A stretch of DNA of 64,000 nucleotides from Xylanibacter rarus. Its GTDB lineage: Bacteria; Bacteroidota; Bacteroidia; Bacteroidales; Bacteroidaceae. Positions within the stretch are counted from its first letter, which is position 1; each line of letters starts with the position of its first letter. The stretch is from assembly GCF_001275135.1 (NCBI RefSeq), contig NZ_LFQU01000001.1, positions 186,001 to 250,000 of the forward strand, read 5' to 3'. Below, one piece after another: positions 1-64,000 of the stretch. The notes below the pieces were generated by a model. That model was not told the DNA's origin, did no database searches, and saw nothing but the letters and a program-made list of their open reading frames with translations. A program made the position numbers and the translations under genes.

Positions 1-12
1 CGCAAATAAGGA

Positions 13-86
13 CGGGATGTAGCGCAGTTGGTTAGCGCACGCGTCTGGGGGGCGTGAGGTCGCTGGTTCGAGTCCAGTCATCCCGA
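13..86 (+). tRNA. tRNA-Pro (anticodon GGG)
   Basis: A complete cloverleaf is visible. The acceptor stem CGGGATG (13-19) pairs with CATCCCG (79-85), the D stem is GCGC/GCGC, and the T arm is CTGG-TTCGAGT-CCAG. The anticodon loop reads CTGGGGG, so the anticodon is GGG. The discriminator base is A86. The following bases are CAT, so the 3' CCA is not encoded. This fits the CCA-adding enzyme gene at 8609 in the same window. Confidence 0.96.
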
Positions 87-92
87 CATAAA

Positions 93-140
93 TTGGGCTA
101 ATATGTTGTCAAGGCAGCATGTTAGCCCAAATTTGTTTTA
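93..140 (+). terminator. Terminator after tRNA-Pro
   Basis: A 9-bp perfect stem, TTGGGCTAA (93-101) with TTAGCCCAA (122-130), is followed by a T-rich run. It lies directly downstream of the tRNA. Confidence 0.7.
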
Positions 141-210
141 TGCGGCAATGCATGGCCGGAGCGGCATGCGGGCATGCGCCTTTGCCGTCCGGTATGCCGG
201 GAGAAACGCA

Positions 211-246
211 AAAGAGCGACACGCCGATAAGGCTGTCGCTCTTTTG
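211..246. terminator. Bidirectional terminator between tRNA and hydrolase
   Basis: An 11-bp perfect stem, AAAGAGCGACA (211-221) with TGTCGCTCTTT (234-244), has A and T runs on its outer sides. It can therefore end transcription from either side. It sits just beyond the 3' end of the minus-strand hydrolase gene. Confidence 0.8.
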
Positions 247-267
247 AAACTTATTTATGATTCCGCG

Positions 268-1635
268 TTATTTCACCGAATTAATCCATGTAGCAATGTC
301 ATTGAGCACCTCGGGCGATATGGTTTCTTCTATGTTTGCATATTCGTTCACGCTTCCCGTCGTGCAGTGCTGAAACAGGTGGTTGAGTCCGTTGTATGTC
401 TTCACCATGTTCTTCTTGTTCTTCGGCAGCAGTTTCTCTATGCTCCCGATGTTTGTCGATGCGATAACCTGCGTGTCGCTGTTGCCGTTGACGGCCATCA
501 CGGGGCATTTCGCCTTGGCTATCGACGGGCGAGGGTCGAAGGCTATGAAGTAGTTAAGCCACGGATTATTCATTTCTATAATCTTTGCCATGTTGTCTTT
601 GGCAGGTTCGGGCAGACTTATTCCTGCCTTGCCGACAATCTCGTCCACCGTAGCCTTGGCGTCGCCGGTTGTCTTTTTGCTGATGATGAAGTCGTATACG
701 CCTCTCAGTGCCTTTGCGTAGTCGCTGCACATTTTGTCGGTATATCCGCTCATCTTCAGCAGCACGAGGTTCTGTTCCATCAGTATGCTGTCGCCCCTTA
801 CGCCCGTTCCGGCCATGCTCACTATGAAGTCGGCCTTGCCTTCGGCGGCTGCCATGAAGGCTATGCAGCCTCCTTCGCTGTGGCCGAGCACTCCCGTCTT
901 GCCGAAATTCTTTGTTCCGCGTACATATTCGATGGCTGCCAGTGCGTCTTTCATGAAGTTTTCGGTTGTTGCGTTAGCCGCGTCGCCCTTCGACTTGCCC
1001 ATGCCGCGGTCGTCATATCGCAGCGATGCTATGCCGTTGCGTGCCAGAAAGTCGGCTATGACGAGGAATGGCTTGTGCTCAAATATTTCCTCATTGCGGT
1101 CTTGCAGTCCGCTTCCGGTAACCATTACCACAACAGGCACCGTGCCCTTCTTCATCTTCTCGTATCCCGTGGGGTAGGTCAGCGTGCCGCTGAGCGTGGC
1201 GTTGTCTTCCGTGTTGCTGAATGTCACTTCCTCAGTCTTATACGGATAAGGCTCCTTTGGCGTCTGCGGCCTGTTGCGCTCCACCTTTCCTTGCTTCATT
1301 TCCAGCGGAAACGACATGCCGCTCTGGCTGAACGTGCCTTTCAGCATGCCGTCTTTCTCTTCGCCTTCAAAGGCGGCCATTATTGCCGGTATGCTTATTT
1401 TCACCTTTGCTCCTTCGCTTACGGCTATTTCGGCCGGTATGCCTTTCACGTTCTGGTCAGGACTGTCCATCGTGCACGACAGCTTGTTGTCTTTGTCTTT
1501 TTCTATGTTGAACACGATGTTCAGCGTGGCCTGTCCCACGTTCAGCTTGCCGGTCCAGCTGCCGTCAAGTTTCTGTGCTGCAGCGCTCAGCGTTGCCAGC
1601 AGCGCGACGATAAGGGTAAATATGGTCTTCATCAT
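268..1635 (-). CDS. Secreted alpha/beta hydrolase (serine aminopeptidase/dienelactone hydrolase type)
   Basis: The protein has 455 residues with a signal peptide at 1-20 ending SAAA-Q, so it is exported to the periplasm or beyond. Residues 21-125 form a beta-rich N-terminal region. The hydrolase domain follows from about 135 to the end. The nucleophile elbow is GHSEGG (251-256, Ser253). The likely acid is Asp387 in GNSDTQV and the likely base His419 in GLNHLF, giving a complete triad. The oxyanion-hole region is around MVTGSGLQDR. Proteins of this build are common in Bacteroidetes and are usually annotated as alpha/beta hydrolase or peptidase S9/S33-like. The natural substrate cannot be read from the sequence. 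It is a single-gene unit with its own terminator at 211-246. A second Met directly after the first is an equally possible start. Confidence 0.9.
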   Translation of the reverse strand: MMKTIFTLIVALLATLSAAAQKLDGSWTGKLNVGQATLNIVFNIEKDKDNKLSCTMDSPDQNVKGIPAEIAVSEGAKVKISIPAIMAAFEGEEKDGMLKGTFSQSGMSFPLEMKQGKVERNRPQTPKEPYPYKTEEVTFSNTEDNATLSGTLTYPTGYEKMKKGTVPVVVMVTGSGLQDRNEEIFEHKPFLVIADFLARNGIASLRYDDRGMGKSKGDAANATTENFMKDALAAIEYVRGTKNFGKTGVLGHSEGGCIAFMAAAEGKADFIVSMAGTGVRGDSILMEQNLVLLKMSGYTDKMCSDYAKALRGVYDFIISKKTTGDAKATVDEIVGKAGISLPEPAKDNMAKIIEMNNPWLNYFIAFDPRPSIAKAKCPVMAVNGNSDTQVIASTNIGSIEKLLPKNKKNMVKTYNGLNHLFQHCTTGSVNEYANIEETISPEVLNDIATWINSVK

Positions 1636-1803
1636 TTCTGTAATTTGTTGATTATAATATTTTTCATTATGTGTTTTTCCGTCCGTTCACGGTGCATGGA
1701 TGCCTTCGTTGTGCAATGTCAGGCGCAACGGGCTTTGCAAAGTTAACAAATTTTTGGTTAAGGTCAAAGTTTGGAAATATAAAATGCGTGCAGATAAAAT
1801 AAA

Positions 1804-1836
1804 AATCCACGGCATTTTTTATCTCTGCCGTGGATT
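1804..1836 (-). terminator. Terminator of DUF4840-like lipoprotein gene
   Basis: An 11-bp stem, AATCCACGGCA with TGCCGTGGATT, is followed on the minus strand by a T-rich run. It lies 45 bases past the stop of the lipoprotein gene. Confidence 0.75.
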
Positions 1837-1880
1837 CCCTTAAATAGAAATTGAACCAAGTATTATGTCTTTTTGCTTTT

Positions 1881-2552
1881 TTATCGTGTTACGATAGCCT
1901 GGAGTATGGCCTTTCTCATTTGCTCCTCGTTGTTCGGGCTGTCGCAAATGGTGTAAGTCAGTTTGTCGTCTACGTAAACTCCCATCAGATAAAGGTCGAT
2001 CATGTGCAGTTCTGATGCCTGGCTGTACTGATATCCTCCGAATGACGGACCGTAGAATTTGAGTGTTACCTTGTGAGTCTCACCGTTGTACTGGAGTGCC
2101 GGATATGTTATGTCATACGGATAAGTGAGATAATAAGCCACGTTGCCGCTTACGTTAGACAGGATGAACTTAGCCTTGAGAGACTGCATGTTAGCGTTTT
2201 CAATGGCCTGCTTCAGGGCGTCGTTTTCCTTAATCTCCTTAGCAAGTATTCTTCCGGGGATGCCGTTGATAACCAGAGTAGAGTCGCCTTTGTAGAAACT
2301 TGCGGTGATGCCGGTTATAGAGTCAACCTTGTTTTCGTTGTTCTTGTCTGTTATAGTATCGTTGAAGAAGTAGATTTTGTTCTGAGTCTGCCATGTCGAG
2401 CCGCCGTAATAGTTGCCGCTCATCTGTTGCAGCCATGTCTTGTATGTCTCGGGATCGATGCCTCCGTCGTCGTCAGTGCCAAGACATGATGTAAGTGAAA
2501 CTGCCATTGTGCAGCACATAAGTAATGCGAACAATCTTGATAAATTTTTCAT
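1881..2552 (-). CDS. DUF4840-like lipoprotein
   Basis: The protein has 223 residues with a lipoprotein signal peptide; the lipobox SLTSC places the lipidated Cys at 23. The mature protein begins with an acidic run (GTDDDGGIDPE), which in Bacteroidetes often marks export to the outer leaflet. The region DPETYKTWLQQMSGNYYGGS onward resembles the Bacteroidales DUF4840 family, which I assign from memory of the family style. No catalytic motif is visible and the function is unknown. The gene is monocistronic, with a clear terminator behind it. Confidence 0.8.
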   Translation of the reverse strand: MKNLSRLFALLMCCTMAVSLTSCLGTDDDGGIDPETYKTWLQQMSGNYYGGSTWQTQNKIYFFNDTITDKNNENKVDSITGITASFYKGDSTLVINGIPGRILAKEIKENDALKQAIENANMQSLKAKFILSNVSGNVAYYLTYPYDITYPALQYNGETHKVTLKFYGPSFGGYQYSQASELHMIDLYLMGVYVDDKLTYTICDSPNNEEQMRKAILQAIVTR

Positions 2553-2606
2553 TTCAGTTAATTTTGTTTTTTAATATTTATGATTTTTTACTTCATAAAT
2601 AACACA

Positions 2607-2627
2607 GCGATGCAAACCTTGCATCGC
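2607..2627 (-). terminator. Hairpin downstream of folE
   Basis: A short perfect hairpin, GCGATGCAA (2607-2615) with TTGCATCGC (2619-2627), lies about 50 bases past the folE stop on the minus strand. The T run that follows is weak, so this may be an mRNA 3' end structure rather than a strong terminator. Confidence 0.4.
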
Positions 2628-2679
2628 CTGTTGTTAAAAAAGTTTAAGATAATGCTCTCTGCGATTATTTCTTGGCTAT

Positions 2680-3273
2680 TTATATATGTTTTCCCTCGCT
2701 ATGCAGGAGATTCATAAATTCCTCTCTTGTCTTGGCCTGGTTGAATGCGCCTGAGAAGTCGCTTGTGGTTGTTATGGCGTTCTGCTTCTCAACGCCTCTC
2801 ATCTGCATGCACATGTGCTTAGCCTCTACAACCACCATCACGCCCAGCGGCTTCAGCGTTTCCTGTATGCAGTCTTTTATCTGCAGCGTCATTCTCTCCT
2901 GCACCTGCAGCCTGTGGCTGAATATGTCTACCACACGGGCTATCTTGCTCAGGCCGGTGATGTATCCGTTGGGGATGTATGCCACGTGCACTTTGCCGTA
3001 GAACGGCAGCATGTGGTGCTCACAGAGCGAGAAGAAGTCGATGTCTTTCACGATAACCATCTGGTTGTATTTCTCTTCAAACAGGGCGTCGAGCAGCACC
3101 TTGTGGGCGTCTTGCGTATAGCCTCTGGTGAGTATCTGCATGGCCTTTGCCACGCGCATGGGTGTTTTCAGCAGACCTTCGCGCGAAGGATCTTCGCCAA
3201 GAAGCTCTAGAATACTTTTGTAATGTGATGCCAGGTCGTCGAGACCTTCACGGAATTCTGTTTCAGGATTCAT
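2680..3273 (-). CDS. folE: GTP cyclohydrolase I
   Basis: This enzyme catalyses the first step of tetrahydrofolate (and queuosine precursor) synthesis, converting GTP to dihydroneopterin triphosphate in the cytoplasm. The 197-residue length is normal for FolE. The zinc ligands are visible: Cys84 and His87 in [10 protein letters not shown], and Cys155 in KHMCMQMRG. The substrate-binding region [10 protein letters not shown] is intact. It is the last gene of the minus-strand cluster DUF1599-DoxX-tpiA-SPOR-folE. A gap of about 115 bases before it leaves room for its own promoter. folK, a later step of the same pathway, is at 30287. Confidence 0.97.
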
Positions 3274-3389
3274 TATCTTATATGTGTTTTTTTATAATAA
3301 ATGGTTTGCCGGCATAATCTGTTTTCATGCCGTGCTGATTATGTTGCCTTTCAGTTATGCCGCATATCTGATGTCGGCGTGGCCCGGTG

Positions 3390-4022
3390 TCAATATCCTA
3401 CAGTGATTTTTCCTTTCACTATGCATGCCTGTCTGTAGCCCATGCTTTTTATCTCTTTCAGCACGCTGTTTGCCTCGTCGTAGGTTCTGAAGTTGCCTAC
3501 GCGGCATATCCATCGCGGAGAATAGAAGTGGACGTAAACCGGAAGGTCCGGAAATCTCATCTTTATGGCACTTCCGATGCTCTCAGCCTTCTGGCGGTCG
3601 GCCCTTGAGTTGCCTCCCGAATAAGCCTGAACGCGGTAGCCTGTGATTCTTCTGCTGTTGCGCATCACTTTCTTGGCCGTGTTCACTGCAGGAGCGTCTG
3701 TCGACGGGCTTGTGCTTCCTGATGCATAGTGCTGTTCCTTTAGTGGTTCTTCAACGGTATCTCTCTTTTCCTGAGCCTTATGTTGCGATTGTTTGTGCTC
3801 TGTAGCGGCTGTCGCGTTGTTGCTTTTTTCGTTGGTGGCCGTTGTCGGAGCCGACTTAATCAGCTTGGCGTTGTTTACCAATTCGTCGATGTCTTTGCTC
3901 TGACTCACGGTCACGGTTCCCTGTCCGGCCTTGTCTGTTCTTAGGTCATTGAGGAATGATTGCGCCTCAGTGTTGAGGCTGAAGCCCAATGTCAGTGATA
4001 ATAAAACGGCGAATTGTTTCAT
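3390..4022 (-). CDS. SPOR-domain periplasmic protein
   Basis: The protein has 210 residues. A signal peptide (1-20, ending NTEA-Q) is followed by a low-complexity linker rich in Ala, Thr, Lys and Gln (about 50-115). A C-terminal SPOR domain (about 126-210) starts with GYRVQAYSGG, passes through VYVHFYSPRWICRVGNF and ends with ACIVKGKI. SPOR domains bind glycan strands stripped of stem peptides at the division septum, so a septal peptidoglycan role is likely. It lies between tpiA and folE on the same strand, a common Bacteroidales neighbourhood. Confidence 0.9.
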   Translation of the reverse strand: MKQFAVLLSLTLGFSLNTEAQSFLNDLRTDKAGQGTVTVSQSKDIDELVNNAKLIKSAPTTATNEKSNNATAATEHKQSQHKAQEKRDTVEEPLKEQHYASGSTSPSTDAPAVNTAKKVMRNSRRITGYRVQAYSGGNSRADRQKAESIGSAIKMRFPDLPVYVHFYSPRWICRVGNFRTYDEANSVLKEIKSMGYRQACIVKGKITVGY

Positions 4023-4127
4023 TCTTTTTTCGGATTATGAGTTTTATAAGGTTAAATAAGTAAACGGGATTTGGCCGCGGCAGGTTGTTAATGCCTTGCC
4101 CTTGGCCATCCCGTTTAATGTTTCAGA

Positions 4128-4886
4128 TTATTTCCATGCGTCGATGATACCCATGAAGTCAGCAGCCTTCAGTGAGGCGCCGCCGATGAGTCCGCCGTCG
4201 ATGTCAGGTTTAGCGAACAGCTCAGGAGCGTTGCTTGCCTTGCAGCTTCCGCCGTAGAGGATAGATGTTTCTTCAGCAACTTCGTTACCATACTTCTCTG
4301 CTACGATGCTGCGGATGTAAGCGTGGATCTCTTCAGCCTGCTCAGCTGTGGCTGTCTTGCCTGTGCCGATAGCCCAGATAGGCTCGTATGCTATAACGAT
4401 GTTCTTGAACTCTTCAGCTGTGAGGTTGAATACGCTGCCTTCGAGCTCAGCCTTAACAACTTCGTTCTGCTTGCCTGCTTCTCTCTCCTCGAGGCTCTCG
4501 CCGATGCAGAAGATTACTTTCAGGCCGTTCTTCAGTGCGAGCAGCACCTTCTCTTTCAGTATTTCAGGAGTTTCTCCGTAGTATCCGCGGCGCTCTGAGT
4601 GGCCGAGAATAACATACTGAGCACCGGTGCTCTTTACCATTTCAGCAGAAACTTCGCCTGTGTAAGCGCCCTTCTCTTTGTCTGCGCAGTTTTCAGCGCC
4701 GAGAGCTATCACGTCCTGATTGAGGAACTGTGCTATGCTTGCCAGGTGGATGAACGGTGTGCAGATGATTACGCCGCAGTTTGGCTTGTTGCTGTTAAGA
4801 GTCTCGTTAAGTTCTTTTGCCAGGGCGATACCGTCCTGCAAGTTCATGTTCATTTTCCAGTTACCTGCTACAATTTTCTTTCTCAT
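4128..4886 (-). CDS. tpiA: Triosephosphate isomerase
   Basis: This enzyme interconverts dihydroxyacetone phosphate and glyceraldehyde 3-phosphate in glycolysis and gluconeogenesis. The protein is a 252-residue TIM barrel. Visible catalytic residues are Lys11 in GNWKMN, His96 in LGHSERR and Glu168 in [14 protein letters not shown], which also marks the flexible loop 6. The phosphate-binding GG motif near the C terminus (GLIGGASL) is present. Its start codon lies inside the 3' end of the upstream DoxX gene (26-bp overlap), so the two are probably translated from one message. Confidence 0.98.
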
Positions 4887-6210
4887 TTTTCTTTCTTTTA
4901 AAAAGTTGATATATTCTGTTTGAATGTTCTTTCTCCTTTAGCCACTGCGTGAACTTCCATGTGCGGTCGGCAAAGGTAAGCAACAGCAGCGGAAGTATGT
5001 ACCACAGCAGTATTTTTGATATCTTGCCCGTCACGGAGTCTTCGGGCAGGTGTCCGTATTCTGTCGTCTCCAGCTTGCCCGTCTGATAGCTTAGCTGCGG
5101 CAGGTCGTTGTGGCTCCATTTGCCTATCACCACTCCGTCTTTCAGCAGCAGCAGTCCGGGGTTGCTTCTTATCACGGTCTTCAGTGTGGTCTCGTCGGTG
5201 AGATAGAACGGATATTCGGCTCCCGTTATGTCGCGCCAGTGCTGTATGCCCTCGTCGGTGCTTGCCGTCAGGCCGTAGAACGGATAGCCGTGGCTCTGGC
5301 AGTATTCGTATATCTGGTCGATCTCGCCGAAGTTAGAGTCGTCGGCATATTCGAGATGTGGCGATATCAGCAGGAATGTATAGCCGCGGCGGCTGAGCAC
5401 GCTGTCGGTAAGGTCTTCGCTTCCGTCGGTGGTCTGTATGAAGAAGTCGTGTATCGGCGGCACATATCCCTCGGATATCTGCACGGTCTTGCTGTCGATG
5501 AAGGTCCATGTAGAGTCGGGATAGTTCTCGAGCGTAAACTCCTTGCGCTGTCCGTTCTTCTCAAGTATGAACGTTGTCTCAAACTCCGGGCCCTTTGCCC
5601 CCTCGGGTATCTCCATGCCCTTCTTTATGTCTGCGCCTATGTGATAGGGGCGGAAGTCGAACTGCGGCAGGGTGTAGAGGCTCCTGGTGCTCGAGAACAG
5701 GATGAAGATAATGGTGTAGGTTATCACTATCCACTGGTTGGTGCGGCTGATGAAGCGGGGCATCATCAGCGGCTTTACGCACAGCACGATGGCTGCCGCC
5801 AGCAGAACAACGTTCTTATAGAAAGTCTCCCAGTTGGTAAGGATTATGGCGTCGCCGAAACATCCGCAGTCTTTTATCGGGTTGGCAACGGCGAGCCACA
5901 GCGTCAGCGGAGTCATTATGGCCATGAAAAGCAGCACGAGCCTCGACATGAGGCGGCGGTGTATGGCAAAAAGAATGAACACGCCGAGGCAGAACTCAAG
6001 TCCGCCAAGCAGCACCGATGCGCCAAGCGTGAGATAGTCGGGCACATACTGGCTCAGCTGCACCACGTTGAGATAGTCCTGCAGCTTGTATTGTGTGCCT
6101 AATGGGTCTATAGCCTTGACATATCCCGAAAAGATAAACGTCAGCGATATTACAAGGCGGCAGACGTTGACCAATATTCCCGTTATGGCTTTTCTTGCGT
6201 GCATCGTCAA
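4861..6210 (-). CDS. DoxX/MauE-like membrane protein with thioredoxin-like C-terminal region
   Basis: The protein has 449 residues. The N-terminal part (about 10-175) has four or five membrane segments in a DoxX/MauE pattern and contains the paired cysteines of DCGCFG (about 113-118). After a further membrane segment (about 163-180), residues about 190-410 form a soluble extracytoplasmic region with thioredoxin-like pieces such as [12 protein letters not shown], but with no CxxC motif. A last membrane segment near 410-425 is followed by a basic tail. MauE/DoxX proteins take part in membrane redox steps; the exact partner here is unknown. It overlaps tpiA by 26 bp and follows the DUF1599 gene by 3 bp. 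Confidence 0.85.
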
Positions 6211-6213
6211 TGT

Positions 6214-6759
6214 TTAAGAAAGTTTTATCAGCCCGAACACGGCATAATTGATTATGTCCATGTAGTTGGCGTCTATTCCTTCAGACACCAGGGTGGCCCC
6301 GTGTATGTCTTCTATTTCCTTTACGCGTTGTATCTTTGTAAGTATGAAGTCGGTATAGCTGCTCACTCTCATAGAGCGCCACGCCTCGTCGTAGTCGTGA
6401 TTTTTCCTTATCATCAGCTGCAGTGCCTCGTCGGCCTTCTTGTCGTATATGGACAGTGCTTCGTCGGTAGATATGTCGGGCGTGTCGGCAAAGCCCATCT
6501 CGAGCTGTATCAGACCAACTATACCATAGTTGATGAGCGCTATGAACTCAGGGCGTATGCCTTCGCCCACGAGCGACTCTTTCTTTATCTCGAGGCTGCG
6601 TATGCGCTTGGCCTTGATAAACAGCTGGTCGGTGAGCGACGAGGGGCGCAGTATGCGCCACGACGGGCCGTAGTCGTGAAGTTTCTTGGCAAACAGTGCG
6701 CGGCATTCTGCCATGGCGCTCCTGAATTGTTCTTCTGTTTTCTGATTGTCTTTTGACAT
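6214..6759 (-). CDS. DUF1599-family protein
   Basis: The protein has 181 residues, with no signal peptide and no membrane segment. It has two related halves: HDYGPSWRILR...TDQLFIKAKRIRSLE and HDYDEAWRSMR...TDFILTKIQRVKEIE. This internal duplication, with conserved HDY..WR and Lys/Arg-rich helices, is the hallmark of the Bacteroidetes DUF1599 family, which has been compared with nucleotide-modifying proteins but has no proven activity that I know. It is the first gene of the minus-strand cluster leading to tpiA. A -7 box lies at 6780-6787. Confidence 0.88.
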   Translation of the reverse strand: MSKDNQKTEEQFRSAMAECRALFAKKLHDYGPSWRILRPSSLTDQLFIKAKRIRSLEIKKESLVGEGIRPEFIALINYGIVGLIQLEMGFADTPDISTDEALSIYDKKADEALQLMIRKNHDYDEAWRSMRVSSYTDFILTKIQRVKEIEDIHGATLVSEGIDANYMDIINYAVFGLIKLS

Positions 6760-6779
6760 ATTTTCTGAATAATCGGGTG

Positions 6780-6787
6780 CAAAGTTA
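6780..6787 (-). promoter_or_regulatory. -7 box of the DUF1599-DoxX-tpiA cluster
   Basis: On the minus strand this reads TAACTTTG, a match to the Bacteroidetes -7 consensus TAnnTTTG, 20 bases before the start codon. I see no clear TTTG at -33. Confidence 0.6.
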
Positions 6788-6851
6788 CTAATTTTACACG
6801 ATATACGGCCAATATAAAATATTAATTAATAAAAAAGGTGAGCCGGCGGCG

Positions 6852-7319
6852 TCATTCTTTCATTCTTTTGTTTATGTATTTTATCTTGGCACATTCCACG
6901 TCGAACACCGTTTTCAGCGAGTCGCGCTTAACCCTTGTCAGCGTCAGGTTTCTCAGCTGTTCTGCCGTGGCCATGCCCTTGCTCTTCAGGTCTTCCACGG
7001 TTTTCTTCATCTGCTCATACTCGCTTTCTATCTTCTGCAGCGCTCTGTCCGTGTTCTCCACGTTCAGCTGTGCGCGCTTAAGCTCTATCTCCTGATACAG
7101 GCGCAGTGCGGCTTTGCGCTCGTCTATCGCCTCGGGGCATTTCTTTCGCAGCGAGTCGATCGTGGCGAGAGCCTCCTTATACTGTCCCTTGCCGAATTGC
7201 TCGCGTGCGTTGTCGAGCAGCCCTTCGGCCTCTTTCTTCATGTCGTTGCCTGTGCATCCTGCCATTGCCGCCATCATGGCTATGGCTGCGCAGAGCGTTG
7301 TTATCTTGTTTGTTTTCAT
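6852..7319 (-). CDS. Coiled-coil lipoprotein
   Basis: The protein has 155 residues with a lipoprotein signal; the lipobox AMAGC gives Cys22. The rest is almost entirely helical and charged. Residues 30-60 (GLLDNAREQFGKGQYKEALATIDSL) look like a single TPR-type helix pair. About 65-155 reads as a long coiled coil (ELKRAQLNVENTDRALQKIESEYEQMKK). It is probably anchored in the outer membrane and engaged in protein contacts. I do not recognise a specific function. It has a good promoter at 7343-7373. Confidence 0.8.
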   Translation of the reverse strand: MKTNKITTLCAAIAMMAAMAGCTGNDMKKEAEGLLDNAREQFGKGQYKEALATIDSLRKKCPEAIDERKAALRLYQEIELKRAQLNVENTDRALQKIESEYEQMKKTVEDLKSKGMATAEQLRNLTLTRVKRDSLKTVFDVECAKIKYINKRMKE

Positions 7320-7342
7320 TTTCTGTTTTGTATTATCGGGTG

Positions 7343-7373
7343 CAAATATAGTGCAAGTCGGGCGAAATGCAAA
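7343..7373 (-). promoter_or_regulatory. Consensus Bacteroidetes promoter for the coiled-coil lipoprotein
   Basis: The minus strand reads TTTG (7373-7370), 19 bases, then TATATTTG (7350-7343). Both boxes and the 19-base spacing match the Bacteroidetes housekeeping promoter. The start codon follows 24 bases later. Confidence 0.8.
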
Positions 7374-7522
7374 ATAAATGCCCGTTAAACGGCTTATTAT
7401 TTGATGTTTACGTGCTATGGCCTGGTCATAGTGCTGTATGATATATTTATTTTCTTAGGCTTATTGCCGGCCGTATGTTTTGTGGCGTTTGTGTATTGTC
7501 TTTTATAGCCGTAGACAATCAT

Positions 7523-8213
7523 AAAAAGTTTTTTATAAAAACTCGTCACTCGTCACAATGCTGCTTAATTAGCTGACTGACAGGTGGTTAAAGTGTGATG
7601 AGTTGGACTCTTAACTCGTCACATGGGGCTTTTTGGTGGATTTTTTAGGAGTTAAAGCAGATTCTTTTTGGGAGTTGGAGTAGTTAAAGGAGTTATCGCT
7701 CACAGGGGTGAGCAAGGAGTTAAAGTCATTAGTCTTGTTGATAGTAAAAGTAGGGACGTACCACAGGTGCGCCCGCAGCCCGATTACGTGTAAATTTTAT
7801 AGCCGGCAATATCATTTTGATGAATAATGTGGATTTATTGCTGTCCCAAGGATTCGTAGGCATATTGATGTAATTGTCTGTATAACAGATATTTATTCTT
7901 GATTATATGTTGCGGAGGATTTTTTCGATAATGCGTAATTTGGACACACCTGGGGTGTGTCCTTACAGGGGTGTGTATGGTAAAAAAGTGCGTATTTACG
8001 TCAATCGACGGCAGTAATAAGATGAGCCGAAGTCAATCTAAATCATGAAATTGGCTGTTTGAAGTCAACCAGAATCAAGAAACATCAACATTTTTTTGTT
8101 GCAGATGACGGATGTGATGAGTTGAAAATTCAACTCGTCACACCATAACATGTTGCCTGTCAGCAGGTTAAACCCAAATGTGATGAGTGACGAGTTTTTT
8201 AAAAAAACTTTTT
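7523..8213 (+). repeat. Inverted-arm intergenic element, copy A (long interior)
   Basis: The left arm (7523-7622) starts AAAAAGTTTTTT, continues with the tandem CTCGTCACTCGTCAC, a spacer with CTGACAG, and a hairpin GTGATGAGTT-N8-AACTCGTCAC. The right arm (8114-8213) is the same in reverse, with hairpin GTGATGAGTTG-N6-CAACTCGTCAC and end AAACTTTTT. Both arms are 100 bp. The interior is about 490 bp, against 56-107 bp in the other copies. It keeps the core GAAGTCAACCAGAATCA near 8060-8080 but also carries extra sequence with GGAGTTAA-type repeats and the palindrome GGACACACC/GGTGTGTCC. No target duplication is visible at the flanks. Confidence 0.85.
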
Positions 8214-8245
8214 GCGTTGATGACAACAGACTGCGACTTTACAGC

Positions 8246-8377
8246 AACCATATCCTTTTTATAATATCAGATGACACATATTGTATTGTAAAAGCATACC
8301 TTTTACGTTGCGAAAGGCCACCTTTTGCGTTCTGATATGCTACCTTTCGTGTTGCAAAAAGGCATCTTTCGTGTTGC
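8246..8377 (+). repeat. 22-bp phased A/T-tract array 1 (6 units)
   Basis: Contiguous 22-bp units start at 8246, 8268, 8290, 8312, 8334 and 8356. The clearest four (8290 onward) follow the plan (A/G)AAA-N7-CTTT(T)-N6, with unit ends such as GTGTTGC. A-tracts and T-tracts therefore alternate every 11 bp. The array begins 33 bases after arm-element copy A. There are no spacers and no coding potential. Confidence 0.8.
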
Positions 8378-8576
8378 TGTATGCGGTCTGGTGAATAGCT
8401 AAAATCCTCTTTTTGTGATAAACTCTCGTATAGGTCTTTCTGTGGCAGTTGTAACCTTTTTTACATGTTGATGATGTGCACTTTTATATTGTTCCTTGTT
8501 GTCCTTGTGTTGTATGGTAGTTGCTGTTATGAATAATAAAGAGCATGAAAACGGCTGTTGTGTCATTGTTTTTTTG

Positions 8577-8584
8577 TAATTTTG
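8577..8584 (+). promoter_or_regulatory. -7 box of cca
   Basis: TAATTTTG matches TAnnTTTG and lies 25 bases before the chosen start codon. Its position argues against the upstream alternative start at 8558. Confidence 0.6.
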
Positions 8585-8608
8585 CAGCCGCTTAGAAATT
8601 TTTTGATT

Positions 8609-10045
8609 ATGAAGTTACTGACAAACGCCGAATTGGCAAGCCTGCTTGATAAAGATATATTCCATAAGATTTCTTCTGCCGCCGATTCGCTTAACCTCGA
8701 ATGTTATGTTGTCGGCGGATATGTCCGCGATCTGTTTCTTGAAAGGCCGTCGAACGATATCGACGTGGTTGTGGTGGGCAGCGGCATACAGCTTGCCGAC
8801 GCACTGAAAAAGGAACTTGGGCGCAAGGCCAAGTTGTCGGTGTTCCGCAATTTCGGAACGGCACAGGTGAAATACCGCGACCTTGAGGTGGAGTTTGTCG
8901 GCGCAAGAAAGGAAAGCTATACGCACGACTCGCGCAAGCCGGTGGTTGAAGACGGCACGCTGGAGGACGACCAGAACAGGCGCGACTTTACGATAAACGC
9001 TCTTGCCGTGTGTCTTAACGGGCCGCGCTTCGGCGAGCTTGTAGATCCATTCGACGGAATTGCCGACATGGAAGACGGCATAATACGCACGCCGCTCGAC
9101 CCCGACATAACTTTCTCTGACGACCCGCTGCGCATGTTGCGCTGCATAAGGTTTGCCACTCAGCTTAACTTCTTTATCGAAGAGGAGACGTTCGATGCCC
9201 TTGAGCGCAACGCCGACCGCATAGGCATAATCAGCGGAGAGCGCATTGCCGAGGAACTCGACAAGATAATGATGACCAAGACGCCGAGCAAGGGCTTCGT
9301 TGACCTGCAGCGCTGCGGTCTGCTTCAGCGCATACTGCCCGAGCTGGCTGCCATGGATATGGTGGAGACAAGGCAGGGAAGGGCGCACAAAAACAACTTT
9401 TATCACACGCTTGAGGTGCTAGACAACGTGTGCAAGCACTCTGACAACCTGTGGCTGAGATGGGCTGCGCTGATGCACGACATAGGCAAGCCGAAGACCA
9501 AGCGATGGGACCAGAAGATAGGATGGACTTTCCATAACCATAATTATATAGGCGCAAAGATGGTGCCCGAGATATTCAGACGACTGAAACTGCCGCTCGA
9601 CAGCAAGATGAAGTATGTGCAGAAGCTCGTAAACCTGCACATGCGGCCTATCGTTATTGCCGACGACGTGGTTACGGACAGTGCTGTAAGGCGACTGCTT
9701 AACGATGCCGGCGACGACATAGACGACCTGATGATGCTGTGCGAGGCAGACATAACGAGCAAGAACGAGGTGCGCAAGCGCCATTTCCTCGAGAATTTCC
9801 GCATCGTGCGCTCTAAGCTCCACGACCTGAAGGAGAAGGACTATAAGCGCCTGCTGCAGCCCTGCATCGACGGAACAGAGATAATGGAGATGTTCAACCT
9901 TAAGCCTTCGCGTGAGGTTGGCGAGCTGAAGAAGGTGCTGAAGGATGCCGTGCTTGACAACAAGGTGCCCAACGAGCGCGAGCCGCTGATGCAGCTGCTT
10001 ATGGAGAAGGCACGTGAAATGGGACTTTGTCAGGATAAGGCTTGA
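8609..10045 (+). CDS. cca: CCA tRNA nucleotidyltransferase with HD domain
   Basis: This enzyme adds or repairs the 3' CCA end of tRNAs, which is needed here because the tRNA gene at 13-86 lacks an encoded CCA. The 478-residue protein has the class II nucleotidyltransferase head: GGYVRD at 36-41, the metal-binding DID at 50-52, then RRDFTINALA. The tRNA-binding middle domain includes DPLRMLRCIRFATQLNF. A C-terminal HD domain has LMHDIGKPKT followed by a histidine-rich stretch (TFHNHNYIGA) and may act as a phosphohydrolase. I chose ATG 8609 because the promoter lies at 8577-8584. Confidence 0.95.
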   Translation: MKLLTNAELASLLDKDIFHKISSAADSLNLECYVVGGYVRDLFLERPSNDIDVVVVGSGIQLADALKKELGRKAKLSVFRNFGTAQVKYRDLEVEFVGARKESYTHDSRKPVVEDGTLEDDQNRRDFTINALAVCLNGPRFGELVDPFDGIADMEDGIIRTPLDPDITFSDDPLRMLRCIRFATQLNFFIEEETFDALERNADRIGIISGERIAEELDKIMMTKTPSKGFVDLQRCGLLQRILPELAAMDMVETRQGRAHKNNFYHTLEVLDNVCKHSDNLWLRWAALMHDIGKPKTKRWDQKIGWTFHNHNYIGAKMVPEIFRRLKLPLDSKMKYVQKLVNLHMRPIVIADDVVTDSAVRRLLNDAGDDIDDLMMLCEADITSKNEVRKRHFLENFRIVRSKLHDLKEKDYKRLLQPCIDGTEIMEMFNLKPSREVGELKKVLKDAVLDNKVPNEREPLMQLLMEKAREMGLCQDKA

Positions 10046-10288
10046 CAAAGGTGCTGTCGTTTCCGGTAGACCGGCCTTGCGCTTTGCCATGCAATGCCGG
10101 TGCTGAAGGTATCGGCTGAATGTAAATCTTTTTATTTTTCGCAGACGTTTGGCGCCTCTACATCGCCAACGCCCGCGACGCAAAGGTATTTCTGACAGAA
10201 AACGGTCTAAAAACGATGGTTTGGTTAAGTGTCTGACGGGCAGCATTTTAATGTTTTATGCAGTATGAGTTTTCTTTTCCAAAAATGC

Positions 10289-10420
10289 AAAATGTGGCAT
10301 CTTGCAGTGTAAAACCTATCCTTTTAGAGGTCAAAATGTCGCCTTTTGCGTTCTAATTTCACCCGTTTGTGTCTCCAAAACAGGCTGATTTTATATACGA
10401 AACTGCACTTGGTGTGAATT
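10289..10420 (+). repeat. 22-bp phased A/T-tract array 2 (6 units)
   Basis: Units start at 10289, 10311, 10333, 10355, 10377 and 10399. Each begins with a short A run (mostly AAAA), and most have a T run 11 bases later, for example AAAATGTCGCCTTTTGCG at 10333. No arm element is adjacent, so the array exists independently of that element. Confidence 0.78.
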
Positions 10421-10781
10421 AATCTTAAATTGTTGGTCCTACAGCGTTGTGTGTTTTAACATATTTTTGTTATCTGCTTTCTGTTTCGTCAAAAACAAAT
10501 GTCCTGATTTTTTACCGCTTTTTGTGCCGCGTACCGGCAGCGTGTTTTGTCCGAATAGCGCGATAATTATGTGGAAAGCGTTGCCATGCGCTGCGTTGCA
10601 TGTATGCTTCGTTTTGTAATTATTTTTCGTTTTCAGGCCTTGTGCGCCGCATTGCGTGCATAGCTTTAAATTTTGACGCGCACACTGTTCAAAATGTTTT
10701 TGTTAATGCTACTTACAGTGAATTAGAGTTAAAACACAATAATTATCATTTAACCTTAATGTAATATTCAATAATAATATG

Positions 10782-10789
10782 TACATTTG
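10782..10789 (+). promoter_or_regulatory. -7 box of the RND efflux operon
   Basis: TACATTTG matches the Bacteroidetes -7 box. It leaves a leader of about 85 bases before the start codon at 10880. The -33 box is not clear. Confidence 0.5.
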
Positions 10790-10879
10790 CATCTCGAAAA
10801 CTACCGGTGTGAAAATAGTTTTCAAAATATGATATAAGCAAATTAGAAATAATAGTATAAAAATTTTAGGAAAATAGGT

Positions 10880-12076
10880 ATGAAAAGAAACAAATTTTTA
10901 TTGCTTGCATTTGCTGTTGCCGCAATGTTAACATCGTGCGGGGGCAAGCAGGGAGGAAAAATGGGCGACAATGAGTTCGCTGTGAGGACAATAGAGACGC
11001 AGACCGCGAATCTCCAGTCTTCTTATCCTGCATCTATCAAGGGCGTCCAGGACGTGGAGATCCGCCCGAAAATTTCAGGATTCATAACAAAACTTTGCGT
11101 AAGAGAAGGACAGACCGTTAAGCGCGGTCAGCTGCTGTTCGTGATTGATAACGTAACTTATGCCGCAGCAGTGCGCCAGGCTAAGGCTGCCGTTAACTCA
11201 GCCAAGGCTCAGCTCAACACAGCAACTCTTACATACGAGAATAGCCAGAAGTTGTTCAAGAACAACGTAATCGGTTCTTACGAACTGCAGTCTGCCAAGA
11301 ACAGCTACGAGTCTGCTAAGGCAGCTCTTGCACAGGCTCAGGCCAACTATGTATCTGCAAAGCAGAATCTCGACTTCTGCTATGTTACAAGTCCGGCCAA
11401 CGGTGTAGTAGGCGATCTGCCTTATAAAGTCGGTGCGCTTGTAAGCTCTTCTAATGCAGAGCCGCTTACAACAGTGTCTGACATTAACTCAATGCAGGTT
11501 TACTTCTCAATGACTGAGAAAGACCTCCTCGACATGACAAAGACAGCCGGCGGACTCCACGCTGCAATAAAGGATTATCCTCCTGTTAAGCTGCAGCTTG
11601 CCGACGGTACAGTATACGGACATGACGGACGTGTGGCTGCTGTCAGCGGAGTAATCGACCAGAGCACAGGTTCTGTGTCTATTCGTGCCGACTTCCCCAA
11701 CCCTGAGCATCTGCTCAAGAGCGGCGGTTCAGGAAGCATCGTCGTGCCTCATGCAAGCTCTTCTGCCATCGTTGTTCCGCAGGAAGCTGTCGTACAGGTT
11801 CAGGACAGATACTTCGTTTATATCGTAGGAAAAGACAATAAGGTTAAGTATAGCGCCGTTACCGTAAACCCCAACAACGACGGTAAGAACTATATTATCG
11901 AAAGTGGTCTGAAGGCCGGCGACAAGATCGTTGTTAAGGGTGTTACCACCTTGAAGGACGGTATGCAGATAACACCGATAACAGAGGCTCAATATCAGGA
12001 GAAACTGAAGAAGACAAGCGAGATGGGCTCGCATCAGAACGACCTGAACAAACTGAAAGAAGACCTTACAAAGTAA
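10880..12076 (+). CDS. RND efflux periplasmic adaptor (AcrA/MexA type)
   Basis: The protein links the inner-membrane pump to the outer-membrane channel. It has 398 residues with a lipoprotein leader; lipobox LTSC gives Cys20. A lipoyl/barrel-sandwich half-motif (about 57-95: PKISGFITKLCVREGQTVKRGQ) leads into a helical hairpin rich in Ala and Gln (about 100-165). The second lipoyl half follows (CYVTSPANGVVGDLPYKVGALV), then the beta barrel and membrane-proximal domain. It is the first gene of a three-gene operon with the pump (12184) and channel (15413). Substrate range cannot be deduced. Confidence 0.96.
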   Translation: MKRNKFLLLAFAVAAMLTSCGGKQGGKMGDNEFAVRTIETQTANLQSSYPASIKGVQDVEIRPKISGFITKLCVREGQTVKRGQLLFVIDNVTYAAAVRQAKAAVNSAKAQLNTATLTYENSQKLFKNNVIGSYELQSAKNSYESAKAALAQAQANYVSAKQNLDFCYVTSPANGVVGDLPYKVGALVSSSNAEPLTTVSDINSMQVYFSMTEKDLLDMTKTAGGLHAAIKDYPPVKLQLADGTVYGHDGRVAAVSGVIDQSTGSVSIRADFPNPEHLLKSGGSGSIVVPHASSSAIVVPQEAVVQVQDRYFVYIVGKDNKVKYSAVTVNPNNDGKNYIIESGLKAGDKIVVKGVTTLKDGMQITPITEAQYQEKLKKTSEMGSHQNDLNKLKEDLTK

Positions 12077-12183
12077 ATCAGGTCGCCGGGCTCTGCGGCG
12101 TATGCAGGCGTCAGAGTGAATGCTTATGACGCCACTTGCCCTCAGCCTTACAACCTCATAAACAAAAGTAAAACAGAAAAAAC

Positions 12184-15100
12184 ATGAGATTAGATAACTT
12201 TATAAAACGCCCGGTGCTGTCTACGGTTATCTCAATATTGACAGTCATCCTGGGTCTTATCGGATTGGTGTCGTTGCCTATAGAGCAATACCCTGACGTT
12301 GCGCCGCCAACGGTGCAGGTAAGTGCCAACTATACGGGAGCCAATGCCCAGACCGTGCTCAACTCGGTTATCGTGCCGCTTGAAGAGCAGATCAACGGTG
12401 TGGAAGGCATGACATATATGACATCTACGGCAACGAACGAAGGTTCGGCCAGAATTACGGTGTTCTTTAACCAGGGTATGAACGCCGACATGTGTCAGGT
12501 AAATGTGCAGAACCGTGTGTCGCAAGCATCAGCCCTGCTGCCGGCCGAAGTTACAAAGGCCGGTGTGACGGTTGAAAAACGACAGACTTCAACCGTGCTC
12601 CTTATGGCCATCAAGGGAGACGCAGGCAGATACGACGAGAAGTTCTTGCAGAACTATGCCGACATCAACATCATTCCTGCCGTTAAGCGTGTAAGCGGTG
12701 TAGGTGGATGTGAAGTTATGGGTGCCAAGACTTATTCAATGCGTATTTGGCTCGACCCCGTAAAGATGAAGAATTACGGCCTTATGCCGACAGATATTTC
12801 TAATGTACTTGCCGAGCAGAATATTGAGGCTGCTCCCGGTAAGTTTGGTGAGCAAAGCGACAACCAATATGAATATACAATACGTTATAAAGGACGTTTG
12901 CAGACTCCTACCGAATTTGAGAACATGGTTATCTCAAGCGACGCAAACGGCAACACTATCCGTGTTAAGGATGTTGCACGAGTAGAGCTCGGCGGACTTT
13001 ACTATAACGTTACTTCAAAGGTTAACGGTCAGCCGGCCGTCATGATGATGGTTACACAGACCGCTGGTTCTAACGCTACTCAGATTGTAAACGATATCAA
13101 GAAGGTTATCGACGAACAGCGCACTATGTTGCCTCCGGGCGTTGAGATTGTATATATGCAGGACGTTACAGAGTTCCTTTATGCATCAATGGCCGACCTT
13201 GTTCATACTCTGTTCGAGGCATTCGTGCTTGTGTTCATCGTGGTTTACTTCTTCCTGCAGGACTTCCGCTCTACACTTATTCCGCTTATCGCGGTGCCGG
13301 TGTCATTGGTCGGTACGTTCTTCTTCCTGTATGTATTTGGCTTCTCGCTCAACCTGCTTACGCTGTCTGCGTTAGTGCTTGCCATCGCGATTGTGGTCGA
13401 CGACGCCATAGTGGTCGTCGAGGCCGTCCATGCTAAGCTCGACCTTGGATACAAGTCGGCACGCCAGGCCTCTATCGACGCGATGAACGAAATCTCTGGA
13501 GCCATTATTTCTATTACGCTTGTGATGTCGGCCGTGTTTATTCCTGTGTCGTTCATCGGCGGAACTTCAGGTACGTTCTACAAGGAGTTCGGTATAACGA
13601 TGGCTATCTCAATCGTAATTTCGGCTATCAACGCTCTTACGCTTTCACCGGCATTGTGTGCGATATTGCTGAAGCCGAAGAACGAAGACGGCACAGTGCG
13701 CAAGATGTCAATGATTGACCGCTTCCATACTGCATTCAATGGCGCATACGGTAAGGTGCAGGACAAGTATACCAAGTGTGTCCGCAAGATAGTGGAGAAA
13801 CCGGTTATCGCAATAATTGCTGTGCTCATAGGTGTTGCTGCTCTGGTAGTTACTGCTATGAACACAAAGACTGGTCTTGTGCCTGACGAGGATACTGGTA
13901 CTGTATTCTGTACAGTGTCAACGCCTCCTGGAACCAGTCTTGAGAAGACCAACCTCGTTATGGATCAGGTTGACTCCATGCTTACTACCAACCCGGCCAT
14001 CGAGAACATCCTCCGTATCACCGGTTATAACTTCATTTCAGGACAAGGTTCAAACCAGGGTACGTTCATTGTCAAGCTGAAGTCGTTTGAGGACCGTGAC
14101 AAAGAAGAAGGATTCATGAAGTATTTCGATGTACACAGCATGGGTTCTAAGATGGTGCTCGGAATGATTTACAAGCAGACTGCTTCAATCAAGGGCGCAC
14201 AGATTTTGGCCTTCCAGCCGCCTATGGTGCAGGGATTCTCTGCAACCAACGGTTTGACATTCTCTATGCTCGACCGTACCGGTGGTGACGTGAATGCGTT
14301 CTTTAACATTACTCAGAAGTTCCTTGCAGAACTCAACCAGCGTCCTGAGATAGCTACGGCTATGACGTCATACAACTCTCAGTATCCGCAGTATATGATT
14401 GATGTTAATGTTGCAAAATGTAAGCAGAGCGGCATCGACCCGAACACCGTGCTTACTGCAATGCAGGGATACTATGGAGGTCTGTATTCTTCAAACTTCA
14501 ACTCATTCGGTAAGCTTTATCGTGTAATGATCCAGGCAGATCCGAAGATGCGTGAGGACATCAAGAGTATGAACAATGTATATGTAAGAACTGCAAACGG
14601 CATGGCTCCTATCAACGAGTTTGTAACAATGACCAAGGTTTACGGACCTCAGGAGATTGCACGTTTCAACCTCTTCACATCTATTGACATCAACGCCACT
14701 GCAGCAGACGGCTACTCTTCTGGTGACGCTATCCGTGCCATCGACGAAGTGGCTAAGCAGACTCTGCCTACAGGATATGGTTACGAGTTCTCTGGTCTGA
14801 CACGTTCAGAGCAGGAGTCTAGCAGCTCTACGATGATTATCTTCGCACTCTGTTTGACATTCGTTTACCTTATCTTGAGTGCACAGTATGAGAGCTATCT
14901 CGTTCCGCTGTCAGTGATTCTTTCTATTCCGTTCGGTATTGCCGGAGCGTTCGTCTTCACAGACCTGTTCGGAAAGAACAACGACATCTACATGCAGATT
15001 GCGTTGATTATGCTTATCGGACTTTTGGCCAAGAACGCCATCCTTATCGTGCAGTTTGCTCTTGAGCGCCGCCGCACCGGTATGGCATTGTCGTGGGCAT

Positions 15101-15426
15101 CAGTTCTCGGTGCAAGCGCCCGTCTGCGTCCTATCTTGATGACCTCGTTGGCTATGATTATCGGTCTTGCTCCGTTGCTCATCCCGATTGGTGTAGGATA
15201 CAACGGAAACATGACCCTTGGTGCAGCCGCTATCGGAGGTATGCTTATCGGTATGGTCTGCCAGCTTCTGGTTGTGCCTGCTCTGTTCTATATCTTCCAA
15301 TATCTGCAGGAGAAGATCAGACCGCTCGAGTTTGAAGACGAGGTTACTTCTGTCGATACAGAGTTGTTACAGTACACACGTCCTGTTGAAATGCTGAAAA
15401 ATGATGATAAAAATGAAAAAGAATAA
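12184..15426 (+). CDS. RND multidrug efflux pump, HAE1 family (AcrB/MexB type)
   Basis: This is the proton-driven inner-membrane trimer component. The 1080-residue length fits the family. The N terminus MRLDNFIKRPVLSTVISILTVILG is the usual first membrane segment. The Asp pair of transmembrane helix 4 is in AIVVDDAIVVVEAV, and the helix 10 lysine is in GLLAKNAILIVQFALERRR, so the proton relay is complete. Two large periplasmic loops (about 30-330 and 560-870) are present. The preceding 107 bases hold no promoter-like box that I can see. The stop lies inside the following channel gene. Confidence 0.97.
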   Translation: MRLDNFIKRPVLSTVISILTVILGLIGLVSLPIEQYPDVAPPTVQVSANYTGANAQTVLNSVIVPLEEQINGVEGMTYMTSTATNEGSARITVFFNQGMNADMCQVNVQNRVSQASALLPAEVTKAGVTVEKRQTSTVLLMAIKGDAGRYDEKFLQNYADINIIPAVKRVSGVGGCEVMGAKTYSMRIWLDPVKMKNYGLMPTDISNVLAEQNIEAAPGKFGEQSDNQYEYTIRYKGRLQTPTEFENMVISSDANGNTIRVKDVARVELGGLYYNVTSKVNGQPAVMMMVTQTAGSNATQIVNDIKKVIDEQRTMLPPGVEIVYMQDVTEFLYASMADLVHTLFEAFVLVFIVVYFFLQDFRSTLIPLIAVPVSLVGTFFFLYVFGFSLNLLTLSALVLAIAIVVDDAIVVVEAVHAKLDLGYKSARQASIDAMNEISGAIISITLVMSAVFIPVSFIGGTSGTFYKEFGITMAISIVISAINALTLSPALCAILLKPKNEDGTVRKMSMIDRFHTAFNGAYGKVQDKYTKCVRKIVEKPVIAIIAVLIGVAALVVTAMNTKTGLVPDEDTGTVFCTVSTPPGTSLEKTNLVMDQVDSMLTTNPAIENILRITGYNFISGQGSNQGTFIVKLKSFEDRDKEEGFMKYFDVHSMGSKMVLGMIYKQTASIKGAQILAFQPPMVQGFSATNGLTFSMLDRTGGDVNAFFNITQKFLAELNQRPEIATAMTSYNSQYPQYMIDVNVAKCKQSGIDPNTVLTAMQGYYGGLYSSNFNSFGKLYRVMIQADPKMREDIKSMNNVYVRTANGMAPINEFVTMTKVYGPQEIARFNLFTSIDINATAADGYSSGDAIRAIDEVAKQTLPTGYGYEFSGLTRSEQESSSSTMIIFALCLTFVYLILSAQYESYLVPLSVILSIPFGIAGAFVFTDLFGKNNDIYMQIALIMLIGLLAKNAILIVQFALERRRTGMALSWASVLGASARLRPILMTSLAMIIGLAPLLIPIGVGYNGNMTLGAAAIGGMLIGMVCQLLVVPALFYIFQYLQEKIRPLEFEDEVTSVDTELLQYTRPVEMLKNDDKNEKE

Positions 15427-16798
15427 TATATTGATAATGATTTCTGCGGCTGCTCTTTTAAGCAGCTGCGGAATCTACAACAAGTATGAGCGCCCGGAAG
15501 TGAACACCACGGGACTTGTACGCGATGTAGCTTCTGCCACAGACACTCTGGCTGTAACAGACACCACAAGCTTCGGCAACCTGCCTTGGCGCAGCGTGTT
15601 CACTGATCCGCAGTTGCAGTCTATCATAGAGAAAGGTCTTGCCAACAACACCGACATGCTCAACGCCGCGTTGAACGTTAAGATGGTTGAGGCTCAGCTC
15701 ACTGCTGCAAAGCTGGCTTTTGTGCCTTCGTTCACGTTCTCACCGCAGGGAACCATCAGTTCGTGGGACGGAAGCAAGGCCACAAAGACCTACTCGCTGC
15801 CCATCAACGCAAGCTGGAGCATCGACCTGTTCGGCAATCTGCTCAACCAGAAGCGCAGCGCACAGATGGCACTGCTCGCCACAAAAGACTATCAGCTCGT
15901 CGTTAAGACAAATCTCATAGCCAACATAGCAAACATGTATTACACGCTGATGATGCTCGACAAGCAGCTTGAGATTGTCGACAACATGACCGGCCTGACA
16001 AAGGATACATGGGACATGATGAAACTGCAGAAGGAGCTTGGCAACACTAAGGAGACAAGCGTGCAGAGTGCTGAGGCCAACTACTATTCAGTGCTTGCAC
16101 AGGCTGCCGACCTGAAGCGCCAGATACGCGAGACCGAGAACTCGCTCTCGCTGCTGATAGGCCAGCAGGCGCAGACCATTGGGCGCGGCAAACTCGACAA
16201 CCAGTCGCTTCCTTCTGAGTTCAGCACGGGTATCGGCATACAGATGCTCAACAACCGTCCTGACGTGCATTATGCCGAGATGACTCTCGCACAGTGCTTC
16301 TACGACGTGCAGACAGCCCGCTCTAAGTTTTATCCTAACATAACGATAAGCGCCTCAGGAGCATTCACCAACAGCTCAGGTGCCGGCATCGTCAATCCCG
16401 GCAAGTGGCTGCTCAGTGCAGTCGGCAGTCTTGTTCAGCCGATATTCATGAACGGTCAGCTCGTGGCAGGTCTGAAGGTGGCCAAGGCTCAGCAGGAACA
16501 GGCATACAACACATGGCAGAATGCCGTTCTGTCTGCCGGCAGCGAGGTAAGCAATGCCCTGGTGCTGTATAACTCTTCAGATGAGAAGAGCAAGCTGGAG
16601 CAGAAGCAGATAGAGAGCCTTACCAAGAACGTTGAATACACCAAAGACCTCTTTGCTATGGGCAACAGCACATACCTCGAGGTTATCAGCGCCCAGCAGT
16701 CACTGCTTAACGCGGAGCTGGCTAAGGTACAGGACGACTTCTATAAGATGCAGGCCGTTGTAAATCTTTATTACGCGCTCGGCGGCGGCAGAGATTAA
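15413..16798 (+). CDS. RND efflux outer-membrane channel (OprM/TolC type)
   Basis: The protein has about 461 residues with a lipoprotein leader (LLSSC, Cys19 from this start). It shows the duplicated outer-membrane-factor architecture: PWRSVFTDPQLQSIIEKGLANN near the N terminus and long helical segments rich in Ala, Gln and Leu. NRPDVHYAEMTLAQCFYDVQTARSKFYPNI begins the second half. The gene overlaps the pump gene by 14 bp, so translation is coupled. An in-frame ATG at 15401 is an alternative start; 15413 gives the more typical MKKN leader. Confidence 0.94.
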   Translation: MKKNNILIMISAAALLSSCGIYNKYERPEVNTTGLVRDVASATDTLAVTDTTSFGNLPWRSVFTDPQLQSIIEKGLANNTDMLNAALNVKMVEAQLTAAKLAFVPSFTFSPQGTISSWDGSKATKTYSLPINASWSIDLFGNLLNQKRSAQMALLATKDYQLVVKTNLIANIANMYYTLMMLDKQLEIVDNMTGLTKDTWDMMKLQKELGNTKETSVQSAEANYYSVLAQAADLKRQIRETENSLSLLIGQQAQTIGRGKLDNQSLPSEFSTGIGIQMLNNRPDVHYAEMTLAQCFYDVQTARSKFYPNITISASGAFTNSSGAGIVNPGKWLLSAVGSLVQPIFMNGQLVAGLKVAKAQQEQAYNTWQNAVLSAGSEVSNALVLYNSSDEKSKLEQKQIESLTKNVEYTKDLFAMGNSTYLEVISAQQSLLNAELAKVQDDFYKMQAVVNLYYALGGGRD

Positions 16799-16894
16799 GT
16801 TTCTTAAGTCATTGCCGGCGCTGCGCCGATGCTGACAGCACGATGACATTGCGCCGGGATGATGACGGTTATAACATAAATTAGAATTGATAAT

Positions 16895-17653
16895 ATGATT
16901 AGTCCTAAAGCAGAAATAGATCCTAAAGCAAAAATCGGAAAGAATGTTACTATCTATCCGTTTGCTTATATAGAAGGCGATGTTGAGATCGGTGACGACT
17001 GCGTCATCTATCCTTACGTCAGCATAATGAACGGTACCCGCCTGGGACGCGGCAACAAGGTGTTCCAGAACACTGTGCTTGGAGCTGTTCCTCAAGACTT
17101 CAACTATAAGGGTGACCCTTCTCATCTTATTATCGGAAACGGCAACATCATACGCGAGAATGTCGTTATCAACCGTGCAACGTTCAGCGACGGCAAGACC
17201 GTGATAGGCAACAACAACTTCCTTATGGAAGGCGTTCACGTGTCTCACGACACAAAGATTGGCAACGGCTGCGTGTTCGGATATGGTACGAAGATTGCCG
17301 GCGACTGCGTCATAGAGGATGCTGTGATATTCTCTTCTGGCGTTATTGCCAATCCGGGAGCACGTGTGGGCAAGGCGTCTATGGTGCAGAGCGGATGCCG
17401 CTTCAGCAAGGATGTTCCTCCGTATATCGTGGCAAGCGATAATCCGGTGAAGTATGGTGGCGTCAATACCACTATCCTTAACAACCATGGCGTTTCAGAG
17501 AAGGTGCAGAGCCATATCGCTAATGCATACCGTCTGGTGTTCCATGGGCAGACCAGTGTGTTTGATGCTGTATTGCAGATTAAGGAACAGGTACCTGATG
17601 GCGAAGAGATACGCCACATTATTGAGTTCATTAACGGACAAAATTGGGTATAA
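16895..17653 (+). CDS. LpxA-like UDP-GlcNAc O-acyltransferase paralogue
   Basis: The protein has 252 residues. A left-handed parallel beta-helix of hexapeptide repeats fills residues 1-190, and a short helical C terminus (about 200-252) has the LpxA-type AYRLVF pattern. LpxA features include the substrate loop GAVPQDFNYKGD (63-74) and the histidine pair HVSHD (His115, His118); His118 corresponds to the catalytic His125 of E. coli LpxA. However, the E. coli AGH and VHQF histidine positions read AGD (135-137) and ANPG here. It stands alone after the efflux operon rather than beside other lipid A genes. It may be a second LpxA or a related sugar-nucleotide acyltransferase. Confidence 0.8.
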   Translation: MISPKAEIDPKAKIGKNVTIYPFAYIEGDVEIGDDCVIYPYVSIMNGTRLGRGNKVFQNTVLGAVPQDFNYKGDPSHLIIGNGNIIRENVVINRATFSDGKTVIGNNNFLMEGVHVSHDTKIGNGCVFGYGTKIAGDCVIEDAVIFSSGVIANPGARVGKASMVQSGCRFSKDVPPYIVASDNPVKYGGVNTTILNNHGVSEKVQSHIANAYRLVFHGQTSVFDAVLQIKEQVPDGEEIRHIIEFINGQNWV

Positions 17654-17825
17654 TCAGTAAATTATAATGATTTCTAAGTTTATATCATTTTAGGGTTTAT
17701 CATTCGTGGGACTGACCGTGAGGTTCGTCCCACTTTCGTTTTTATCCCGAATCCTAAAGACAGATTTGGGTTTAAGCAGAATATATGCGGAGATGGATGA
17801 TTTCTTTGCCCTGCTGCCGGTGGCG

Positions 17826-17935
17826 ACAACATATCAGGCATATAGGCGAAAGGGCACATATTGCATTGCGAAAGACGGCAAAATGGAGACTAAAACACGG
17901 CCTATCGCACCATGAAAGGTATGCTTTTATGCAGG
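17826..17935 (+). repeat. 22-bp phased A/T-tract array 3 (4-5 units)
   Basis: Clear units start at 17848, 17870, 17892 and 17914, with a weaker one at 17826. Examples are GAAAGGGCACATATTGCATT and AAAACACGGCCTATCGC. The array ends 10 bases before the left tip of arm-element copy B. Here the array precedes the element, whereas at the other three sites it follows. Confidence 0.72.
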
Positions 17936-17945
17936 ATGATGACAT

Positions 17946-18254
17946 AAAAAGTTTTTCTTAAAAAACTCGTCACTCGTCACAATGCCACATAAGTCCCTGA
18001 CAGACAAATGTTTATAGCGTGACGAGTTGCCGCTCCAACTCGTCACATCCTGGCTGAAGATGCCATTTTAGCCGAACTTAACAAGGAAAACACCTGCTTG
18101 AAGTCAACCAAAATCAGGAAAAAAATAATGTTTTGTCCTTTATTGAGCATGATGTGATGAGTTGAAACTGCAACTCATCACACCGTAACGTCTTGTTTGT
18201 CAGTGTGTTATGGCCGTATGTGACGAGTGATGAGTTTTTTATGAAAATATTTAT
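17946..18254 (+). repeat. Inverted-arm intergenic element, copy B
   Basis: The left arm is 17946-18046: AAAAAGTTTTTC tip, CTCGTCACTCGTCAC, CTGACAGACAA, then hairpin GTGACGAGTTG (18019-18029) with CAACTCGTCAC (18036-18046). The right arm is 18154-18254, with hairpin GTGATGAGTTG/CAACTCATCAC and the inverted GTGACGAGTGATGAG near its end. Each arm is 101 bp and the interior is 107 bp. The interior contains GCCGAACTTAAC and CTTGAAGTCAACC, shared with the other copies. It lies between convergent genes. Confidence 0.9.
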
Positions 18255-18278
18255 ATAGCAAATTCCTTTTCCCCTTTC

Positions 18279-18328
18279 TGATTTCGGTTGACTTCAAACA
18301 GACCTTTCACTGATTAAAGTTTACTCCG
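18279..18328 (-). repeat. Free copy of the arm-element core
   Basis: On the minus strand this stretch contains TTTGAAGTCAACCGAAATCA, almost identical to the core of copies A and B. It is in reverse orientation just outside copy B and has no arms of its own. It suggests the core is a separate repeat or that copy B is composite. Confidence 0.6.
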
Positions 18329-18528
18329 TTTAGATTTAAGGCTGTTATTGGCTTGCTTGTTTTCTGTCGGTATGGTAACAAGCCGCTATCGGCAGACATA
18401 GATGTTAAGTTCGGGGCATTTAGATGTATGCGTAGGGCGAGCAGGCAGATGCCGAAAGCCTGTATTATTTAATGCCGTAAGGCCTTTGTCTGAGACTTAT
18501 GGCAGTGAAACTGGAGGCGGCGTATATA

Positions 18529-18577
18529 AAAGCACACTCCCTGTTGCTGTTATGGCAGGCAACAGGGAGTGCGCTTT
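18529..18577 (-). terminator. Terminator of the serine protease gene
   Basis: A 19-base stem with one mismatch has half-sites AAAGCACACTCCCTGTTGC (18529-18547) and GCAACAGGGAGTGCGCTTT (18559-18577). A T run follows on the minus strand. It lies 22 bases past the protease stop. Confidence 0.85.
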
Positions 18578-18598
18578 TTATGTTTCTTGTGCAAAAGA

Positions 18599-19723
18599 TT
18601 ATTTTCTCATAAATTCTTTTATGCTTTCCTCAGGAATACCGAAGTTAAAGTTGTCGGTAGTACCTAGCTTGGCGAAGTTTACGGCCACCAGATTGCCGTA
18701 TTCGTCAATCACGGGGCTGCCGCTTGAGCCCTGCAGCGTAGGTATGCTGTAGAGCAGGCGCTGGCCGTCAGACAGCTGCGTAACCTTGCCGCTCGTCATC
18801 TGCACCTTTATGCCCTGTTTGGTGTTGGCAAGCACAAGTCCGGCGTTATATCCTATCATATACAGCTGCTGGTCTATCTTCAGCTTGTCGTCGTCGCTGC
18901 TTGAGAAGAGGGTTGCCAGCTTGTCGGTGAACGACCGCTCAGAGTCGTCGCCTTTCAGTTTAAATATATATGTATTTTCAGGCGTCTTCTTGTTCTTTAG
19001 CTGTATTAGCGCGAGGTCGATGTTCTCTTTGTCAGATGTACGTACCACCACGCACGGATTCTTTATTATGAAGTCGCTTTCGCTGGTTACGTATGTGTTG
19101 TTGTAGGCAATGCCCAGTTCCGATATAGTCCTTATCTTAATGCCCTCAGGGTCAATGTTGTCGTCGATGCCTTCGCGCGACTGCTTCAGTGCCGTAAACT
19201 GCTCGCTCAGCTCTGCCTGTTGCGCGTTTATCTGTGCCAGCCTTTCCTGGTCTGTGTGTATAAATCCGTAGAAGTCGAAGTAAGAGCAGCTGCTCTTCTG
19301 GCTCTCCAGCTGGTCATACTGCTGCGACAGTTCCGCCATCTGCTCAGTGAAAAACTGCTTCAGCGTCTTCATGAATCTTATCATGCTGCGGCGTGCCGTC
19401 ACGGCGTCGATGTCGGGCTGTGCCACGTGGCGGTTGGTCATCAGCGTGCCCTCCTTGTCGATGAAGAATGCCGTACCCGTTATCATGTTGCGGTCTTTCT
19501 TGGCTTCCTCAGCGTCGGCCGTCAGTCCGGTTATGTCGCCGTCTTCGTCAAGGCCCTTGAAATAAAGCGAGTTGCCGTTAGGAAGCTGCACCTCATAGTA
19601 AAACTCGTTTAACACCACTACCACACCCGAAGATGTCTCCTTGAACAGCTCTTCGGCAGATTTCTTGTTGCTGCATCCTGCAAATAATATCAGGATAAGG
19701 CTTAGCGTGAATAATTTTTTCAT
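18599..19723 (-). CDS. Trypsin-like serine protease lipoprotein with coiled-coil insert
   Basis: The protein has 374 residues with a lipoprotein leader (LFAGC, Cys17). The chymotrypsin-fold triad is visible: His99 in TNRHV, Asp236 in NIDLALIQL and Ser334 in LQGSSGSPV. The spacing between His99 and Asp236 is much longer than usual. About 110-185 is a charged helical segment (ELSQQYDQLESQ, AQINAQQAELSEQF) that reads as a coiled coil inserted into the protease fold. No PDZ domain is present, so it is not a standard HtrA. It probably acts at the cell envelope. It is monocistronic with a strong terminator. Confidence 0.85.
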   Translation of the reverse strand: MKKLFTLSLILILFAGCSNKKSAEELFKETSSGVVVVLNEFYYEVQLPNGNSLYFKGLDEDGDITGLTADAEEAKKDRNMITGTAFFIDKEGTLMTNRHVAQPDIDAVTARRSMIRFMKTLKQFFTEQMAELSQQYDQLESQKSSCSYFDFYGFIHTDQERLAQINAQQAELSEQFTALKQSREGIDDNIDPEGIKIRTISELGIAYNNTYVTSESDFIIKNPCVVVRTSDKENIDLALIQLKNKKTPENTYIFKLKGDDSERSFTDKLATLFSSSDDDKLKIDQQLYMIGYNAGLVLANTKQGIKVQMTSGKVTQLSDGQRLLYSIPTLQGSSGSPVIDEYGNLVAVNFAKLGTTDNFNFGIPEESIKEFMRK

Positions 19724-19969
19724 AATAAAGGCGTTTTCTTTTTCAACTTGTTTTGCCGCCTTTTGCAGCGGGCAGGAACGTATTTAAATGTTTTTTATGG
19801 TGAGCAAAGTTAACAAAAATGTCAGTATTTTAAAAATTATTATCAATAAAATTGTGCTACATGCCAAAACTTGTCCGGTTTAGCCATGTCAGTGTTTATC
19901 GTTGGTTTACACAAATGCTTTGTCTGCTTGGTTTTCCGCCAATATCATGCTTCCGCCAGAGCATCTGCC

Positions 19970-20557
19970 TTATTCATATTCCTTTATAACCAGATGCCTC
20001 GGCAGCGTTATCACCTTTAGCCGCTTGAACCACACTCTTGCCGAATTGTTGAAGTAGCGCGTTACGTGGCTGCTTATCATGTAGTATTTTAGCGCATACT
20101 CGTCCATGTGTTCGGCAAATGCAGCCTTTATTCTTGAGCATTTCTCGTTTATGGCGTTGTCCGTGGGATTCACCAGCCTGCTCACAGTCTCGTTTATCTT
20201 TTCTATGTCCAGGCTGCCGTTGGTCGTGGCCTTATACAGGCGCGTTATTTCCTCGCTGTGGTCGACGAGGTCTTTAAACTCAACACCTTCGGGATGATTA
20301 AGGAAGAACAGATAGAGAGCCTTGTGAACGGGCGTCATAATAACCTCTTTGCCGTAGTCTGTCAGTATGAAGTGGTAGTCGCTTGTAATTCTCAGCCGGC
20401 TCAGGCTCGTTTTGGCTGCCTCTATGCGCAGTTCTTCCAGCACAGGCACCGATATGGCACGCAGAAGCAGGTCTGTGCGTCCCATGCGCTGCAGTTCCAT
20501 TACCATTTTCTTCACCTCATTAGCAATAGCCTGCGCTTTGTCGTTGTTTGTTTCCAT
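19970..20557 (-). CDS. Conserved hypothetical cytoplasmic protein
   Basis: The protein has about 195 residues with no signal peptide or membrane segment. It is mostly helical; a middle part reads MTPVHKALYLFFLNHPEGVEFKDLVDH, followed by a charged helix. That pattern is seen in uncharacterised Bacteroidales proteins and loosely resembles a winged-helix, but I cannot support a DNA-binding call. I chose the ATG at 20557 rather than the GTG at 20566 because a -7 box (20571-20578, minus strand TATTTTTG) places the transcript start close to 20564. Confidence 0.7.
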   Translation of the reverse strand: METNNDKAQAIANEVKKMVMELQRMGRTDLLLRAISVPVLEELRIEAAKTSLSRLRITSDYHFILTDYGKEVIMTPVHKALYLFFLNHPEGVEFKDLVDHSEEITRLYKATTNGSLDIEKINETVSRLVNPTDNAINEKCSRIKAAFAEHMDEYALKYYMISSHVTRYFNNSARVWFKRLKVITLPRHLVIKEYE

Positions 20558-20570
20558 GTCATTCACACTG

Positions 20571-20578
20571 CAAAAATA
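20571..20578 (-). promoter_or_regulatory. -7 box of the hypothetical gene at 19970
   Basis: The minus strand reads TATTTTTG, a match to TAnnTTTG, 14 bases before the ATG at 20557. The leader would be only a few bases long. Confidence 0.5.
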
Positions 20579-20666
20579 CTTTAATATTTTTATTGTGTAA
20601 TAATTTTTTTCGGCATTTTTATCTCTGCAAGCCTTGCGCTCTGCTGCGCCTTATATAAAAGATGAT

Positions 20667-20674
20667 TATCTTTG
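20667..20674 (+). promoter_or_regulatory. -7 box of the solitary ftsZ-like gene
   Basis: TATCTTTG matches TAnnTTTG, 22 bases before ATG 20696. A TTG start at 20672 would fall inside this box, so 20696 is the real start. Confidence 0.65.
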
Positions 20675-20695
20675 CTGTCGCAAAACACAAGGCAT

Positions 20696-22147
20696 ATGGA
20701 AGAAAGAAAGTTTGGTACGATAGATTTTGGCGAACCTGTAGACCTGTCGCAGAACATCATCAAGGTTGTCGGCGTGGGCGGCGGTGGCTGCAATGCCGTT
20801 CAGAACATGTATGAAGAAGGCATCGACGGCATAAGCTTTGCCGTGTGCAACACCGACAGTCAGCCGCTTGCAAGGTCGGCCGTTCCCGTTAAGCTGCTTC
20901 TCGGCAAGCGCGGTCTCGGCGTAGGCGGAGTGCCCGAAAAGGGACGCGAGGAGGCCGAGTCGAGCCTTGAACAGATAAAGAGCCTGTTTGCAGACGAGAC
21001 AGAGATGGTGTTCGTAACGGCCGGAATGGGTGGCGGCACCGGCACGGGTGCAGCCCCGGTGGTGGCCGGCGTGGCGCGTTCCATGGGTCTTCTTACGATA
21101 GGCGTGGTTACCATTCCTTTCTTTTTCGAGAAAGAGAAAAAGATAATAAAGGCCCTTAAGGGCGTTGAGGAGATGCGCAAGAATGTTGATGCGCTGCTCA
21201 TAGTGAACAACGAAAGCCTGTGCGACGTTTATGCCGACTCGAAGATTCCGGTGAAGGAGGCATTCAAGTATGCCGACAACGTGCTGTGCAATGCCGTTAA
21301 GAGCATAGCCGAACTGATAACCGTTGAAGGCAACATAAACCTCGACTTCTGCGATGTTGAGTCGACAATGAAGAACGGGGGCGAAGCCATCATGGCCATC
21401 GGGCGCGCCGGCGGCGAGCGAAGGGTGGAGAAAGCCATATTCAATGCGCTCGACTCACCTCTGCTTTACGGCAACGATGTGAGCAAGGCAAAGCGCATAC
21501 TGCTGAATATATACACCAGCGAGGAGCATCCCCTGCTTGTCAATGAGCTTGAGGAGATTGATGCATTTATGGACAAACTTTGGCATAACCTTGATGTCAT
21601 ATGGGGTGTTTCAGACGACAATTCGCTCGGTGAAGATGCCAAGATTGCCATCCTTGCAACGGGCATGGACGACGAAAGCTGTGATTTCTGCCGAACGGAG
21701 ACAGAGCGCCAGTATTCAGACGATGAGCATTATCATGAGCTAATAAAGAAACTGTATAAGCCTAAGAACAGCAAAATGCGCAGACCGTATCATGTGCCGG
21801 TGGCTGATGTTGCTGAGGCAGATTTGCCGTCAGATGCCATTCTGCCTGATAATGGAGTAGGGACGGATAGCGAGAATACGGATATGCCGGGCACGATACA
21901 GCTTGAAGTAAAGCCATGTGATGAAGAAGCCGTAAAGCCTGCTGCCCAGCCTGTTGTTGAGCAGGCAGAAGAAGTGGTGCATGTTGGCAGTGCAGAGCCG
22001 GTCGTAGAGCATAATGACAACGAACAGCAGATAACGGCAAGAGACTTAAAAGGTGTTGAGCCCGGTGTTGATACGCCACAGCGAAGGACCGTGAAGGGCA
22101 TTGTTGACAAAATAGCAGGAATCATTAACAACATCCTGAAAGAGTAG
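20696..22147 (+). CDS. FtsZ-family GTPase (solitary, divergent C-terminal tail)
   Basis: This is a tubulin-like GTPase of bacterial cell division with 483 residues. The nucleotide-binding GGGGCNAV (28-35) and the tubulin signature GGGTGTG (112-118) are present, as is the T7 catalytic loop NINLDFCDV (about 213-221) with both acidic residues. After the core (to about 325), the linker is acidic and proline-rich. The tail ends in KGIVDKIAGIINNILKE, which reads as an amphipathic helix rather than the usual FtsZ tail peptide. No ftsA, ftsQ or mur genes are nearby, so the main ftsZ is probably elsewhere and this is a paralogue. Confidence 0.88.
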   Translation: MEERKFGTIDFGEPVDLSQNIIKVVGVGGGGCNAVQNMYEEGIDGISFAVCNTDSQPLARSAVPVKLLLGKRGLGVGGVPEKGREEAESSLEQIKSLFADETEMVFVTAGMGGGTGTGAAPVVAGVARSMGLLTIGVVTIPFFFEKEKKIIKALKGVEEMRKNVDALLIVNNESLCDVYADSKIPVKEAFKYADNVLCNAVKSIAELITVEGNINLDFCDVESTMKNGGEAIMAIGRAGGERRVEKAIFNALDSPLLYGNDVSKAKRILLNIYTSEEHPLLVNELEEIDAFMDKLWHNLDVIWGVSDDNSLGEDAKIAILATGMDDESCDFCRTETERQYSDDEHYHELIKKLYKPKNSKMRRPYHVPVADVAEADLPSDAILPDNGVGTDSENTDMPGTIQLEVKPCDEEAVKPAAQPVVEQAEEVVHVGSAEPVVEHNDNEQQITARDLKGVEPGVDTPQRRTVKGIVDKIAGIINNILKE

Positions 22148-22188
22148 TCTGCCCGCAAATAATATAATATTGATGCATTGCTAAATTG

Positions 22189-22238
22189 TAAATGCCGCCA
22201 GACAAGGCTTGAATTAAGGGCCTGTCTGGCGGCATTTA
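22189..22238. terminator. Terminator between ftsZ-like and MATE genes
   Basis: A 16-bp perfect stem, TAAATGCCGCCAGACA (22189-22204) with TGTCTGGCGGCATTTA (22223-22238), lies between two convergent genes and can serve both. Confidence 0.8.
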
Positions 22239-22363
22239 TGCTATTTTTATGCTGTATATGATTTTCCGTAAGAGCTGATCTGGTTGCATCATTCTGCTTT
22301 CTGCCGTCATGCTTTTTTGCTGTTGGCTCTTCTTCATTCACACTTTTGCCTCGTTGTCTGCCG

Positions 22364-23713
22364 TCATGCCTTGGCCATTCGCTTTTTGAGCCTTTTATAC
22401 ACAATCACCACTGCCGGCACAAGGAACAGGTCGGCGGCTATCCATGCCGTAGGGTCGCCGTAGCATACGCCAAGAAACAGGAATGCCGGAACCAGCCACA
22501 GACTCACGCCGCAGCGGGCTATCATCTCCATTACGCCCGAAAGCATTGACAGATTAGAGAAGCCTAAGCCTTGCAGACTGTAGCGGAATATGGTGAGAAT
22601 GCCGAGAACGGGGAAGAAATAGCTTGATATTCGCATGTACATTGCTGCGTTTGATATAATTTCGCTTTCGGTAGATTTTACGAACATCAGCATCATCTCG
22701 TCGGCAAAAAGCCCGATGACAATGAGGGTAAACACAAAATAAACGAGCATGATCTTTACTGCCGAAGTCATTCCCAGTTTTATTCTCTCCAGCTTGCGTG
22801 CGCCTATGTTCTGTCCGCAATATGTGGCCATGGCCACTCCGATATTCTCAAACACGCACGTGAACAGATACTTCACGCGCATTGCCGCCGTAAACGAAGC
22901 CACATAGACCGTGCCGAGGGCATTATTGGCACTTTGCAGCATTATGGTGCCGATGGCTGTGATGGAGAACTGAAGCCCCATGGGTATGCCGTTGTTGAGC
23001 AGCTTTCCCACCATCTTGTCGTTGTATGCGCGCTCGCGTCCCTGCGGAATGAGTATGCGCATGCGCTTCTTTATGTATAGAGCGCACAGTGCCGAGGCAA
23101 ATATTTGCGACAGCATGGTGGCGATGCCTGCGCCCTCAACGCCCATGCCGAAGGCGATGATGAGCAGAAAGTCGAGCAGGATGTTGACCACCGAAGAGGC
23201 TATCAGAAAGTAGAATGGCTGCTTGGAGTCGCCAAGGGCACGGATGAATCCCGACAGGATGTTATACGCTATGGTGAACGGTATGGCCAGAAAGTTGAGC
23301 ATAAGGAACAGCCATGCGTCGTGGAATATGTCGGCCGGCGTGTTGACAATCTTCAGTATGCGCTCGCAGAATATGCATGTTATCACGGTTATCACAACGG
23401 CTATCACAGCCGCTATGCGCAGGGCATTGCTCACGTAGGCACGCATCTTTGAGTAGTCTTTGGCTCCGAACTCCTGCGCCACTGGTATGGCGAAGCCTGC
23501 GCACGAGCCGTTGCAGAAGCCCATAATCAGAAACATTATTGATGAAGACGCGCCTACGGCAGCCAGGGCGTTTACGCCTATAAACTGGCCTACGATGGCT
23601 GCGTCGATTATTAGATACATCTGTTGCAATATGTAGCCGCAAATCAGCGGCACCGCAAAGTGTATGATGTCGCGCGTGGGCGAGCCCACGGTCATGTCGT
23701 TAATGTTAGCCAT
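22364..23713 (-). CDS. MATE family efflux transporter (copy 1)
   Basis: The inner-membrane protein has 449 residues and about twelve membrane segments arranged as two six-helix halves, the MATE/NorM pattern that exports drugs or metabolites against Na+ or H+. The N terminus DMTVGSPTRDIIHFAVPLICGYILQQMYLIIDAAIVGQFIG is typical of the DinF/NorM branch in Bacteroidales. I chose the ATG at 23713 because a -7 box (23740-23747) lies within the longer reading frame. Substrate is unknown. Two further MATE genes are at 43151 and 45191. Confidence 0.92.
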   Translation of the reverse strand: MANINDMTVGSPTRDIIHFAVPLICGYILQQMYLIIDAAIVGQFIGVNALAAVGASSSIMFLIMGFCNGSCAGFAIPVAQEFGAKDYSKMRAYVSNALRIAAVIAVVITVITCIFCERILKIVNTPADIFHDAWLFLMLNFLAIPFTIAYNILSGFIRALGDSKQPFYFLIASSVVNILLDFLLIIAFGMGVEGAGIATMLSQIFASALCALYIKKRMRILIPQGRERAYNDKMVGKLLNNGIPMGLQFSITAIGTIMLQSANNALGTVYVASFTAAMRVKYLFTCVFENIGVAMATYCGQNIGARKLERIKLGMTSAVKIMLVYFVFTLIVIGLFADEMMLMFVKSTESEIISNAAMYMRISSYFFPVLGILTIFRYSLQGLGFSNLSMLSGVMEMIARCGVSLWLVPAFLFLGVCYGDPTAWIAADLFLVPAVVIVYKRLKKRMAKA

Positions 23714-23739
23714 AATTCTGTTATCCTTTTTTCGGGGTG

Positions 23740-23747
23740 CAAAATTA
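23740..23747 (-). promoter_or_regulatory. -7 box of MATE copy 1
   Basis: The minus strand reads TAATTTTG, matching TAnnTTTG, 27 bases before the ATG at 23713. Confidence 0.55.
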
Positions 23748-23873
23748 TGCAAAAATAAGGAACTGCCGATTACTTTTCGGGTTAAAGTAGTTAAAAGGTT
23801 TGTGCCATCATGATAAAAGGCAAGTGTATGGCTTTGCCTTAACGGTGTTTCTGATATATTCGTTTTAAATAAT

Positions 23874-23917
23874 CAGGCGACATTCCTGTCTGAATGAAAG
23901 CAGCGGAATGTCGCCTG
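23874..23917 (-). terminator. Terminator of the DUF4160-DUF2442 pair
   Basis: A 13-bp perfect stem, CAGGCGACATTCC (23874-23886) with GGAATGTCGCCTG (23905-23917), is followed by an A/T-rich run on the minus strand. It lies 80 bases beyond the DUF2442 stop. Confidence 0.7.
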
Positions 23918-23996
23918 GTATAGGTGTTGTAGGCTGTTCGTTAATAAGACGCCGTACAGTTTATAGCTGTTTGATAAAACAAGTTAGGCGTATAAT

Positions 23997-24281
23997 TTAA
24001 AGCACGTCGAGAGGAGACCTTTTCATCACGAGCGGATAGCGTTCAGGATGTTTCAGGCAGTCTATTTCGAGGTCGACATCCAGTTCCGGCCATTCTATTG
24101 CGTTTTTTCCTGCCATTCTGACGTTGAGCGCGCTGCTTATTCGTGCATTGCGAAGCCATGGAACGCGATTGTACGACACAAAGTAGTCGTTGCCTAAGAC
24201 GGACAGCATCATCCCCTGAGAGTTAATCATCAAGACGCTTACCGATGTGTTCTTCAAATTGTCGTTTAAATTCGTTTCCAT
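23997..24281 (-). CDS. DUF2442 family protein
   Basis: The protein has 94 residues. The family core is visible: VSVLMINSQGMMLSVLGNDYFVSY, then WLRNARISSALNVR, and the hallmark IEWPELDVDLEIDCLKHPERYP. It overlaps the upstream DUF4160 gene by 59 bp in another frame. DUF2442 and DUF4160 genes are frequently paired and have been suggested to behave as a toxin-antitoxin-like module; the activity is not established as far as I know. Confidence 0.85.
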   Translation of the reverse strand: METNLNDNLKNTSVSVLMINSQGMMLSVLGNDYFVSYNRVPWLRNARISSALNVRMAGKNAIEWPELDVDLEIDCLKHPERYPLVMKRSPLDVL

Positions 24282-24474
24282 ATTTCAATACAATTTTAGT
24301 GATATTTTTTATTTCTTTGTCGCTGAACCCATAGTTGTTTGCCAGCGTTATGTTGGGTTCCAGCCAAAATTTAGCTTCGTTTTCGGCTTTTATTACATGG
24401 ACATGCTTCCGTTCTTCCTCGTTGGAATATATCTTGAAGACAAATCCATTTTCCTCTTTAAACTTTGGACTCAT
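24223..24474 (-). CDS. DUF4160 family protein
   Basis: The protein has 83 residues. Its hallmarks are the N-terminal FKIYSNEEERKHVHVIKAENEAKFWLEP, with the HVHV motif, and NNYGFSDKEIKNITKIVLKYGNEFKRQFEEHI. It is the first gene of the pair with DUF2442, on the same strand with a 59-bp overlap, which points to coupled translation. In this family the DUF4160 member is usually first. Confidence 0.87.
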   Translation of the reverse strand: MSPKFKEENGFVFKIYSNEEERKHVHVIKAENEAKFWLEPNITLANNYGFSDKEIKNITKIVLKYGNEFKRQFEEHIGKRLDD

Positions 24475-24622
24475 ACGCCATTTCTTTGTTTACTAAGTAA
24501 AGAATATTTTGCGTAAATGCAAGATAATCAGAAACTTTTGCCCATAAACTTATCATGCTTTTCTGCGTCATATCCTTTTGTGTTATATGCGAGACGTTGT
24601 ATGCCTGTGTCTTGTCCCTTCG

Positions 24623-25402
24623 TTAATAAGATGCCGTGCAGCTTATTCCTGCCTCAATAACCCTGTCGCGTATGGCGTCGAGAGTCTCGTGAGATGCTTT
24701 CAGCAGGTCGTGGTCTGGTGTCTCGCGGTCGATGGTGTATATCATAACCTGCTGCGGCTTGATATCTTTCAATGCCTCGAGCCACGGACCAACATATTTT
24801 TCTCCCGTGTTGTCGACGTCTTCGCTGCCGGTCTTGCCGCGCATGAACATCGTCTGAACAATCACGTGACCATTGAACGACTTCATGGTCTCAATGATTT
24901 TCTTTACGTCGTAGGTCTTGCTGACGGGACGGTCCACCTTATTAATATAGTCAGGGTCAACAGTGTCGAGCTTCAGAATGTTGTTGTCCACCTTCAGCAG
25001 TGCTGCGTGCACTTCCGGTCTGTCTGCCATTGTGGTGTTGCTCAGCACCGACACTTTGGCCTTGGGGCAATATTTGTCGCGCAGCTCTATGGTGTCGTCT
25101 ATTATTCCGGCGAAGTGCGGATGCGCCGTAGGTTCGCCGTTGCCTGCAAACGTAAGCACGTCGGGCAGCTGTCCTTCGGTCTTCATCTCTTTGAGTTTTG
25201 CCTCAAGCTTCTCTGCAACCTCCTCGCGTGTGGGGCGGCGCAGCTTAGGACGATGGTCGGCATTAAAGCCGCATTCACAATAAATACAGTCAAATGTGCA
25301 GACCTTACCGTCTGCCGGCATAAGGTTTATGCCTAGCGAAATGCCGAGACGGCGGCTGTGAACCGGGCCGAATATCGGCGATGGATATATTACTGTGCTC
25401 AT
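24623..25402 (-). CDS. Radical SAM protein (COG0731-like)
   Basis: The protein has 259 residues. The radical SAM iron-sulfur motif is CTFDCIYCECG (C-x3-C-x2-C, about residues 35-43), preceded by FGPVHSRRLGISLGINLMP. The SAM-binding GNGEPT motif (about 88-93) is present. The overall pattern matches the COG0731 group, related to TYW1-like oxidoreductases; the substrate in bacteria is not known. I chose ATG 25402 because a consensus promoter lies at 25408-25438, inside the longer reading frame. Confidence 0.88.
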   Translation of the reverse strand: MSTVIYPSPIFGPVHSRRLGISLGINLMPADGKVCTFDCIYCECGFNADHRPKLRRPTREEVAEKLEAKLKEMKTEGQLPDVLTFAGNGEPTAHPHFAGIIDDTIELRDKYCPKAKVSVLSNTTMADRPEVHAALLKVDNNILKLDTVDPDYINKVDRPVSKTYDVKKIIETMKSFNGHVIVQTMFMRGKTGSEDVDNTGEKYVGPWLEALKDIKPQQVMIYTIDRETPDHDLLKASHETLDAIRDRVIEAGISCTASY

Positions 25403-25407
25403 ATATG

Positions 25408-25438
25408 CAAAGATAGTGCAACCTTTGGTAATAACAAA
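25408..25438 (-). promoter_or_regulatory. Consensus promoter of the radical SAM gene
   Basis: The minus strand reads TTTG (25438-25435), 19 bases, then TATCTTTG (25415-25408). The match and spacing are exact, and the leader is very short. Confidence 0.78.
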
Positions 25439-26235
25439 ATAAAAAGCCGTTAAGTCAGCTTTTATTTTTCTTTTGTCAATATCCAGCCGCATTTGCCGTG
25501 CCTTTCTTGGCATCTGTTGCTGTGTAAAGTGGCTATGCCGCGTTGCTGAAGAAATAGTTATATTATCTTCTTGTGCAGGGCGTCTGCCTGCATGCAGCCG
25601 TTGTTGCGGGCAGCGCGTTGCAGAAGCTGTATGCTGTATATGCAGAAATAAATCTTGCATATGTCTCTTTGAAAGCATTGTTGCGGTTTTATATGTCAAT
25701 ATGATATTCTGAAAATGTACGTTTTGCGGCTCGTTCTAGAATGGCAAATAGCCTCCTGCCATGCAAAAACAGGCATATTAAAGTCTGAAATCAAGTCTTT
25801 TACATTGCAAAACATGGCCTTTTGCATTTCAGAAAGCATTGTTTTGCAATGCGAAATGCATAGGATTACATGCCGAAATACGGCCTTTTATGCTGCGAAT
25901 GTAGTATGTTCTTTCTTTTGCAGGTGTATGTTCGCTGCACACTTTGCCAAAATAAGCTCTTAACCTTCTGATTGTCAGGCTGCAGTCTTTGCACACTTCT
26001 GCCTGCGATATTTGCGCCCAGAGATAAATAAGTTTAGAATTCCGCGGTATGGAAGCCTTTGCGTAAATCAGAAAGGAAGCCTAATTAGACAAATACTTCT
26101 CAAAATGTCATGTCGTATAGCCCTGCATACGGCTATATAATAGCCCTAATGCTGTTAATAGTCGTTAAACTGTTGTGAGTGAGAATATTTTTTTGTTACT
26201 TTGCACCAAATTAGGTGTGTTATAGCCACAAAATA
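25439..26235. other. Gene-free region upstream of ftsX
   Basis: These roughly 800 bases between divergent genes hold 22-bp array 4 (25743-25896). The rest is A/T-rich with no feature I can name. Just before ftsX there is a weak -7-like TTACTTTG at 26197-26204. Confidence 0.7.
25743..25896 (+). repeat. 22-bp phased A/T-tract array 4 (7 units)
   Basis: This is the longest array, with units at 25743, 25765, 25787, 25809, 25831, 25853 and 25875. Examples are GAAATCAAGTCTTTTACATT and AAAACATGGCCTTTTGCATT. Several units contain TTTTGCA/TGCAAAA half-palindromes. No arm element is adjacent. Confidence 0.82.
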
Positions 26236-27114
26236 ATGGGTAAAAAAAGAAACAAGACCCGCGTCCGCCACGGACTGCAGGGCATAACTTTATGTATAAG
26301 CACCGCGTTGGTGCTGATTTTGTTAGGAATGGTAGTGTTCTCCGTTTTCACGGCGCACAATCTTTCAGCGTATGTGAAAGAAAACCTCACAGTTACGATG
26401 ATGCTTGGCGAGGATATAACTAATCCGGAGGCACGGCAGTTGTGCAACGACTTGAAAAAACGCCCTTACATAAGTCATCTGACATATATAAGCAAGGAGC
26501 AGGCCCTGAAGGAACAGACCGAGGCCATGGGCACGGACCCGAGCGAGTTCTTGGGCACCAATCCGTTTGTCGCTTCGATAGAGCTGCAGCTCAAGGCGCA
26601 GTATGCCAACAGCGACTCGCTCAAATGGATATCGAAAGACCTGAAGCGCGACTCTAAGGTTACTGACATAACTTATCCGCAGGACCTTATGGACAGCGTG
26701 AACACCAACTTGCAGAAAATCAACCTGGTGTTGCTCGTGCTGGCCGTGCTGCTCACGTGCGTGTCGTTCTCGCTTATCAACAACACCGTAAAGCTTGGCG
26801 TATATGCGCGCCGCTTTACTATTCATACCATGAAGCTCGTCGGAGCCTCATGGGGATTCATCCGCAGACCTTTCCTCTGTAATGCCATCGGCATAGGACT
26901 TCTGGCAGCAGTCATAGCCAACCTCGTGCTTGGCGGAGGCATATATGCCCTGTATACATACGAGCCCGGAGTGCTCACTGTTATCACATGGCAGGTGATG
27001 GCCGTTACGGGAGGTTCGGTGTTCGTGTTCGGCATCGTCATCACGCTGCTGTGCGCATTCGTGTCGGTCAACAAATTCCTCAGGATGAAGGCCGGCGACC
27101 TATATAAAATCTAA
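26236..27114 (+). CDS. ftsX: Cell division protein FtsX (ABC-type permease subunit)
   Basis: FtsX works with the ATPase FtsE at the septum and activates peptidoglycan hydrolases. The protein has 292 residues. It has a basic cytoplasmic N terminus and membrane segment 1 at about 25-45. An extracellular loop (about 46-165) includes VTDITYPQDLMDSVN. Three C-terminal membrane segments follow, with the FtsX motif ARRFTIHTMKLVGASWGFIRRPF between them. ftsE is not adjacent, which is usual in Bacteroidetes. The next genes (DUF3098, uppP) form the conserved Bacteroidales order. ATG 26236 is used rather than an upstream alternative. Confidence 0.93.
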   Translation: MGKKRNKTRVRHGLQGITLCISTALVLILLGMVVFSVFTAHNLSAYVKENLTVTMMLGEDITNPEARQLCNDLKKRPYISHLTYISKEQALKEQTEAMGTDPSEFLGTNPFVASIELQLKAQYANSDSLKWISKDLKRDSKVTDITYPQDLMDSVNTNLQKINLVLLVLAVLLTCVSFSLINNTVKLGVYARRFTIHTMKLVGASWGFIRRPFLCNAIGIGLLAAVIANLVLGGGIYALYTYEPGVLTVITWQVMAVTGGSVFVFGIVITLLCAFVSVNKFLRMKAGDLYKI

Positions 27115-27198
27115 AGTGAATGCTGTTTTTCAGAGGCTGCTTCACGTGGCCTAAGTGGACGGAAAGTTTGTTACACAACAAAAATATAAAACTATAAA

Positions 27199-27471
27199 AT
27201 GGACAGAAAGAATTTAGCTTTTGACCGCATGAACTTCATTCTCCTTGCTGTGGGAATGGTAGTTGTCATCATCGGTTTTATCCTTATGAGCGGCGGTGGT
27301 ACCGACGACAACACGTTTAATCCGGAAATATTCAGCGCAATGCGCATCAAGGTTGCCCCGGTGATATGCTTCATAGGCTTTGTGTCGATGGTATATGCCA
27401 TAATGCGCAAGCCGAAGGATAACGGAACTGAAAACGAGATTGAATTGGACAACGAAGAGCAAAAACTATAA
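27199..27471 (+). CDS. DUF3098 small membrane protein
   Basis: The protein has 90 residues and two membrane segments (about 11-31 and 51-69) separated by a short loop with FNPEIFSAMRIKVAPV, and an acidic cytoplasmic tail. DUF3098 proteins sit between ftsX and uppP across Bacteroidales; the role is unknown, but the position points to the cell envelope. It is separated by 3 bases from uppP. Confidence 0.9.
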   Translation: MDRKNLAFDRMNFILLAVGMVVVIIGFILMSGGGTDDNTFNPEIFSAMRIKVAPVICFIGFVSMVYAIMRKPKDNGTENEIELDNEEQKL

Positions 27472-27474
27472 TAA

Positions 27475-28314
27475 ATGGATCTTTTACAGACTATAATTAT
27501 TGCAATCGTCGAGGGACTCACTGAGTTTCTGCCTGTGTCTTCAACCGGACACATGATTATCGCTCAGGGACTTCTTGGAGTGGAGAGCACTCCTTTTGTA
27601 AAGGCGTTCACTGTTATCATACAGTTTGGAGCCATCTTGTCTGTGATATGTCTTTACTGGCGCCGCTTCTTCTATCCCGAGGCGGTTCAGACCGGAACGT
27701 CTTACTGGAAGGCCATGTATGACTTTTATGCCCGTCTTGTTGTCGGCGTGCTGCCGGCAGTGGTGCTGGGCTTGGCTTTCAACGACTTCATAGAGTCTAA
27801 TCTTGGCAACGTTACGCTCGTAGCCGTCATGCTTATAGTTGGAGGTGTGTTCATGCTGTTCTGCGATAAGCTTTTCGGTAACGGCTCAGAGGACACCAAA
27901 CTTACATATCGCCGTGCATTCATAATAGGCCTTATCCAGTGCATATCAATGATTCCGGGCGTGTCGCGTTCAATGTCGACTATAGTCGGCGGTATGTCGC
28001 AGAAGCTGACTCGCAAGGCTGCGGCTGAGTTTTCGTTCTTCCTCGCCGTTCCGACAATGTTCGGAGCCACGTGTCTCGAAACCTACAAGCTGATAAGTCA
28101 TGGCGACGGTTCGCTCCTTGCAACCGGAAATAATCTTGAGATGCTTATCGTAGGTTCTGTGGTGGCGTTCATCGTAGCCATTCTTGCGATAAAGTTCTTT
28201 ATTAATTATGTAACAAAATATGGTTTCGCAGCTTTCGGCTGGTATCGTATAGTAGTAGGAATCATAATATTAATCTGCATGCTTTGTGGCGTTGACATGA
28301 AGATGGCAGACTGA
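27475..28314 (+). CDS. uppP: Undecaprenyl-diphosphatase
   Basis: This inner-membrane enzyme dephosphorylates undecaprenyl diphosphate to recycle the lipid carrier for peptidoglycan and glycan assembly; loss or gain affects bacitracin sensitivity. It has 279 residues and about eight membrane segments. The catalytic signatures are EGLTEFLPVSSTGH (13-26) and PGVSRS (161-166). It follows DUF3098 by 3 bases and precedes truB by 7 bases, so the five genes ftsX to queA are probably one message. Confidence 0.96.
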   Translation: MDLLQTIIIAIVEGLTEFLPVSSTGHMIIAQGLLGVESTPFVKAFTVIIQFGAILSVICLYWRRFFYPEAVQTGTSYWKAMYDFYARLVVGVLPAVVLGLAFNDFIESNLGNVTLVAVMLIVGGVFMLFCDKLFGNGSEDTKLTYRRAFIIGLIQCISMIPGVSRSMSTIVGGMSQKLTRKAAAEFSFFLAVPTMFGATCLETYKLISHGDGSLLATGNNLEMLIVGSVVAFIVAILAIKFFINYVTKYGFAAFGWYRIVVGIIILICMLCGVDMKMAD

Positions 28315-28321
28315 GAAGTGT

Positions 28322-29041
28322 ATGAATTTTACCGAAGGAGAGATAGTATGCATCAACAAGCCCTATCGCATGTCGAGCTTCGGCGCGCTTGCGAGGGTTC
28401 GTTATCTTATATCACAGCGTCTTGGAGTAAAGCGCGTAAAGACCGGTCATGCCGGTACGCTCGACCCTCTGGCCACAGGAGTCCTGATACTCTGCACGGG
28501 CCGTGCCACCAAGCGCATCGACGAATTGCAGGCCCATACAAAGGAATATACGGCCACGCTGCAGCTGGGTGCAACCACGGCAAGCTATGACATGGAGCAT
28601 CCCGTAGACGCAACTTATCCCACTGAGCACATCACGCGCGAGCTGATAGAGACCACGCTGCCCAAGTTTGTGGGCGAGATACAGCAGGTGCCGCCTGCTT
28701 ATTCAGCCTGCAAGGTCAACGGCGACCGCGCATACAAACTTATGCGCAAGGGCCGCGACGTGGAGCTTAAGCCGAAGACTCTGCGCATCGACGAGATAGA
28801 ACTGCTCTGGTTCGACCCCGAAAAGATGCAGATGAGCATCAGGGTAGTGTGCGGCAAGGGCACATACATAAGGGCGCTGGCGCGCGACATAGGCGAGGCA
28901 CTGAATAGCGGAGCCTATCTTACGGCACTATGCCGTACGCGTGTGGGCGACATACGCATAGAAGACTGCATAAAGCTCGACGACGTTCCGGCGTGGCTTG
29001 AGCAGCAAACAATAGAAGATAAATTAACCGAGAATATTTAA
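28322..29041 (+). CDS. truB: tRNA pseudouridine(55) synthase
   Basis: TruB isomerises U55 of the tRNA T-loop to pseudouridine. The 239 residues include the catalytic Asp48 in GHAGTLDPLATGVL. Other family motifs are the PPAYSACKVNGDRAYKLMRKG segment and GKGTYIRALARDIGEAL. The protein lacks the C-terminal PUA extension of longer TruB forms, as in other Bacteroidetes. It lies tightly between uppP and queA. Confidence 0.96.
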   Translation: MNFTEGEIVCINKPYRMSSFGALARVRYLISQRLGVKRVKTGHAGTLDPLATGVLILCTGRATKRIDELQAHTKEYTATLQLGATTASYDMEHPVDATYPTEHITRELIETTLPKFVGEIQQVPPAYSACKVNGDRAYKLMRKGRDVELKPKTLRIDEIELLWFDPEKMQMSIRVVCGKGTYIRALARDIGEALNSGAYLTALCRTRVGDIRIEDCIKLDDVPAWLEQQTIEDKLTENI

Positions 29042-29044
29042 GAT

Positions 29045-30163
29045 ATGAAACTGTCACAATTTAAGTTTAAGCTCCCTGAAGAGCTGATAGCCCTTAATCC
29101 GCCATATCACCGTGACGAGTGCAGGCTTATGGTGGTGCACCGGGTGTCTCAGAAAATAGAGATGTACAAGAAAGACGAGAATGGTGAGCCGTTGAAAGAC
29201 AAGGACGGCAACCCCGAGTATCTCGACTTCCGCAATGTTCTTGACTATTTTGATGAGGGCGACGCGTTCATATTCAACGATACAAAAGTTTTTCCCGCAC
29301 GTCTGTACGGTACAAAAGAGAAGACCGACGCTAAGATAGAGGTGTTCCTTCTGCGTGAACTTAACGAGGAGATGCGCTTGTGGGACGTTCTGGTTGAGCC
29401 GGCCCGCAAGATACGTATCGGCAACAAACTGTTCTTTGACGAGAGCGGAAGCATGGTGGCCGAGGTTATCGACAACACTACAAGCCGCGGACGCACGCTG
29501 CGTTTCCTTTACGACTGTCCTCACGATGAGTTCAAGCACGACCTCTACGCACTCGGAGAGGCTCCGCTGCCGCATTATATAGTAGACCGCCGTCCGGCAA
29601 CACCTGAAGACATAGACGACTTCCAGTGTATCTTTGCCAAGAACGAAGGCGCTGTTACGGCTCCTGCCTCTGGCCTGCATTTCAGCCGTGAGATGATGAA
29701 GCGTATGGAGATTAAAGGTATCGACTTCGCATTTATCACTCTCCACTGCGCTTTGGGCAACTTCCACGACATCGAGGTTGAAGACCTCACCAAGCATAAG
29801 ATGGACTCAGAGCAGATGTTTATTAGTGCAGAGGCATGCAAGACGGTTAACAATGCCAAGCTTGCAGGACATCATGTTTGTGCCGTAGGCACAAGCGTGA
29901 TCAAGGCCACTGAGACGGCTGTGGGTACAGACAAGATGCTGAAAGAATATGAAGGATGGACTAACAAGTTTATCTTCCCGCCTTATGAGTTTGGCGTAGC
30001 CGACTCTATGATAGCCAACTTCTATCATCCGATGTCAACGCTGCTTATGTCAACTGCTGCTTTCGGCGGTTATGACGTCGTGATGGAGGCCTACAACCTG
30101 GCCGTGAAGAACGGATATAAGTTCGGATGCTACGGTGACGCAATGCTCATCGTAAACGACTGA
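29045..30163 (+). CDS. queA: S-adenosylmethionine:tRNA ribosyltransferase-isomerase
   Basis: QueA transfers the ribosyl group of SAM to preQ1 in tRNA to make epoxyqueuosine. The 372-residue protein carries the family motifs [54 protein letters not shown] and HMSTLL-type [17 protein letters not shown]. It is in the same operon as truB, another tRNA modification gene (3-base gap). An insertion of about 15 residues rich in Lys and Asp near residues 40-55 ([19 protein letters not shown]) is slightly longer than in most homologues. Confidence 0.96.
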
Positions 30164-30165
30164 TA

Positions 30166-30286
30166 AATAAGAAGTAAGGATTAAGAAGTAAGAGGTGTTG
30201 CCGCAAAGGCGTCTTTTCTTGTTTCTTAATTCTTACTTTCCAATTCTAAACTTTTTATTTCTTAATCCTTAATTCTTGCTTCCTAA
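30166..30286. repeat. Degenerate AAGAAGTAAG/TTCTTAATTC repeats
   Basis: The short gap between queA and folK is built from repeated AAGAAGTAAG on its left side and TTCTTAATTCTTACTT-like sequence on its right side. These face each other as a loose inverted repeat. It could form an A/T-rich stem but has no GC-rich stem of a normal terminator. Confidence 0.55.
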
Positions 30287-30694
30287 TTGCATACGGTTTA
30301 TTTTTCTCTTGGCACAAATTTAGGCGACCGCAAACATAACGTAAGGCGTGCCGTTGATCTTATCGGTGAACACATTGGTAGGGTAGAGCGTGTTTCGTCT
30401 CTTTACGAAACCGAGCCGTGGGGCTTTTCTTCAGACAATATGTTTGTCAATGCAGCTGTATGCGTGTCTACTCAGCTGAGTCCGCGTGCCGTATTGGAAG
30501 CTACGCAGGCTATAGAGCGTGACATGGGGCGCACTGTAAAGTCGGTAAACGGCCAGTATCACGACCGCATAATAGACATCGACATTCTTCTTTATGATGA
30601 TGTAAAGGTGGATGAGCCTGATTTAAAGATACCGCATCCGCTTATGCATGAGCGCGACTTTGTTATGAAGCCGCTGCGCGAGATTCTCGGATGA
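30287..30694 (+). CDS. folK: 2-amino-4-hydroxy-6-hydroxymethyldihydropteridine diphosphokinase
   Basis: FolK transfers pyrophosphate from ATP to hydroxymethyldihydropterin in folate synthesis. The 135 residues include SLGTNLGDR, SSLYETEPWGF and the signature HDRIIDIDILLYDD, followed by IPHPLMHERDFVMKPL. The start codon appears to be TTG at 30287. A TAA stop is directly upstream in frame, and the protein begins exactly where FolK proteins normally start (VYFSLGTN). folE of the same pathway is at 2680. Confidence 0.93.
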   Translation: MHTVYFSLGTNLGDRKHNVRRAVDLIGEHIGRVERVSSLYETEPWGFSSDNMFVNAAVCVSTQLSPRAVLEATQAIERDMGRTVKSVNGQYHDRIIDIDILLYDDVKVDEPDLKIPHPLMHERDFVMKPLREILG

Positions 30695-30906
30695 GCAGGT
30701 AGAGCCGGGTCATCATACAAACACACATTATTATAATAACCGCATTCAGGCAGCCATAATTTGGTTGTCTGTGTTTTTATATGCATGTATGCGCCTGAAT
30801 GGGCGCCGGCATGTAACTTGCGGCCTTATAGCACAGAAATGCTATTAACAGCTATGTTAACGCCATGGCTGTATGTATACGGGAGGTTGGCACGTTATAA
30901 AAAGCT

Positions 30907-30942
30907 AAGTCCCGAAACCGTTTAGTAACAGTTTCGGGACTT
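30907..30942 (-). terminator. Terminator of rpsO
   Basis: A 12-bp perfect stem, AAGTCCCGAAAC (30907-30918) with GTTTCGGGACTT (30931-30942), is followed on the minus strand by AGCTTTTTA. It is 36 bases past the rpsO stop. Confidence 0.88.
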
Positions 30943-30978
30943 CGTGTTTCTTTTAAGCTTTGTTTGCGCTTTCTTAAA

Positions 30979-31248
30979 TTAGCGGCGCAGACCAAGAGCT
31001 TTAACTATTGCACGGTAGCGGTTGATGTCGCGGTCGTACAGATAGTCGAGCAATGCACGGCGCTTACCTACCAAGATAGTCAGTGATCTTGCAGTAGCGT
31101 GATCCTTGTGGTTCTTCTTCAGGTGCTCTGTCAGGTGTGAAATACGATAAGAGAACAGAGCTATCTGGCTCTCTGCAGAACCTGTGTCAGCGTTAGACTT
31201 TCCGTACTTGCCGAAGATCTCTTGTTTTTTAGCTTGATCTAAATACAT
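30979..31248 (-). CDS. rpsO: 30S ribosomal protein S15
   Basis: The protein has 89 residues, the usual length. S15 binds the central domain of 16S rRNA early in assembly. Family motifs are GSAESQIALFSYRISHLTEHLK, HKDHATARSLTILVGKRRALLDYL and NRYRAIVKALGLRR. It is monocistronic with its own promoter and terminator and is divergent from typA. Confidence 0.98.
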   Translation of the reverse strand: MYLDQAKKQEIFGKYGKSNADTGSAESQIALFSYRISHLTEHLKKNHKDHATARSLTILVGKRRALLDYLYDRDINRYRAIVKALGLRR

Positions 31249-31354
31249 TGAATTTTTTTGTTTTAAATGTTTTGTGATTACATCTTTCTGATGCAGCGCG
31301 CCGCTGTGAGGGCGTGAACATCATCAAATGCATCGGATTCTCCGAAATCGGGTG

Positions 31355-31362
31355 CAAAATTA
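31355..31362 (-). promoter_or_regulatory. -7 box of rpsO
   Basis: The minus strand reads TAATTTTG, matching TAnnTTTG, and gives a leader of about 100 bases. Leader length is compatible with S15 autoregulation, but I see no specific structure I can name. Confidence 0.55.
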
Positions 31363-31489
31363 CAAATAAAAAGTTATATATAAAATAAATTTCGATTATT
31401 TTTTATGGCAATGTATCATTTTGAGGATATGTTCTTTACAATATTATGCAAAAAAACTGTATAGAGCAAAATGTTACGAAAAAAATGTG

Positions 31490-31497
31490 TAACTTTG
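31490..31497 (+). promoter_or_regulatory. -7 box of typA
   Basis: TAACTTTG matches TAnnTTTG and lies 23 bases before the typA start codon. Confidence 0.6.
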
Positions 31498-31520
31498 CAC
31501 CTGACTTTTAAGGTATTAGT

Positions 31521-33323
31521 ATGCAAGATATCAGAAACATAGCTATTATTGCCCACGTAGACCATGGTAAGACCACACTTGTGGACAAAATGATGTTGGC
31601 CGGTAACTTGTTCCGTGACGGACAAGACTTGAGCGGCCAGGTGCTCGACAGCAACGACTTGGAGCGTGAGCGAGGTATAACCATTCTTTCTAAGAACGTT
31701 TCGATAAACTGGAAAGGAACCAAGATAAACATTATAGACACTCCGGGACACTCTGACTTCGGAGGTGAGGTGGAGCGTGTGCTCAACATGGCAGACGGAT
31801 GTCTGCTGCTCGTTGACGCTTTCGAAGGCCCTATGCCTCAGACACGCTTCGTGCTGCAGAAGGCTCTTCAGATAGGACTGAAGCCTATCGTTGTTGTCAA
31901 CAAGGTTGACAAGCCCAACTGCCGCCCTGAAGAGGTTTATGAAATGGTGTTCGACCTTATGTTCTCTCTTAACGCCACCGAAGACCAGCTCGACTTCCCC
32001 GTTGTTTACGGAAGTGCGAAGAACGGCTGGATGGGTGAGGACTATAAGAATCCTACAACAGACATCACATATCTTCTTGATAAAATCGTAGAGGTTATCC
32101 CTGCGCCTAAGGCTCTTGAGGGCACGCCGCAGCTGCTGATAACCAGTCTCGACTATTCAAGCTATACAGGCCGTATTGCCGTGGGACGTGTTCACCGCGG
32201 AACTCTCACTGAGGGAATGAACGTGACGATAGCTCATCGCGACGGCTCTCAGGAGAAGACCAAGATTAAGGAGCTTCACACCTTTGAGGGTATGGGCCAC
32301 GTGCGCACCGACAAGGTGAGCAGCGGTGACATCTGTGCCATCATAGGATTGGAGAAGTTTGAAATCGGCGATACAATATGCGACTTTGAAAATCCGGAGC
32401 CGCTGCCGCCTATAGCCATCGACGAGCCTACAATGAGCATGCTCTTCACCATCAACGATTCGCCGTTCTTCGGCAAGGAGGGCAAGTTTGTCACCAGCCG
32501 CCACATCAACGACCGTCTGCAGAAGGAACTCGAGAAGAACCTTGCGCTGCGTGTAGCTCCTTTCGAGGACTCAACGGATAAGTGGATTGTAAGCGGACGT
32601 GGTGTGCTGCATCTGTCAGTGCTTATAGAGACCATGCGCCGCGAGGGCTACGAGCTCCAGGTTGGTCAGCCGCAGGTAATTTATAAGGAAATCGACGGCG
32701 TTAAGTGTGAGCCTATCGAGGAACTTACTATCAACGTGCCTGAAGAATTCTCAAGCAAGATGATAGATATGGTTACACGCCGCAAGGGCGAGATGACATC
32801 AATGGAGAGTCAGGCCGACCGCGTGAACATTGAGTTCGACATACCGTCGAGAGGCATCATCGGTCTGCGCACCAACGTGCTCACCGCAAGCCAGGGCGAG
32901 GCCATCATGGCACACCGCTTCAAGGAGTATCAGCCTTACAAGGGCGACATCTCACGCCGTATTAACGGTTCGATGATAGCCATGGAGACAGGCACTGCCT
33001 ATGCTTATTCTATCGACAAGCTGCAAGACCGCGGCAAGTTCTTCATCGATCCGGGTGAGGAAGTGTATGCCGGCGAGGTTGTGGGCGAGCATGTTCACGA
33101 CAACGACCTTGTGGTAAACGTGACAAAGGCAAAGCAGCTTACCAACACACGTGCCAGCGGATCAGACGACAAGGCACGCATCATCCCGCGCACAGTGCTT
33201 TCACTTGAGGAAGCTTTGGAGTACATCAAGGAAGATGAGTTTATAGAGGTTACGCCTAAGAGCATGCGTATGCGCAAGATTATTCTTGACCACAACGACC
33301 GCAAGCGTGCCAACAAGCAGTAA
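31521..33323 (+). CDS. typA: Ribosome-associated GTPase TypA/BipA
   Basis: TypA is a translational GTPase that aids 50S assembly, especially under stress. The 600-residue length is normal. GTPase motifs are [10 protein letters not shown] (11-20, G1), [14 protein letters not shown] (G3) and NKVDK (G4). The family-specific C-terminal part includes [25 protein letters not shown] and the conserved [10 protein letters not shown] terminator-like stem follows at 33350. Confidence 0.97.
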
Positions 33324-33349
33324 ATAAGCTTTACTATATCAACATAAAG

Positions 33350-33416
33350 AGTCAGGAATCAAGGAAAGCATGTCCTTCTCTGTATTACGGGCAGGTTTCC
33401 TTTATTCTTGACTTTT
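33350..33416 (+). terminator. Terminator of typA
   Basis: An 18-base stem with two mismatches has half-sites AGTCAGGAATCAAGGAAA (33350-33367) and TTTCCTTTATTCTTGACT (33396-33413). TTTT follows. Confidence 0.7.
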
Positions 33417-33439
33417 AATTTTTAAATTAGACGTTTACT

Positions 33440-34498
33440 ATGAAAAAAACTTTATTCAGTTTCTTTTTGCTGATGTCAGCATTATGTGTCAGCGCGCAGA
33501 TTAAGATTGTCGACATGACCGACTCCAGTACGGTGCATGCCGCGAGTGTGTTTATTTCGGGCAACCGCTGCGTGGGCGTTAGCGGAGCCGACGGCCTTTT
33601 GCCTCTGCCAAAGGGATATAAGGGCAAGGTTACGGTTAATCATATCAACTATTATGAAAAGGAGTTTCTTGCAGATACTGTCAGCAGCGGCGTTGTGATG
33701 CTGAAGCCACGTGCATACGCAATACCTGAAGTCGAGGCCATGGTTGGCGAGCCTGATTATCTTGTGATATCTGCCTATTGCAGAGCATATATATATACCG
33801 ATTCTGTGCCGACTTCTTTTCGTGAGGGACTTTATGACTATTATTTGCCTATCGGCAGTGTCGGTTCCGAGGAACATCCGAGCCTGTCATCTCTCCTTGA
33901 GAGACTTATCGGCAAAGGAAGGGTGAGATGCAAGACGCGTTCGGAGAAAAATGTACGCAAAGAGGGTGAGAGTTACTATTCTTCATTGCCGCTTTTAAGC
34001 TGGTATTACATGCTGCTTGATCGTTTGCCAAAATCAGACATTGTTACAGACAAGGCTTCTGACAAGGTCGTATCCCGCGGATGGAAGGGTAGTGTCTTAG
34101 GACTGAAAAATGATACAGTGAATAAGACGTTTACTGCATATTGCGACAGTGCGTATACCGGAGCGGACAGTCTTACAGTGAAATTCTTTGGATATAAGGT
34201 TCGCTTTATAGGCTGTAAAGAAGGCGAGGTGTACAGCACAAAGTATGGTCAGCCCAAGCTCAGCAGTCTTTTGAGGCGTTATTATTATTTGAACGCAAAA
34301 GGCAAAGCACCGGGAAAAAATCCAATGACATCTATTGATATGTATGAGGAGCTTTATGTCACTGGCGTGAGATATGCCACCAAGGCAGAAAGGAAGGCTG
34401 CCATGAAGGACAAAACTGCCGAGCCGCTTGTTGTTCCGGCTGATGTTCCGCCGCTCAGCAAGCCGCTTGAAGAGGCCGTAAGTCAGATGAAACCGTAA
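33440..34498 (+). CDS. Secreted protein with carboxypeptidase-regulatory-like N-terminal domain
   Basis: The protein has 352 residues with a signal peptide (1-19, ending CVSA-Q). Residues about 21-95 look like a carboxypeptidase D regulatory-like beta sandwich (SSTVHAASVFISGNRCVGVSGADGLLPLPKG... VNHINYYEKEF), as found at the N terminus of TonB-dependent receptors. Here no barrel follows. The remainder is of unknown fold with several Tyr-rich stretches. No catalytic motif is visible. The stop codon overlaps the left tip of arm-element copy C. Homologues in Bacteroidales are annotated only as hypothetical, as far as I recall. Confidence 0.78.
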   Translation: MKKTLFSFFLLMSALCVSAQIKIVDMTDSSTVHAASVFISGNRCVGVSGADGLLPLPKGYKGKVTVNHINYYEKEFLADTVSSGVVMLKPRAYAIPEVEAMVGEPDYLVISAYCRAYIYTDSVPTSFREGLYDYYLPIGSVGSEEHPSLSSLLERLIGKGRVRCKTRSEKNVRKEGESYYSSLPLLSWYYMLLDRLPKSDIVTDKASDKVVSRGWKGSVLGLKNDTVNKTFTAYCDSAYTGADSLTVKFFGYKVRFIGCKEGEVYSTKYGQPKLSSLLRRYYYLNAKGKAPGKNPMTSIDMYEELYVTGVRYATKAERKAAMKDKTAEPLVVPADVPPLSKPLEEAVSQMKP

Positions 34499-34799
34499 AA
34501 AGTTTTCTTAAAAACTCGTCACTCGTCACAACGCTGTATAACTTTCTGTATTGCAGTATGTTACGGTGTGACGAGTTGCCACGGCAACTCGTCACACCAT
34601 GCTTAATTAAGGACAAAATATTATTTTTCCTGATTTAGGTAGACTTCAAGCAAGTGTTTTACTGGTTAAGTTCGGCTAAAATGGCATCTTCTGCCAGACT
34701 GTGACGAGTTGAAACTCCAACTCGTCACGCTATAAACAATTGTCTGTCAGGGTCTTATGCTGGAATGTGACGAGTGATGAGTTTTTGCGAAAACTTTTT
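34497..34799 (-). repeat. Inverted-arm intergenic element, copy C
   Basis: The left arm (34497-34595) has the tip AAAAAGTTTTC, CTCGTCACTCGTCAC and a long hairpin GGTGTGACGAGTTGCC/GGCAACTCGTCACACC (34565-34598). The right arm (34701-34799) has hairpin GTGACGAGTTG/CAACTCGTCAC (34701-34728), CTGTCAG and GTGACGAGTGATGAG. The core GAAGTC(A/T)ACC reads on the minus strand, and the right arm matches the left arm of copy B, so this copy is inverted relative to B. The element starts on the stop codon of the preceding gene. Confidence 0.9.
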
Positions 34800-34816
34800 A
34801 TTCTATCACTCTTTGC

Positions 34817-34904
34817 AAAACATGCCTTTTCGGCCTGCAATATGCCGTGTTTTGCTTTCCAATATACCATATATTATAAGGTGAAAGGATACAAGTTGTA
34901 TTTT
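34817..34904 (+). repeat. 22-bp phased A/T-tract array 5 (4 units)
   Basis: Units start at 34817, 34839, 34861 and 34883, for example AAAACATGCCTTTTCGGCC and AATATGCCGTGTTTTGCTT. The last two units are degraded. The array starts 17 bases after arm-element copy C. Confidence 0.7.
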
Positions 34905-35308
34905 ATGCAAGATTTTGCATAAACCTGAATATTTATGTAAAATGTAATGATATGAATCATCATGTTTTAACTCTTTTGCCGGATTCTCTTGCCGCTTATT
35001 TTGGTGTTCTGAAAGTAATGGTATGTGTTCCGTATGTTTTTTAGCAAAAATAAACATATTAAGCAGTTTTGGCAACAAAGGTCAAAGTGTGCTTAAATCA
35101 TATGGTAATCTTTATGGCCGAAAATGTGTCTAAAGTTGTTGCCGATGTATTTATCAGAGAGAAAATAATGCAGGCACTTTGGTATTTGTGATATAATGTA
35201 ATGCCGGATATGTGTGATTATATAAACTGTGCATTGAAAAACATTTACAAAAGATGTAGTATGTATGAATTTAACATTGAAATTTGGGAAAATTTCTTTA
35301 ATTTTTGC

Positions 35309-35338
35309 ATTGTCCGTAGGAAATAATTCATACATTTG
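35309..35338 (+). promoter_or_regulatory. Promoter of the secreted-protein pair
   Basis: ATTG (35309-35312), 18 bases, then TACATTTG (35331-35338), close to the Bacteroidetes consensus. Transcription would begin near 35345, upstream of the leader hairpin. Confidence 0.6.
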
Positions 35339-35351
35339 TATTTGGAAGCTC

Positions 35352-35383
35352 TGTAAGAGCCGCCACAGGTTCTTACATTTTTA
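35352..35383 (+). terminator. Terminator-like hairpin inside the 5' leader
   Basis: TGTAAGAGCC (35352-35361) pairs with GGTTCTTACA (35368-35377), with one G-U pair and a 6-base loop, and is followed by TTTTTA. It lies between the promoter and the start codon at 35404, so it could act as an attenuator. It could also be only a leader stem. Confidence 0.5.
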
Positions 35384-35403
35384 TTAATTAAATATTCATT
35401 TCT

Positions 35404-35883
35404 ATGAAAAAAACGTTTATTCCGATGTTTCTTGCGTTAGCCTACGGAGGGCTCACAGCAGATGCGCAGACCACCAGTCTTGTGGTCAATCCCGCATCGC
35501 AGGCCTCTGAGAGCAAGTCATACTTGCTGACGGATATCGCAAAGATAACATTTGGCGACCATGGCATGGAGATTAATGGTACGTCAGGAACGAAAGAGAC
35601 AATCTCCTTTAGCGACATTATGAGCTTGAAATTCACTTCTGAAGGCACCGGCATTGAAGGTCTGCCTGCCGCAGAAGATTCTTCTCTTGTGCCTTATTAC
35701 CGTGGAGGAATGCTCGGTGCCGACGGATTGCAGGGCGGTCAGGCTGCCCGCGTAAGAGTATGCGATCTGAGCGGCAGGGTTATCATAGCAAAGGAGAACT
35801 GGGACGGAACTCCTATCAGCACAAGCGCCCTTACAAAAGGTGTATATCTGTTCAGCGTAAATAAAAAACAATTAAATTCATGA
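35404..35883 (+). CDS. Secreted protein with C-terminal sorting-like domain
   Basis: The protein has 159 residues with a signal peptide (1-21, ending TADA-Q). Residues 25-85 repeat a Bacteroidales motif (SYLLTDIAKITFGDHGMEI ... ISFSDIMSLKFT) seen in small secreted proteins. The C terminus (about 115-159) reads ARVRVCDLSGRVI ... ISTSALTKGVYLFSV, which resembles the type A sorting domain of the type IX secretion system, although the last residues (NKKQLNS) are not the usual basic end. The following gene begins 1 base after its stop. Function unknown. Confidence 0.72.
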   Translation: MKKTFIPMFLALAYGGLTADAQTTSLVVNPASQASESKSYLLTDIAKITFGDHGMEINGTSGTKETISFSDIMSLKFTSEGTGIEGLPAAEDSSLVPYYRGGMLGADGLQGGQAARVRVCDLSGRVIIAKENWDGTPISTSALTKGVYLFSVNKKQLNS

Positions 35884-35884
35884 A

Positions 35885-37213
35885 ATGATGAAAAAACTTT
35901 TTACTACAATCATATTGGCCATCGTGGCTGTAATGGGCTATGCCCAGACAAATCCTAACCGTATGTTAGTGACCGACAAGACAGGCAACACTAAAGGTTA
36001 TCTCGTAGAGCGTATCGACAGCGTTTCGTTTGTTTCGCTTGAGGGCCGCGTTGCAGCCGACGTAGAGTATAAGGGCTTTTACAGCGGAGCCACCGGCGAC
36101 ACCGTTGCTTTGTCTGTTACACGCACGCCTCAGTGTGTAGGTTTCAAGATTGCGTGTCTGTCTAAGATTCGTGCGGACAGGCTTACGTCTGAAGCTGCTA
36201 TTGCAAATTATCTTGACAATAGTGATAACGAATTCTTGTTCCAGGACTTTGTAGACGGCAGACTGCACGGATTCGACTTTGCTTTCAAGCCAAATGCTGA
36301 GTATGCAATCATTACTGTCGGATACGACCAGTATCAGATTCCTTGCGGAGCAACAAGAACAAACTTCACCACACCGAAGAAAGACCTTGTTGGCGACTGC
36401 TCTATCAATTATACCATTGACGAGGTTACCACAAGCGACATAACAGTAACATTCAAGCCAGGATCAGGCGTTGCCGGTTATGCTGCACTGATGTTCCCTG
36501 CAGGCACTGCTGAGGAGAACTTCGAGATGATTGGCGCGATGTTCGGATTTGAAACTTTAGGCGACTATGTTAAAGGAATGGGCTTGAACAACACAGGTGA
36601 GGCTACTAACACATGGGGCAAAAACAGTCCGGGAACAGACTATGAAATCTACGTTCAGGCATGGGACGTAAACGGCACTTTTGCTGATATGGTAATAATA
36701 CCGGTTTCTACTAAGAAACTTGGAGGTGAAGGTGTTGCACAGATGGAAATCACTATCGGCGAATTCGGCGGTAACGCTCAGACTGGTTATTATCAGGTGG
36801 TTACATATACTCCTAATGATCAGACCTCTATGCACCGTGACATGTTGATTGAGAAGGATGCTTATGATAAAGAATGGAATGAGGATATGATCTTAGAGTA
36901 TCTTAAGGCCGATAATCCTATGGATCCTTATTGGAACCAGTTTGGTGTAGACGAGGCTTCGTGGACGGCTGACCCGAACACTTCTTACATTGCCTTCTCT
37001 ATCGCCCAGAATATCAATGAAGAATGGGGACCTCTTGCAAAGAAAGAGTTTACAACTCCTGAGGCACCTGCATCACAGAAGAAGCAGTCGGCTCCTGTAA
37101 TGAAGCGCAAGATGGTCAAGAACGTTATTTCTGGCAGCAACTCTGTTCCTATGGTGAATCTTACAAAGGCTTTGAAGGCTTCTAAGGGTAAGGTTACAAT
37201 GACCGGAAAATAA
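35885..37213 (+). CDS. Secreted protein of unknown function with FN3-like region
   Basis: The protein has 442 residues with a signal peptide (ending MGYA-Q). The start MLVTDKTGNTKGYLVERIDSVSFVSLEG shares the style of the preceding protein (a 'YLxxxI..I.F' strand motif). Residues about 165-385 contain two or three beta repeats with strand patterns (INYTIDEVTTSDITVTFKPGSGVAGYAALM) resembling fibronectin type III modules. The C-terminal 45 residues are basic. No enzyme motif is visible. It is translationally coupled to the preceding gene and ended by a terminator at 37286. Confidence 0.75.
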   Translation: MMKKLFTTIILAIVAVMGYAQTNPNRMLVTDKTGNTKGYLVERIDSVSFVSLEGRVAADVEYKGFYSGATGDTVALSVTRTPQCVGFKIACLSKIRADRLTSEAAIANYLDNSDNEFLFQDFVDGRLHGFDFAFKPNAEYAIITVGYDQYQIPCGATRTNFTTPKKDLVGDCSINYTIDEVTTSDITVTFKPGSGVAGYAALMFPAGTAEENFEMIGAMFGFETLGDYVKGMGLNNTGEATNTWGKNSPGTDYEIYVQAWDVNGTFADMVIIPVSTKKLGGEGVAQMEITIGEFGGNAQTGYYQVVTYTPNDQTSMHRDMLIEKDAYDKEWNEDMILEYLKADNPMDPYWNQFGVDEASWTADPNTSYIAFSIAQNINEEWGPLAKKEFTTPEAPASQKKQSAPVMKRKMVKNVISGSNSVPMVNLTKALKASKGKVTMTGK

Positions 37214-37285
37214 TTAGGCAACAAGAGCAATGCCTGTAAGTAAGCCTGTTTGCCGGGCTATGTCATGCAGGCAGTGCCAATAAAT

Positions 37286-37340
37286 AAATCTGCAAGATAT
37301 GGTGTCTGTTGTGATGCCTTATCTTGCAGATTTGTTTTGT
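37286..37340 (+). terminator. Terminator of the secreted-protein pair
   Basis: A 14-bp perfect stem, AAATCTGCAAGATA (37286-37299) with TATCTTGCAGATTT (37320-37333), is followed by GTTTTGT. Confidence 0.85.
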
Positions 37341-37569
37341 ATGTAAGCTGTTTATGTCGAGTCTGATGCCGTTGGCGTATGACACATTTTCGATTACAGC
37401 GGAGCGCCGGAGGTGTTGCGGTCAATAGCCGGCTATGATGTTTGCTCGTCATATAGAGCCATGCGTGACATAAGACTTTGCCGGGCATGTTGTTCCCGAA
37501 ATATTTTCACGCTTTTGCATTATATCATTTCCTGCACAACATCACGTCTGCGTTTATCCCGTGGCGGAA
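37341..37569. other. Remainder of the 37.2-37.6 kb gap
   Basis: Beyond the terminator I see no further feature between the two convergent genes. Confidence 0.6.
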
Positions 37570-40095
37570 TTATTGTCCGCCGGAAGCGTTGCCTCCTCCG
37601 CCGCCTTTCACGTCGTCGTTGCTTATCGAGCGGGCTGCCTTCTTCACGCTTGCCTTCAGTTCGCCTATGCGGTAGCTCAGGCTTATGCCGAAGCGCTGGT
37701 TGTCGTATTTTGAAACAGACTTCTGTATAAAGTCGGTGCTCGATGTTGTGTTCTTATACTCCATATATTTTTTCAGGAAGTTGCTGGCAAAGGCAGATAT
37801 CGTGAGCCGCTTGTTCAGGAACGACTTGTTGATGTTTATGCCGTAGCTTGTATAGCTCGTTCCGCGTCCCTGCAGCGTGATGCCCGGTGTCATCGTGAAC
37901 ACGTTGAGGCTTATGCGCCATTCTTTTGGCAGCGACTGCTGTATGCCTCCTGACAGATACATGTTCCAGCCTCTGTTGCTGAGGTCTTTGCCGTCGGAGA
38001 AGTATTGCCATTGGCCATTCATGTTGGCATATATCCTGGTGTTCTTTGTCGCGTTCCAGTTTACGTATGCACTCAAGGCTGCTGACCGTGTCTTGCCGAT
38101 GTTCTCGTAAGTGGAGTAGAGCACGTCCTTGCCTGTTGGGTTCTGCAGTCCGGCTATGCTGTTGTCGTTCACCATTGTCGTCAGCCTTTCAATGCTGTTG
38201 TTGGTGAACGAGTAGCGCATGGAGAGGTTAAGGCTCAGCTTTGACGTAAAGTTGCTGTAGCCTATATTGAACGAGTGGCTCTTCTCACTTTCCAGGTTAG
38301 GGTTGCCCTGGCTGAGGTTTGACGGGTCGGTGTTGTTCAGGTATGGGTTCAGATACCATATTCCGGGGCGGTAGATGCGCATGCTGTAGCCCAGTTTTAG
38401 ATTAGACATATCCGTAAGCCTGTATCCTATCGTGGCAGAAGGCACAAGGTCGTTGAAGTGCTTTCTGAAGTCGTCGCCCTGTCCGAGCAGATATTTCACG
38501 TCCTGTATGGTGTGTTCATATCTTGCTCCGAGCCGTCCCGACCATTTCTTCACCTTTATCTTGTATCCCAGATAAGCCGCTATGATGTCGTTCTCATGTT
38601 TATAGTGAGAGCTTTGCTCCGTGTCGTATACATATTCGCCACCGTCTTCGGCAGGCTTTATGTAGCGGTCGTTTTCCGAGCTGTTGTTTCTTATTATGTA
38701 TTTCATTCCGCCTTCCACGGTGTGCATCTTGCCTATAGGTGTGGTGTAGTCGACCTGAAACGTGTGTTCGGTCGACCGCTCACTGTTGTCGCTGTATTGG
38801 TTTTCGAGCCTGCTGATATAGTCTTCCCATCCGTTGTCGGCACTTATTTCGTCGTAGTCAGTATAGTAGTCGCTCGCATCAGGGTTGGTGTTTATTTTGT
38901 ATGACAGCGTCAGCATGCGGTCTTTCACCTTGAAGAGCCTCTGATAGTCGATGCCACCGTCTATTGATTTCCATGAAGAGTTGCTCCTTCCCATGGATGA
39001 GTAGCCGTATAGAGGGTGCCCGTCCAGCGGACTTGTTCCAGTCATTTCCGACATACTGTTGCCCTTGCTTCCTCCGCCCCATAGGCCCAGTGACATGGTG
39101 ACAAGCCTAAGCGAGTCTATTTCGTAGCTTGCCTCGATGCTTCCCGACTGAAAGTTGCCGTGGCTCTTGTTTTCCGAGCTCGATGCCATGTTCGACGCGT
39201 CGGCGCTTACGTTCTCCTCTGTAACCGTGCGCGAGCTTTCGCTGTAGCCAGTCCTGTTGCCGTCGTAGTTGTAGTTATAGCGTGCGCTCACTGTCAGCTT
39301 GCCCGACTTTATCGTGCCGAACAGGCCTCCGCCGGCTCCACGGTTGCTCACGTTGCCGTTCAGGGTGAGCGTGTATCCCTCTATGCCTCCGCCTATGGTT
39401 ACGATGTTTAGTATGCCGCCCACGCCTTCTGCGTCATATTTAGGTCCCGGGTCGGTTATCACCTCTATCTTCTTTATGCTGTTGGCCGGCATGCTCTTCA
39501 GCACCTCTTTCGGGTTCTTGGTCATCATGTTGTTGGGCCGTCCGTTCACATATACCTTGAACGAGCTGCTGCCGTTTACGGTTATGTTGTCTTCGCCGTC
39601 TACTGTCACCAGCGGCACCTTGCGCAGCATTTCTATTATCGAGTTCGACTTTGAGTCGGGATCTGATTCTATGTCGTATTCAATTTTGTCAATATCGGCC
39701 TTCACAAGCGGCTTCTGCATCACAATCTCAACGCCCTCCAGTTCGTTCTTGGCGTCAGTGATGTAGAGTGTGCCCAGGTCTATAGCCTTTTTGCCTTCTG
39801 TCACGCTGAAGTTTCTTGTTATGGCTTTGCGCCCTATGGAGCTTATGGTTATGACGAAGCTGCCCTTGCCGCTCATCGTCTCGCTGAAGCGGCCGTCTTT
39901 GTCGGTTACGGCCATCTTTACGGCCTTGCCGGGCTTTTCTTTTCTGGCTATGCTTATCGTGGCGTATGGTTCGCCCTCGCGGCTTATCGAGTCAACCACC
40001 GTTCCGCTGACCGTGAACTTTTGGTCTGCAACTTGTCCCATTGCTGCCGGCATGGCTGCGACGAGAGATAATAAAAGGAGCAAAAGTGTTTTCAT
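37570..40095 (-). CDS. Outer-membrane beta-barrel receptor (TonB-dependent-like)
   Basis: The protein has 841 residues with a signal peptide (1-20). Residues about 25-110 form a carboxypeptidase-regulatory-like domain (FTVSGTVVDSISREGEPYATISI). About 125-235 is a plug domain (VEIVMQKPLVKADIDKIEYDIE ... VYVNGRPNNMM ... IEVITDPGPKYDAEGVGGILNIVT). The rest is a barrel of the outer-membrane protein family (OMP_b-brl_3 type). There is no SusD partner. The extreme C terminus is a short Gly-rich tail (GGGGGNASGGQ) rather than the usual aromatic last strand. The ligand is unknown. A related protein is at 47146. Confidence 0.88.
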   Translation of the reverse strand: MKTLLLLLLSLVAAMPAAMGQVADQKFTVSGTVVDSISREGEPYATISIARKEKPGKAVKMAVTDKDGRFSETMSGKGSFVITISSIGRKAITRNFSVTEGKKAIDLGTLYITDAKNELEGVEIVMQKPLVKADIDKIEYDIESDPDSKSNSIIEMLRKVPLVTVDGEDNITVNGSSSFKVYVNGRPNNMMTKNPKEVLKSMPANSIKKIEVITDPGPKYDAEGVGGILNIVTIGGGIEGYTLTLNGNVSNRGAGGGLFGTIKSGKLTVSARYNYNYDGNRTGYSESSRTVTEENVSADASNMASSSENKSHGNFQSGSIEASYEIDSLRLVTMSLGLWGGGSKGNSMSEMTGTSPLDGHPLYGYSSMGRSNSSWKSIDGGIDYQRLFKVKDRMLTLSYKINTNPDASDYYTDYDEISADNGWEDYISRLENQYSDNSERSTEHTFQVDYTTPIGKMHTVEGGMKYIIRNNSSENDRYIKPAEDGGEYVYDTEQSSHYKHENDIIAAYLGYKIKVKKWSGRLGARYEHTIQDVKYLLGQGDDFRKHFNDLVPSATIGYRLTDMSNLKLGYSMRIYRPGIWYLNPYLNNTDPSNLSQGNPNLESEKSHSFNIGYSNFTSKLSLNLSMRYSFTNNSIERLTTMVNDNSIAGLQNPTGKDVLYSTYENIGKTRSAALSAYVNWNATKNTRIYANMNGQWQYFSDGKDLSNRGWNMYLSGGIQQSLPKEWRISLNVFTMTPGITLQGRGTSYTSYGININKSFLNKRLTISAFASNFLKKYMEYKNTTSSTDFIQKSVSKYDNQRFGISLSYRIGELKASVKKAARSISNDDVKGGGGGNASGGQ

Positions 40096-40451
40096 AACAG
40101 GTGTCCATTTTTTCTTTCTGCAAAGAAACTAATAAATTTAGTTACACACAAGCGCTACGTGTTAATAAAACCAAATATGGAGTATTTAAGCCGTAAATCT
40201 TTCGTCTTGACAGCTAAATGCCGGCAAATCGTTGTTTAGTGCCTTATGCCTTTATTGATGTGTGTTTTTCTTTGCATCCGCGCTCTCCGCATCGGTTTGC
40301 GGAAGGCGCTGATTGGCTATATGCATCAAGCCCCCGGCCTATGTCAAGGTCAGGGGCTTGTTGTATGCGGTGTGGCTTGCTGCCATATGCTTTGTTGCAT
40401 AATGCGCCTTGCTGCGCAGCGACGGTCTGACCGTAGAGCCTTTGACAGCTG
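40096..40451. other. Intergenic region with a hairpin
   Basis: The region holds a GC-rich hairpin CAAGCCCC (40327-40334) with GGGGCTTG (40353-40360), which may end the small lipoprotein transcript, although its T run is weak. A possible promoter for the barrel gene lies near 40120. Nothing else is recognisable. Confidence 0.5.
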
Positions 40452-40649
40452 TCAGTGCCAGTATCCGTGTGGCGGTTCGTCCTTTTTAGGCGGTTTCGGG
40501 TGCTTATGCTTTTTCTTCTTTGGCGGTTTCGGCGGCTTGTGATTGACGTGCTTGGGATGCGGCCCGTGCGGAGGGCGTGTCGTTACGCACGATGTCGTGC
40601 CTAAGCCGATGAACAGTGCGATTGTAGCGATTATTATTGTCTTTCTCAT
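40452..40649 (-). CDS. Tiny basic Pro/Lys/His-rich lipoprotein
   Basis: The protein has 65 residues. A lipoprotein leader (GLGTTSC, Cys21) is followed by a 44-residue mature part made almost entirely of Pro, Lys and His (for example HPKHVNHKPPKPPKKKKHKH). It must be anchored in a membrane and is strongly positive, perhaps binding metal ions or anionic glycans. Similar small proteins in Bacteroidales are often labelled 'quinol oxidase subunit 4', which this composition does not support. Function unknown. Confidence 0.75.
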   Translation of the reverse strand: MRKTIIIATIALFIGLGTTSCVTTRPPHGPHPKHVNHKPPKPPKKKKHKHPKPPKKDEPPHGYWH

Positions 40650-40785
40650 GGTAAAAGTTTTTGTTTCTTAATAATAAGACGTTGCAGCATGGCTGTTGGT
40701 TTAATGCCGGAGGCAGAAATCTGTCAAATATTTGTGCTTTGTAGTCATGTAGCCATTACTTTATGGCATTATGGATGTAAACAAA

Positions 40786-40847
40786 ACTCCGGCAGACAGC
40801 GGCGGAGCAGAGCCATGTGCTGCTCTCTGCCAGTTGTCTGCCGGAGT
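40786..40847 (-). terminator. Terminator of the GH51 gene
   Basis: The stem ACTCCGGCAGACA (40786-40798) pairs with TGTCTGCCGGAGT (40835-40847), with a second stem inside it. On the minus strand TTTTGTTT follows. It lies 140 bases past the GH51 stop; the rest of 40650-40987 holds nothing I can name. Confidence 0.75.
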
Positions 40848-40987
40848 CAGGCGTTATGCAGTCTGCATGTCAGGTAGAATGTTGCTGTGAGCATTGTCCT
40901 GCCTGCGTAGCCTGCTGCTTTATGTTCTTGTCATGCGCCCGGCTGCGGCCTTTGTTAGCCATGAGCTTGAGCCGGGCGTCGCTTCTG

Positions 40988-42964
40988 TCATTTCTTTATC
41001 CTGTATACTCTGAAGGTCATTGGGGCAATCTCGTCCTCAATCACTGTGCATTTTTTGCCTGCCTTACATGTAAGCGTGCCCGTCTTTGGTACAATCTTTT
41101 CGGGCTCCTCTAAAGTGTTTTCGGCATCCATGTCGGTGCAGGTCAGTGTGGTTGTCTGTGCCGTCCTTTCGCCCTTCATGCCTTTAAGGTTGACGCTCAC
41201 GGGCTGTGTGGTCTTGCCTGTGTTCACAACTTTCACAATTACCGAACCGTCACCGTTGTCTGCTGCTGCGCTGGCATACAGTCCGGCCTGTCCCTGCTGT
41301 CCTGCCACAGGCTTACCGTTCATGGTCAGCTTTAGCACGTTGGTGCCTTTGTTGCAGGCATACATCTGCTGTACGTAGTAGCTTACCGACTTGAACATGC
41401 GTGCGTTGTCGAACCATATCAGGTCGGGGCGCCACTGCCATGCGTCAACGCGTGCAAAGAGCGGAGCGTAGGTGGCCATGAGCACCACGTCGGCGTTGCG
41501 CTCCAGTCCTGTCATGAAGGCTGCCTCATATAGTGATGTCTCATAATGGTTCCATTTCTTTCCGTCGCCGTGGCAGGCATACTCGCCGGCAAACACCTTC
41601 GGGCCTTTGCGGCTGTAGCTGTCGTATCTCATGCTGCTGTTGCGGAACCACTCTTCCGATTTGTAGTAGTGTTCGTCTACGAGGTCGACACCAATTTCTC
41701 TCATGGCCTTCCATCCGTGTTCAAACATCTCGCCCTCGGGCGCCGGTCCGCATGTACCTATAATCTTTATGTCGGGATATTTCTCGCGTATAGCCTTGAC
41801 GAACGGCGGCAGACGCTTGAAGTAAGGCTCTTCCCACTGCTCGTTGCCCACGGCTATATATTTAAGGTTGAAGGGTGCGGGATGCCCCATCTCGGCGCGC
41901 TTGCGTCCCCATGTAGTGGTGGTGTCGCCGTTGGCAAACTCAATGAGGTCGAGGCAGTCCTGTATGTATGGCTGCAGCTCGCTCATAGGCACGTTGGCGC
42001 TGTCGTCCTTGTTCTGAAACTGGCATGCCATGCCCACGTTGAGCACAGGCAGCGGCTCGGCACCAATGTCTTCAGACAGTTGGAAATATTCGAAGAAGCC
42101 CAGTCCGTAGCTCTGATAGTAGTCGGGACTGATGCGGCTCTTCATGGCATACTGCCAGCGGTTTTCGTTCACGGGGCGGTTCTCTACGGGGCCTATCGTG
42201 TTCTTCCACTGATAGCGTGTCTGCAGGTCGGCGCCCTCAACGATGCATCCGCCCGGAAAGCGGAACACGCCCGGGTGCATGTCGGCCAATGCCTGAGCCA
42301 GGTCGGCCCTCATGCCGTTCTTGCGGTTTTTGAATGTTTTTACGGGGAAGAGGCTTACGTGCTCGAGACACACCGGAGCCTTGCCGTTGAGCAGGATGCG
42401 CAGGCTTGCTTCTGTGTCGTTCTTGGGCGACCTCATTATCAGTTCATATTTTTTCCATTCTCCAGATGTTATCTTCAGTTCCTGTGTTACGAAGGCCTGA
42501 GGTTCGCTGTCGGTCAGCTGGTCTATAAGTTCCACCTTTATGCCGCCTTCGCCCTCGGCTGCCTTTGCCCACAGCGTCAGTCTGTAGTCTTCGCCCTGCT
42601 TTAGGCTTATTCCGCCGTAACCGCTGTTCTGCATTCCGGTCAGACGGTCTGCGTGTCCCGGCCATGCCAGCTCAACGTAGTGTGGGCAGCGCTCAAAGGG
42701 GCCGTCGTCTTTCACGTTGACGTTGCCAAAGGTTGTCCATCCTGTCAGGCTCTGTTTGAACTCGAACGAGCGGTTTACCAGCATTTCGCCGTAAAGGCCG
42801 CCGTCGGCACCATAGTTGATGTCCTCAAAGAAAATGCCATACATTGTCTTCTGTATGGGGGCGCCGTTTTTGCCCGTGTCGACGTCCATCACGCGCGGCT
42901 GGGCAAACGATGAGGTCAGCGCCGCAGCAAGTGCCGCAGCACCCGCAATCAGTCTTAAGTTCAT
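40988..42964 (-). CDS. Alpha-L-arabinofuranosidase, GH51
   Basis: This secreted enzyme removes arabinofuranosyl side chains from arabinoxylan or arabinan. It has 658 residues with a signal peptide (1-21). Residues about 70-205 form a carbohydrate-binding-like beta sandwich inserted after the first strand (SFEFKQSLTGWTTFG). The catalytic (beta/alpha)8 barrel follows from about 215. The acid/base is Glu375 in AVGNEQWEEP and the nucleophile Glu461 in VFAGEYACHG. A C-terminal beta domain closes the protein. No transporter or sensor genes accompany it, so it is not part of a visible polysaccharide utilisation locus. Confidence 0.94.
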   Translation of the reverse strand: MNLRLIAGAAALAAALTSSFAQPRVMDVDTGKNGAPIQKTMYGIFFEDINYGADGGLYGEMLVNRSFEFKQSLTGWTTFGNVNVKDDGPFERCPHYVELAWPGHADRLTGMQNSGYGGISLKQGEDYRLTLWAKAAEGEGGIKVELIDQLTDSEPQAFVTQELKITSGEWKKYELIMRSPKNDTEASLRILLNGKAPVCLEHVSLFPVKTFKNRKNGMRADLAQALADMHPGVFRFPGGCIVEGADLQTRYQWKNTIGPVENRPVNENRWQYAMKSRISPDYYQSYGLGFFEYFQLSEDIGAEPLPVLNVGMACQFQNKDDSANVPMSELQPYIQDCLDLIEFANGDTTTTWGRKRAEMGHPAPFNLKYIAVGNEQWEEPYFKRLPPFVKAIREKYPDIKIIGTCGPAPEGEMFEHGWKAMREIGVDLVDEHYYKSEEWFRNSSMRYDSYSRKGPKVFAGEYACHGDGKKWNHYETSLYEAAFMTGLERNADVVLMATYAPLFARVDAWQWRPDLIWFDNARMFKSVSYYVQQMYACNKGTNVLKLTMNGKPVAGQQGQAGLYASAAADNGDGSVIVKVVNTGKTTQPVSVNLKGMKGERTAQTTTLTCTDMDAENTLEEPEKIVPKTGTLTCKAGKKCTVIEDEIAPMTFRVYRIKK

Positions 42965-43005
42965 GTTGTAAAGATAATGTTATATTGTTTAAGTTTAAAG
43001 TGCTG

Positions 43006-43038
43006 CAAATGTAGTCAAAAATATTTATATGTAGCAAA
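43006..43038 (-). promoter_or_regulatory. Promoter of the GH51 gene
   Basis: On the minus strand TTTG (43038-43035), 21 bases, then TACATTTG (43013-43006). It lies 42 bases before the start codon. Confidence 0.6.
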
Positions 43039-43150
43039 AAACAAAGTAAAAAGTGCATAAATTACACTTTTTCTTGTCCGTTCCTCTGTTCTTGCGTAGT
43101 CTGCGGCAGTGGCATAGCCCTGTTTCGGCCGGCATTAAGGGCTGAAGGCT

Positions 43151-44530
43151 TTAAGTCCTGACAGTCATGGCGTGAGCGGCATTGCCCCTGCGGGCATAGA
43201 TGCGCCTGAGCGTCTTGCCGTAGTAGAGCATGCCTACGGCATCTGCCACAGCCCATCCTATAGGTATCGACCACCATATGCCGTCTACTCCTATGCCCGG
43301 AACGGCTGACAGGGCATAGGCGAGCGCCACGCGCAGACCAAGCGACAGCACCGTCAGCACCACAGACATGCCCGGCATCCTAATGGCGCGATAGTAGCCG
43401 TAGAGCAGAAACAGCACGCCAATGCCTACATAAAAGGCTCCCTCTATGCGCAGATATCTCACGCCGATGGATATTATGTCATGCTGCGAACCGTCCACGA
43501 ATATCATCATCAGTGGTTTGGCAAGCACAAAGACTGCCGCTGACACCACCAGCGAGAACACTGTCGTCATCAGCAGAGCCTGTTTCACTCCGCGGCGTAT
43601 GCGTCCCCGTTTGGATGCACCGAAGTTCTGCGCCACGAAGGTCGAGAAAGCGTTGCCCAGCTCCTGCACAGGCATATACGCAAACGAGTCTATCTTTACG
43701 GCAGCCGCAAATGCCGCCATCACGGCCATGCCGAAACTGTTTACGAGGCCCTGCACCATCAGTATGCCGAAGTTCATCACCGACTGCTGTACGCATGTGA
43801 GCGACGAGAATGTGGCTATCTCGCCGAGCGTTGCCCTGCTTACAGCCATATCCTTGCGGCGCGGAATCAGTTCTGGGCGCGTCTTCAGTATATATGCCGT
43901 TATGCCTATTGCTGCCGCAGCCTGAGATATGAGCGTTGCCCACGCAGCGCCTTCAATGCCGAGCCCGAAAAGCAGCACGAGAACGAGGTCGAGCACAACG
44001 TTGAGCACCACCGACGCTGCCAACACCCACAGCGGAGTGCGGCTGTTTCCCACAGAACGCAGCAGCGATGCGCCGAAGTTGTAGACGAACGACAGCGCTA
44101 TGCCGGCGTATATTATCATAAGGTAGCTGCGCATCAGCGGATAAACATCAGCCGGAACGCTCAGCAGGCGCAGCGTGCCGTCGATCCAGATATATGCCGC
44201 GGCATTCAGCACAACGGTTATTCCGCCCGTAAGCAGCAGGCTCGCCGCCACGCTCCGCCTAAGTGCCGCCATGTCGCCTTCGCCGAATTTTAGCGAGAAC
44301 ACCGTGCCGCTGCCCATCGACAGGCCGAGCATCACGGACGTGATAAACACCATAAGCGTGTAGGCCGAGCCGACGGCCGCCAGCGCCTCAGCACCGATGA
44401 AGCGCCCCACAATGAGCGTATCGGCAATGTTGTAGCACTGCTGCATCATCGCCCCTGCCATCATCGGCAGTGTGAAGCGCAGCAGAGTAGGTGTTATTTT
44501 GCCCCGTGTAAGGTCTTCGCCGTTGTTCAT
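43151..44530 (-). CDS. MATE family efflux transporter (copy 2)
   Basis: This inner-membrane protein has 459 residues and twelve predicted membrane segments. The N terminus GEDLTRGKITPTLLRFTLPMMAGAMMQQCYNIADTLIVGRFIGAEALAAVG is typical of NorM/DinF-like MATE proteins. A -7 box (TACCTTTG on the minus strand, 44559-44566) means that the upstream ATG at 44557 would lie at or before the transcript start. I therefore prefer ATG 44530. It is divergent from a third MATE gene at 45191; array 6 lies between them. Confidence 0.91.
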   Translation of the reverse strand: MNNGEDLTRGKITPTLLRFTLPMMAGAMMQQCYNIADTLIVGRFIGAEALAAVGSAYTLMVFITSVMLGLSMGSGTVFSLKFGEGDMAALRRSVAASLLLTGGITVVLNAAAYIWIDGTLRLLSVPADVYPLMRSYLMIIYAGIALSFVYNFGASLLRSVGNSRTPLWVLAASVVLNVVLDLVLVLLFGLGIEGAAWATLISQAAAAIGITAYILKTRPELIPRRKDMAVSRATLGEIATFSSLTCVQQSVMNFGILMVQGLVNSFGMAVMAAFAAAVKIDSFAYMPVQELGNAFSTFVAQNFGASKRGRIRRGVKQALLMTTVFSLVVSAAVFVLAKPLMMIFVDGSQHDIISIGVRYLRIEGAFYVGIGVLFLLYGYYRAIRMPGMSVVLTVLSLGLRVALAYALSAVPGIGVDGIWWSIPIGWAVADAVGMLYYGKTLRRIYARRGNAAHAMTVRT

Positions 44531-44558
44531 TTTCAGCTGTTGATTTAAAACATTCATA

Positions 44559-44566
44559 CAAAGGTA
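44559..44566 (-). promoter_or_regulatory. -7 box of MATE copy 2
   Basis: The minus strand reads TACCTTTG, matching TAnnTTTG, and decides the start codon of the gene downstream. Confidence 0.55.
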
Positions 44567-44740
44567 ATCAATAAAATTTAAAGTATGACATGATTGGATA
44601 AAAGAATAAATGGCATTTTCATGGCATTTAAAGACATGGTAAAATATCAGGACAAAAGTTTTTTCTGAAATAGAAAACCGGTGTGTAAAGGATGTTAATT
44701 TGCGCCGCTTAAAACTGTTACTTTATTAACTTTCATTTAC

Positions 44741-44872
44741 GTTTAGTCCTCTTTTTGGTCCTAAAAAGCATGGTTTTGCCTTTAAAGTTGAGGCTTTTTG
44801 CATTACAAAAAGCCCACTTTTACATCGTAAATGCACCACTTTTGACCCGTAAATGGCCGAGTAATGTTTTTT
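44741..44872 (+). repeat. 22-bp phased A/T-tract array 6 (5-6 units)
   Basis: Units start at 44741, 44763, 44785, 44807, 44829 and 44851. Examples are AAAAAGCATGGTTTTGCC and AAAAAGCCCACTTTTACATC. No arm element is adjacent. The array sits between divergent transporter genes, well upstream of both promoters. Confidence 0.8.
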
Positions 44873-45087
44873 AACTTTTGCCTTTTTGCTGCGAAAGTTT
44901 TGTAAATGTTTGTCATTCAACAACTTAACTAAAATGCCTGAAAATACGCAATTTTTCGGTCTGAAGACCAATCCTTGTCCGGCACCGCTGTTCTGAGAGC
45001 GTTAAGTGAACGGAATTAATCCGTTTTATTTACAAATTGCAGAACTGGCATTATGCCCGGTTCGTTGCGCATTAATGTTTTTTTGAG

Positions 45088-45095
45088 TAACTTTG
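45088..45095 (+). promoter_or_regulatory. -7 box of MATE copy 3
   Basis: TAACTTTG matches TAnnTTTG. The resulting leader is about 85 bases. Confidence 0.55.
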
Positions 45096-45190
45096 CAGCC
45101 CGATAACGGCAAATATCAATTAAGCATTACTCTCACGTACATAGGGCAGAACGGACTGCATGGGTGCATGAGGGCAGAAAACAGACAACG

Positions 45191-46498
45191 ATGGATAACA
45201 GAAACAGACAGATACTCAACATAGCCCTGCCGGCAATAGTGAGCAACATCACTGTGCCGCTGCTGGGACTGGTTGACGTAACCATAGTGGGCCACCTCGG
45301 GGCAGCATCGTATATAGGTGCAATAGCCGTGGGCGGCATGACGTTCAACGTGATTTACTGGATATTCGGATTCCTGCGCATGGGTACAAGCGGACTGACT
45401 GGGCAGGCTCTCGGCAGGCGCGACCTTACCGAAACGGTGCGCATGCTTACCCGTTCGTTGGGTATTGCCATGGCGGTTGCCTTGGCGCTCATCGTGCTGC
45501 AGGTGCCGCTGCGTGAGGCATCAATGCTCGTGATGCAGCCGCCTGCCGAGGTAAGAAGACTTGCTTCGATATATTTCAACATACTTATATGGGGCGCTCC
45601 TGCCATGCTCGGCCTGTTCAGTCTGTCGGGATGGTACATAGGCATGCAGAATTCGCGCGTACCAATGCTTATAGCCATAACGCAGAACATAATAAACATC
45701 GGGGCGAGCACGCTGCTTGTGTTCGGCCTCGGACTGAAAGTTGAAGGCGTTGCCTTGGGCACGCTCATTGCCCAATGGGGCGGTTTCATTATGGCACTGC
45801 TGCTCTGCTTCGTAAATTATCGCCGTCTGAGGCGTTATTTCTCATGGCAAGGCGTATGGCGGCGCGACGCAATGGCGCATTTCTTCAAGGTAAACCGCGA
45901 CATATTTCTGCGCACGCTGTGCATGGTTGCCGTAATGCTGTTTTTCACTTCCGCCGGTTCGTGGCAGGGTGAGGTTGTGTTGGCGGTTAACACTCTGCTC
46001 ATGCAGTTCTATATGCTGTTCTCTTACGTTATGGACGGCTTTGCCTATGCAGGTGAGGCTTTGAGCGGCAAGTTTTATGGGGCGCGCAATCAGGAGGCTC
46101 TTGGCTCCACGGTGCGCCGCTTGTTCTGGTGGGGAGCCGGCATGGCAGTAGGCTTCACCTTGGTTTATGGCATAGGCGGCGACGCCTTTCTCTCGTTGCT
46201 TACAGATGAGCCTTCTGTGGTGGCGGCCTCTCATGAGTATTATTACTGGGCGTTGGCAATACCTGTTGCCGGCATGGCGGCGTTTGTATGGGACGGTGTG
46301 TTCATTGGTTGCACCATGACGCGCGGCATGCTTCAGTCTATGTTTCTTGCAGCCGTAACGTTTTTCGTCCTTTATTATTCTCTTCGCTTCACGATGGCCA
46401 ACCATGGACTGTGGCTTGCGTTCATAGCGTTTGTTGCTGTAAGAGGACTGGCGCAGACCGTGATATGGCGCAGGCGGCGCACGGGGTGCACTGCCTGA
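45191..46498 (+). CDS. MATE family efflux transporter (copy 3, DinF-like)
   Basis: The protein has 435 residues and twelve membrane segments. The N terminus RQILNIALPAIVSNITVPLLGLVDVTIVGHLG, with VDVTIVGHL in the first loop, is the pattern of the DinF branch. ATG 45191 is preferred; an in-frame ATG at 45164 is possible. It ends at a strong bidirectional terminator. Confidence 0.92.
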   Translation: MDNRNRQILNIALPAIVSNITVPLLGLVDVTIVGHLGAASYIGAIAVGGMTFNVIYWIFGFLRMGTSGLTGQALGRRDLTETVRMLTRSLGIAMAVALALIVLQVPLREASMLVMQPPAEVRRLASIYFNILIWGAPAMLGLFSLSGWYIGMQNSRVPMLIAITQNIINIGASTLLVFGLGLKVEGVALGTLIAQWGGFIMALLLCFVNYRRLRRYFSWQGVWRRDAMAHFFKVNRDIFLRTLCMVAVMLFFTSAGSWQGEVVLAVNTLLMQFYMLFSYVMDGFAYAGEALSGKFYGARNQEALGSTVRRLFWWGAGMAVGFTLVYGIGGDAFLSLLTDEPSVVAASHEYYYWALAIPVAGMAAFVWDGVFIGCTMTRGMLQSMFLAAVTFFVLYYSLRFTMANHGLWLAFIAFVAVRGLAQTVIWRRRRTGCTA

Positions 46499-46570
46499 CA
46501 GGAATGTATGCTGTCAACTTTGCCAATTATTGTGATATAGCTGCAAATCAAAACGCGGTTTGGAATAAAA

Positions 46571-46625
46571 ACAAAGAATGCAGACAGAAAACACACTGAA
46601 TGTGCGCCCTGTCTGCATTCTTTGT
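46571..46625. terminator. Bidirectional terminator after MATE copy 3
   Basis: A 17-bp perfect stem, ACAAAGAATGCAGACAG (46571-46587) with CTGTCTGCATTCTTTGT (46609-46625), lies between convergent genes and has A- and T-rich flanks. Confidence 0.88.
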
Positions 46626-46673
46626 ATTTGTATGAACCGTTTGCCGCGAGGGAGCTAATTGTAGAGAAAATAA

Positions 46674-47159
46674 CTATCCCCAGTTTATCTTGTCGCCTTC
46701 TTCCCTCACTATCCTGCAAAGCTCCTGTTCGTTGTCAATCAGTGAGGTCAGCATGTCTGCAAGTCGTTTGGCCTTGTCGCGGTTGGCGTCGCTCTCCTTG
46801 AAGTAAGCCTCATAGAGGCCTGCCTCAGGATCGGTGTCCATTGCCTCGAGTATGTCGGGTGCGTTGTTCTTGAGATAATGCCTTATCAGGGCGTCCCAGT
46901 TATATCCGTTCATGTAGGCCGCTTCGTTTATTTCGCCCAATCTATCGCCAAACTCGAGCACCTTGTCGTGTTCCACTTCGAGCAGCACGGCTATCTTACC
47001 GTCGCCATCGTCGATTATTCTTACATAGCTGCCGTCGCCGCTGTTGCTCATTGCATTGTGGCTGTCTGCATGGCCGCTTTCCTCCTGTTGCGGCCTTTCT
47101 TTCGTCTTGCCTTTAAAGGCTTGCAGAATTTTGCTGAAGAAATTTTTACCTGATACCAT
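46674..47159 (-). CDS. Imm51-like immunity-family protein
   Basis: The protein has 161 residues with no signal peptide. After a basic, low-complexity N terminus (1-45), residues about 48-125 read VRIIDDGDGKIAVLLEVEHDKVLEFGDRL, then MNGYNWDALIRHYLKNNAPDILEAMDTDPEAGLYEAY. The GY.W..L...YL...AP motif and following DPEAG resemble immunity protein family 51, known from polymorphic toxin systems. No toxin gene is adjacent. Its start codon overlaps the 3' end of the outer-membrane barrel gene by 14 bp, so it is translated from the same message. Confidence 0.75.
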   Translation of the reverse strand: MVSGKNFFSKILQAFKGKTKERPQQEESGHADSHNAMSNSGDGSYVRIIDDGDGKIAVLLEVEHDKVLEFGDRLGEINEAAYMNGYNWDALIRHYLKNNAPDILEAMDTDPEAGLYEAYFKESDANRDKAKRLADMLTSLIDNEQELCRIVREEGDKINWG

Positions 47160-49269
47160 TATCGTTGTCTGAATTATTGAGTTTCTTACGTTCTGTCTGA
47201 TATTTGCGTCCGTGACTGAAGTTGTACGACAGCGTTAAGTAAATCATGTTACCGTTGTCCTTGATATATGTATGCGTAGTGCTCTGCAGATACTTGCTGT
47301 CTGTCTTGCCCACATAGTCGAAACCTTGGGCATAGCCGAGCAGCAAAACTCCAAGTCCCACTTTGAGGTCTTTATATTTATAGCTGACGCTTAAGTTCGA
47401 CTGGTTTTCGCCCGTGCTCATAGATTCGGCAAAATAGCTTTTCGGTGCGTTGTAGAAACTTGCTGAAACATTCCATCTGCCCAGCATAAGGTTGGCGTAT
47501 CCGCCCCAGCGCCATGAGCGGTAATTGTGAGAGTAGTCAAGTCCGCGGCTGTTGTAGTTGGAATAGTCGCCATAGAGTGAAATGTTGAGAATGTCCTTAA
47601 TGGCGTGCAGCGTGAAGTAGGCCGTGATAGATTGTTGACTGAAGCTCTTCTGGTTTTCCGGCTTGCTGATGAGCAGATATGTGCCGTCGTCCTGCAGCTC
47701 AGGAATATAAGATGTCATGATGATGTCGGGCGCATAATACCAGCTTCCGTACAACTGGAAGTTAAAAAGCGGACGGTTCCAGTTTAGCATAAGACTGTTG
47801 CTGTATCCAGTGTAAGGCTTCAGTCCTGTGTTTCCGTCGCTTGCGTTAAGTTCGTCGCTCTGGTTTCTTACGTCGCTCAGTTGCGAGAGCGAAGGCGAAC
47901 GCTGGCTTATTCGTCCTGAGTATCTTACAAACAGATTGTCGGTTATTTTGGTCGAAAGACTTAACTGCGGGCGCAGTGTCCACTTGTTGAATCCTATGTC
48001 GCCCTGATGAATGGCAAGATAGTTTGCACCGAGGCCCACCTGATAGTTGAATATGCCGAGTTTTCCCTGTAGCTGTGCAAAGAGATAAAGATTGTCTGAG
48101 TTGAGTATGGCGTCCGTGTTCACCGCTCCTGTGTAGTCGTTGTCAGTGTGGCTTACGGTGTATTCGCCACCGGCCGAGAACACTTTGTTCTTGAATTCCT
48201 TCGTATATATAGCCTCGCTGATAAGCGAATATTTGCGGCCCGTGGTAGAATAGCTGTAGTCATTCACCGGGTCAGCCTGCATCGATTGCTCAGGCGACTG
48301 GTTGAAGAGATAGTTGCGCGACATATATTTGTAGTCGGTGCCGATGTAAGTTCCTACTACATTGGCCGTTATGTTCTGTTTTTTAGGCAGGTTCAGCGAC
48401 CAGTAGATGTCGAGCGACGGGGTGTACATTTTGTTCTTACTCTTGTTATACAGATACAAGTCTGGCATTGATGTCTCTTTTGCCAGCTGATTTGAGCCTG
48501 AGTTCGGGTTGTTGTATTGATTATAGTTGAGGCTGATGTTCAGGGTATATTTGTCAGGTTCGGCAAGGTTGTAGCCCAGCTGGACCGTATTAAAGGTGTA
48601 CATGAAGTCGGTGTTGTAGCCTAAATATTGGCGTTGGCGCTGCGTTCCGTCAGGAAAGAAATATGTGTTTTCGCTGTCCACCTTGCGCTCGTCGTAGCCG
48701 CGGTAGCTGAAGTTGTAGTATATGCTGAACTCCGATTTCTTGTAGTTATACTTAAAGTAAGCATTACTGTTGTTGAAGCCGGTAGTGAAGGCCTGCATCG
48801 TTCCTAATCCGCCAACATATCCCGCATATCTTCTCTTTACGACAAAGTTAATTACAGCGTCCATGCTGCCATCGGAATATCTCACTCCGGGATTGTCGAT
48901 ATATTCAACCCTTACAACCTCGTCAGGTCTCAGTGCTGTTATGTCCTGTTGATTGGCTTTAACGTCATTTATGCGTACCTGCACGCTTCCGCCTTTCAGT
49001 GATTTAATTTCCTGCTTAATCGGGTCGGTCATTATACCGTTGAGCGTCATCTTGCTCAGCAGATCGTATCCGTTCGATGAGTGCTTCTTCATTGTTGATG
49101 TCGGCAGAAGTATTTGGCGGTCTACCTTGCTTATCACTCGCATACCATTAACCGTAACTTCGCTAAGGTTGTATGTGGTGTCAACTTTCAGCGTGTCGGT
49201 CTGAGCATGCGCTGCGGCAACTGTCATGGCTGCCGCAAGCGCAGTCGTTATTATTCTGTGTCTTTTCAT
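47146..49269 (-). CDS. Outer-membrane beta-barrel receptor (TonB-dependent-like), second copy
   Basis: The protein has 707 residues with a signal peptide (1-23 from this start, ending AAHA-Q). Unlike the homologue at 37570 it lacks the N-terminal carboxypeptidase-like domain and goes almost directly to the plug (YNLSEVTVNGMRVISKVDRQILLPT ... VRINDVKANQQDITALRPDEVVRVEYIDNPGVRYSDGSMDAVINFVVKRR). The rest is a Tyr-rich barrel (OMP_b-brl_3 type). No SusD, TonB or export gene accompanies it. It is followed by the coupled Imm51-like gene. ATG 49269 is chosen because it gives a standard signal peptide. Confidence 0.87.
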   Translation of the reverse strand: MKRHRIITTALAAAMTVAAAHAQTDTLKVDTTYNLSEVTVNGMRVISKVDRQILLPTSTMKKHSSNGYDLLSKMTLNGIMTDPIKQEIKSLKGGSVQVRINDVKANQQDITALRPDEVVRVEYIDNPGVRYSDGSMDAVINFVVKRRYAGYVGGLGTMQAFTTGFNNSNAYFKYNYKKSEFSIYYNFSYRGYDERKVDSENTYFFPDGTQRQRQYLGYNTDFMYTFNTVQLGYNLAEPDKYTLNISLNYNQYNNPNSGSNQLAKETSMPDLYLYNKSKNKMYTPSLDIYWSLNLPKKQNITANVVGTYIGTDYKYMSRNYLFNQSPEQSMQADPVNDYSYSTTGRKYSLISEAIYTKEFKNKVFSAGGEYTVSHTDNDYTGAVNTDAILNSDNLYLFAQLQGKLGIFNYQVGLGANYLAIHQGDIGFNKWTLRPQLSLSTKITDNLFVRYSGRISQRSPSLSQLSDVRNQSDELNASDGNTGLKPYTGYSNSLMLNWNRPLFNFQLYGSWYYAPDIIMTSYIPELQDDGTYLLISKPENQKSFSQQSITAYFTLHAIKDILNISLYGDYSNYNSRGLDYSHNYRSWRWGGYANLMLGRWNVSASFYNAPKSYFAESMSTGENQSNLSVSYKYKDLKVGLGVLLLGYAQGFDYVGKTDSKYLQSTTHTYIKDNGNMIYLTLSYNFSHGRKYQTERKKLNNSDNDNGIR

Positions 49270-49362
49270 ACGCAATGCTGTTTTGTGTCTTATTCTGATT
49301 TTAGTACGCAATCGCATTGCTGATGTGACATGATTTAACTTATTTTAAATAACAGAGGTATG

Positions 49363-49842
49363 TCAGCCGGGGTAATTCATGTTTTCGTCTTTGATGACCT
49401 CAAGCACTTCTGTCAGGAACTTGCGTGCCTCCCATCGTGCCATGGGCAGGTCGTGCAGCAGCCAGTTGCCGCAGTCCTTCGGAGCAGCTCCCGGTATTTC
49501 GCCTTCAAAGTCAGCAACAAATTTGAATGTCTTTTGCATCAGCCCCACAATGTCCTTCGGTTCAAGGTCGCCGCGCATGAGCAGATAGTTTCCCGTCAGA
49601 CATCCCATCGGTCCCCAGTAAATTATGCGGTCTTTCCATTCCGGGTCGTTGCGCAGATAGGTTGCAGCCAGATGTTCAATGGTGTGGAGTGCGCCGGCGT
49701 GAACAACAGGTTCGCGGTTAGGCTCCTTCATGCGTATATCAAATGTGGTGATGGTCTCTCCGCCTACGCTGTCCTTACGTGATACGTATATTCCGCGCAG
49801 CAGGCGGTTGTGGTCGATTGTAAAACTTGGAATCTTTTTCAT
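49363..49842 (-). CDS. luxS: S-ribosylhomocysteine lyase
   Basis: LuxS cleaves S-ribosylhomocysteine to homocysteine and the autoinducer-2 precursor DPD. The 159-residue length is normal. The metal site is HTIEH (His53, Glu56, His57) plus Cys124 in PKDCGNW, and the catalytic Cys81 lies in GPMGCLTG. The upstream neighbour mtnN makes its substrate, so the two genes complete the recycling of S-adenosylhomocysteine. Confidence 0.97.
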   Translation of the reverse strand: MKKIPSFTIDHNRLLRGIYVSRKDSVGGETITTFDIRMKEPNREPVVHAGALHTIEHLAATYLRNDPEWKDRIIYWGPMGCLTGNYLLMRGDLEPKDIVGLMQKTFKFVADFEGEIPGAAPKDCGNWLLHDLPMARWEARKFLTEVLEVIKDENMNYPG

Positions 49843-49847
49843 TTTTT

Positions 49848-49883
49848 AGGAGTTAAGAAGTTATGGAGTTAAGGAGTTAAGAC
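49848..49883. repeat. GGAGTTAAG tandem repeats
   Basis: The gap between mtnN and luxS contains AGGAGTTAAG-type units several times in a row (AGGAGTTAAGAAGTTATGGAG, then AAGGAGTTAAG). Similar units occur inside the interior of arm-element copy A near 7649-7725. Confidence 0.55.
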
Positions 49884-49970
49884 AAATGCGTTGTTTCATT
49901 TTTTTGTTGTCTGGCTTTTGAGGATATTCTGACAAATGCGTCGCTCCTTGACATCTCAGTAACTCATTGC

Positions 49971-50654
49971 TTATATTACTTTAAGAAATTCTTTGGTAAC
50001 GTTGAACGACTTTTCTGCAAGTCTTGCCCAGAAGTCGAAGTATTGTGACGCCTTGTTGTCCTTAAGCGGTATGTCGCTGATTATGCGGAAACTTACGAAC
50101 GGCACTCCGTAAATGTGGCAGGTCTGCGCTATAGAGCAGCTCTCCATGTCGACGGCTTTGGCCTTTGGAAAGTTGTCGAGTATGCCCTGCATCTTCTCGC
50201 GTGAGTCGACAAACCATTCGCCGCTGACAATCAGACCGGCATGAATCTTTGTCTCGCCGCTCAGGGATACTGCTTTTTCTACGAGGTCTTTGGGTGCCGT
50301 AAATGCAGGCGGCATGCCGATGATTTGCCCGAAGCTGCACTCGCTGCCGCAGTAGGCGTCGTGATAGCAATATGACGTGCCCACGATGACGTCCGTTACG
50401 TTCATCTCTACGTCGGCTCCGCCAGCCACTCCGGTAGATATCACTAGGTCGGGGGCATAGTTGTTTATCATTTCCACGGCACCTATGGCAGAGTTTACCT
50501 TGCCTATGCCGCATTTCTGTATAACGATGTCCTTGTCGCCGATGTTGCCCACGGCGAAGTCTTTCTTGTGGTGTTGCTCCATTGTGGCGTTTTCGAGCAG
50601 TGCCTTAAGCTGCACAAACTCCTTGTCCATTGCCACTATTATTCCTATTTTCAT
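49971..50654 (-). CDS. mtnN: 5'-methylthioadenosine/S-adenosylhomocysteine nucleosidase
   Basis: This enzyme cleaves adenine from methylthioadenosine and S-adenosylhomocysteine. The 227 residues include the start MKIGIIVAMDKEF with the catalytic Glu12, the phosphorylase-type VISTGVAGGADVEMNVTDVIVG, and AVDMESCSIAQTC, where Met/Glu contact the ribose. The catalytic Asp lies in RIISDIPL. A -7 box is at 50678-50685, and luxS lies 128 bases downstream on the same strand. Confidence 0.96.
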   Translation of the reverse strand: MKIGIIVAMDKEFVQLKALLENATMEQHHKKDFAVGNIGDKDIVIQKCGIGKVNSAIGAVEMINNYAPDLVISTGVAGGADVEMNVTDVIVGTSYCYHDAYCGSECSFGQIIGMPPAFTAPKDLVEKAVSLSGETKIHAGLIVSGEWFVDSREKMQGILDNFPKAKAVDMESCSIAQTCHIYGVPFVSFRIISDIPLKDNKASQYFDFWARLAEKSFNVTKEFLKVI

Positions 50655-50677
50655 CTTTATGCTGTTGTTTTATGTGG

Positions 50678-50685
50678 CAAAGATA
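50678..50685 (-). promoter_or_regulatory. -7 box of mtnN
   Basis: The minus strand reads TATCTTTG, matching TAnnTTTG, 24 bases before the start codon. Confidence 0.6.
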
Positions 50686-50765
50686 TAAAGAATTTGCGAC
50701 ATATCAGCGTGCCGCCGGCTTATAGGAGGCAAAAAATCTCTTAGAATGTGTGGCGGGCAGGCGCA

Positions 50766-51260
50766 TCATGGATAGGTGTAGTTGAAGTAGGTCCACTGGC
50801 TACTGCCTATGCTGCGGTTGTTGTTGTCGAATATTTCAACCTTGGCCTTCAGGTGCGATTTGCCGCTTCCGAGATGAAGTTCGCTGTAGGGTATGAAAAT
50901 CTTTAGGTCGGTGTATGTCGTGTTGTCCCACCCCGGTGTATATTTTGTTGAAGACGACACCTTGCCGTCGGTAGTGTAATAATGTTTGTTGTAGTCGTTC
51001 AGAGCCGTTCCGTTTTCGAAGTAGAAGTAGGCTACGCAGATGCCCGTCTTGCCCTTCATGCCGCTTACGTCGAAGCTCACTTTGACATTCATTCCTTTCT
51101 GCCCGTTCTGGTAGAGGTTATGCTCTGTGGTGATAGACTTCACCGTTGCGCTCAAATTGGTGTAGGTGTTGTACGACGGTGCTTTAAGGTAGTTGAGGCC
51201 GAATCTTTTGTCGAGTGCCTTGAACATTGCCAGATATGTAGGGGCTGATTTTGTCGACAC
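50766..51260 (-). CDS. Downstream part of the split secreted protein
   Basis: The frame gives 164 residues from an internal Met, with no signal peptide. The region from about 40 on (SATVKSITTEHNLYQNGQKGMNVKVSFDVSGMKGKTGICVAYFYFENG) is a beta sandwich of a type seen in secreted Bacteroidales proteins that lie next to Ser-rich linkers. It lacks an export signal of its own, so it is meaningful only if joined to the upstream part. Confidence 0.6.
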   Translation of the reverse strand: MSTKSAPTYLAMFKALDKRFGLNYLKAPSYNTYTNLSATVKSITTEHNLYQNGQKGMNVKVSFDVSGMKGKTGICVAYFYFENGTALNDYNKHYYTTDGKVSSSTKYTPGWDNTTYTDLKIFIPYSELHLGSGKSHLKAKVEIFDNNNRSIGSSQWTYFNYTYP

Positions 51261-51280
51261 GTCGAGTGTTATGCCGGATA

Positions 51281-51832
51281 TTACGATTTTTTTATGTTGA
51301 AGGTCGTAAGCTGCTGTATCACGTGGCTTATACGGTTGCTTGATGACATGGAGGAAAAGTCGCTGCGGCTGCTCGAAAGATCAGATACCGACGCTTGTAT
51401 TCCTAGATTAGCCATCTCTGCGTCTTCAAATTCTTTTTTCAGGACATCAGACACTCCTGCTGCGTATGTACTTATCACTTCGCCGTTTGTAAGCGTCAGC
51501 GTCAGTGTTTGGTTAAACATAGCCTTGTCTTCGTATCTGCGTGTTTTTTTTCCAAGGTCTATCAGGCTCTGTTCAAAGCCTGCAATCCTTATTGAGATTA
51601 CCGGATATATTCCTTTCTTATACAGAAGCTGAAGACCTCCAAGTACAATTTCTTCAGTGTTGGATGCCTTAAATTCAAGATCTTTTGTCCTGTAATAATA
51701 AGTACCTCCATCACTAAGGCCCTCTTCAAACTCATACGGCTCGTCTCCTGAATTAATTCCGGCATAAACATTTAATGCGGCAAATGCGAATATCAATGCC
51801 ATTGATATTCTGTTTAATAATGACGTTCTCAT
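51281..51832 (-). CDS. Upstream part of the split secreted protein
   Basis: The frame gives 183 residues: a signal peptide (1-24), then a region with EIVLGGLQLLYKKGIYPVISIRIAGFEQSLIDLGKKTRR and a Ser-rich linker (about 150-172, SDLSSSRSDFSSMSSSNR). It ends directly after the A7 run. Alone it would be a small secreted protein lacking the C-terminal domain. A -7 box lies at 51900-51907. Confidence 0.65.
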   Translation of the reverse strand: MRTSLLNRISMALIFAFAALNVYAGINSGDEPYEFEEGLSDGGTYYYRTKDLEFKASNTEEIVLGGLQLLYKKGIYPVISIRIAGFEQSLIDLGKKTRRYEDKAMFNQTLTLTLTNGEVISTYAAGVSDVLKKEFEDAEMANLGIQASVSDLSSSRSDFSSMSSSNRISHVIQQLTTFNIKKS

Positions 51833-51899
51833 AAATATTAGTTTTAAAATAATGTAACCTATAATAACGCGTTACTGTATGCCAGGACAACGCTCTTGG

Positions 51900-51907
51900 C
51901 AAAGATA
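51900..51907 (-). promoter_or_regulatory. -7 box of the split secreted gene
   Basis: The minus strand reads TATCTTTG, matching TAnnTTTG, with a leader of about 60 bases. Confidence 0.5.
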
Positions 51908-52088
51908 ATACTTATATAGGAAAAAACAGCCTGACGGGGTCCGAATATGTGCAAAATATATGAATTTTGTTTCTTTCAGAGTGCCGGTAAGGCCGGACTG
52001 CGCTAAAATGTTCTTCAGAATGATGCGGAGTAGTTGAAAAAATATTACTTTTGCGTACTTGAAAACAAATCATATTTTATATCCTCTT

Positions 52089-53534
52089 ATGGTTAAAGTC
52101 TATAAATTATTGATAATAGCGCTGTCGCTATTGCCGTTGTATGTTTTTGCCGATATTACCGTGGCACCGGTATTTACTGATAATATGGTGATACAGCAGG
52201 AAATGCCAGTATATGTATGGGGAAAGGCTCCTGCCGGCGAGAAGATAAAAATAAGTTTTATGTCTCAGAGATTCAGTACGGTAGCCGATGCCAACGGTGA
52301 ATGGATTGCCGTGCTTAAAGCCGTGAGCGCTACTAAGAAACCGCAAAAACTTGTGGTAAGTTCAAGGTCAGGAAAAATTGTGCTAAGCAATATTCTTGTT
52401 GGTGAAGTGTGGCTCGCCTCAGGACAGTCAAACATGGAATATTCCATGAATAACCACCCGCACCATGCCCGTCCAAAGAAAGACGACCCGGAGGTGCTGT
52501 ATAAGGAATTTAAGGCGGCAGACAGTCCGATAATACGTACAATGTATGTAGAGTGTTCAAATAATGGCGAGATACTGCCTACTGCCGGATGGAAGATGCT
52601 GTCAGAAGAAAGTCTTGCCCCTGTTTCTGCCGCAGGATATTTCTTTGCAAAGAATCTGTCTGACAGTCTTGACGTACCAGTCGGACTGATATCCTCGTCG
52701 TGGGGAGGATCGATGATTGAGTCGTGGATGCCTGAAGAAGCGTTCAAGGGCTCGCAGCAGTTGAATGATGGATACGCCAACGGCAGCTATTATGGTCTGC
52801 CTGTTGCCGATCATTACCGCACGATGATAGCTCCGCTGGCTCCATTCTCTATGCGTGGATTTCTGTGGTATCAGGGCGAGGCAAATGTCCTGGACCAAAG
52901 AGGGGTAGGGTATGATGTCAAGCAGCGTGCGCTGATTGACGGCTGGCGAAAGGCTTGGCATGATGACGCCATGCCGTTTTATTTCGTCCAGCTGGCACCT
53001 TATCTCTATTCAGACCGCAAGGGCGATGAGAACGGATTGCCGTGGGATGCCCTTCCTAAATTTTGGGAGGAGCAGGCGTCTTGTCTTGATGTACCCCATA
53101 CGGGTATGATTGTTATTAATGACCTGGTGGATAATCTTAAAGATATACATCCGCCATATAAATGGATAGTCGGAAAGCGTCTGGCCCTGCTTGCCTTAAA
53201 TAAGACCTATGGGCGAGATGTCGTAAGTTCGGGACCTACATTTAAAAGCATGGAAGTTGAAGACGATAAGGTCATATTGACATTTGAAAACGCTGACGGT
53301 CTGAAGACACGTGACGGAAAGATGCCCGACAACTTTAAACTGAAAAACACAAAGAACCGCTACAACACGGCCAAAGCCCAGATTGTAGGCAACAAGGTTG
53401 TGTTAAGTTCAAAAACGGATATGGCAAGACCCGTGACGGTGCGTTATTGCTGGAGCGACAGCTCTCAGCCCAATCTGTGCAATGGTGCAGGTTTGCCTGC
53501 CGCGCCGTTTAGGGCGACGGAAAAAATAAAGTGA
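52089..53534 (+). CDS. Sialate O-acetylesterase (SGNH hydrolase)
   Basis: The secreted esterase has 481 residues with a signal peptide (1-21, ending YVFA-D). The nucleophile is in GEVWLASGQSNMEYSM. Other family motifs are SSWGGSMIESWMP and GFLWYQGEANV; the Asp/His pair near the C-terminal half lies in LVDNLKDIHPP. It removes O-acetyl groups from sialic acids or, in many Bacteroidetes, from plant glycans such as xylan. No sialidase or glycan genes are adjacent. ATG 52089 gives the signal peptide; the upstream TTG does not. Confidence 0.93.
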   Translation: MVKVYKLLIIALSLLPLYVFADITVAPVFTDNMVIQQEMPVYVWGKAPAGEKIKISFMSQRFSTVADANGEWIAVLKAVSATKKPQKLVVSSRSGKIVLSNILVGEVWLASGQSNMEYSMNNHPHHARPKKDDPEVLYKEFKAADSPIIRTMYVECSNNGEILPTAGWKMLSEESLAPVSAAGYFFAKNLSDSLDVPVGLISSSWGGSMIESWMPEEAFKGSQQLNDGYANGSYYGLPVADHYRTMIAPLAPFSMRGFLWYQGEANVLDQRGVGYDVKQRALIDGWRKAWHDDAMPFYFVQLAPYLYSDRKGDENGLPWDALPKFWEEQASCLDVPHTGMIVINDLVDNLKDIHPPYKWIVGKRLALLALNKTYGRDVVSSGPTFKSMEVEDDKVILTFENADGLKTRDGKMPDNFKLKNTKNRYNTAKAQIVGNKVVLSSKTDMARPVTVRYCWSDSSQPNLCNGAGLPAAPFRATEKIK

Positions 53535-53664
53535 CATTAATGCTGATACGGCGCCATGCCGGCAGCAAGCAACGAATACATCTTAATTTTATGCAAAGAG
53601 TTGACTGATGTCATGAATTTTGTGTATTTTTGCACTCAGATTTAATTTAAAAACGTAAGTATCA

Positions 53665-56163
53665 ATGAAAACATGGAAACAATACCTGCCCGACGTGCTG
53701 GTCATATTGCTGTTCGCGGCTATTTCTTTCGCATACTTCTTTCCTGCCGATATTGAAGGAAAGATTCTTTTCCGCCACGACTCGGCTGCAAGCAAGGGCC
53801 TCGGGCGAGAACTGTCAGAACACAGGGAGAAAACCGGAGAGCAGACTCGCTGGATGAACTCCGTGTTCAGCGGCATGCCGACATATCAGACGGCGCCTTC
53901 ATACAGCAGCACCGACGGACTGGGCCAGGTTGTAAAGGCTTATCATCTTTTCCTTCCTGAGAACGTGTGGTATGTCTTTGCTTATCTGCTGGGATTCTAT
54001 ATCCTTCTTCGTGCGTTCGATTTCCGCCAGTCGCTGGCGGCTTTGGGCTCCATAATATGGGCTTTCTCGAGCTATTTCTTCATAATCATAGCCGCAGGAC
54101 ATATCTGGAAGGTTATGGCTCTGGCATATCTCCCGCCTATGATAGCCGGCGTGGTGCTTGCCTACAGGGGCAAATACCTGTGGGGACTAATTGTCACGGC
54201 GCTGTTTACGGCCTTTGAGGTCAACGCCAACCACGTGCAGATGACGTATTATTTCCTGTTTGTCATCCTGTTTATGGTCATTGCCTATCTCGTTGATGCC
54301 ATCCGTAACCACAAACTGGCTCATTTCGGCAAGGCCACGGCTGTGTGTGCTGCCGGTGCCATAATAGGTATATGCATCAACCTGAGCAACCTTTATCACA
54401 CATGGGAGTACAGCCAGGAATCGATGCGCGGCAAGAGCGAACTGGTGAAAAAGAACACTGCAAACCAGACAAGCAGCGGACTCGACCGTGACTATATAAC
54501 GCAGTGGAGCTACGGCATAGGCGAGACATGGACTCTGCTCGTGCCCAACACCAAGGGCGGCGCATCAATGCCTTTGGCACAGAACAAAACTGCCATGGAA
54601 CATGCCGACAACAACTTTATAGATATATATCAGCAGCTCGGACAATATTGGGGTGAACAGCCCGGAACGAGCGGCCCCGTTTACGTCGGGGCATTCGTGC
54701 TCATGCTGTTCGTCTTAGGCCTGTTTATCGTCAAGGGACCTATGAAGTGGGCCCTGCTTGCCGCAACGGTGCTTTCTATACTGCTGTCATGGGGTAAGAA
54801 CTTCATGCCGTTCACCGACTTCTTTATCGACTATATCCCGATGTACTCAAAGTTCCGCACGGTGGCGTCGATACTTGTCATTGCCGAGTTTACTATACCT
54901 CTGTTGGCAATGCTTGCATTGAAGAAGATTGTCGACGAGCCTGAAATCCTTACTCAAAAGATAAAATACGTTTATGCAAGCTTCGCCCTCACCGGCGGCA
55001 TCGCCCTGTTGTTTGCCGTTATGCCTACAATGTTCTTCTCAGACTTCATTTCGTCTGAAGAGATGAGGGCATTGCAGCAGATACCGGCCGACTATCTTAA
55101 CCCGCTGCTCGCCAATCTGCGCGAGATGCGTATAGCCATGTTCACTGCCGACTGCTGGCGCTCGTTCTTCATCATCGTCATCGGCACTCTCTGCCTGCTG
55201 CTCTATAAGGCAAAGAAACTGAAAACAGAATACATGGTGGGAGCGCTGATAGTTCTCTGTCTTGTTGACATGTGGCAGGTCAACAAGCGCTACCTCAACA
55301 ACGACATGTTTGTCAACAAGAGTGAGCGCGAGGCACCGATAGAGATGACCGAGACCGACAAGATTATCCTTCAGGACAAGACCGACTTCGGCAGTTACCG
55401 TGTGCTCAACCTTGCCTCTAACACGTTCAACGAGAACGAAACTTCTTACTATCACAACAGCATAGGCGGATACCACGCCGCCAAGTTGCGCCGTTATCAG
55501 GACATGATAGACGCCTACATCGCTCCTGAGATGCAGAAGCTCGTGCCCGCAGTGGCTGAGGCCGGAGGCGACATGACCAAGATCAACGGCGACAGCATCT
55601 ATCCGGTGCTCAACATGCTAAACGCAAGATATTTCATATTCCCGCTTCAGAGCGGACAGACCGTGCCTTTGAAGAATCCGTATGCTTACGGCAATGCATG
55701 GTTTGTAGACCGTATAACCTATGTAAACAGCGCCAACGACGAAATAGACAGAGTTGGAAAGATTGACCTGCGCCATGAGGCAGTGGCCGACGCCAAGTTT
55801 AAGAGTCAGCTGAAGGATGCCAAGAAGCAGGGTGGTGTGTCGGTTGTCAAGCTCACATCATATTCTTCTAACCACCTGAAGTACAGCGTAAACTCTGATG
55901 CCGGCGGTGTGATAGTGTTCTCCGAGGTGTATTATCCCGGCTGGACAGCCACAGTCGACGGCAACCCCGTCGAGCTCGGACGTGTCAACTATCTGTTGCG
56001 TGCCATCAATGTCGCACCGGGCAAGCACAACGTAGAACTGATGTTCTATCCTAAGTCTGTCAGCACAACCGAGACCATAGCATATATAGCTTATGCCGTA
56101 CTTATCCTGGCGCTTCTGTTTGTTGTATATATTGAAATGAAAAAGAAAGGGAAGGTTAAATGA
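53665..56163 (+). CDS. YfhO family membrane protein
   Basis: The protein has 832 residues and about twelve membrane segments in the first 530 residues. A long soluble region (about 545-805) then contains IVFSEVYYPGWTATVDGNPVELGRVNYLLRAINVAPGKHNVELMFYPK, the hallmark YfhO C-terminal stretch, and a last membrane segment near the end. YfhO proteins resemble GT-C glycosyltransferases and are thought to decorate cell-envelope polymers in other bacteria. Its stop overlaps the start of fkp (ATGA), so the two genes are probably co-expressed. Confidence 0.9.
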   Translation: MKTWKQYLPDVLVILLFAAISFAYFFPADIEGKILFRHDSAASKGLGRELSEHREKTGEQTRWMNSVFSGMPTYQTAPSYSSTDGLGQVVKAYHLFLPENVWYVFAYLLGFYILLRAFDFRQSLAALGSIIWAFSSYFFIIIAAGHIWKVMALAYLPPMIAGVVLAYRGKYLWGLIVTALFTAFEVNANHVQMTYYFLFVILFMVIAYLVDAIRNHKLAHFGKATAVCAAGAIIGICINLSNLYHTWEYSQESMRGKSELVKKNTANQTSSGLDRDYITQWSYGIGETWTLLVPNTKGGASMPLAQNKTAMEHADNNFIDIYQQLGQYWGEQPGTSGPVYVGAFVLMLFVLGLFIVKGPMKWALLAATVLSILLSWGKNFMPFTDFFIDYIPMYSKFRTVASILVIAEFTIPLLAMLALKKIVDEPEILTQKIKYVYASFALTGGIALLFAVMPTMFFSDFISSEEMRALQQIPADYLNPLLANLREMRIAMFTADCWRSFFIIVIGTLCLLLYKAKKLKTEYMVGALIVLCLVDMWQVNKRYLNNDMFVNKSEREAPIEMTETDKIILQDKTDFGSYRVLNLASNTFNENETSYYHNSIGGYHAAKLRRYQDMIDAYIAPEMQKLVPAVAEAGGDMTKINGDSIYPVLNMLNARYFIFPLQSGQTVPLKNPYAYGNAWFVDRITYVNSANDEIDRVGKIDLRHEAVADAKFKSQLKDAKKQGGVSVVKLTSYSSNHLKYSVNSDAGGVIVFSEVYYPGWTATVDGNPVELGRVNYLLRAINVAPGKHNVELMFYPKSVSTTETIAYIAYAVLILALLFVVYIEMKKKGKVK

Positions 56164-59000
56164 AAAAGCTTTTGTCATTGCCGCCAAATCTGGTAAACTG
56201 TTTTCATGATGTTACCGGACACGACCGCAGCGAATGGTTCTGCACCAACGACCCCATAGGGCATAAGCTCGGTTCGGGCGGCGGTTCAACATGGCTGCTG
56301 GAGGCCTGTTATGCCGAAAGTTCAGACGGCAAGAGCTTCGACGAGTGGCTTGCCTCAGACAGACGCCTGCTGCTGCATGCCGGCGGACAGAGCCGCCGGT
56401 TGCCGGCCTACGCCCCGTCGGGCAAGGTGCTGACGCCCGTGCCGGTGTTCCGCTGGGAGCGCGGACAGAGGCTCTCGCAGAATCTTCTGTCGCTGCAGAT
56501 ACCCCTTTACGACAAGATAATGAGCTGCGCGCCCGACAACATGCACACCATGATTGTCAGTGGCGATGTGTATATACGTGCCACTCAGCCGCTTCAGCCT
56601 ATACCAGAGGCCGACGTGGTGTGCTACGGCCTGTGGCTCGGCCCTGAGATAGCCAAAGACCACGGTGTGTTTGTGTCAAGACGCGAAACCCCGTCGGTGC
56701 TTGAGTGCATGATGCAGAAGCCTTCGGTGAAGACTCTCGGCGAACTGCTCAAGGATCATTTCTATCTTACTGACATAGGCGTGTGGCTGTTGAGCGACCG
56801 CGCCGTCAAGCTGCTCATGCAGCGCTCAAAGCGCAACGGCGAGCGCATCAACTACGACCTCTATTCTGAGTTCGGCTGCTCGCTCGGCACAGATCCTTCG
56901 GTTAAGGACGACGAGCTCAACAGTCTGAGCGTAGCCGTGTTGCCTTTGCCAGGCGGCGAGTTTTATCATTTCGGCACAAGTCATGAGATACTGTCGTCGA
57001 CACTTGCGATACAGAATCTTGTCAACGACCAGCGCGAGATAATGCATCACTCGCTGAAGCCTCACCCAGCCATGTTCGTGCAGAATGCATGCGTGGGTAC
57101 GGCCATCACTGAGCGCAACCAGAATCTTTGGATAGAAAACAGCTATGTGCCTTCGTCGTGGACGCTGGCGCATGAGAACATCATAACGGGCGTGCCCGAA
57201 AACAATTGGACAATAAGCCTTCAGCCGGGACAGTGTGTTGACATTGTGCCTGCCGGCGAAGACGAATATATAGTAAGGCCTTACGGATACGACGATAAGT
57301 TCCGCGGCGACCTTCACGACCTCAGCGTTACGTTCCTCGGACGTCCGTTTGCCGAATGGGCTGCCGAGCGCAACATCGACATAGACACGATAGACGGAAA
57401 TGCCGACCTGCAGTCGGCACGCATATTCCCGGCATGTGCCGACGTGAATGATGCCGGACTCGTATTGCGCTGGATGCTCTCTGAGCCGGAACTCAAAGAG
57501 GGTGCCGAAATATGGAGCGAAAGCCGCAGGCTCAGCGCCGACGACATATCGGCTGAGGCAGACCTGATGAGGCTTCAGCAGCAGCGCGACCTGCTGCGTG
57601 CTGCCAACTGGCAGGCTCTGGCACGCAACTATGAGCATAGCGTGTTCTATCAGGTTGACCTTGACGATGCCGCACGCGACTTTGCCAAGTTCAACATTCC
57701 TCAGCCGGATGCGATAAGCGACAATGCGCCGCTGCTGACACGCATACACGACTCAATGTTCCGCTCTGAGCTGGCACGTATCAGTGGCAACGAATATCAG
57801 AAGAATGAAGACAAGGCATTTGCCCTGTTGCGCGACGGACTGACACAGCAGGTGCTCACCGAGAAACAGAGTCCGCGCATGTCGGTATACGGCGACCAGA
57901 TTGTGTGGGGCCGCAGCCCCGTGCGCATAGACATAGCCGGAGGATGGACCGACACGCCGCCTTACTGCCTCATGGAGGGCGGCAGCGTTGTCAACCTTGC
58001 CATCGAGCTTAACGGTCAGCCGCCGCTGCAGACGTATGTCCGTCCGTGTAAGGAGCCGCACATCGTGCTGCGCAGCATCGACCTCGGAGCCATTGAGGAG
58101 GTTACCACATACGAGCAGCTTGCCGACTATCATCATGTGGGCAGTCCGTTCTCTATACCCAAGGCCGCGCTGGCCCTTGCAGGCTTTGTGCCCGCCTACT
58201 GTGCCGAGAAGTTCGGCTCGCTCGAAAGTCAGCTGAAGGCTTTCGGCTGCGGCATAGAGCTGACACTGCTCTCTGCCATTCCAGCAGGCAGCGGACTGGG
58301 CACGAGCAGCATGCTTGCGTCTACCGTTCTCGGTGCGCTCAACGACTTCTGCGGCCTGGCATGGGACAAGAACGAGATAGGCCACCGCACGCTTGTGCTT
58401 GAGCAGCTGCTCACAACCGGAGGCGGATGGCAAGACCAGTTTGGCGGAATACTGCAGGGCGTAAAACTGTTGCAGACAGGCCGCGGCTTCGACCAGTGTC
58501 CTACGGTGCGCTGGCTTCCGTCCGACTTGTTCACACAGCCTGAGTACACGCCTTGCCACCTGCTCTATTATACGGGCATAACACGCACGGCAAAGAACAT
58601 CCTGGCAGAGATAGTGCGCCGCATGTTCCTCAATCAGAGCGACGAGCTGACACGTCTGCGCGAGATGAAACAGCACTCGCTCGACATGTATGAGACCATA
58701 CAGCGTGCCGACTTCAATAAGATGGGTATGCTTGTGCGCAAGACATGGCTTCAGAATCAGGCCATCGACAGCGGCACCAATCCCGAAAGCGTTCGCCGCA
58801 TAACAGAACTTATAGACGACCTGTGTCTTGGCTATAAGCTTGCCGGTGCAGGCGGAGGCGGCTATCTGTATATGGTGGCCAAGGATCCTGACGCGGCAGC
58901 CCGTATCAAACAGATACTCAACAGCAACAGGCCAAATGCCAATGCCCGCTTTGTCGATATGTCGCTCAGCACCAAGGGCTTGCAGGTGAGCCGAAGCTAA
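56160..59000 (+). CDS. fkp: Bifunctional L-fucokinase/L-fucose-1-phosphate guanylyltransferase
   Basis: Fkp converts free L-fucose to GDP-L-fucose in two steps and supplies fucose for surface glycans and glycoproteins of Bacteroidales. The protein has 946 residues. The N-terminal guanylyltransferase part has HAGGQSRRLPAYAPSGK (73-89) and extends to about 430. A linker leads to a C-terminal GHMP kinase domain starting with SPVRIDIAGGWTDTPP (about 585). Its ATP-binding IPAGSGLGTSSML is near 708-720 and a Gly-rich GAGGGGYLY motif is near the end. The length matches the known two-domain enzyme. Confidence 0.95.
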   Translation: MKKLLSLPPNLVNCFHDVTGHDRSEWFCTNDPIGHKLGSGGGSTWLLEACYAESSDGKSFDEWLASDRRLLLHAGGQSRRLPAYAPSGKVLTPVPVFRWERGQRLSQNLLSLQIPLYDKIMSCAPDNMHTMIVSGDVYIRATQPLQPIPEADVVCYGLWLGPEIAKDHGVFVSRRETPSVLECMMQKPSVKTLGELLKDHFYLTDIGVWLLSDRAVKLLMQRSKRNGERINYDLYSEFGCSLGTDPSVKDDELNSLSVAVLPLPGGEFYHFGTSHEILSSTLAIQNLVNDQREIMHHSLKPHPAMFVQNACVGTAITERNQNLWIENSYVPSSWTLAHENIITGVPENNWTISLQPGQCVDIVPAGEDEYIVRPYGYDDKFRGDLHDLSVTFLGRPFAEWAAERNIDIDTIDGNADLQSARIFPACADVNDAGLVLRWMLSEPELKEGAEIWSESRRLSADDISAEADLMRLQQQRDLLRAANWQALARNYEHSVFYQVDLDDAARDFAKFNIPQPDAISDNAPLLTRIHDSMFRSELARISGNEYQKNEDKAFALLRDGLTQQVLTEKQSPRMSVYGDQIVWGRSPVRIDIAGGWTDTPPYCLMEGGSVVNLAIELNGQPPLQTYVRPCKEPHIVLRSIDLGAIEEVTTYEQLADYHHVGSPFSIPKAALALAGFVPAYCAEKFGSLESQLKAFGCGIELTLLSAIPAGSGLGTSSMLASTVLGALNDFCGLAWDKNEIGHRTLVLEQLLTTGGGWQDQFGGILQGVKLLQTGRGFDQCPTVRWLPSDLFTQPEYTPCHLLYYTGITRTAKNILAEIVRRMFLNQSDELTRLREMKQHSLDMYETIQRADFNKMGMLVRKTWLQNQAIDSGTNPESVRRITELIDDLCLGYKLAGAGGGGYLYMVAKDPDAAARIKQILNSNRPNANARFVDMSLSTKGLQVSRS

Positions 59001-59127
59001 GAATTGACAATTGAGAGTTGAAAATTATGATTTGCTTTGCCTGATTATGCGGTCATGGCATTTGTAGTTTTCGTTCTTGGTTTTCATTTATAATTATCCG
59101 TATTAACCAATTTGCGGATATAACCCG

Positions 59128-59383
59128 AAAAAGTTTTTTATAAAAACTCGTCACTCGTCACATTACAGCATAATATTCTGATTATCAGAATGTTGTAGTG
59201 TGACGAGTTGCTTGCTCAACTCATCACACAACGATATTTTGGGGGCGTTGATTGTGCTTTCCTGATATTGGTTGACTTTAAGCGTGATGAGTCGGAAACG
59301 CAACTCATCACACAATAACGCGCTGTATTTCAGGGCGTTATGTGCCGTTGTGATGAGTGACGAGTTTTCGTGAAAAACTTTTT
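59128..59383 (-). repeat. Inverted-arm intergenic element, copy D (short interior)
   Basis: The left arm (59128-59227) has the tip AAAAAGTTTTTTATAAAAAC, CTCGTCACTCGTCAC and hairpin GTGACGAGTTG/CAACTCATCAC (59200-59227). The right arm (59284-59383) has hairpin GTGATGAGTCG/CAACTCATCAC and GTGATGAGTGACGAG, ending AAAAACTTTTT. Both arms are 100 bp; the interior is only 56 bp and carries the core in reverse orientation (TCCTGATATTGGTTGACTT). This copy lacks part of the interior found in B and C. Confidence 0.9.
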
Positions 59384-59414
59384 TTGTTTCTTTTCCTTTA
59401 TCTGGTCTTTTCCT

Positions 59415-59502
59415 AAAAGCATATCTATTACGTTGCAAAAGGTCGTGTTTCATCATGCAAAAGCATACCTTTTGCAGGCTAATTTGCTGTGTTTTGCTTA
59501 AT
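59415..59502 (+). repeat. 22-bp phased A/T-tract array 7 (4 units)
   Basis: Units start at 59415, 59437, 59459 and 59481, for example AAAAGCATACCTTTTGCAGG, which is nearly identical to the first clear unit of array 1 at 8290. The array begins 32 bases after arm-element copy D. Confidence 0.8.
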
Positions 59503-59529
59503 GTCTGTTTGTTGTACCTGTATATTTCC

Positions 59530-59757
59530 AAGCGTTTCAGCTTCGCCTCTGCCATAAAATCAAATGCGATTTGTTTTGTATTGCTCTCGGTTTGCATTAA
59601 CTTTGAATAAGTTAAGCTTCACCTCGGCCATAAAAACAAATGTGATTTGTTTTGTATTGCTCTCGGTTTGCATTAACTTTGAATAAGTTAAGCTTCACTT
59701 CGGCCATAAAAACAAATGCGATTTGTTTTGTATTGCTCTCGGTTTGCATTAACTTTG
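59530..59757 (+). repeat. Three tandem 76-bp repeats, each with a full promoter
   Basis: Units end at 59605, 59681 and 59757. Each contains TTTG, 19 bases, TAACTTTG, an exact Bacteroidetes promoter, at 59575-59605, 59651-59681 and 59727-59757. Units 2 and 3 are almost identical; unit 1 differs mainly in its first 25 bases. After the third box the sequence departs from the repeat and leads, 22 bases later, into the GSCFA start codon. Confidence 0.92.
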
Positions 59758-59778
59758 CAGGGGAAAAGAGGAAATGAT

Positions 59779-60582
59779 ATGGAGTTCAGGACAAAAGTTA
59801 AGATAGACAAGCCCGACTTTGAGATTGAGCCTTTTGAAGACATGCTCTTTGTTGGTTCTTGCTTTGCCGACAACATAGGCAAGCGGTTTGTCGAAGAGAA
59901 GTTTAATGCCGTGGTTAATCCTTACGGCGTGATGTATAATCCGGCAAGCATCCTGCATACCGTGGCACGGAGCGAGGCTGCGCCGCGCGTGGCACTGATG
60001 ACGCTCGGAACAAATCATGTATATATACTGAACGAGACAGGCGAGATAGTGGACAACTGCGCAAAGCGTCCGCAGAGGTTGTTCACGGAACGCGAACTCA
60101 CGATAGACGAGTGTGTAGGCTATCTTTCTGAAGCAGTGGAACTGTTGACCGGAAGAAATGCCGACGTGAAGGTGATAATTACCGTCAGCCCGATACGTTA
60201 CGCCAAGTATGGCTATCACGGCAGCCAGCTGTCTAAAGCCACGCTGCTGCTCGCCGCCGACCTCATGGTAAGGAAATATCCCGGCAGGGTTACATATTTT
60301 CCTGCCTACGAGATTGTAAACGACGAACTTCGCGACTATCGCTTCTATGCATCCGACATGCTCCATCCTTCACAGCAGGCCGTAGACTATATATGGGAAC
60401 TGTTCTCAGAGGCTTATTTCTCGCCGGCAGCAAAGCGCTTTATCGAAGAGTGGCGCCCCATAAAGGAGGCGCTGGGCCACAAGCCGTTCAGGCCCGACTC
60501 TGACGAATATAAGGAGTTTATGAATAAAACAATGTTAAAAGTTAAGGCTCTTTCAAAAAAATATCCGAAATTTGTACCTTAA
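59779..60582 (+). CDS. GSCFA family protein
   Basis: The protein has 267 residues and no signal peptide. The family name motif is present as LFVGSCFADNIGKRF, followed by FNAVVNPYGVMYNPASI, ITVSPIRYAKYG and, near the C-terminal part, RFYASDMLHPSQQAVDYIW. The Ser of GSCFA and the Asp/His of DMLHP resemble an SGNH-type catalytic set, so a hydrolase or esterase role is possible but unproven. I chose ATG 59779, just after the third promoter; an upstream start at 59716 would lie within the promoter repeat. MurF-Alr follows, a common Bacteroidales neighbourhood. Confidence 0.88.
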   Translation: MEFRTKVKIDKPDFEIEPFEDMLFVGSCFADNIGKRFVEEKFNAVVNPYGVMYNPASILHTVARSEAAPRVALMTLGTNHVYILNETGEIVDNCAKRPQRLFTERELTIDECVGYLSEAVELLTGRNADVKVIITVSPIRYAKYGYHGSQLSKATLLLAADLMVRKYPGRVTYFPAYEIVNDELRDYRFYASDMLHPSQQAVDYIWELFSEAYFSPAAKRFIEEWRPIKEALGHKPFRPDSDEYKEFMNKTMLKVKALSKKYPKFVP

Positions 60583-60809
60583 TTATGCACCCATGGCCGG
60601 CTTGAGTGTCTTGTTCAGGCTGTTTGGCTGGCTGTTAGGGCGCAGTGATGGATGCTTTGCCCGTGCGCGGGCATGTCCAGACGGCATGCAGCCCGGTGGT
60701 GCTGCAGTGTGGCCCGGCCGTGTCTTTATGTGGCTCTGAATATCTGTTACGTGTCTTTATTCTTTTCAATGACAAAGATTAAATAAGAAACAAAATAATA
60801 TCAATTGAG

Positions 60810-63284
60810 ATGGTTTACACAATTGAAAAAGTTACAACTCTTATAGGCGCGCGCCGTTATGGCGAGAGCGACGGCAACGTAAGATGGATTCTTACCGACA
60901 GCCGCAGCCTTTGTTTTCCGGAGGAGACATTGTTCTTTGCAATACGTTCCGAACGCAACGATGGTCATAAGTACATAGCCGACCTTTACAGGCGCGGCGT
61001 GCGCAGCTTTGTGGTTGAGGTGCTTCCGGCTGACTGGCAGAAGGACTATCCTGACGCCAACTTCCTGAAAGTGCCTTTTGCGCTTGAGGCCCTTCAGCGC
61101 CTTGCCGAACGCCACAGAGACGAGTTTGACATTCCGGTGGTGGGCATCACCGGAAGCAACGGCAAGACCGTTGTAAAGGAGTGGCTCTATCAGCTGCTCT
61201 CGCCCTCAATGACAGTTACGCGCAGTCCGCGCAGCTACAACTCGCAGATAGGTGTGCCCCTCTCGGTATGGCTGCTGAGCGAGCAGAGCCAGGTGGGAGT
61301 GTTCGAGGCAGGCATAAGCCAGCCCGGCGAGATGGAGTCGCTGCGCGACATCATACAGCCCACTGTTGGCGTTATCACCAATCTTGGTGCCGCCCATCAG
61401 GAAAACTTTAAGTCGATGGCAGACAAGTGTCATGAGAAGCTACGTCTGTTTCACGACTCAAAGGCCATTGTTTATCCTTACGACGACGAGGTGATAAGAC
61501 AATGTGTTGAAAGCTACGACTATAAAGGCGAGCAGATAGCATGGTCGGTGAAGGATCCGTCTGTAAGACTGTTCGTAAAGTCGGTTGACAAGAAAAACAC
61601 ACAGACCACCGTAACCTATGTGTTCAATGGCGTTGAGTCTGCCTACACACTGCCGTTTATCGACGAGGCTTCGGTTGCCAACTCAATAACATGTGCTGCC
61701 GTTGCGCTTCATCTTGGACTTACAGCTGATGAAATAGCACAGCGCATGCCGGCCATAGAGCCTGTGGCCATGCGCCTCGAGGTGAAGGAAGGACAGCACG
61801 GGTGCACGCTGATTAACGACTCATACAACTCAGACGTCAACTCGCTCGACATAGCCCTCGACTTCATGAACCGTCGCCCCGACCATGAGGGACGCCGCCG
61901 CACGCTCATATTGAGCGACATATATCAGAGCGGTGAAGACGGCGACACATTATATAAAAAGGTGTCAGAGCTTGCCGTAAAGCGTGGCGTGCAGAAGTTT
62001 ATTGGCGTCGGTCCGGAGATAAGCCGTTGTGCCGATGAGATAATGATAGAAGAGAAGTACTTCTTTGACGACTGCAACTCGTTTATCGGAAGCACCGTGT
62101 TCAGATCGCTGCGCGACGAGGTGATACTGCTCAAAGGCTCGCGCAAGTTCTCGTTCGACAGACTTACAGAGCTGCTTGAGCAGAAAGTGCATGAAACGAT
62201 ACTGGAGGTGAACCTCAATTCTGTTGTAAAGAACCTGAATTACTACCGTTCTTACATGAAGCCTACCACCAAGCTGGTGTGCATGGTTAAGGCTGATGCC
62301 TACGGCGCAGGATCAGTAGAGGTGGCAAAGACCCTGCAGGACCATCGCGTTGACTATCTTGCCGTTGCCGTTGCCGACGAAGGCGTGACGCTGAGAAAGA
62401 ACGGCATAACGTGCAACATAATGATAATGAACCCGGAGATGACGGCCTTCAAGACAATGTTCGACTATAAACTTGAGCCTGAGGTCTACAGCTTCCGCCT
62501 TCTTGATGCCCTTGTAAAGGCTGCACAGAAAGAGGGAATAACCGGATATCCGGTACACATAAAGCTCGACACAGGTATGCACCGCCTTGGCTTCGACCCG
62601 CGTTGCGACATGGACGAGCTTATCAGTCGCCTGAAGCATCAGAACGCAATAATACCGCGCTCGGTGTTCTCACACTTTGTTGGTTCAGACAGCGACGACT
62701 TCGACAACTTCTCTGCCATGCAGTTTAAGCTGTTCGATGAAGGCAGCAAGAAACTTCAGTCGGCATTCAGCCACAAGATATTGCGCCACATGGACAACTC
62801 AGCCGGCATAGAGCACTTCCCGGAGCGGCAGATGGACATGTGCCGCCTGGGTCTAGGCCTGTACGGCATCGACAGCCGCGACAATTCTGTATTGAATACG
62901 GTCAGCACGCTGAAGACCACCATACTGCAGATACACCATGTGCCGAAGGAAGATACAGTGGGCTACAGCCGTAAGGGTGTGCTCACCCGCGACAGCGTTA
63001 TCGGTGCCATACCTATCGGATATGCCGACGGACTTAACCGCCGCCTGGGTTGCGGCCATTGCTACTGCCTTGTCAATGGCCAGAAAGCGCCTTATGTGGG
63101 CAACATCTGTATGGACGTGGCCATGATAGACCTTACAGGAATAGACTGTAAGGAGGGCGACACCGTGGAGATATTCGGCGAGCATCTGCCTGTAACGGTG
63201 CTGTCGGACGTGCTTGGGACAATACCTTACGAGGTGCTTACAAGCATAAGCAACCGCGTAAAGAGAGTTTATTTTCAAGATTAG
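60810..63284 (+). CDS. MurF ligase-alanine racemase fusion
   Basis: This single 824-residue protein joins two steps of peptidoglycan precursor synthesis. Residues about 1-455 are MurF, which adds D-Ala-D-Ala to the UDP-MurNAc-tripeptide, with the ATP loop GITGSNGKT (112-120) and NDSYNSDVNS (336-345). Residues about 465-824 are alanine racemase; the PLP lysine is Lys494 in MVKADAYGAG, and the second catalytic residue lies in VGYSRKG. Both halves look complete. The fusion is characteristic of Bacteroidetes. Confidence 0.95.
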   Translation: MVYTIEKVTTLIGARRYGESDGNVRWILTDSRSLCFPEETLFFAIRSERNDGHKYIADLYRRGVRSFVVEVLPADWQKDYPDANFLKVPFALEALQRLAERHRDEFDIPVVGITGSNGKTVVKEWLYQLLSPSMTVTRSPRSYNSQIGVPLSVWLLSEQSQVGVFEAGISQPGEMESLRDIIQPTVGVITNLGAAHQENFKSMADKCHEKLRLFHDSKAIVYPYDDEVIRQCVESYDYKGEQIAWSVKDPSVRLFVKSVDKKNTQTTVTYVFNGVESAYTLPFIDEASVANSITCAAVALHLGLTADEIAQRMPAIEPVAMRLEVKEGQHGCTLINDSYNSDVNSLDIALDFMNRRPDHEGRRRTLILSDIYQSGEDGDTLYKKVSELAVKRGVQKFIGVGPEISRCADEIMIEEKYFFDDCNSFIGSTVFRSLRDEVILLKGSRKFSFDRLTELLEQKVHETILEVNLNSVVKNLNYYRSYMKPTTKLVCMVKADAYGAGSVEVAKTLQDHRVDYLAVAVADEGVTLRKNGITCNIMIMNPEMTAFKTMFDYKLEPEVYSFRLLDALVKAAQKEGITGYPVHIKLDTGMHRLGFDPRCDMDELISRLKHQNAIIPRSVFSHFVGSDSDDFDNFSAMQFKLFDEGSKKLQSAFSHKILRHMDNSAGIEHFPERQMDMCRLGLGLYGIDSRDNSVLNTVSTLKTTILQIHHVPKEDTVGYSRKGVLTRDSVIGAIPIGYADGLNRRLGCGHCYCLVNGQKAPYVGNICMDVAMIDLTGIDCKEGDTVEIFGEHLPVTVLSDVLGTIPYEVLTSISNRVKRVYFQD

Positions 63285-63311
63285 GCTTTATTTTAAAGCC
63301 TTTTCTTGTTT
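63284..63311 (+). terminator. Terminator of murF-alr
   Basis: A 7-bp stem, GGCTTTA with TAAAGCC (63284-63300), is followed by TTTTCTTGTTT. It begins on the stop codon. Confidence 0.65.
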
Positions 63312-63366
63312 ATGGTGTTTATACTATTTTAACAAATACGGCTGTATCGGTTAAGAAAAAAAGTGT

Positions 63367-63374
63367 TACCTTTG
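63367..63374 (+). promoter_or_regulatory. -7 box of the MFS transporter gene
   Basis: TACCTTTG matches TAnnTTTG, with a leader of about 40 bases before ATG 63418. Confidence 0.6.
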
Positions 63375-63417
63375 CACAAACTATTGCTTGAAACAAAATA
63401 CTATTAATCAAATAAAA

Positions 63418-64000
63418 ATGAATCCTATTCAAACTACTAAAATGACCAACTTCCGTTGGGTAATTTGTGCTTTGCTTTTCTGCGCTACGACAGTCAATTA
63501 TCTTGACCGTCAGGTGCTGTCGCTTACGTGGAAAGACTTTATAGCACCCGAGTTCCACTGGAATGATGCTCATTATGGCATGATTACCGGTTTCTTCTCT
63601 GTCTTTTATGCTGTGGCTTGTCTGTTTGCAGGTAAGTTTGTCGACTGGATGGGCATAAAGAAAGGATATCTTTGGGCTATCTTTATATGGTCGCTCGGTG
63701 CATGTATGCACGCAGGATGCGGCTGGGTTACTATGGAGGTTGAGGGCCTCGACTCAATAGAAGCTCTCCGTGCCGTTGAGGCTGGAAGCACAATGGCCGT
63801 TGCCATTGCAACGCTCAGCGTATGGCTCTTCCTCGTTTGCCGTGCCATCCTTGCTCTCGGTGAAGCAGGAAACTTCCCCGCAGCCATCAAGGTTACGGCT
63901 GAATACTTCCCTAAGAAAGACCGCGCTTTTGCAACTTCAATCTTTAATTCAGGTGCGTCTGTCGGTGCTTTGGCAGCTCCGCTTACCATCCCTGTCCTTG
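63418..64000 (+). CDS. MFS transporter, hexuronate (ExuT) type, partial
   Basis: The frame stays open to the edge of the window, giving the first 194 residues. It starts NFRWVICALLFCATTVNYLDRQVLSLTWKDF, the ExuT/ACS family signature with NYLDR. AGKFVDWMGIKKGY follows in the first cytoplasmic loop and AILALGEAGNFPAAIKVTAEYFPKKDRAFATSIFNSG further on. About five membrane segments are present. Such proteins import galacturonate or glucuronate; the genes that follow lie beyond the window, so the substrate is inferred only from family. Confidence 0.88.
   Translation, partial: MNPIQTTKMTNFRWVICALLFCATTVNYLDRQVLSLTWKDFIAPEFHWNDAHYGMITGFFSVFYAVACLFAGKFVDWMGIKKGYLWAIFIWSLGACMHAGCGWVTMEVEGLDSIEALRAVEAGSTMAVAIATLSVWLFLVCRAILALGEAGNFPAAIKVTAEYFPKKDRAFATSIFNSGASVGALAAPLTIPVL

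Follow-up and report, generated by a model that had tools for sequence, protein, structure and literature searches.

The four inverted-arm elements in the window, the 64,000-nucleotide stretch of Xylanibacter rarus DNA analysed here, belong to a set scattered through the genome, one member of which overlaps the stop codon of a gene for a VapE-family primase-helicase. Arms of the same plan, with other repeat words, lie beside VapE genes of other species, and the similarity of these words tracks the C-terminal domain of VapE. We consider it probable that the elements are origin-like sites, dispersed over the genome, to which the resident VapE binds.

Structure and number of the elements

The first-pass annotation of this DNA had described four copies (A to D) of a MITE-like element with inverted arms, and our positions for all four agree with it to 1-3 bases (Table 1). 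The make-up of the arm was also as given there, namely a tip, a tandem unit, a CTGA/TCA spacer and a hairpin, and two details were refined. The repeat reported as TGACGAG does occur about eight times per element, four times per arm, but the correct unit is CTCRTCAC, whose fourth base is G or A; the CTGACAG spacer is present, but as one instance of a dyad, TAA-n4-CTGA-n3-TCA-n5-TTA. The hairpin comprises 11 bp and is one part of the arm of about 100 bp, and the arms of copies A-D finish in GAGTTTTT in the outgoing direction. Copy B and the reversed copy C are 81% identical over 309 bp. A gapless alignment over the tandem unit, the dyad and the hairpin was obtained for 74 of 77 arms, the remaining three having one additional base, located in the hairpin loop or next to it.

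Table 1. Arms of the four elements, with positions and strands in the window
Arm	Position	Strand	Remarks
Copy A left	7523..7623	+	tip, tandem CTCRTCAC, dyad, hairpin unit pair
Copy A right	8112..8213	-	90.6 bits, the top score among the genome arms listed
Copy B left	17946..18047	+	
Copy B right	18153..18254	-	
Copy C left	34497..34597	+	tip shares bases with the stop codon of the preceding ORF (33440-34498)
Copy C right	34700..34799	-	
Copy D left	59128..59228	+	
Copy D right	59283..59383	-	

X. rarus (genome G000) is a gut Prevotella relative. When its genome was searched with CTCGTCACTCGTCAC (one mismatch or less), 75 matches were obtained, against 1 for the reversed control. With a profile built from 77 arms, at least 94 near-complete arms scored 49.9 bits or more (next match, 30.7 bits), a count that is a lower bound because 150 of the 2225 first-look candidates were scored. 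The whole-genome search that had been proposed places the four copies in a larger set. The inventory comprised 41 measured inverted pairs and 12 further arms. The space between paired arms ranged from -28 to 2285 bp, the value of -28 bp (three pairs) denoting a single hairpin common to both arms. Neighbouring ORFs were known on both sides for 38 elements, 19 of which were convergent, 15 tandem and 4 divergent. The interiors (36 interiors of 10-600 bp) were not AT-richer than the flanks (AT content: mean 0.545, pooled 0.597; flanks 0.587). Among the copies, free positions are randomised, while the putative binding positions hold.

The arm-to-arm distance is quantised. In a free scan of periods from 5 to 20 bp, performed with the 37 of 41 pairs whose distance was less than 300 bp, a period of 10.4 bp fitted best (R = 0.82); the 20 distinct lengths gave R = 0.74 (p about 2e-5) at 10.5 bp, a period that had been spotted by eye prior to testing. 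In other species, the 17 VapE-adjacent pairs, with 14 distinct lengths, did not show significant phasing (p = 0.12 at 10.5 bp), and a period of 14.9 bp fits them equally well; significance was likewise lacking for pairs of the words U4 (p = 0.13) or U2/U3 (p = 0.10) described below. The fixed spacing within the arm, the randomised free positions and the distances in steps of about 10.4 bp point to protein binding on duplex DNA, and the array of protein-binding sites suggested by the first-pass annotation is backed as a prediction from these patterns. The phasing also gives a direct prediction on the geometry of the complex.

The very strong RNA fold that had been offered as the other possibility was not borne out. 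Pairing in the hairpin was about that expected from column composition except at one position, where 49 of 82 arms pair (38 expected) and 24 of the 82 carry a C-A mismatch, and the only Rfam match in the window was a tRNA. RNA structure as the function was set aside on these grounds, and the arms look as if read as duplex rather than as single-strand hairpins.

Association with VapE genes

X. rarus has two VapE genes. One (C11:31349-33463), on a different contig from the window, carries two inverted arms at its 3' end, the element overlapping its stop codon; the second (C37) has no convincing arm. The X. rarus VapE protein contains PF08800, PF05272 and PF12990, and over the helicase the VapE profile has a match to 7pds, a PDB chain described as 'Similar to D. 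nodosus vapE' (E = 3.9e-15). The neighbours of the arm-bearing gene within 10 kb are DHHA1, DUF4827, PGM/PMM, LrgB, LrgA and an ORF with no match in Pfam.

An exact-pattern search in relatives suggested an element of one species, a view that was dropped when the profile search found the same plan with other units. A unit-independent arm pattern matched 55 times in 107 kb lying within 700 bp of VapE and 7 times in 388 kb farther out; the scanners were written after examples were known, so the VapE-side yield is not blind, and this within-locus control used the same rule. Of 80 loci, 38 had at least one arm-like match in this 700-bp range and 42 had none. A stricter scan gave 17 of 86 loci versus 1 of 430 shuffles, and is insensitive, since it missed the X. 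rarus locus itself (L110). VapE abuts or lies between arms in six of the genomes examined (G000, G004, G007, G034, G066 and G069); G071 (92% complete) has an arm pair and no VapE match. The same PGM/PMM-family gene adjoins VapE in X. rarus and three relatives (VapE 58-59% identical), with differing units; in loci L153 and L156 this gene was not in the flank covered. VapE-type genes are frequent (PF05272 in 19 of the 22 genomes searched), and at least 527 VapE-relative loci were confirmed.

A viral origin was rejected: the exact arm pattern had 0 matches in IMG/VR, where a relative of the VapE profile was encoded in only 5 of 78 candidate stretches. Five VapE stretches from plasmid records were read; one, from Bacteroides finegoldii, looks chromosomal (it carries transketolase and rpiB), so no plasmid replicon is proposed.

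Related species seem to share the arm plan but to use their own repeat word. For the four words tested (U1-U4), the word beside VapE recurs elsewhere in its own genome (the counts include the copies beside VapE). U1, the X. rarus word, was found 82 times in X. rarus and once in total across 10 other genomes; its exact sites numbered 80 in X. rarus and none in 35 genomes of the same genus, so that the sets turn over. U2 was found 9 times in G084, 5 in G086 and 6 in G088; U3, 6 times in G004 and 14 in G085; and U4, 22 times in G066 and 23 in G069. Cross-matches were 3 in G004/G087 (one pair), 1 in G085 and 1 in G069 for U2, 1 in G086 for U3, and, none of them paired, 2 in G000, 4 in G084, 9 in G090 and 2 in G089 for U4, the reversed control also giving 2 in G089. 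Among 18 loci examined with U2 or U3 words away from VapE, two have a neighbouring gene that also adjoins a U1 element in X. rarus.

Word similarity tracks the C-terminal domain of VapE best. The test was performed first with 28 loci and hand-anchored units, and then repeated unanchored with 37 of 39 units, two being left out for want of an intact ORF. With the other domains controlled, the partial correlation with the C-terminus was r = 0.18 (p = 0.0005, 37 loci), and r = 0.22 without four doubtful hits; a weak signal came from the middle domain as well (p = 0.033, or 0.051 for the reduced set).

Movement of the elements

Copy A is 83% identical over 695 bp to an element at C1:169116-169808 (L010); the match stops at the tips and the flanks are unrelated, so the elements have moved as units with defined ends, as the description MITE-like had implied. 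No target duplication had been seen in the window, and across 39 elements we likewise found no excess at lengths of 3, 4, 5, 6, 8 or 9 bp. No empty site was established for copy D, since, of the two genes that flank the copy, the candidate L260 matches one but not the fucokinase. In G024, four VapE copies (about 95% identity) have in common a stretch of at least 2.6 kb that does not end at arms.

It had been proposed to look for a full-length relative with a transposase between the same arms. Among the pairs looked at, the arms enclose VapE (G066 and G069) or, in L013, an ORF of 714 aa that has no Pfam match. The family does reach other species, with other units, but the apparent partner is a VapE-family PrimPol-helicase and not a transposase. 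We know of no strand-transfer domain in VapE.

Interpretation

We propose that each element would be a double binding site for a putatively self-loading VapE-family primase-helicase (BT4734-like PrimPol, VapE AAA+ helicase and DUF3874), most likely the VapE at C11:31349-33463. The C-terminal domain would read the unit of 7-8 bp, four of which are arranged in each arm around the TAA..CTGA..TCA..TTA dyad, and through the inverted arms two protein assemblies would be held opposed to each other on one face of the helix, an arrangement already proposed for SaPI/PICI replication origins. VapE bound there might open or replicate the DNA. The other elements would be non-autonomous origin-like copies whose spread depended on VapE activity and which still keep the binding code. 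A larger reading, which we hold tentatively and regard as possible but doubtful, is an intragenomic mobile population kept by a replication initiator and not by a transposase: a vertically inherited PrimPol-helicase would copy or maintain the arm pairs, enzyme and word would co-evolve, and the set would be replaced when the word changes.

The long inverted arms, the movement as discrete units ending at the tips and the ORF bracketed in L013 would also suit a MITE family moved by an ordinary, as yet unseen transposase, VapE being a separate user or neighbour of the sequence. We judge this unlikely, for the pattern is concentrated beside VapE with many different units, the unit is coupled to the VapE C-terminus, target duplications are absent, and Y1 transposase, the one family searched genome-wide (PF01797), had 0 matches in X. 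rarus, while 5 of 14 control genomes match. A further alternative is that VapE or another protein uses the elements as operator-like or chromosome-organising sites, which host selection holds in place and which do not spread. This would account for binding positions that hold among randomised free ones and for the two shared neighbouring genes; near copies with unrelated flanks and the absence of exact U1 sites from 35 genomes of the same genus make such sites quite improbable. That 19 of the 38 elements lie between convergent ORFs and that arms end outward in GAGTTTTT could indicate that the elements act in 3' regions as bidirectional terminators or as structured RNA, but convergent sites are also the least harmful for insertions; with the scarce pairing covariation, the frequent C-A mismatch, the helical phasing and unit changes linked to a DNA helicase, we find this highly improbable.

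If the elements are VapE sites, the arms supply a predicted binding site for each VapE, the words of different species are natural specificity swaps for decoding its C-terminal domain, and the elements are a test case for mobile elements spreading by replication initiation. In the literature consulted, no DNA target was found for a VapE of the BT4734/DUF3874 kind, and its titles and abstract openings contain no account of these elements.

Comparison with known systems

As in Porphyromonas gingivalis, also of the Bacteroidales, MITE-like elements are present here, a likeness at the level of description (PMC4596501). CGTC-tagged REPs contain CGTC, often form head-to-head dimers and have no dedicated transposase known (PMC3733652), all of which is similar here; however, their stems are of 8-9 bp with loops of 4-5 bp, against an 11-bp hairpin within an arm of about 100 bp, and the unit here varies between species.

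REPIN/RAYT systems likewise consist of a vertically inherited gene and, within its genome, a population of short elements made of inverted pairs (PMC8049555, PMC3116915). Membership is ruled out by the absence of a Y1 transposase from X. rarus, the apparent partner being a PrimPol-helicase, and the arms, at about 100 bp, seem to be recognised in duplex form instead of as single-stranded hairpins.

In SaPIs, the C-terminal domain of Rep mediates recognition of iterons that lie immediately downstream of the Rep gene (PMC7581432), and two sets of iterons are present in every E. coli PICI origin shown (PMC6092414). The likeness lies in a VapE-type helicase with a primase, in two sets of short repeats beside the helicase gene, and in repeat specificity tied to the C-terminal part of the helicase (PMC7581432, PMC6092414); in X. 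rarus the domains and the 7pds match indicate such a helicase, self-loading being putative, and two sets lie beside the gene. PICI origins have an AT-rich middle and the X. rarus elements do not, which counts against the parallel. In addition, the repeats here are set at fixed spacing in inverted arms, the genome contains dozens of dispersed copies that carry no gene, and, compared with a whole PICI, no integrase or phage packaging gene was found in the 10 kb around the X. rarus VapE. By analogy, the best reading is that the plan of the elements resembles SaPI/PICI initiator-origin pairs and their distribution resembles REPIN/RAYT; possibly they form a new class of intragenomic element.

Elements and arms in the genome

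The four elements that the first-pass annotation placed in the window (copies A-D) were all present at their positions. The genome-wide search that it called for, with a model built from the arms, extended the set beyond the window's eight arms. In the draft assembly (G000; 3.79 Mb, 85 contigs), of which the window covers C1:186001-250000, a profile built from sequence alone (n = 77 arms) gave at least 94 arms scoring at least 49.9 bits, the next-best match being at 30.7 bits (150 of the 2225 first-look candidates were scored); 82 of the 94 form 41 measured pairs, the remaining 12 being unpaired or truncated where a contig stops. Several contigs (C14, C41, C42, C47 and C49) start or stop in or near an element, and thus the assembly breaks at these arms; a nearly identical arm was seen at the end of C14 and the start of C47.

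With ORFs standing in for genes, the neighbors were convergent at 19, tandem at 15 and divergent at 4 of the 38 elements for which both were known (a 39th had no neighbor on one side), and none of the 39 lay wholly within a selected ORF. In three cases the tip extends over the stop codon or final bases of the ORF upstream (window 34497, L110:6459-6464 at the G000 VapE locus, and the L029 element).

Alignment was gap-free in 74 of 77 arms, the other three carrying a single additional base at the loop of the hairpin. Arm-to-arm agreement at the 21 free positions was 0.309 (0.318 expected from column composition), and the two arms within an element agreed at 0.27, no better than arms in general. 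The putative binding positions are held while the free positions vary among copies; since the latter agree no better than composition, the copies are old or fast-drifting.

Features of the arm in 76 full-length arms; position 0 is the base at which the tandem unit starts
Feature	Position
Tip, A5-n-T5	-19 to -9
A-run	-5 to -1
CTCRTCACTCRTCACA (tandem unit)	0-15
TAA-n4-CTGA-n3-TCA-n5-TTA, dyad with centre at 36	24-48
GTGAYGAGTTG, first hairpin strand	53-63
Six-base loop	between 63 and 70
CAACTCRTCAC, second hairpin strand	70-80

Hairpin pairing was close to the column prediction at all but one pair; that pair was Watson-Crick in 49 of 82 arms against 38 expected (Fisher p = 0.018), and had C opposite A in 24 of 82. 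The arm-to-arm distance was periodic in the pairs with arms less than 300 bp apart (37 of 41), for which a free scan gave 10.4 bp as the best period (R = 0.82); the 20 distinct lengths gave R = 0.74 at 10.5 bp, and one length per cluster (13 values) gave R = 0.75 (p ~6e-4). Note that this periodicity was spotted first and tested afterwards, and that phasing in other species was below significance. Thus, of the two readings offered initially, the protein-binding array is favored by the helical periodicity and the strong RNA fold is disfavored by the pairing counts; the arms look as if they are read as duplex DNA, not RNA. The AT content of the G000 interiors was not above that of their flanks.

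Near copies and probable movement

Copy A matches the element at C1:169116-169808 with 83% identity over 695 bp, interior included; the match runs from tip to tip between unrelated flanks. For copies B and C the identity is 81% over 309 bp, and the likeness continues about 60 bp beyond one tip. The absence of visible target duplications was borne out in 39 G000 elements.

Another dispersed motif, GGTTGACTTCAA (variants occur; reverse TTGAAGTCAACC), is found repeatedly both within elements and next to them (window 18286-18297, 34638-34649 and 59270-59282; flanks or interiors of L009, L036 and L047). Stretches of the AAAAGCATACCTTTTGC / TTGCAAAAGGC type lie next to several elements (window 59412-59478 and 8279-8335, L047:300-400, L048:100-170), and the B/C likeness runs on into one. 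At L013:2042-4488 (G000:C1:339441-341887), arms 2.4 kb apart enclose a 714-aa ORF (2173-4317) with no Pfam match, which by eye resembles an outer-membrane beta-barrel protein and is possibly captured cargo.

The same plan beside VapE in relatives

The exact arm word was absent from all 59 relatives, 35 of them of the same genus. At E <= 0.1 the profile matched 32 of 60 genus genomes, counting G000. Many of these matches were weak or partial; several congeners had full-length ones in pairs. Most of the nine matched loci examined had the same skeleton with different words, including CTCTTCAC, CCRTCAC, AACGTCAT and CTATTCAC. A VapE-family gene sits between two arms in G066 and in G069, in similar neighborhoods; in G034 and G004 the arms immediately adjoin the gene, and in G007 an arm pair stops 67 bp upstream of its first ATG. 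In G000, an arm pair overlaps the stop codon of the C11 VapE (704 aa: BT4734-like PrimPol, VapE helicase and DUF3874), whose nearest relatives among the named loci listed are from Marseilla massiliensis and uncultured Prevotella/Prevotellaceae (58-64% identity, best segment), which suggests a Prevotellaceae host.

The linkage was evaluated in 80 named VapE loci (the best 80 of at least 527 relatives) with a scanner that uses the dyad and is blind to the unit. Near VapE (up to 700 bp, 107 kb in all) there were 55 arm-like matches; sequence more than 1 kb from the gene gave 7 (388 kb), and the gene itself 2 (173 kb). A match was present at 38 of the 80 loci, of which four (L157, L165, L219 and L230) look doubtful. 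Requiring at least 3 unit copies, a stricter scan picked out 17 of 86 loci, compared with 1 of 430 Markov shuffles; the G000 locus was among those that it missed. The scanner had been devised after examples were seen. Four of 8 loci drawn from the plasmid and phage collections likewise had matches near VapE, Bacteroides finegoldii and Parabacteroides distasonis records among them; therefore, the link is wider than Prevotellaceae.

Other features were seen around VapE genes. Congener G024 (single contig, C1) has four VapE copies (L282-L285) that resemble one another at about 95%, although one has just 2.6 kb in common with the rest; upstream of the copies is a small ORF with cysteine pairs (by eye). 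Upstream of VapE, L282:4289-4505 and L289:4411-4627 are 96% identical, the VapE genes only ~70%. A DUF6078 gene adjoins VapE in L088 (by eye), L090 (Pfam) and L295 (annotation), from two congeners and P. distasonis. In three Bacteroides records (L296, L298 and L299), genes for HU-family DNA-binding proteins are found a short distance upstream of VapE.

Words and VapE domains

Four words (U1-U4) were counted in eleven genome handles, copies beside VapE included; G004 and G087 had identical match places and were treated as one genome. U1 occurred 82 times in G000, once in G069 and not in the remaining nine; U2, 9 times in G084, 5 in G086, 6 in G088, 3 in G004/G087 and once each in G085 and G069; U3, 6 times in G004/G087, 14 in G085 and once in G086; and U4, 22 times in G066 and 23 in G069, its other matches (2 in G000, 4 in G084, 2 in G089 and 9 in G090) all being unpaired (reversed control, 2 in G089). 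The word beside VapE was that found elsewhere in the same genome in G000, G066, G069, G084, G085, G086, G088 and G004. One PGM/PMM-family gene adjoins VapE in G000 (where an LrgAB pair intervenes), L152, L154 and L155, where this gene is 85-87% and VapE 58-59% identical and the words are U1, U2, U2 and U3, respectively; it was absent from the fetched flank of L153 and L156. A neighboring gene was shared with a U1 element of G000 at 2 of 18 U2/U3 loci away from VapE, both in G084.

Unit similarity correlated with identity in every VapE domain (37 loci). When the other domains were controlled, partial r was 0.18 for the C-terminus (p = 0.0005), -0.09 for the N-terminus, 0.10 for the middle (p = 0.033) and -0.09 for the helicase; in these sequence comparisons the C-terminus stands out as tracking the unit. 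A C-terminal correlation is a prediction of the model described for SaPI Rep and SCCmec Cch2, in which the C-terminal domain binds gene-adjacent repeats (PMC7581432). A profile of 42 VapE proteins matched PDB 7pds ('Similar to D. nodosus vapE') across the helicase. The BT4734-like primase family was named by Kazlauskas et al. 2018, where primase-fused PF05272 ATPases are predicted to be mobile-element helicases (PMC5862659).

Proposed mechanism and comparison with known systems

The most economical account of VapE and the elements is that of an initiator and its origin. VapE would load onto the two inverted unit sets, two assemblies would sit facing each other, and the DNA at the element would be opened and then primed; we infer that VapE binds the elements and that they are replicated and moved. 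This reading is weakened because more than half of the VapE loci had no arm in the scan, the other G000 VapE (C37) had no convincing arm beside the gene, and G071 has arms with no VapE match in its genome. We know of no VapE domain for joining a copy to a new site. The main rival is that a hidden transposase moves the elements and that VapE came to use their sites afterwards.

Among the full-text papers listed, as judged by titles and abstract beginnings and with subscription papers and bioRxiv largely outside the search, no description of the elements and no DNA sites for BT4734/DUF3874 proteins were found. PICI origins are described as always having two iteron sets around an AT-rich stretch (PMC6092414), which is missing in the G000 elements. 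As to distribution, the closest parallel is REPIN/RAYT, in which single-copy, vertically inherited RAYTs are described as still replicating REPINs (PMC8049555), although no Y1 gene of that system was found in G000. New here is the scatter, with dozens of gene-free copies per genome whose words change together with VapE.
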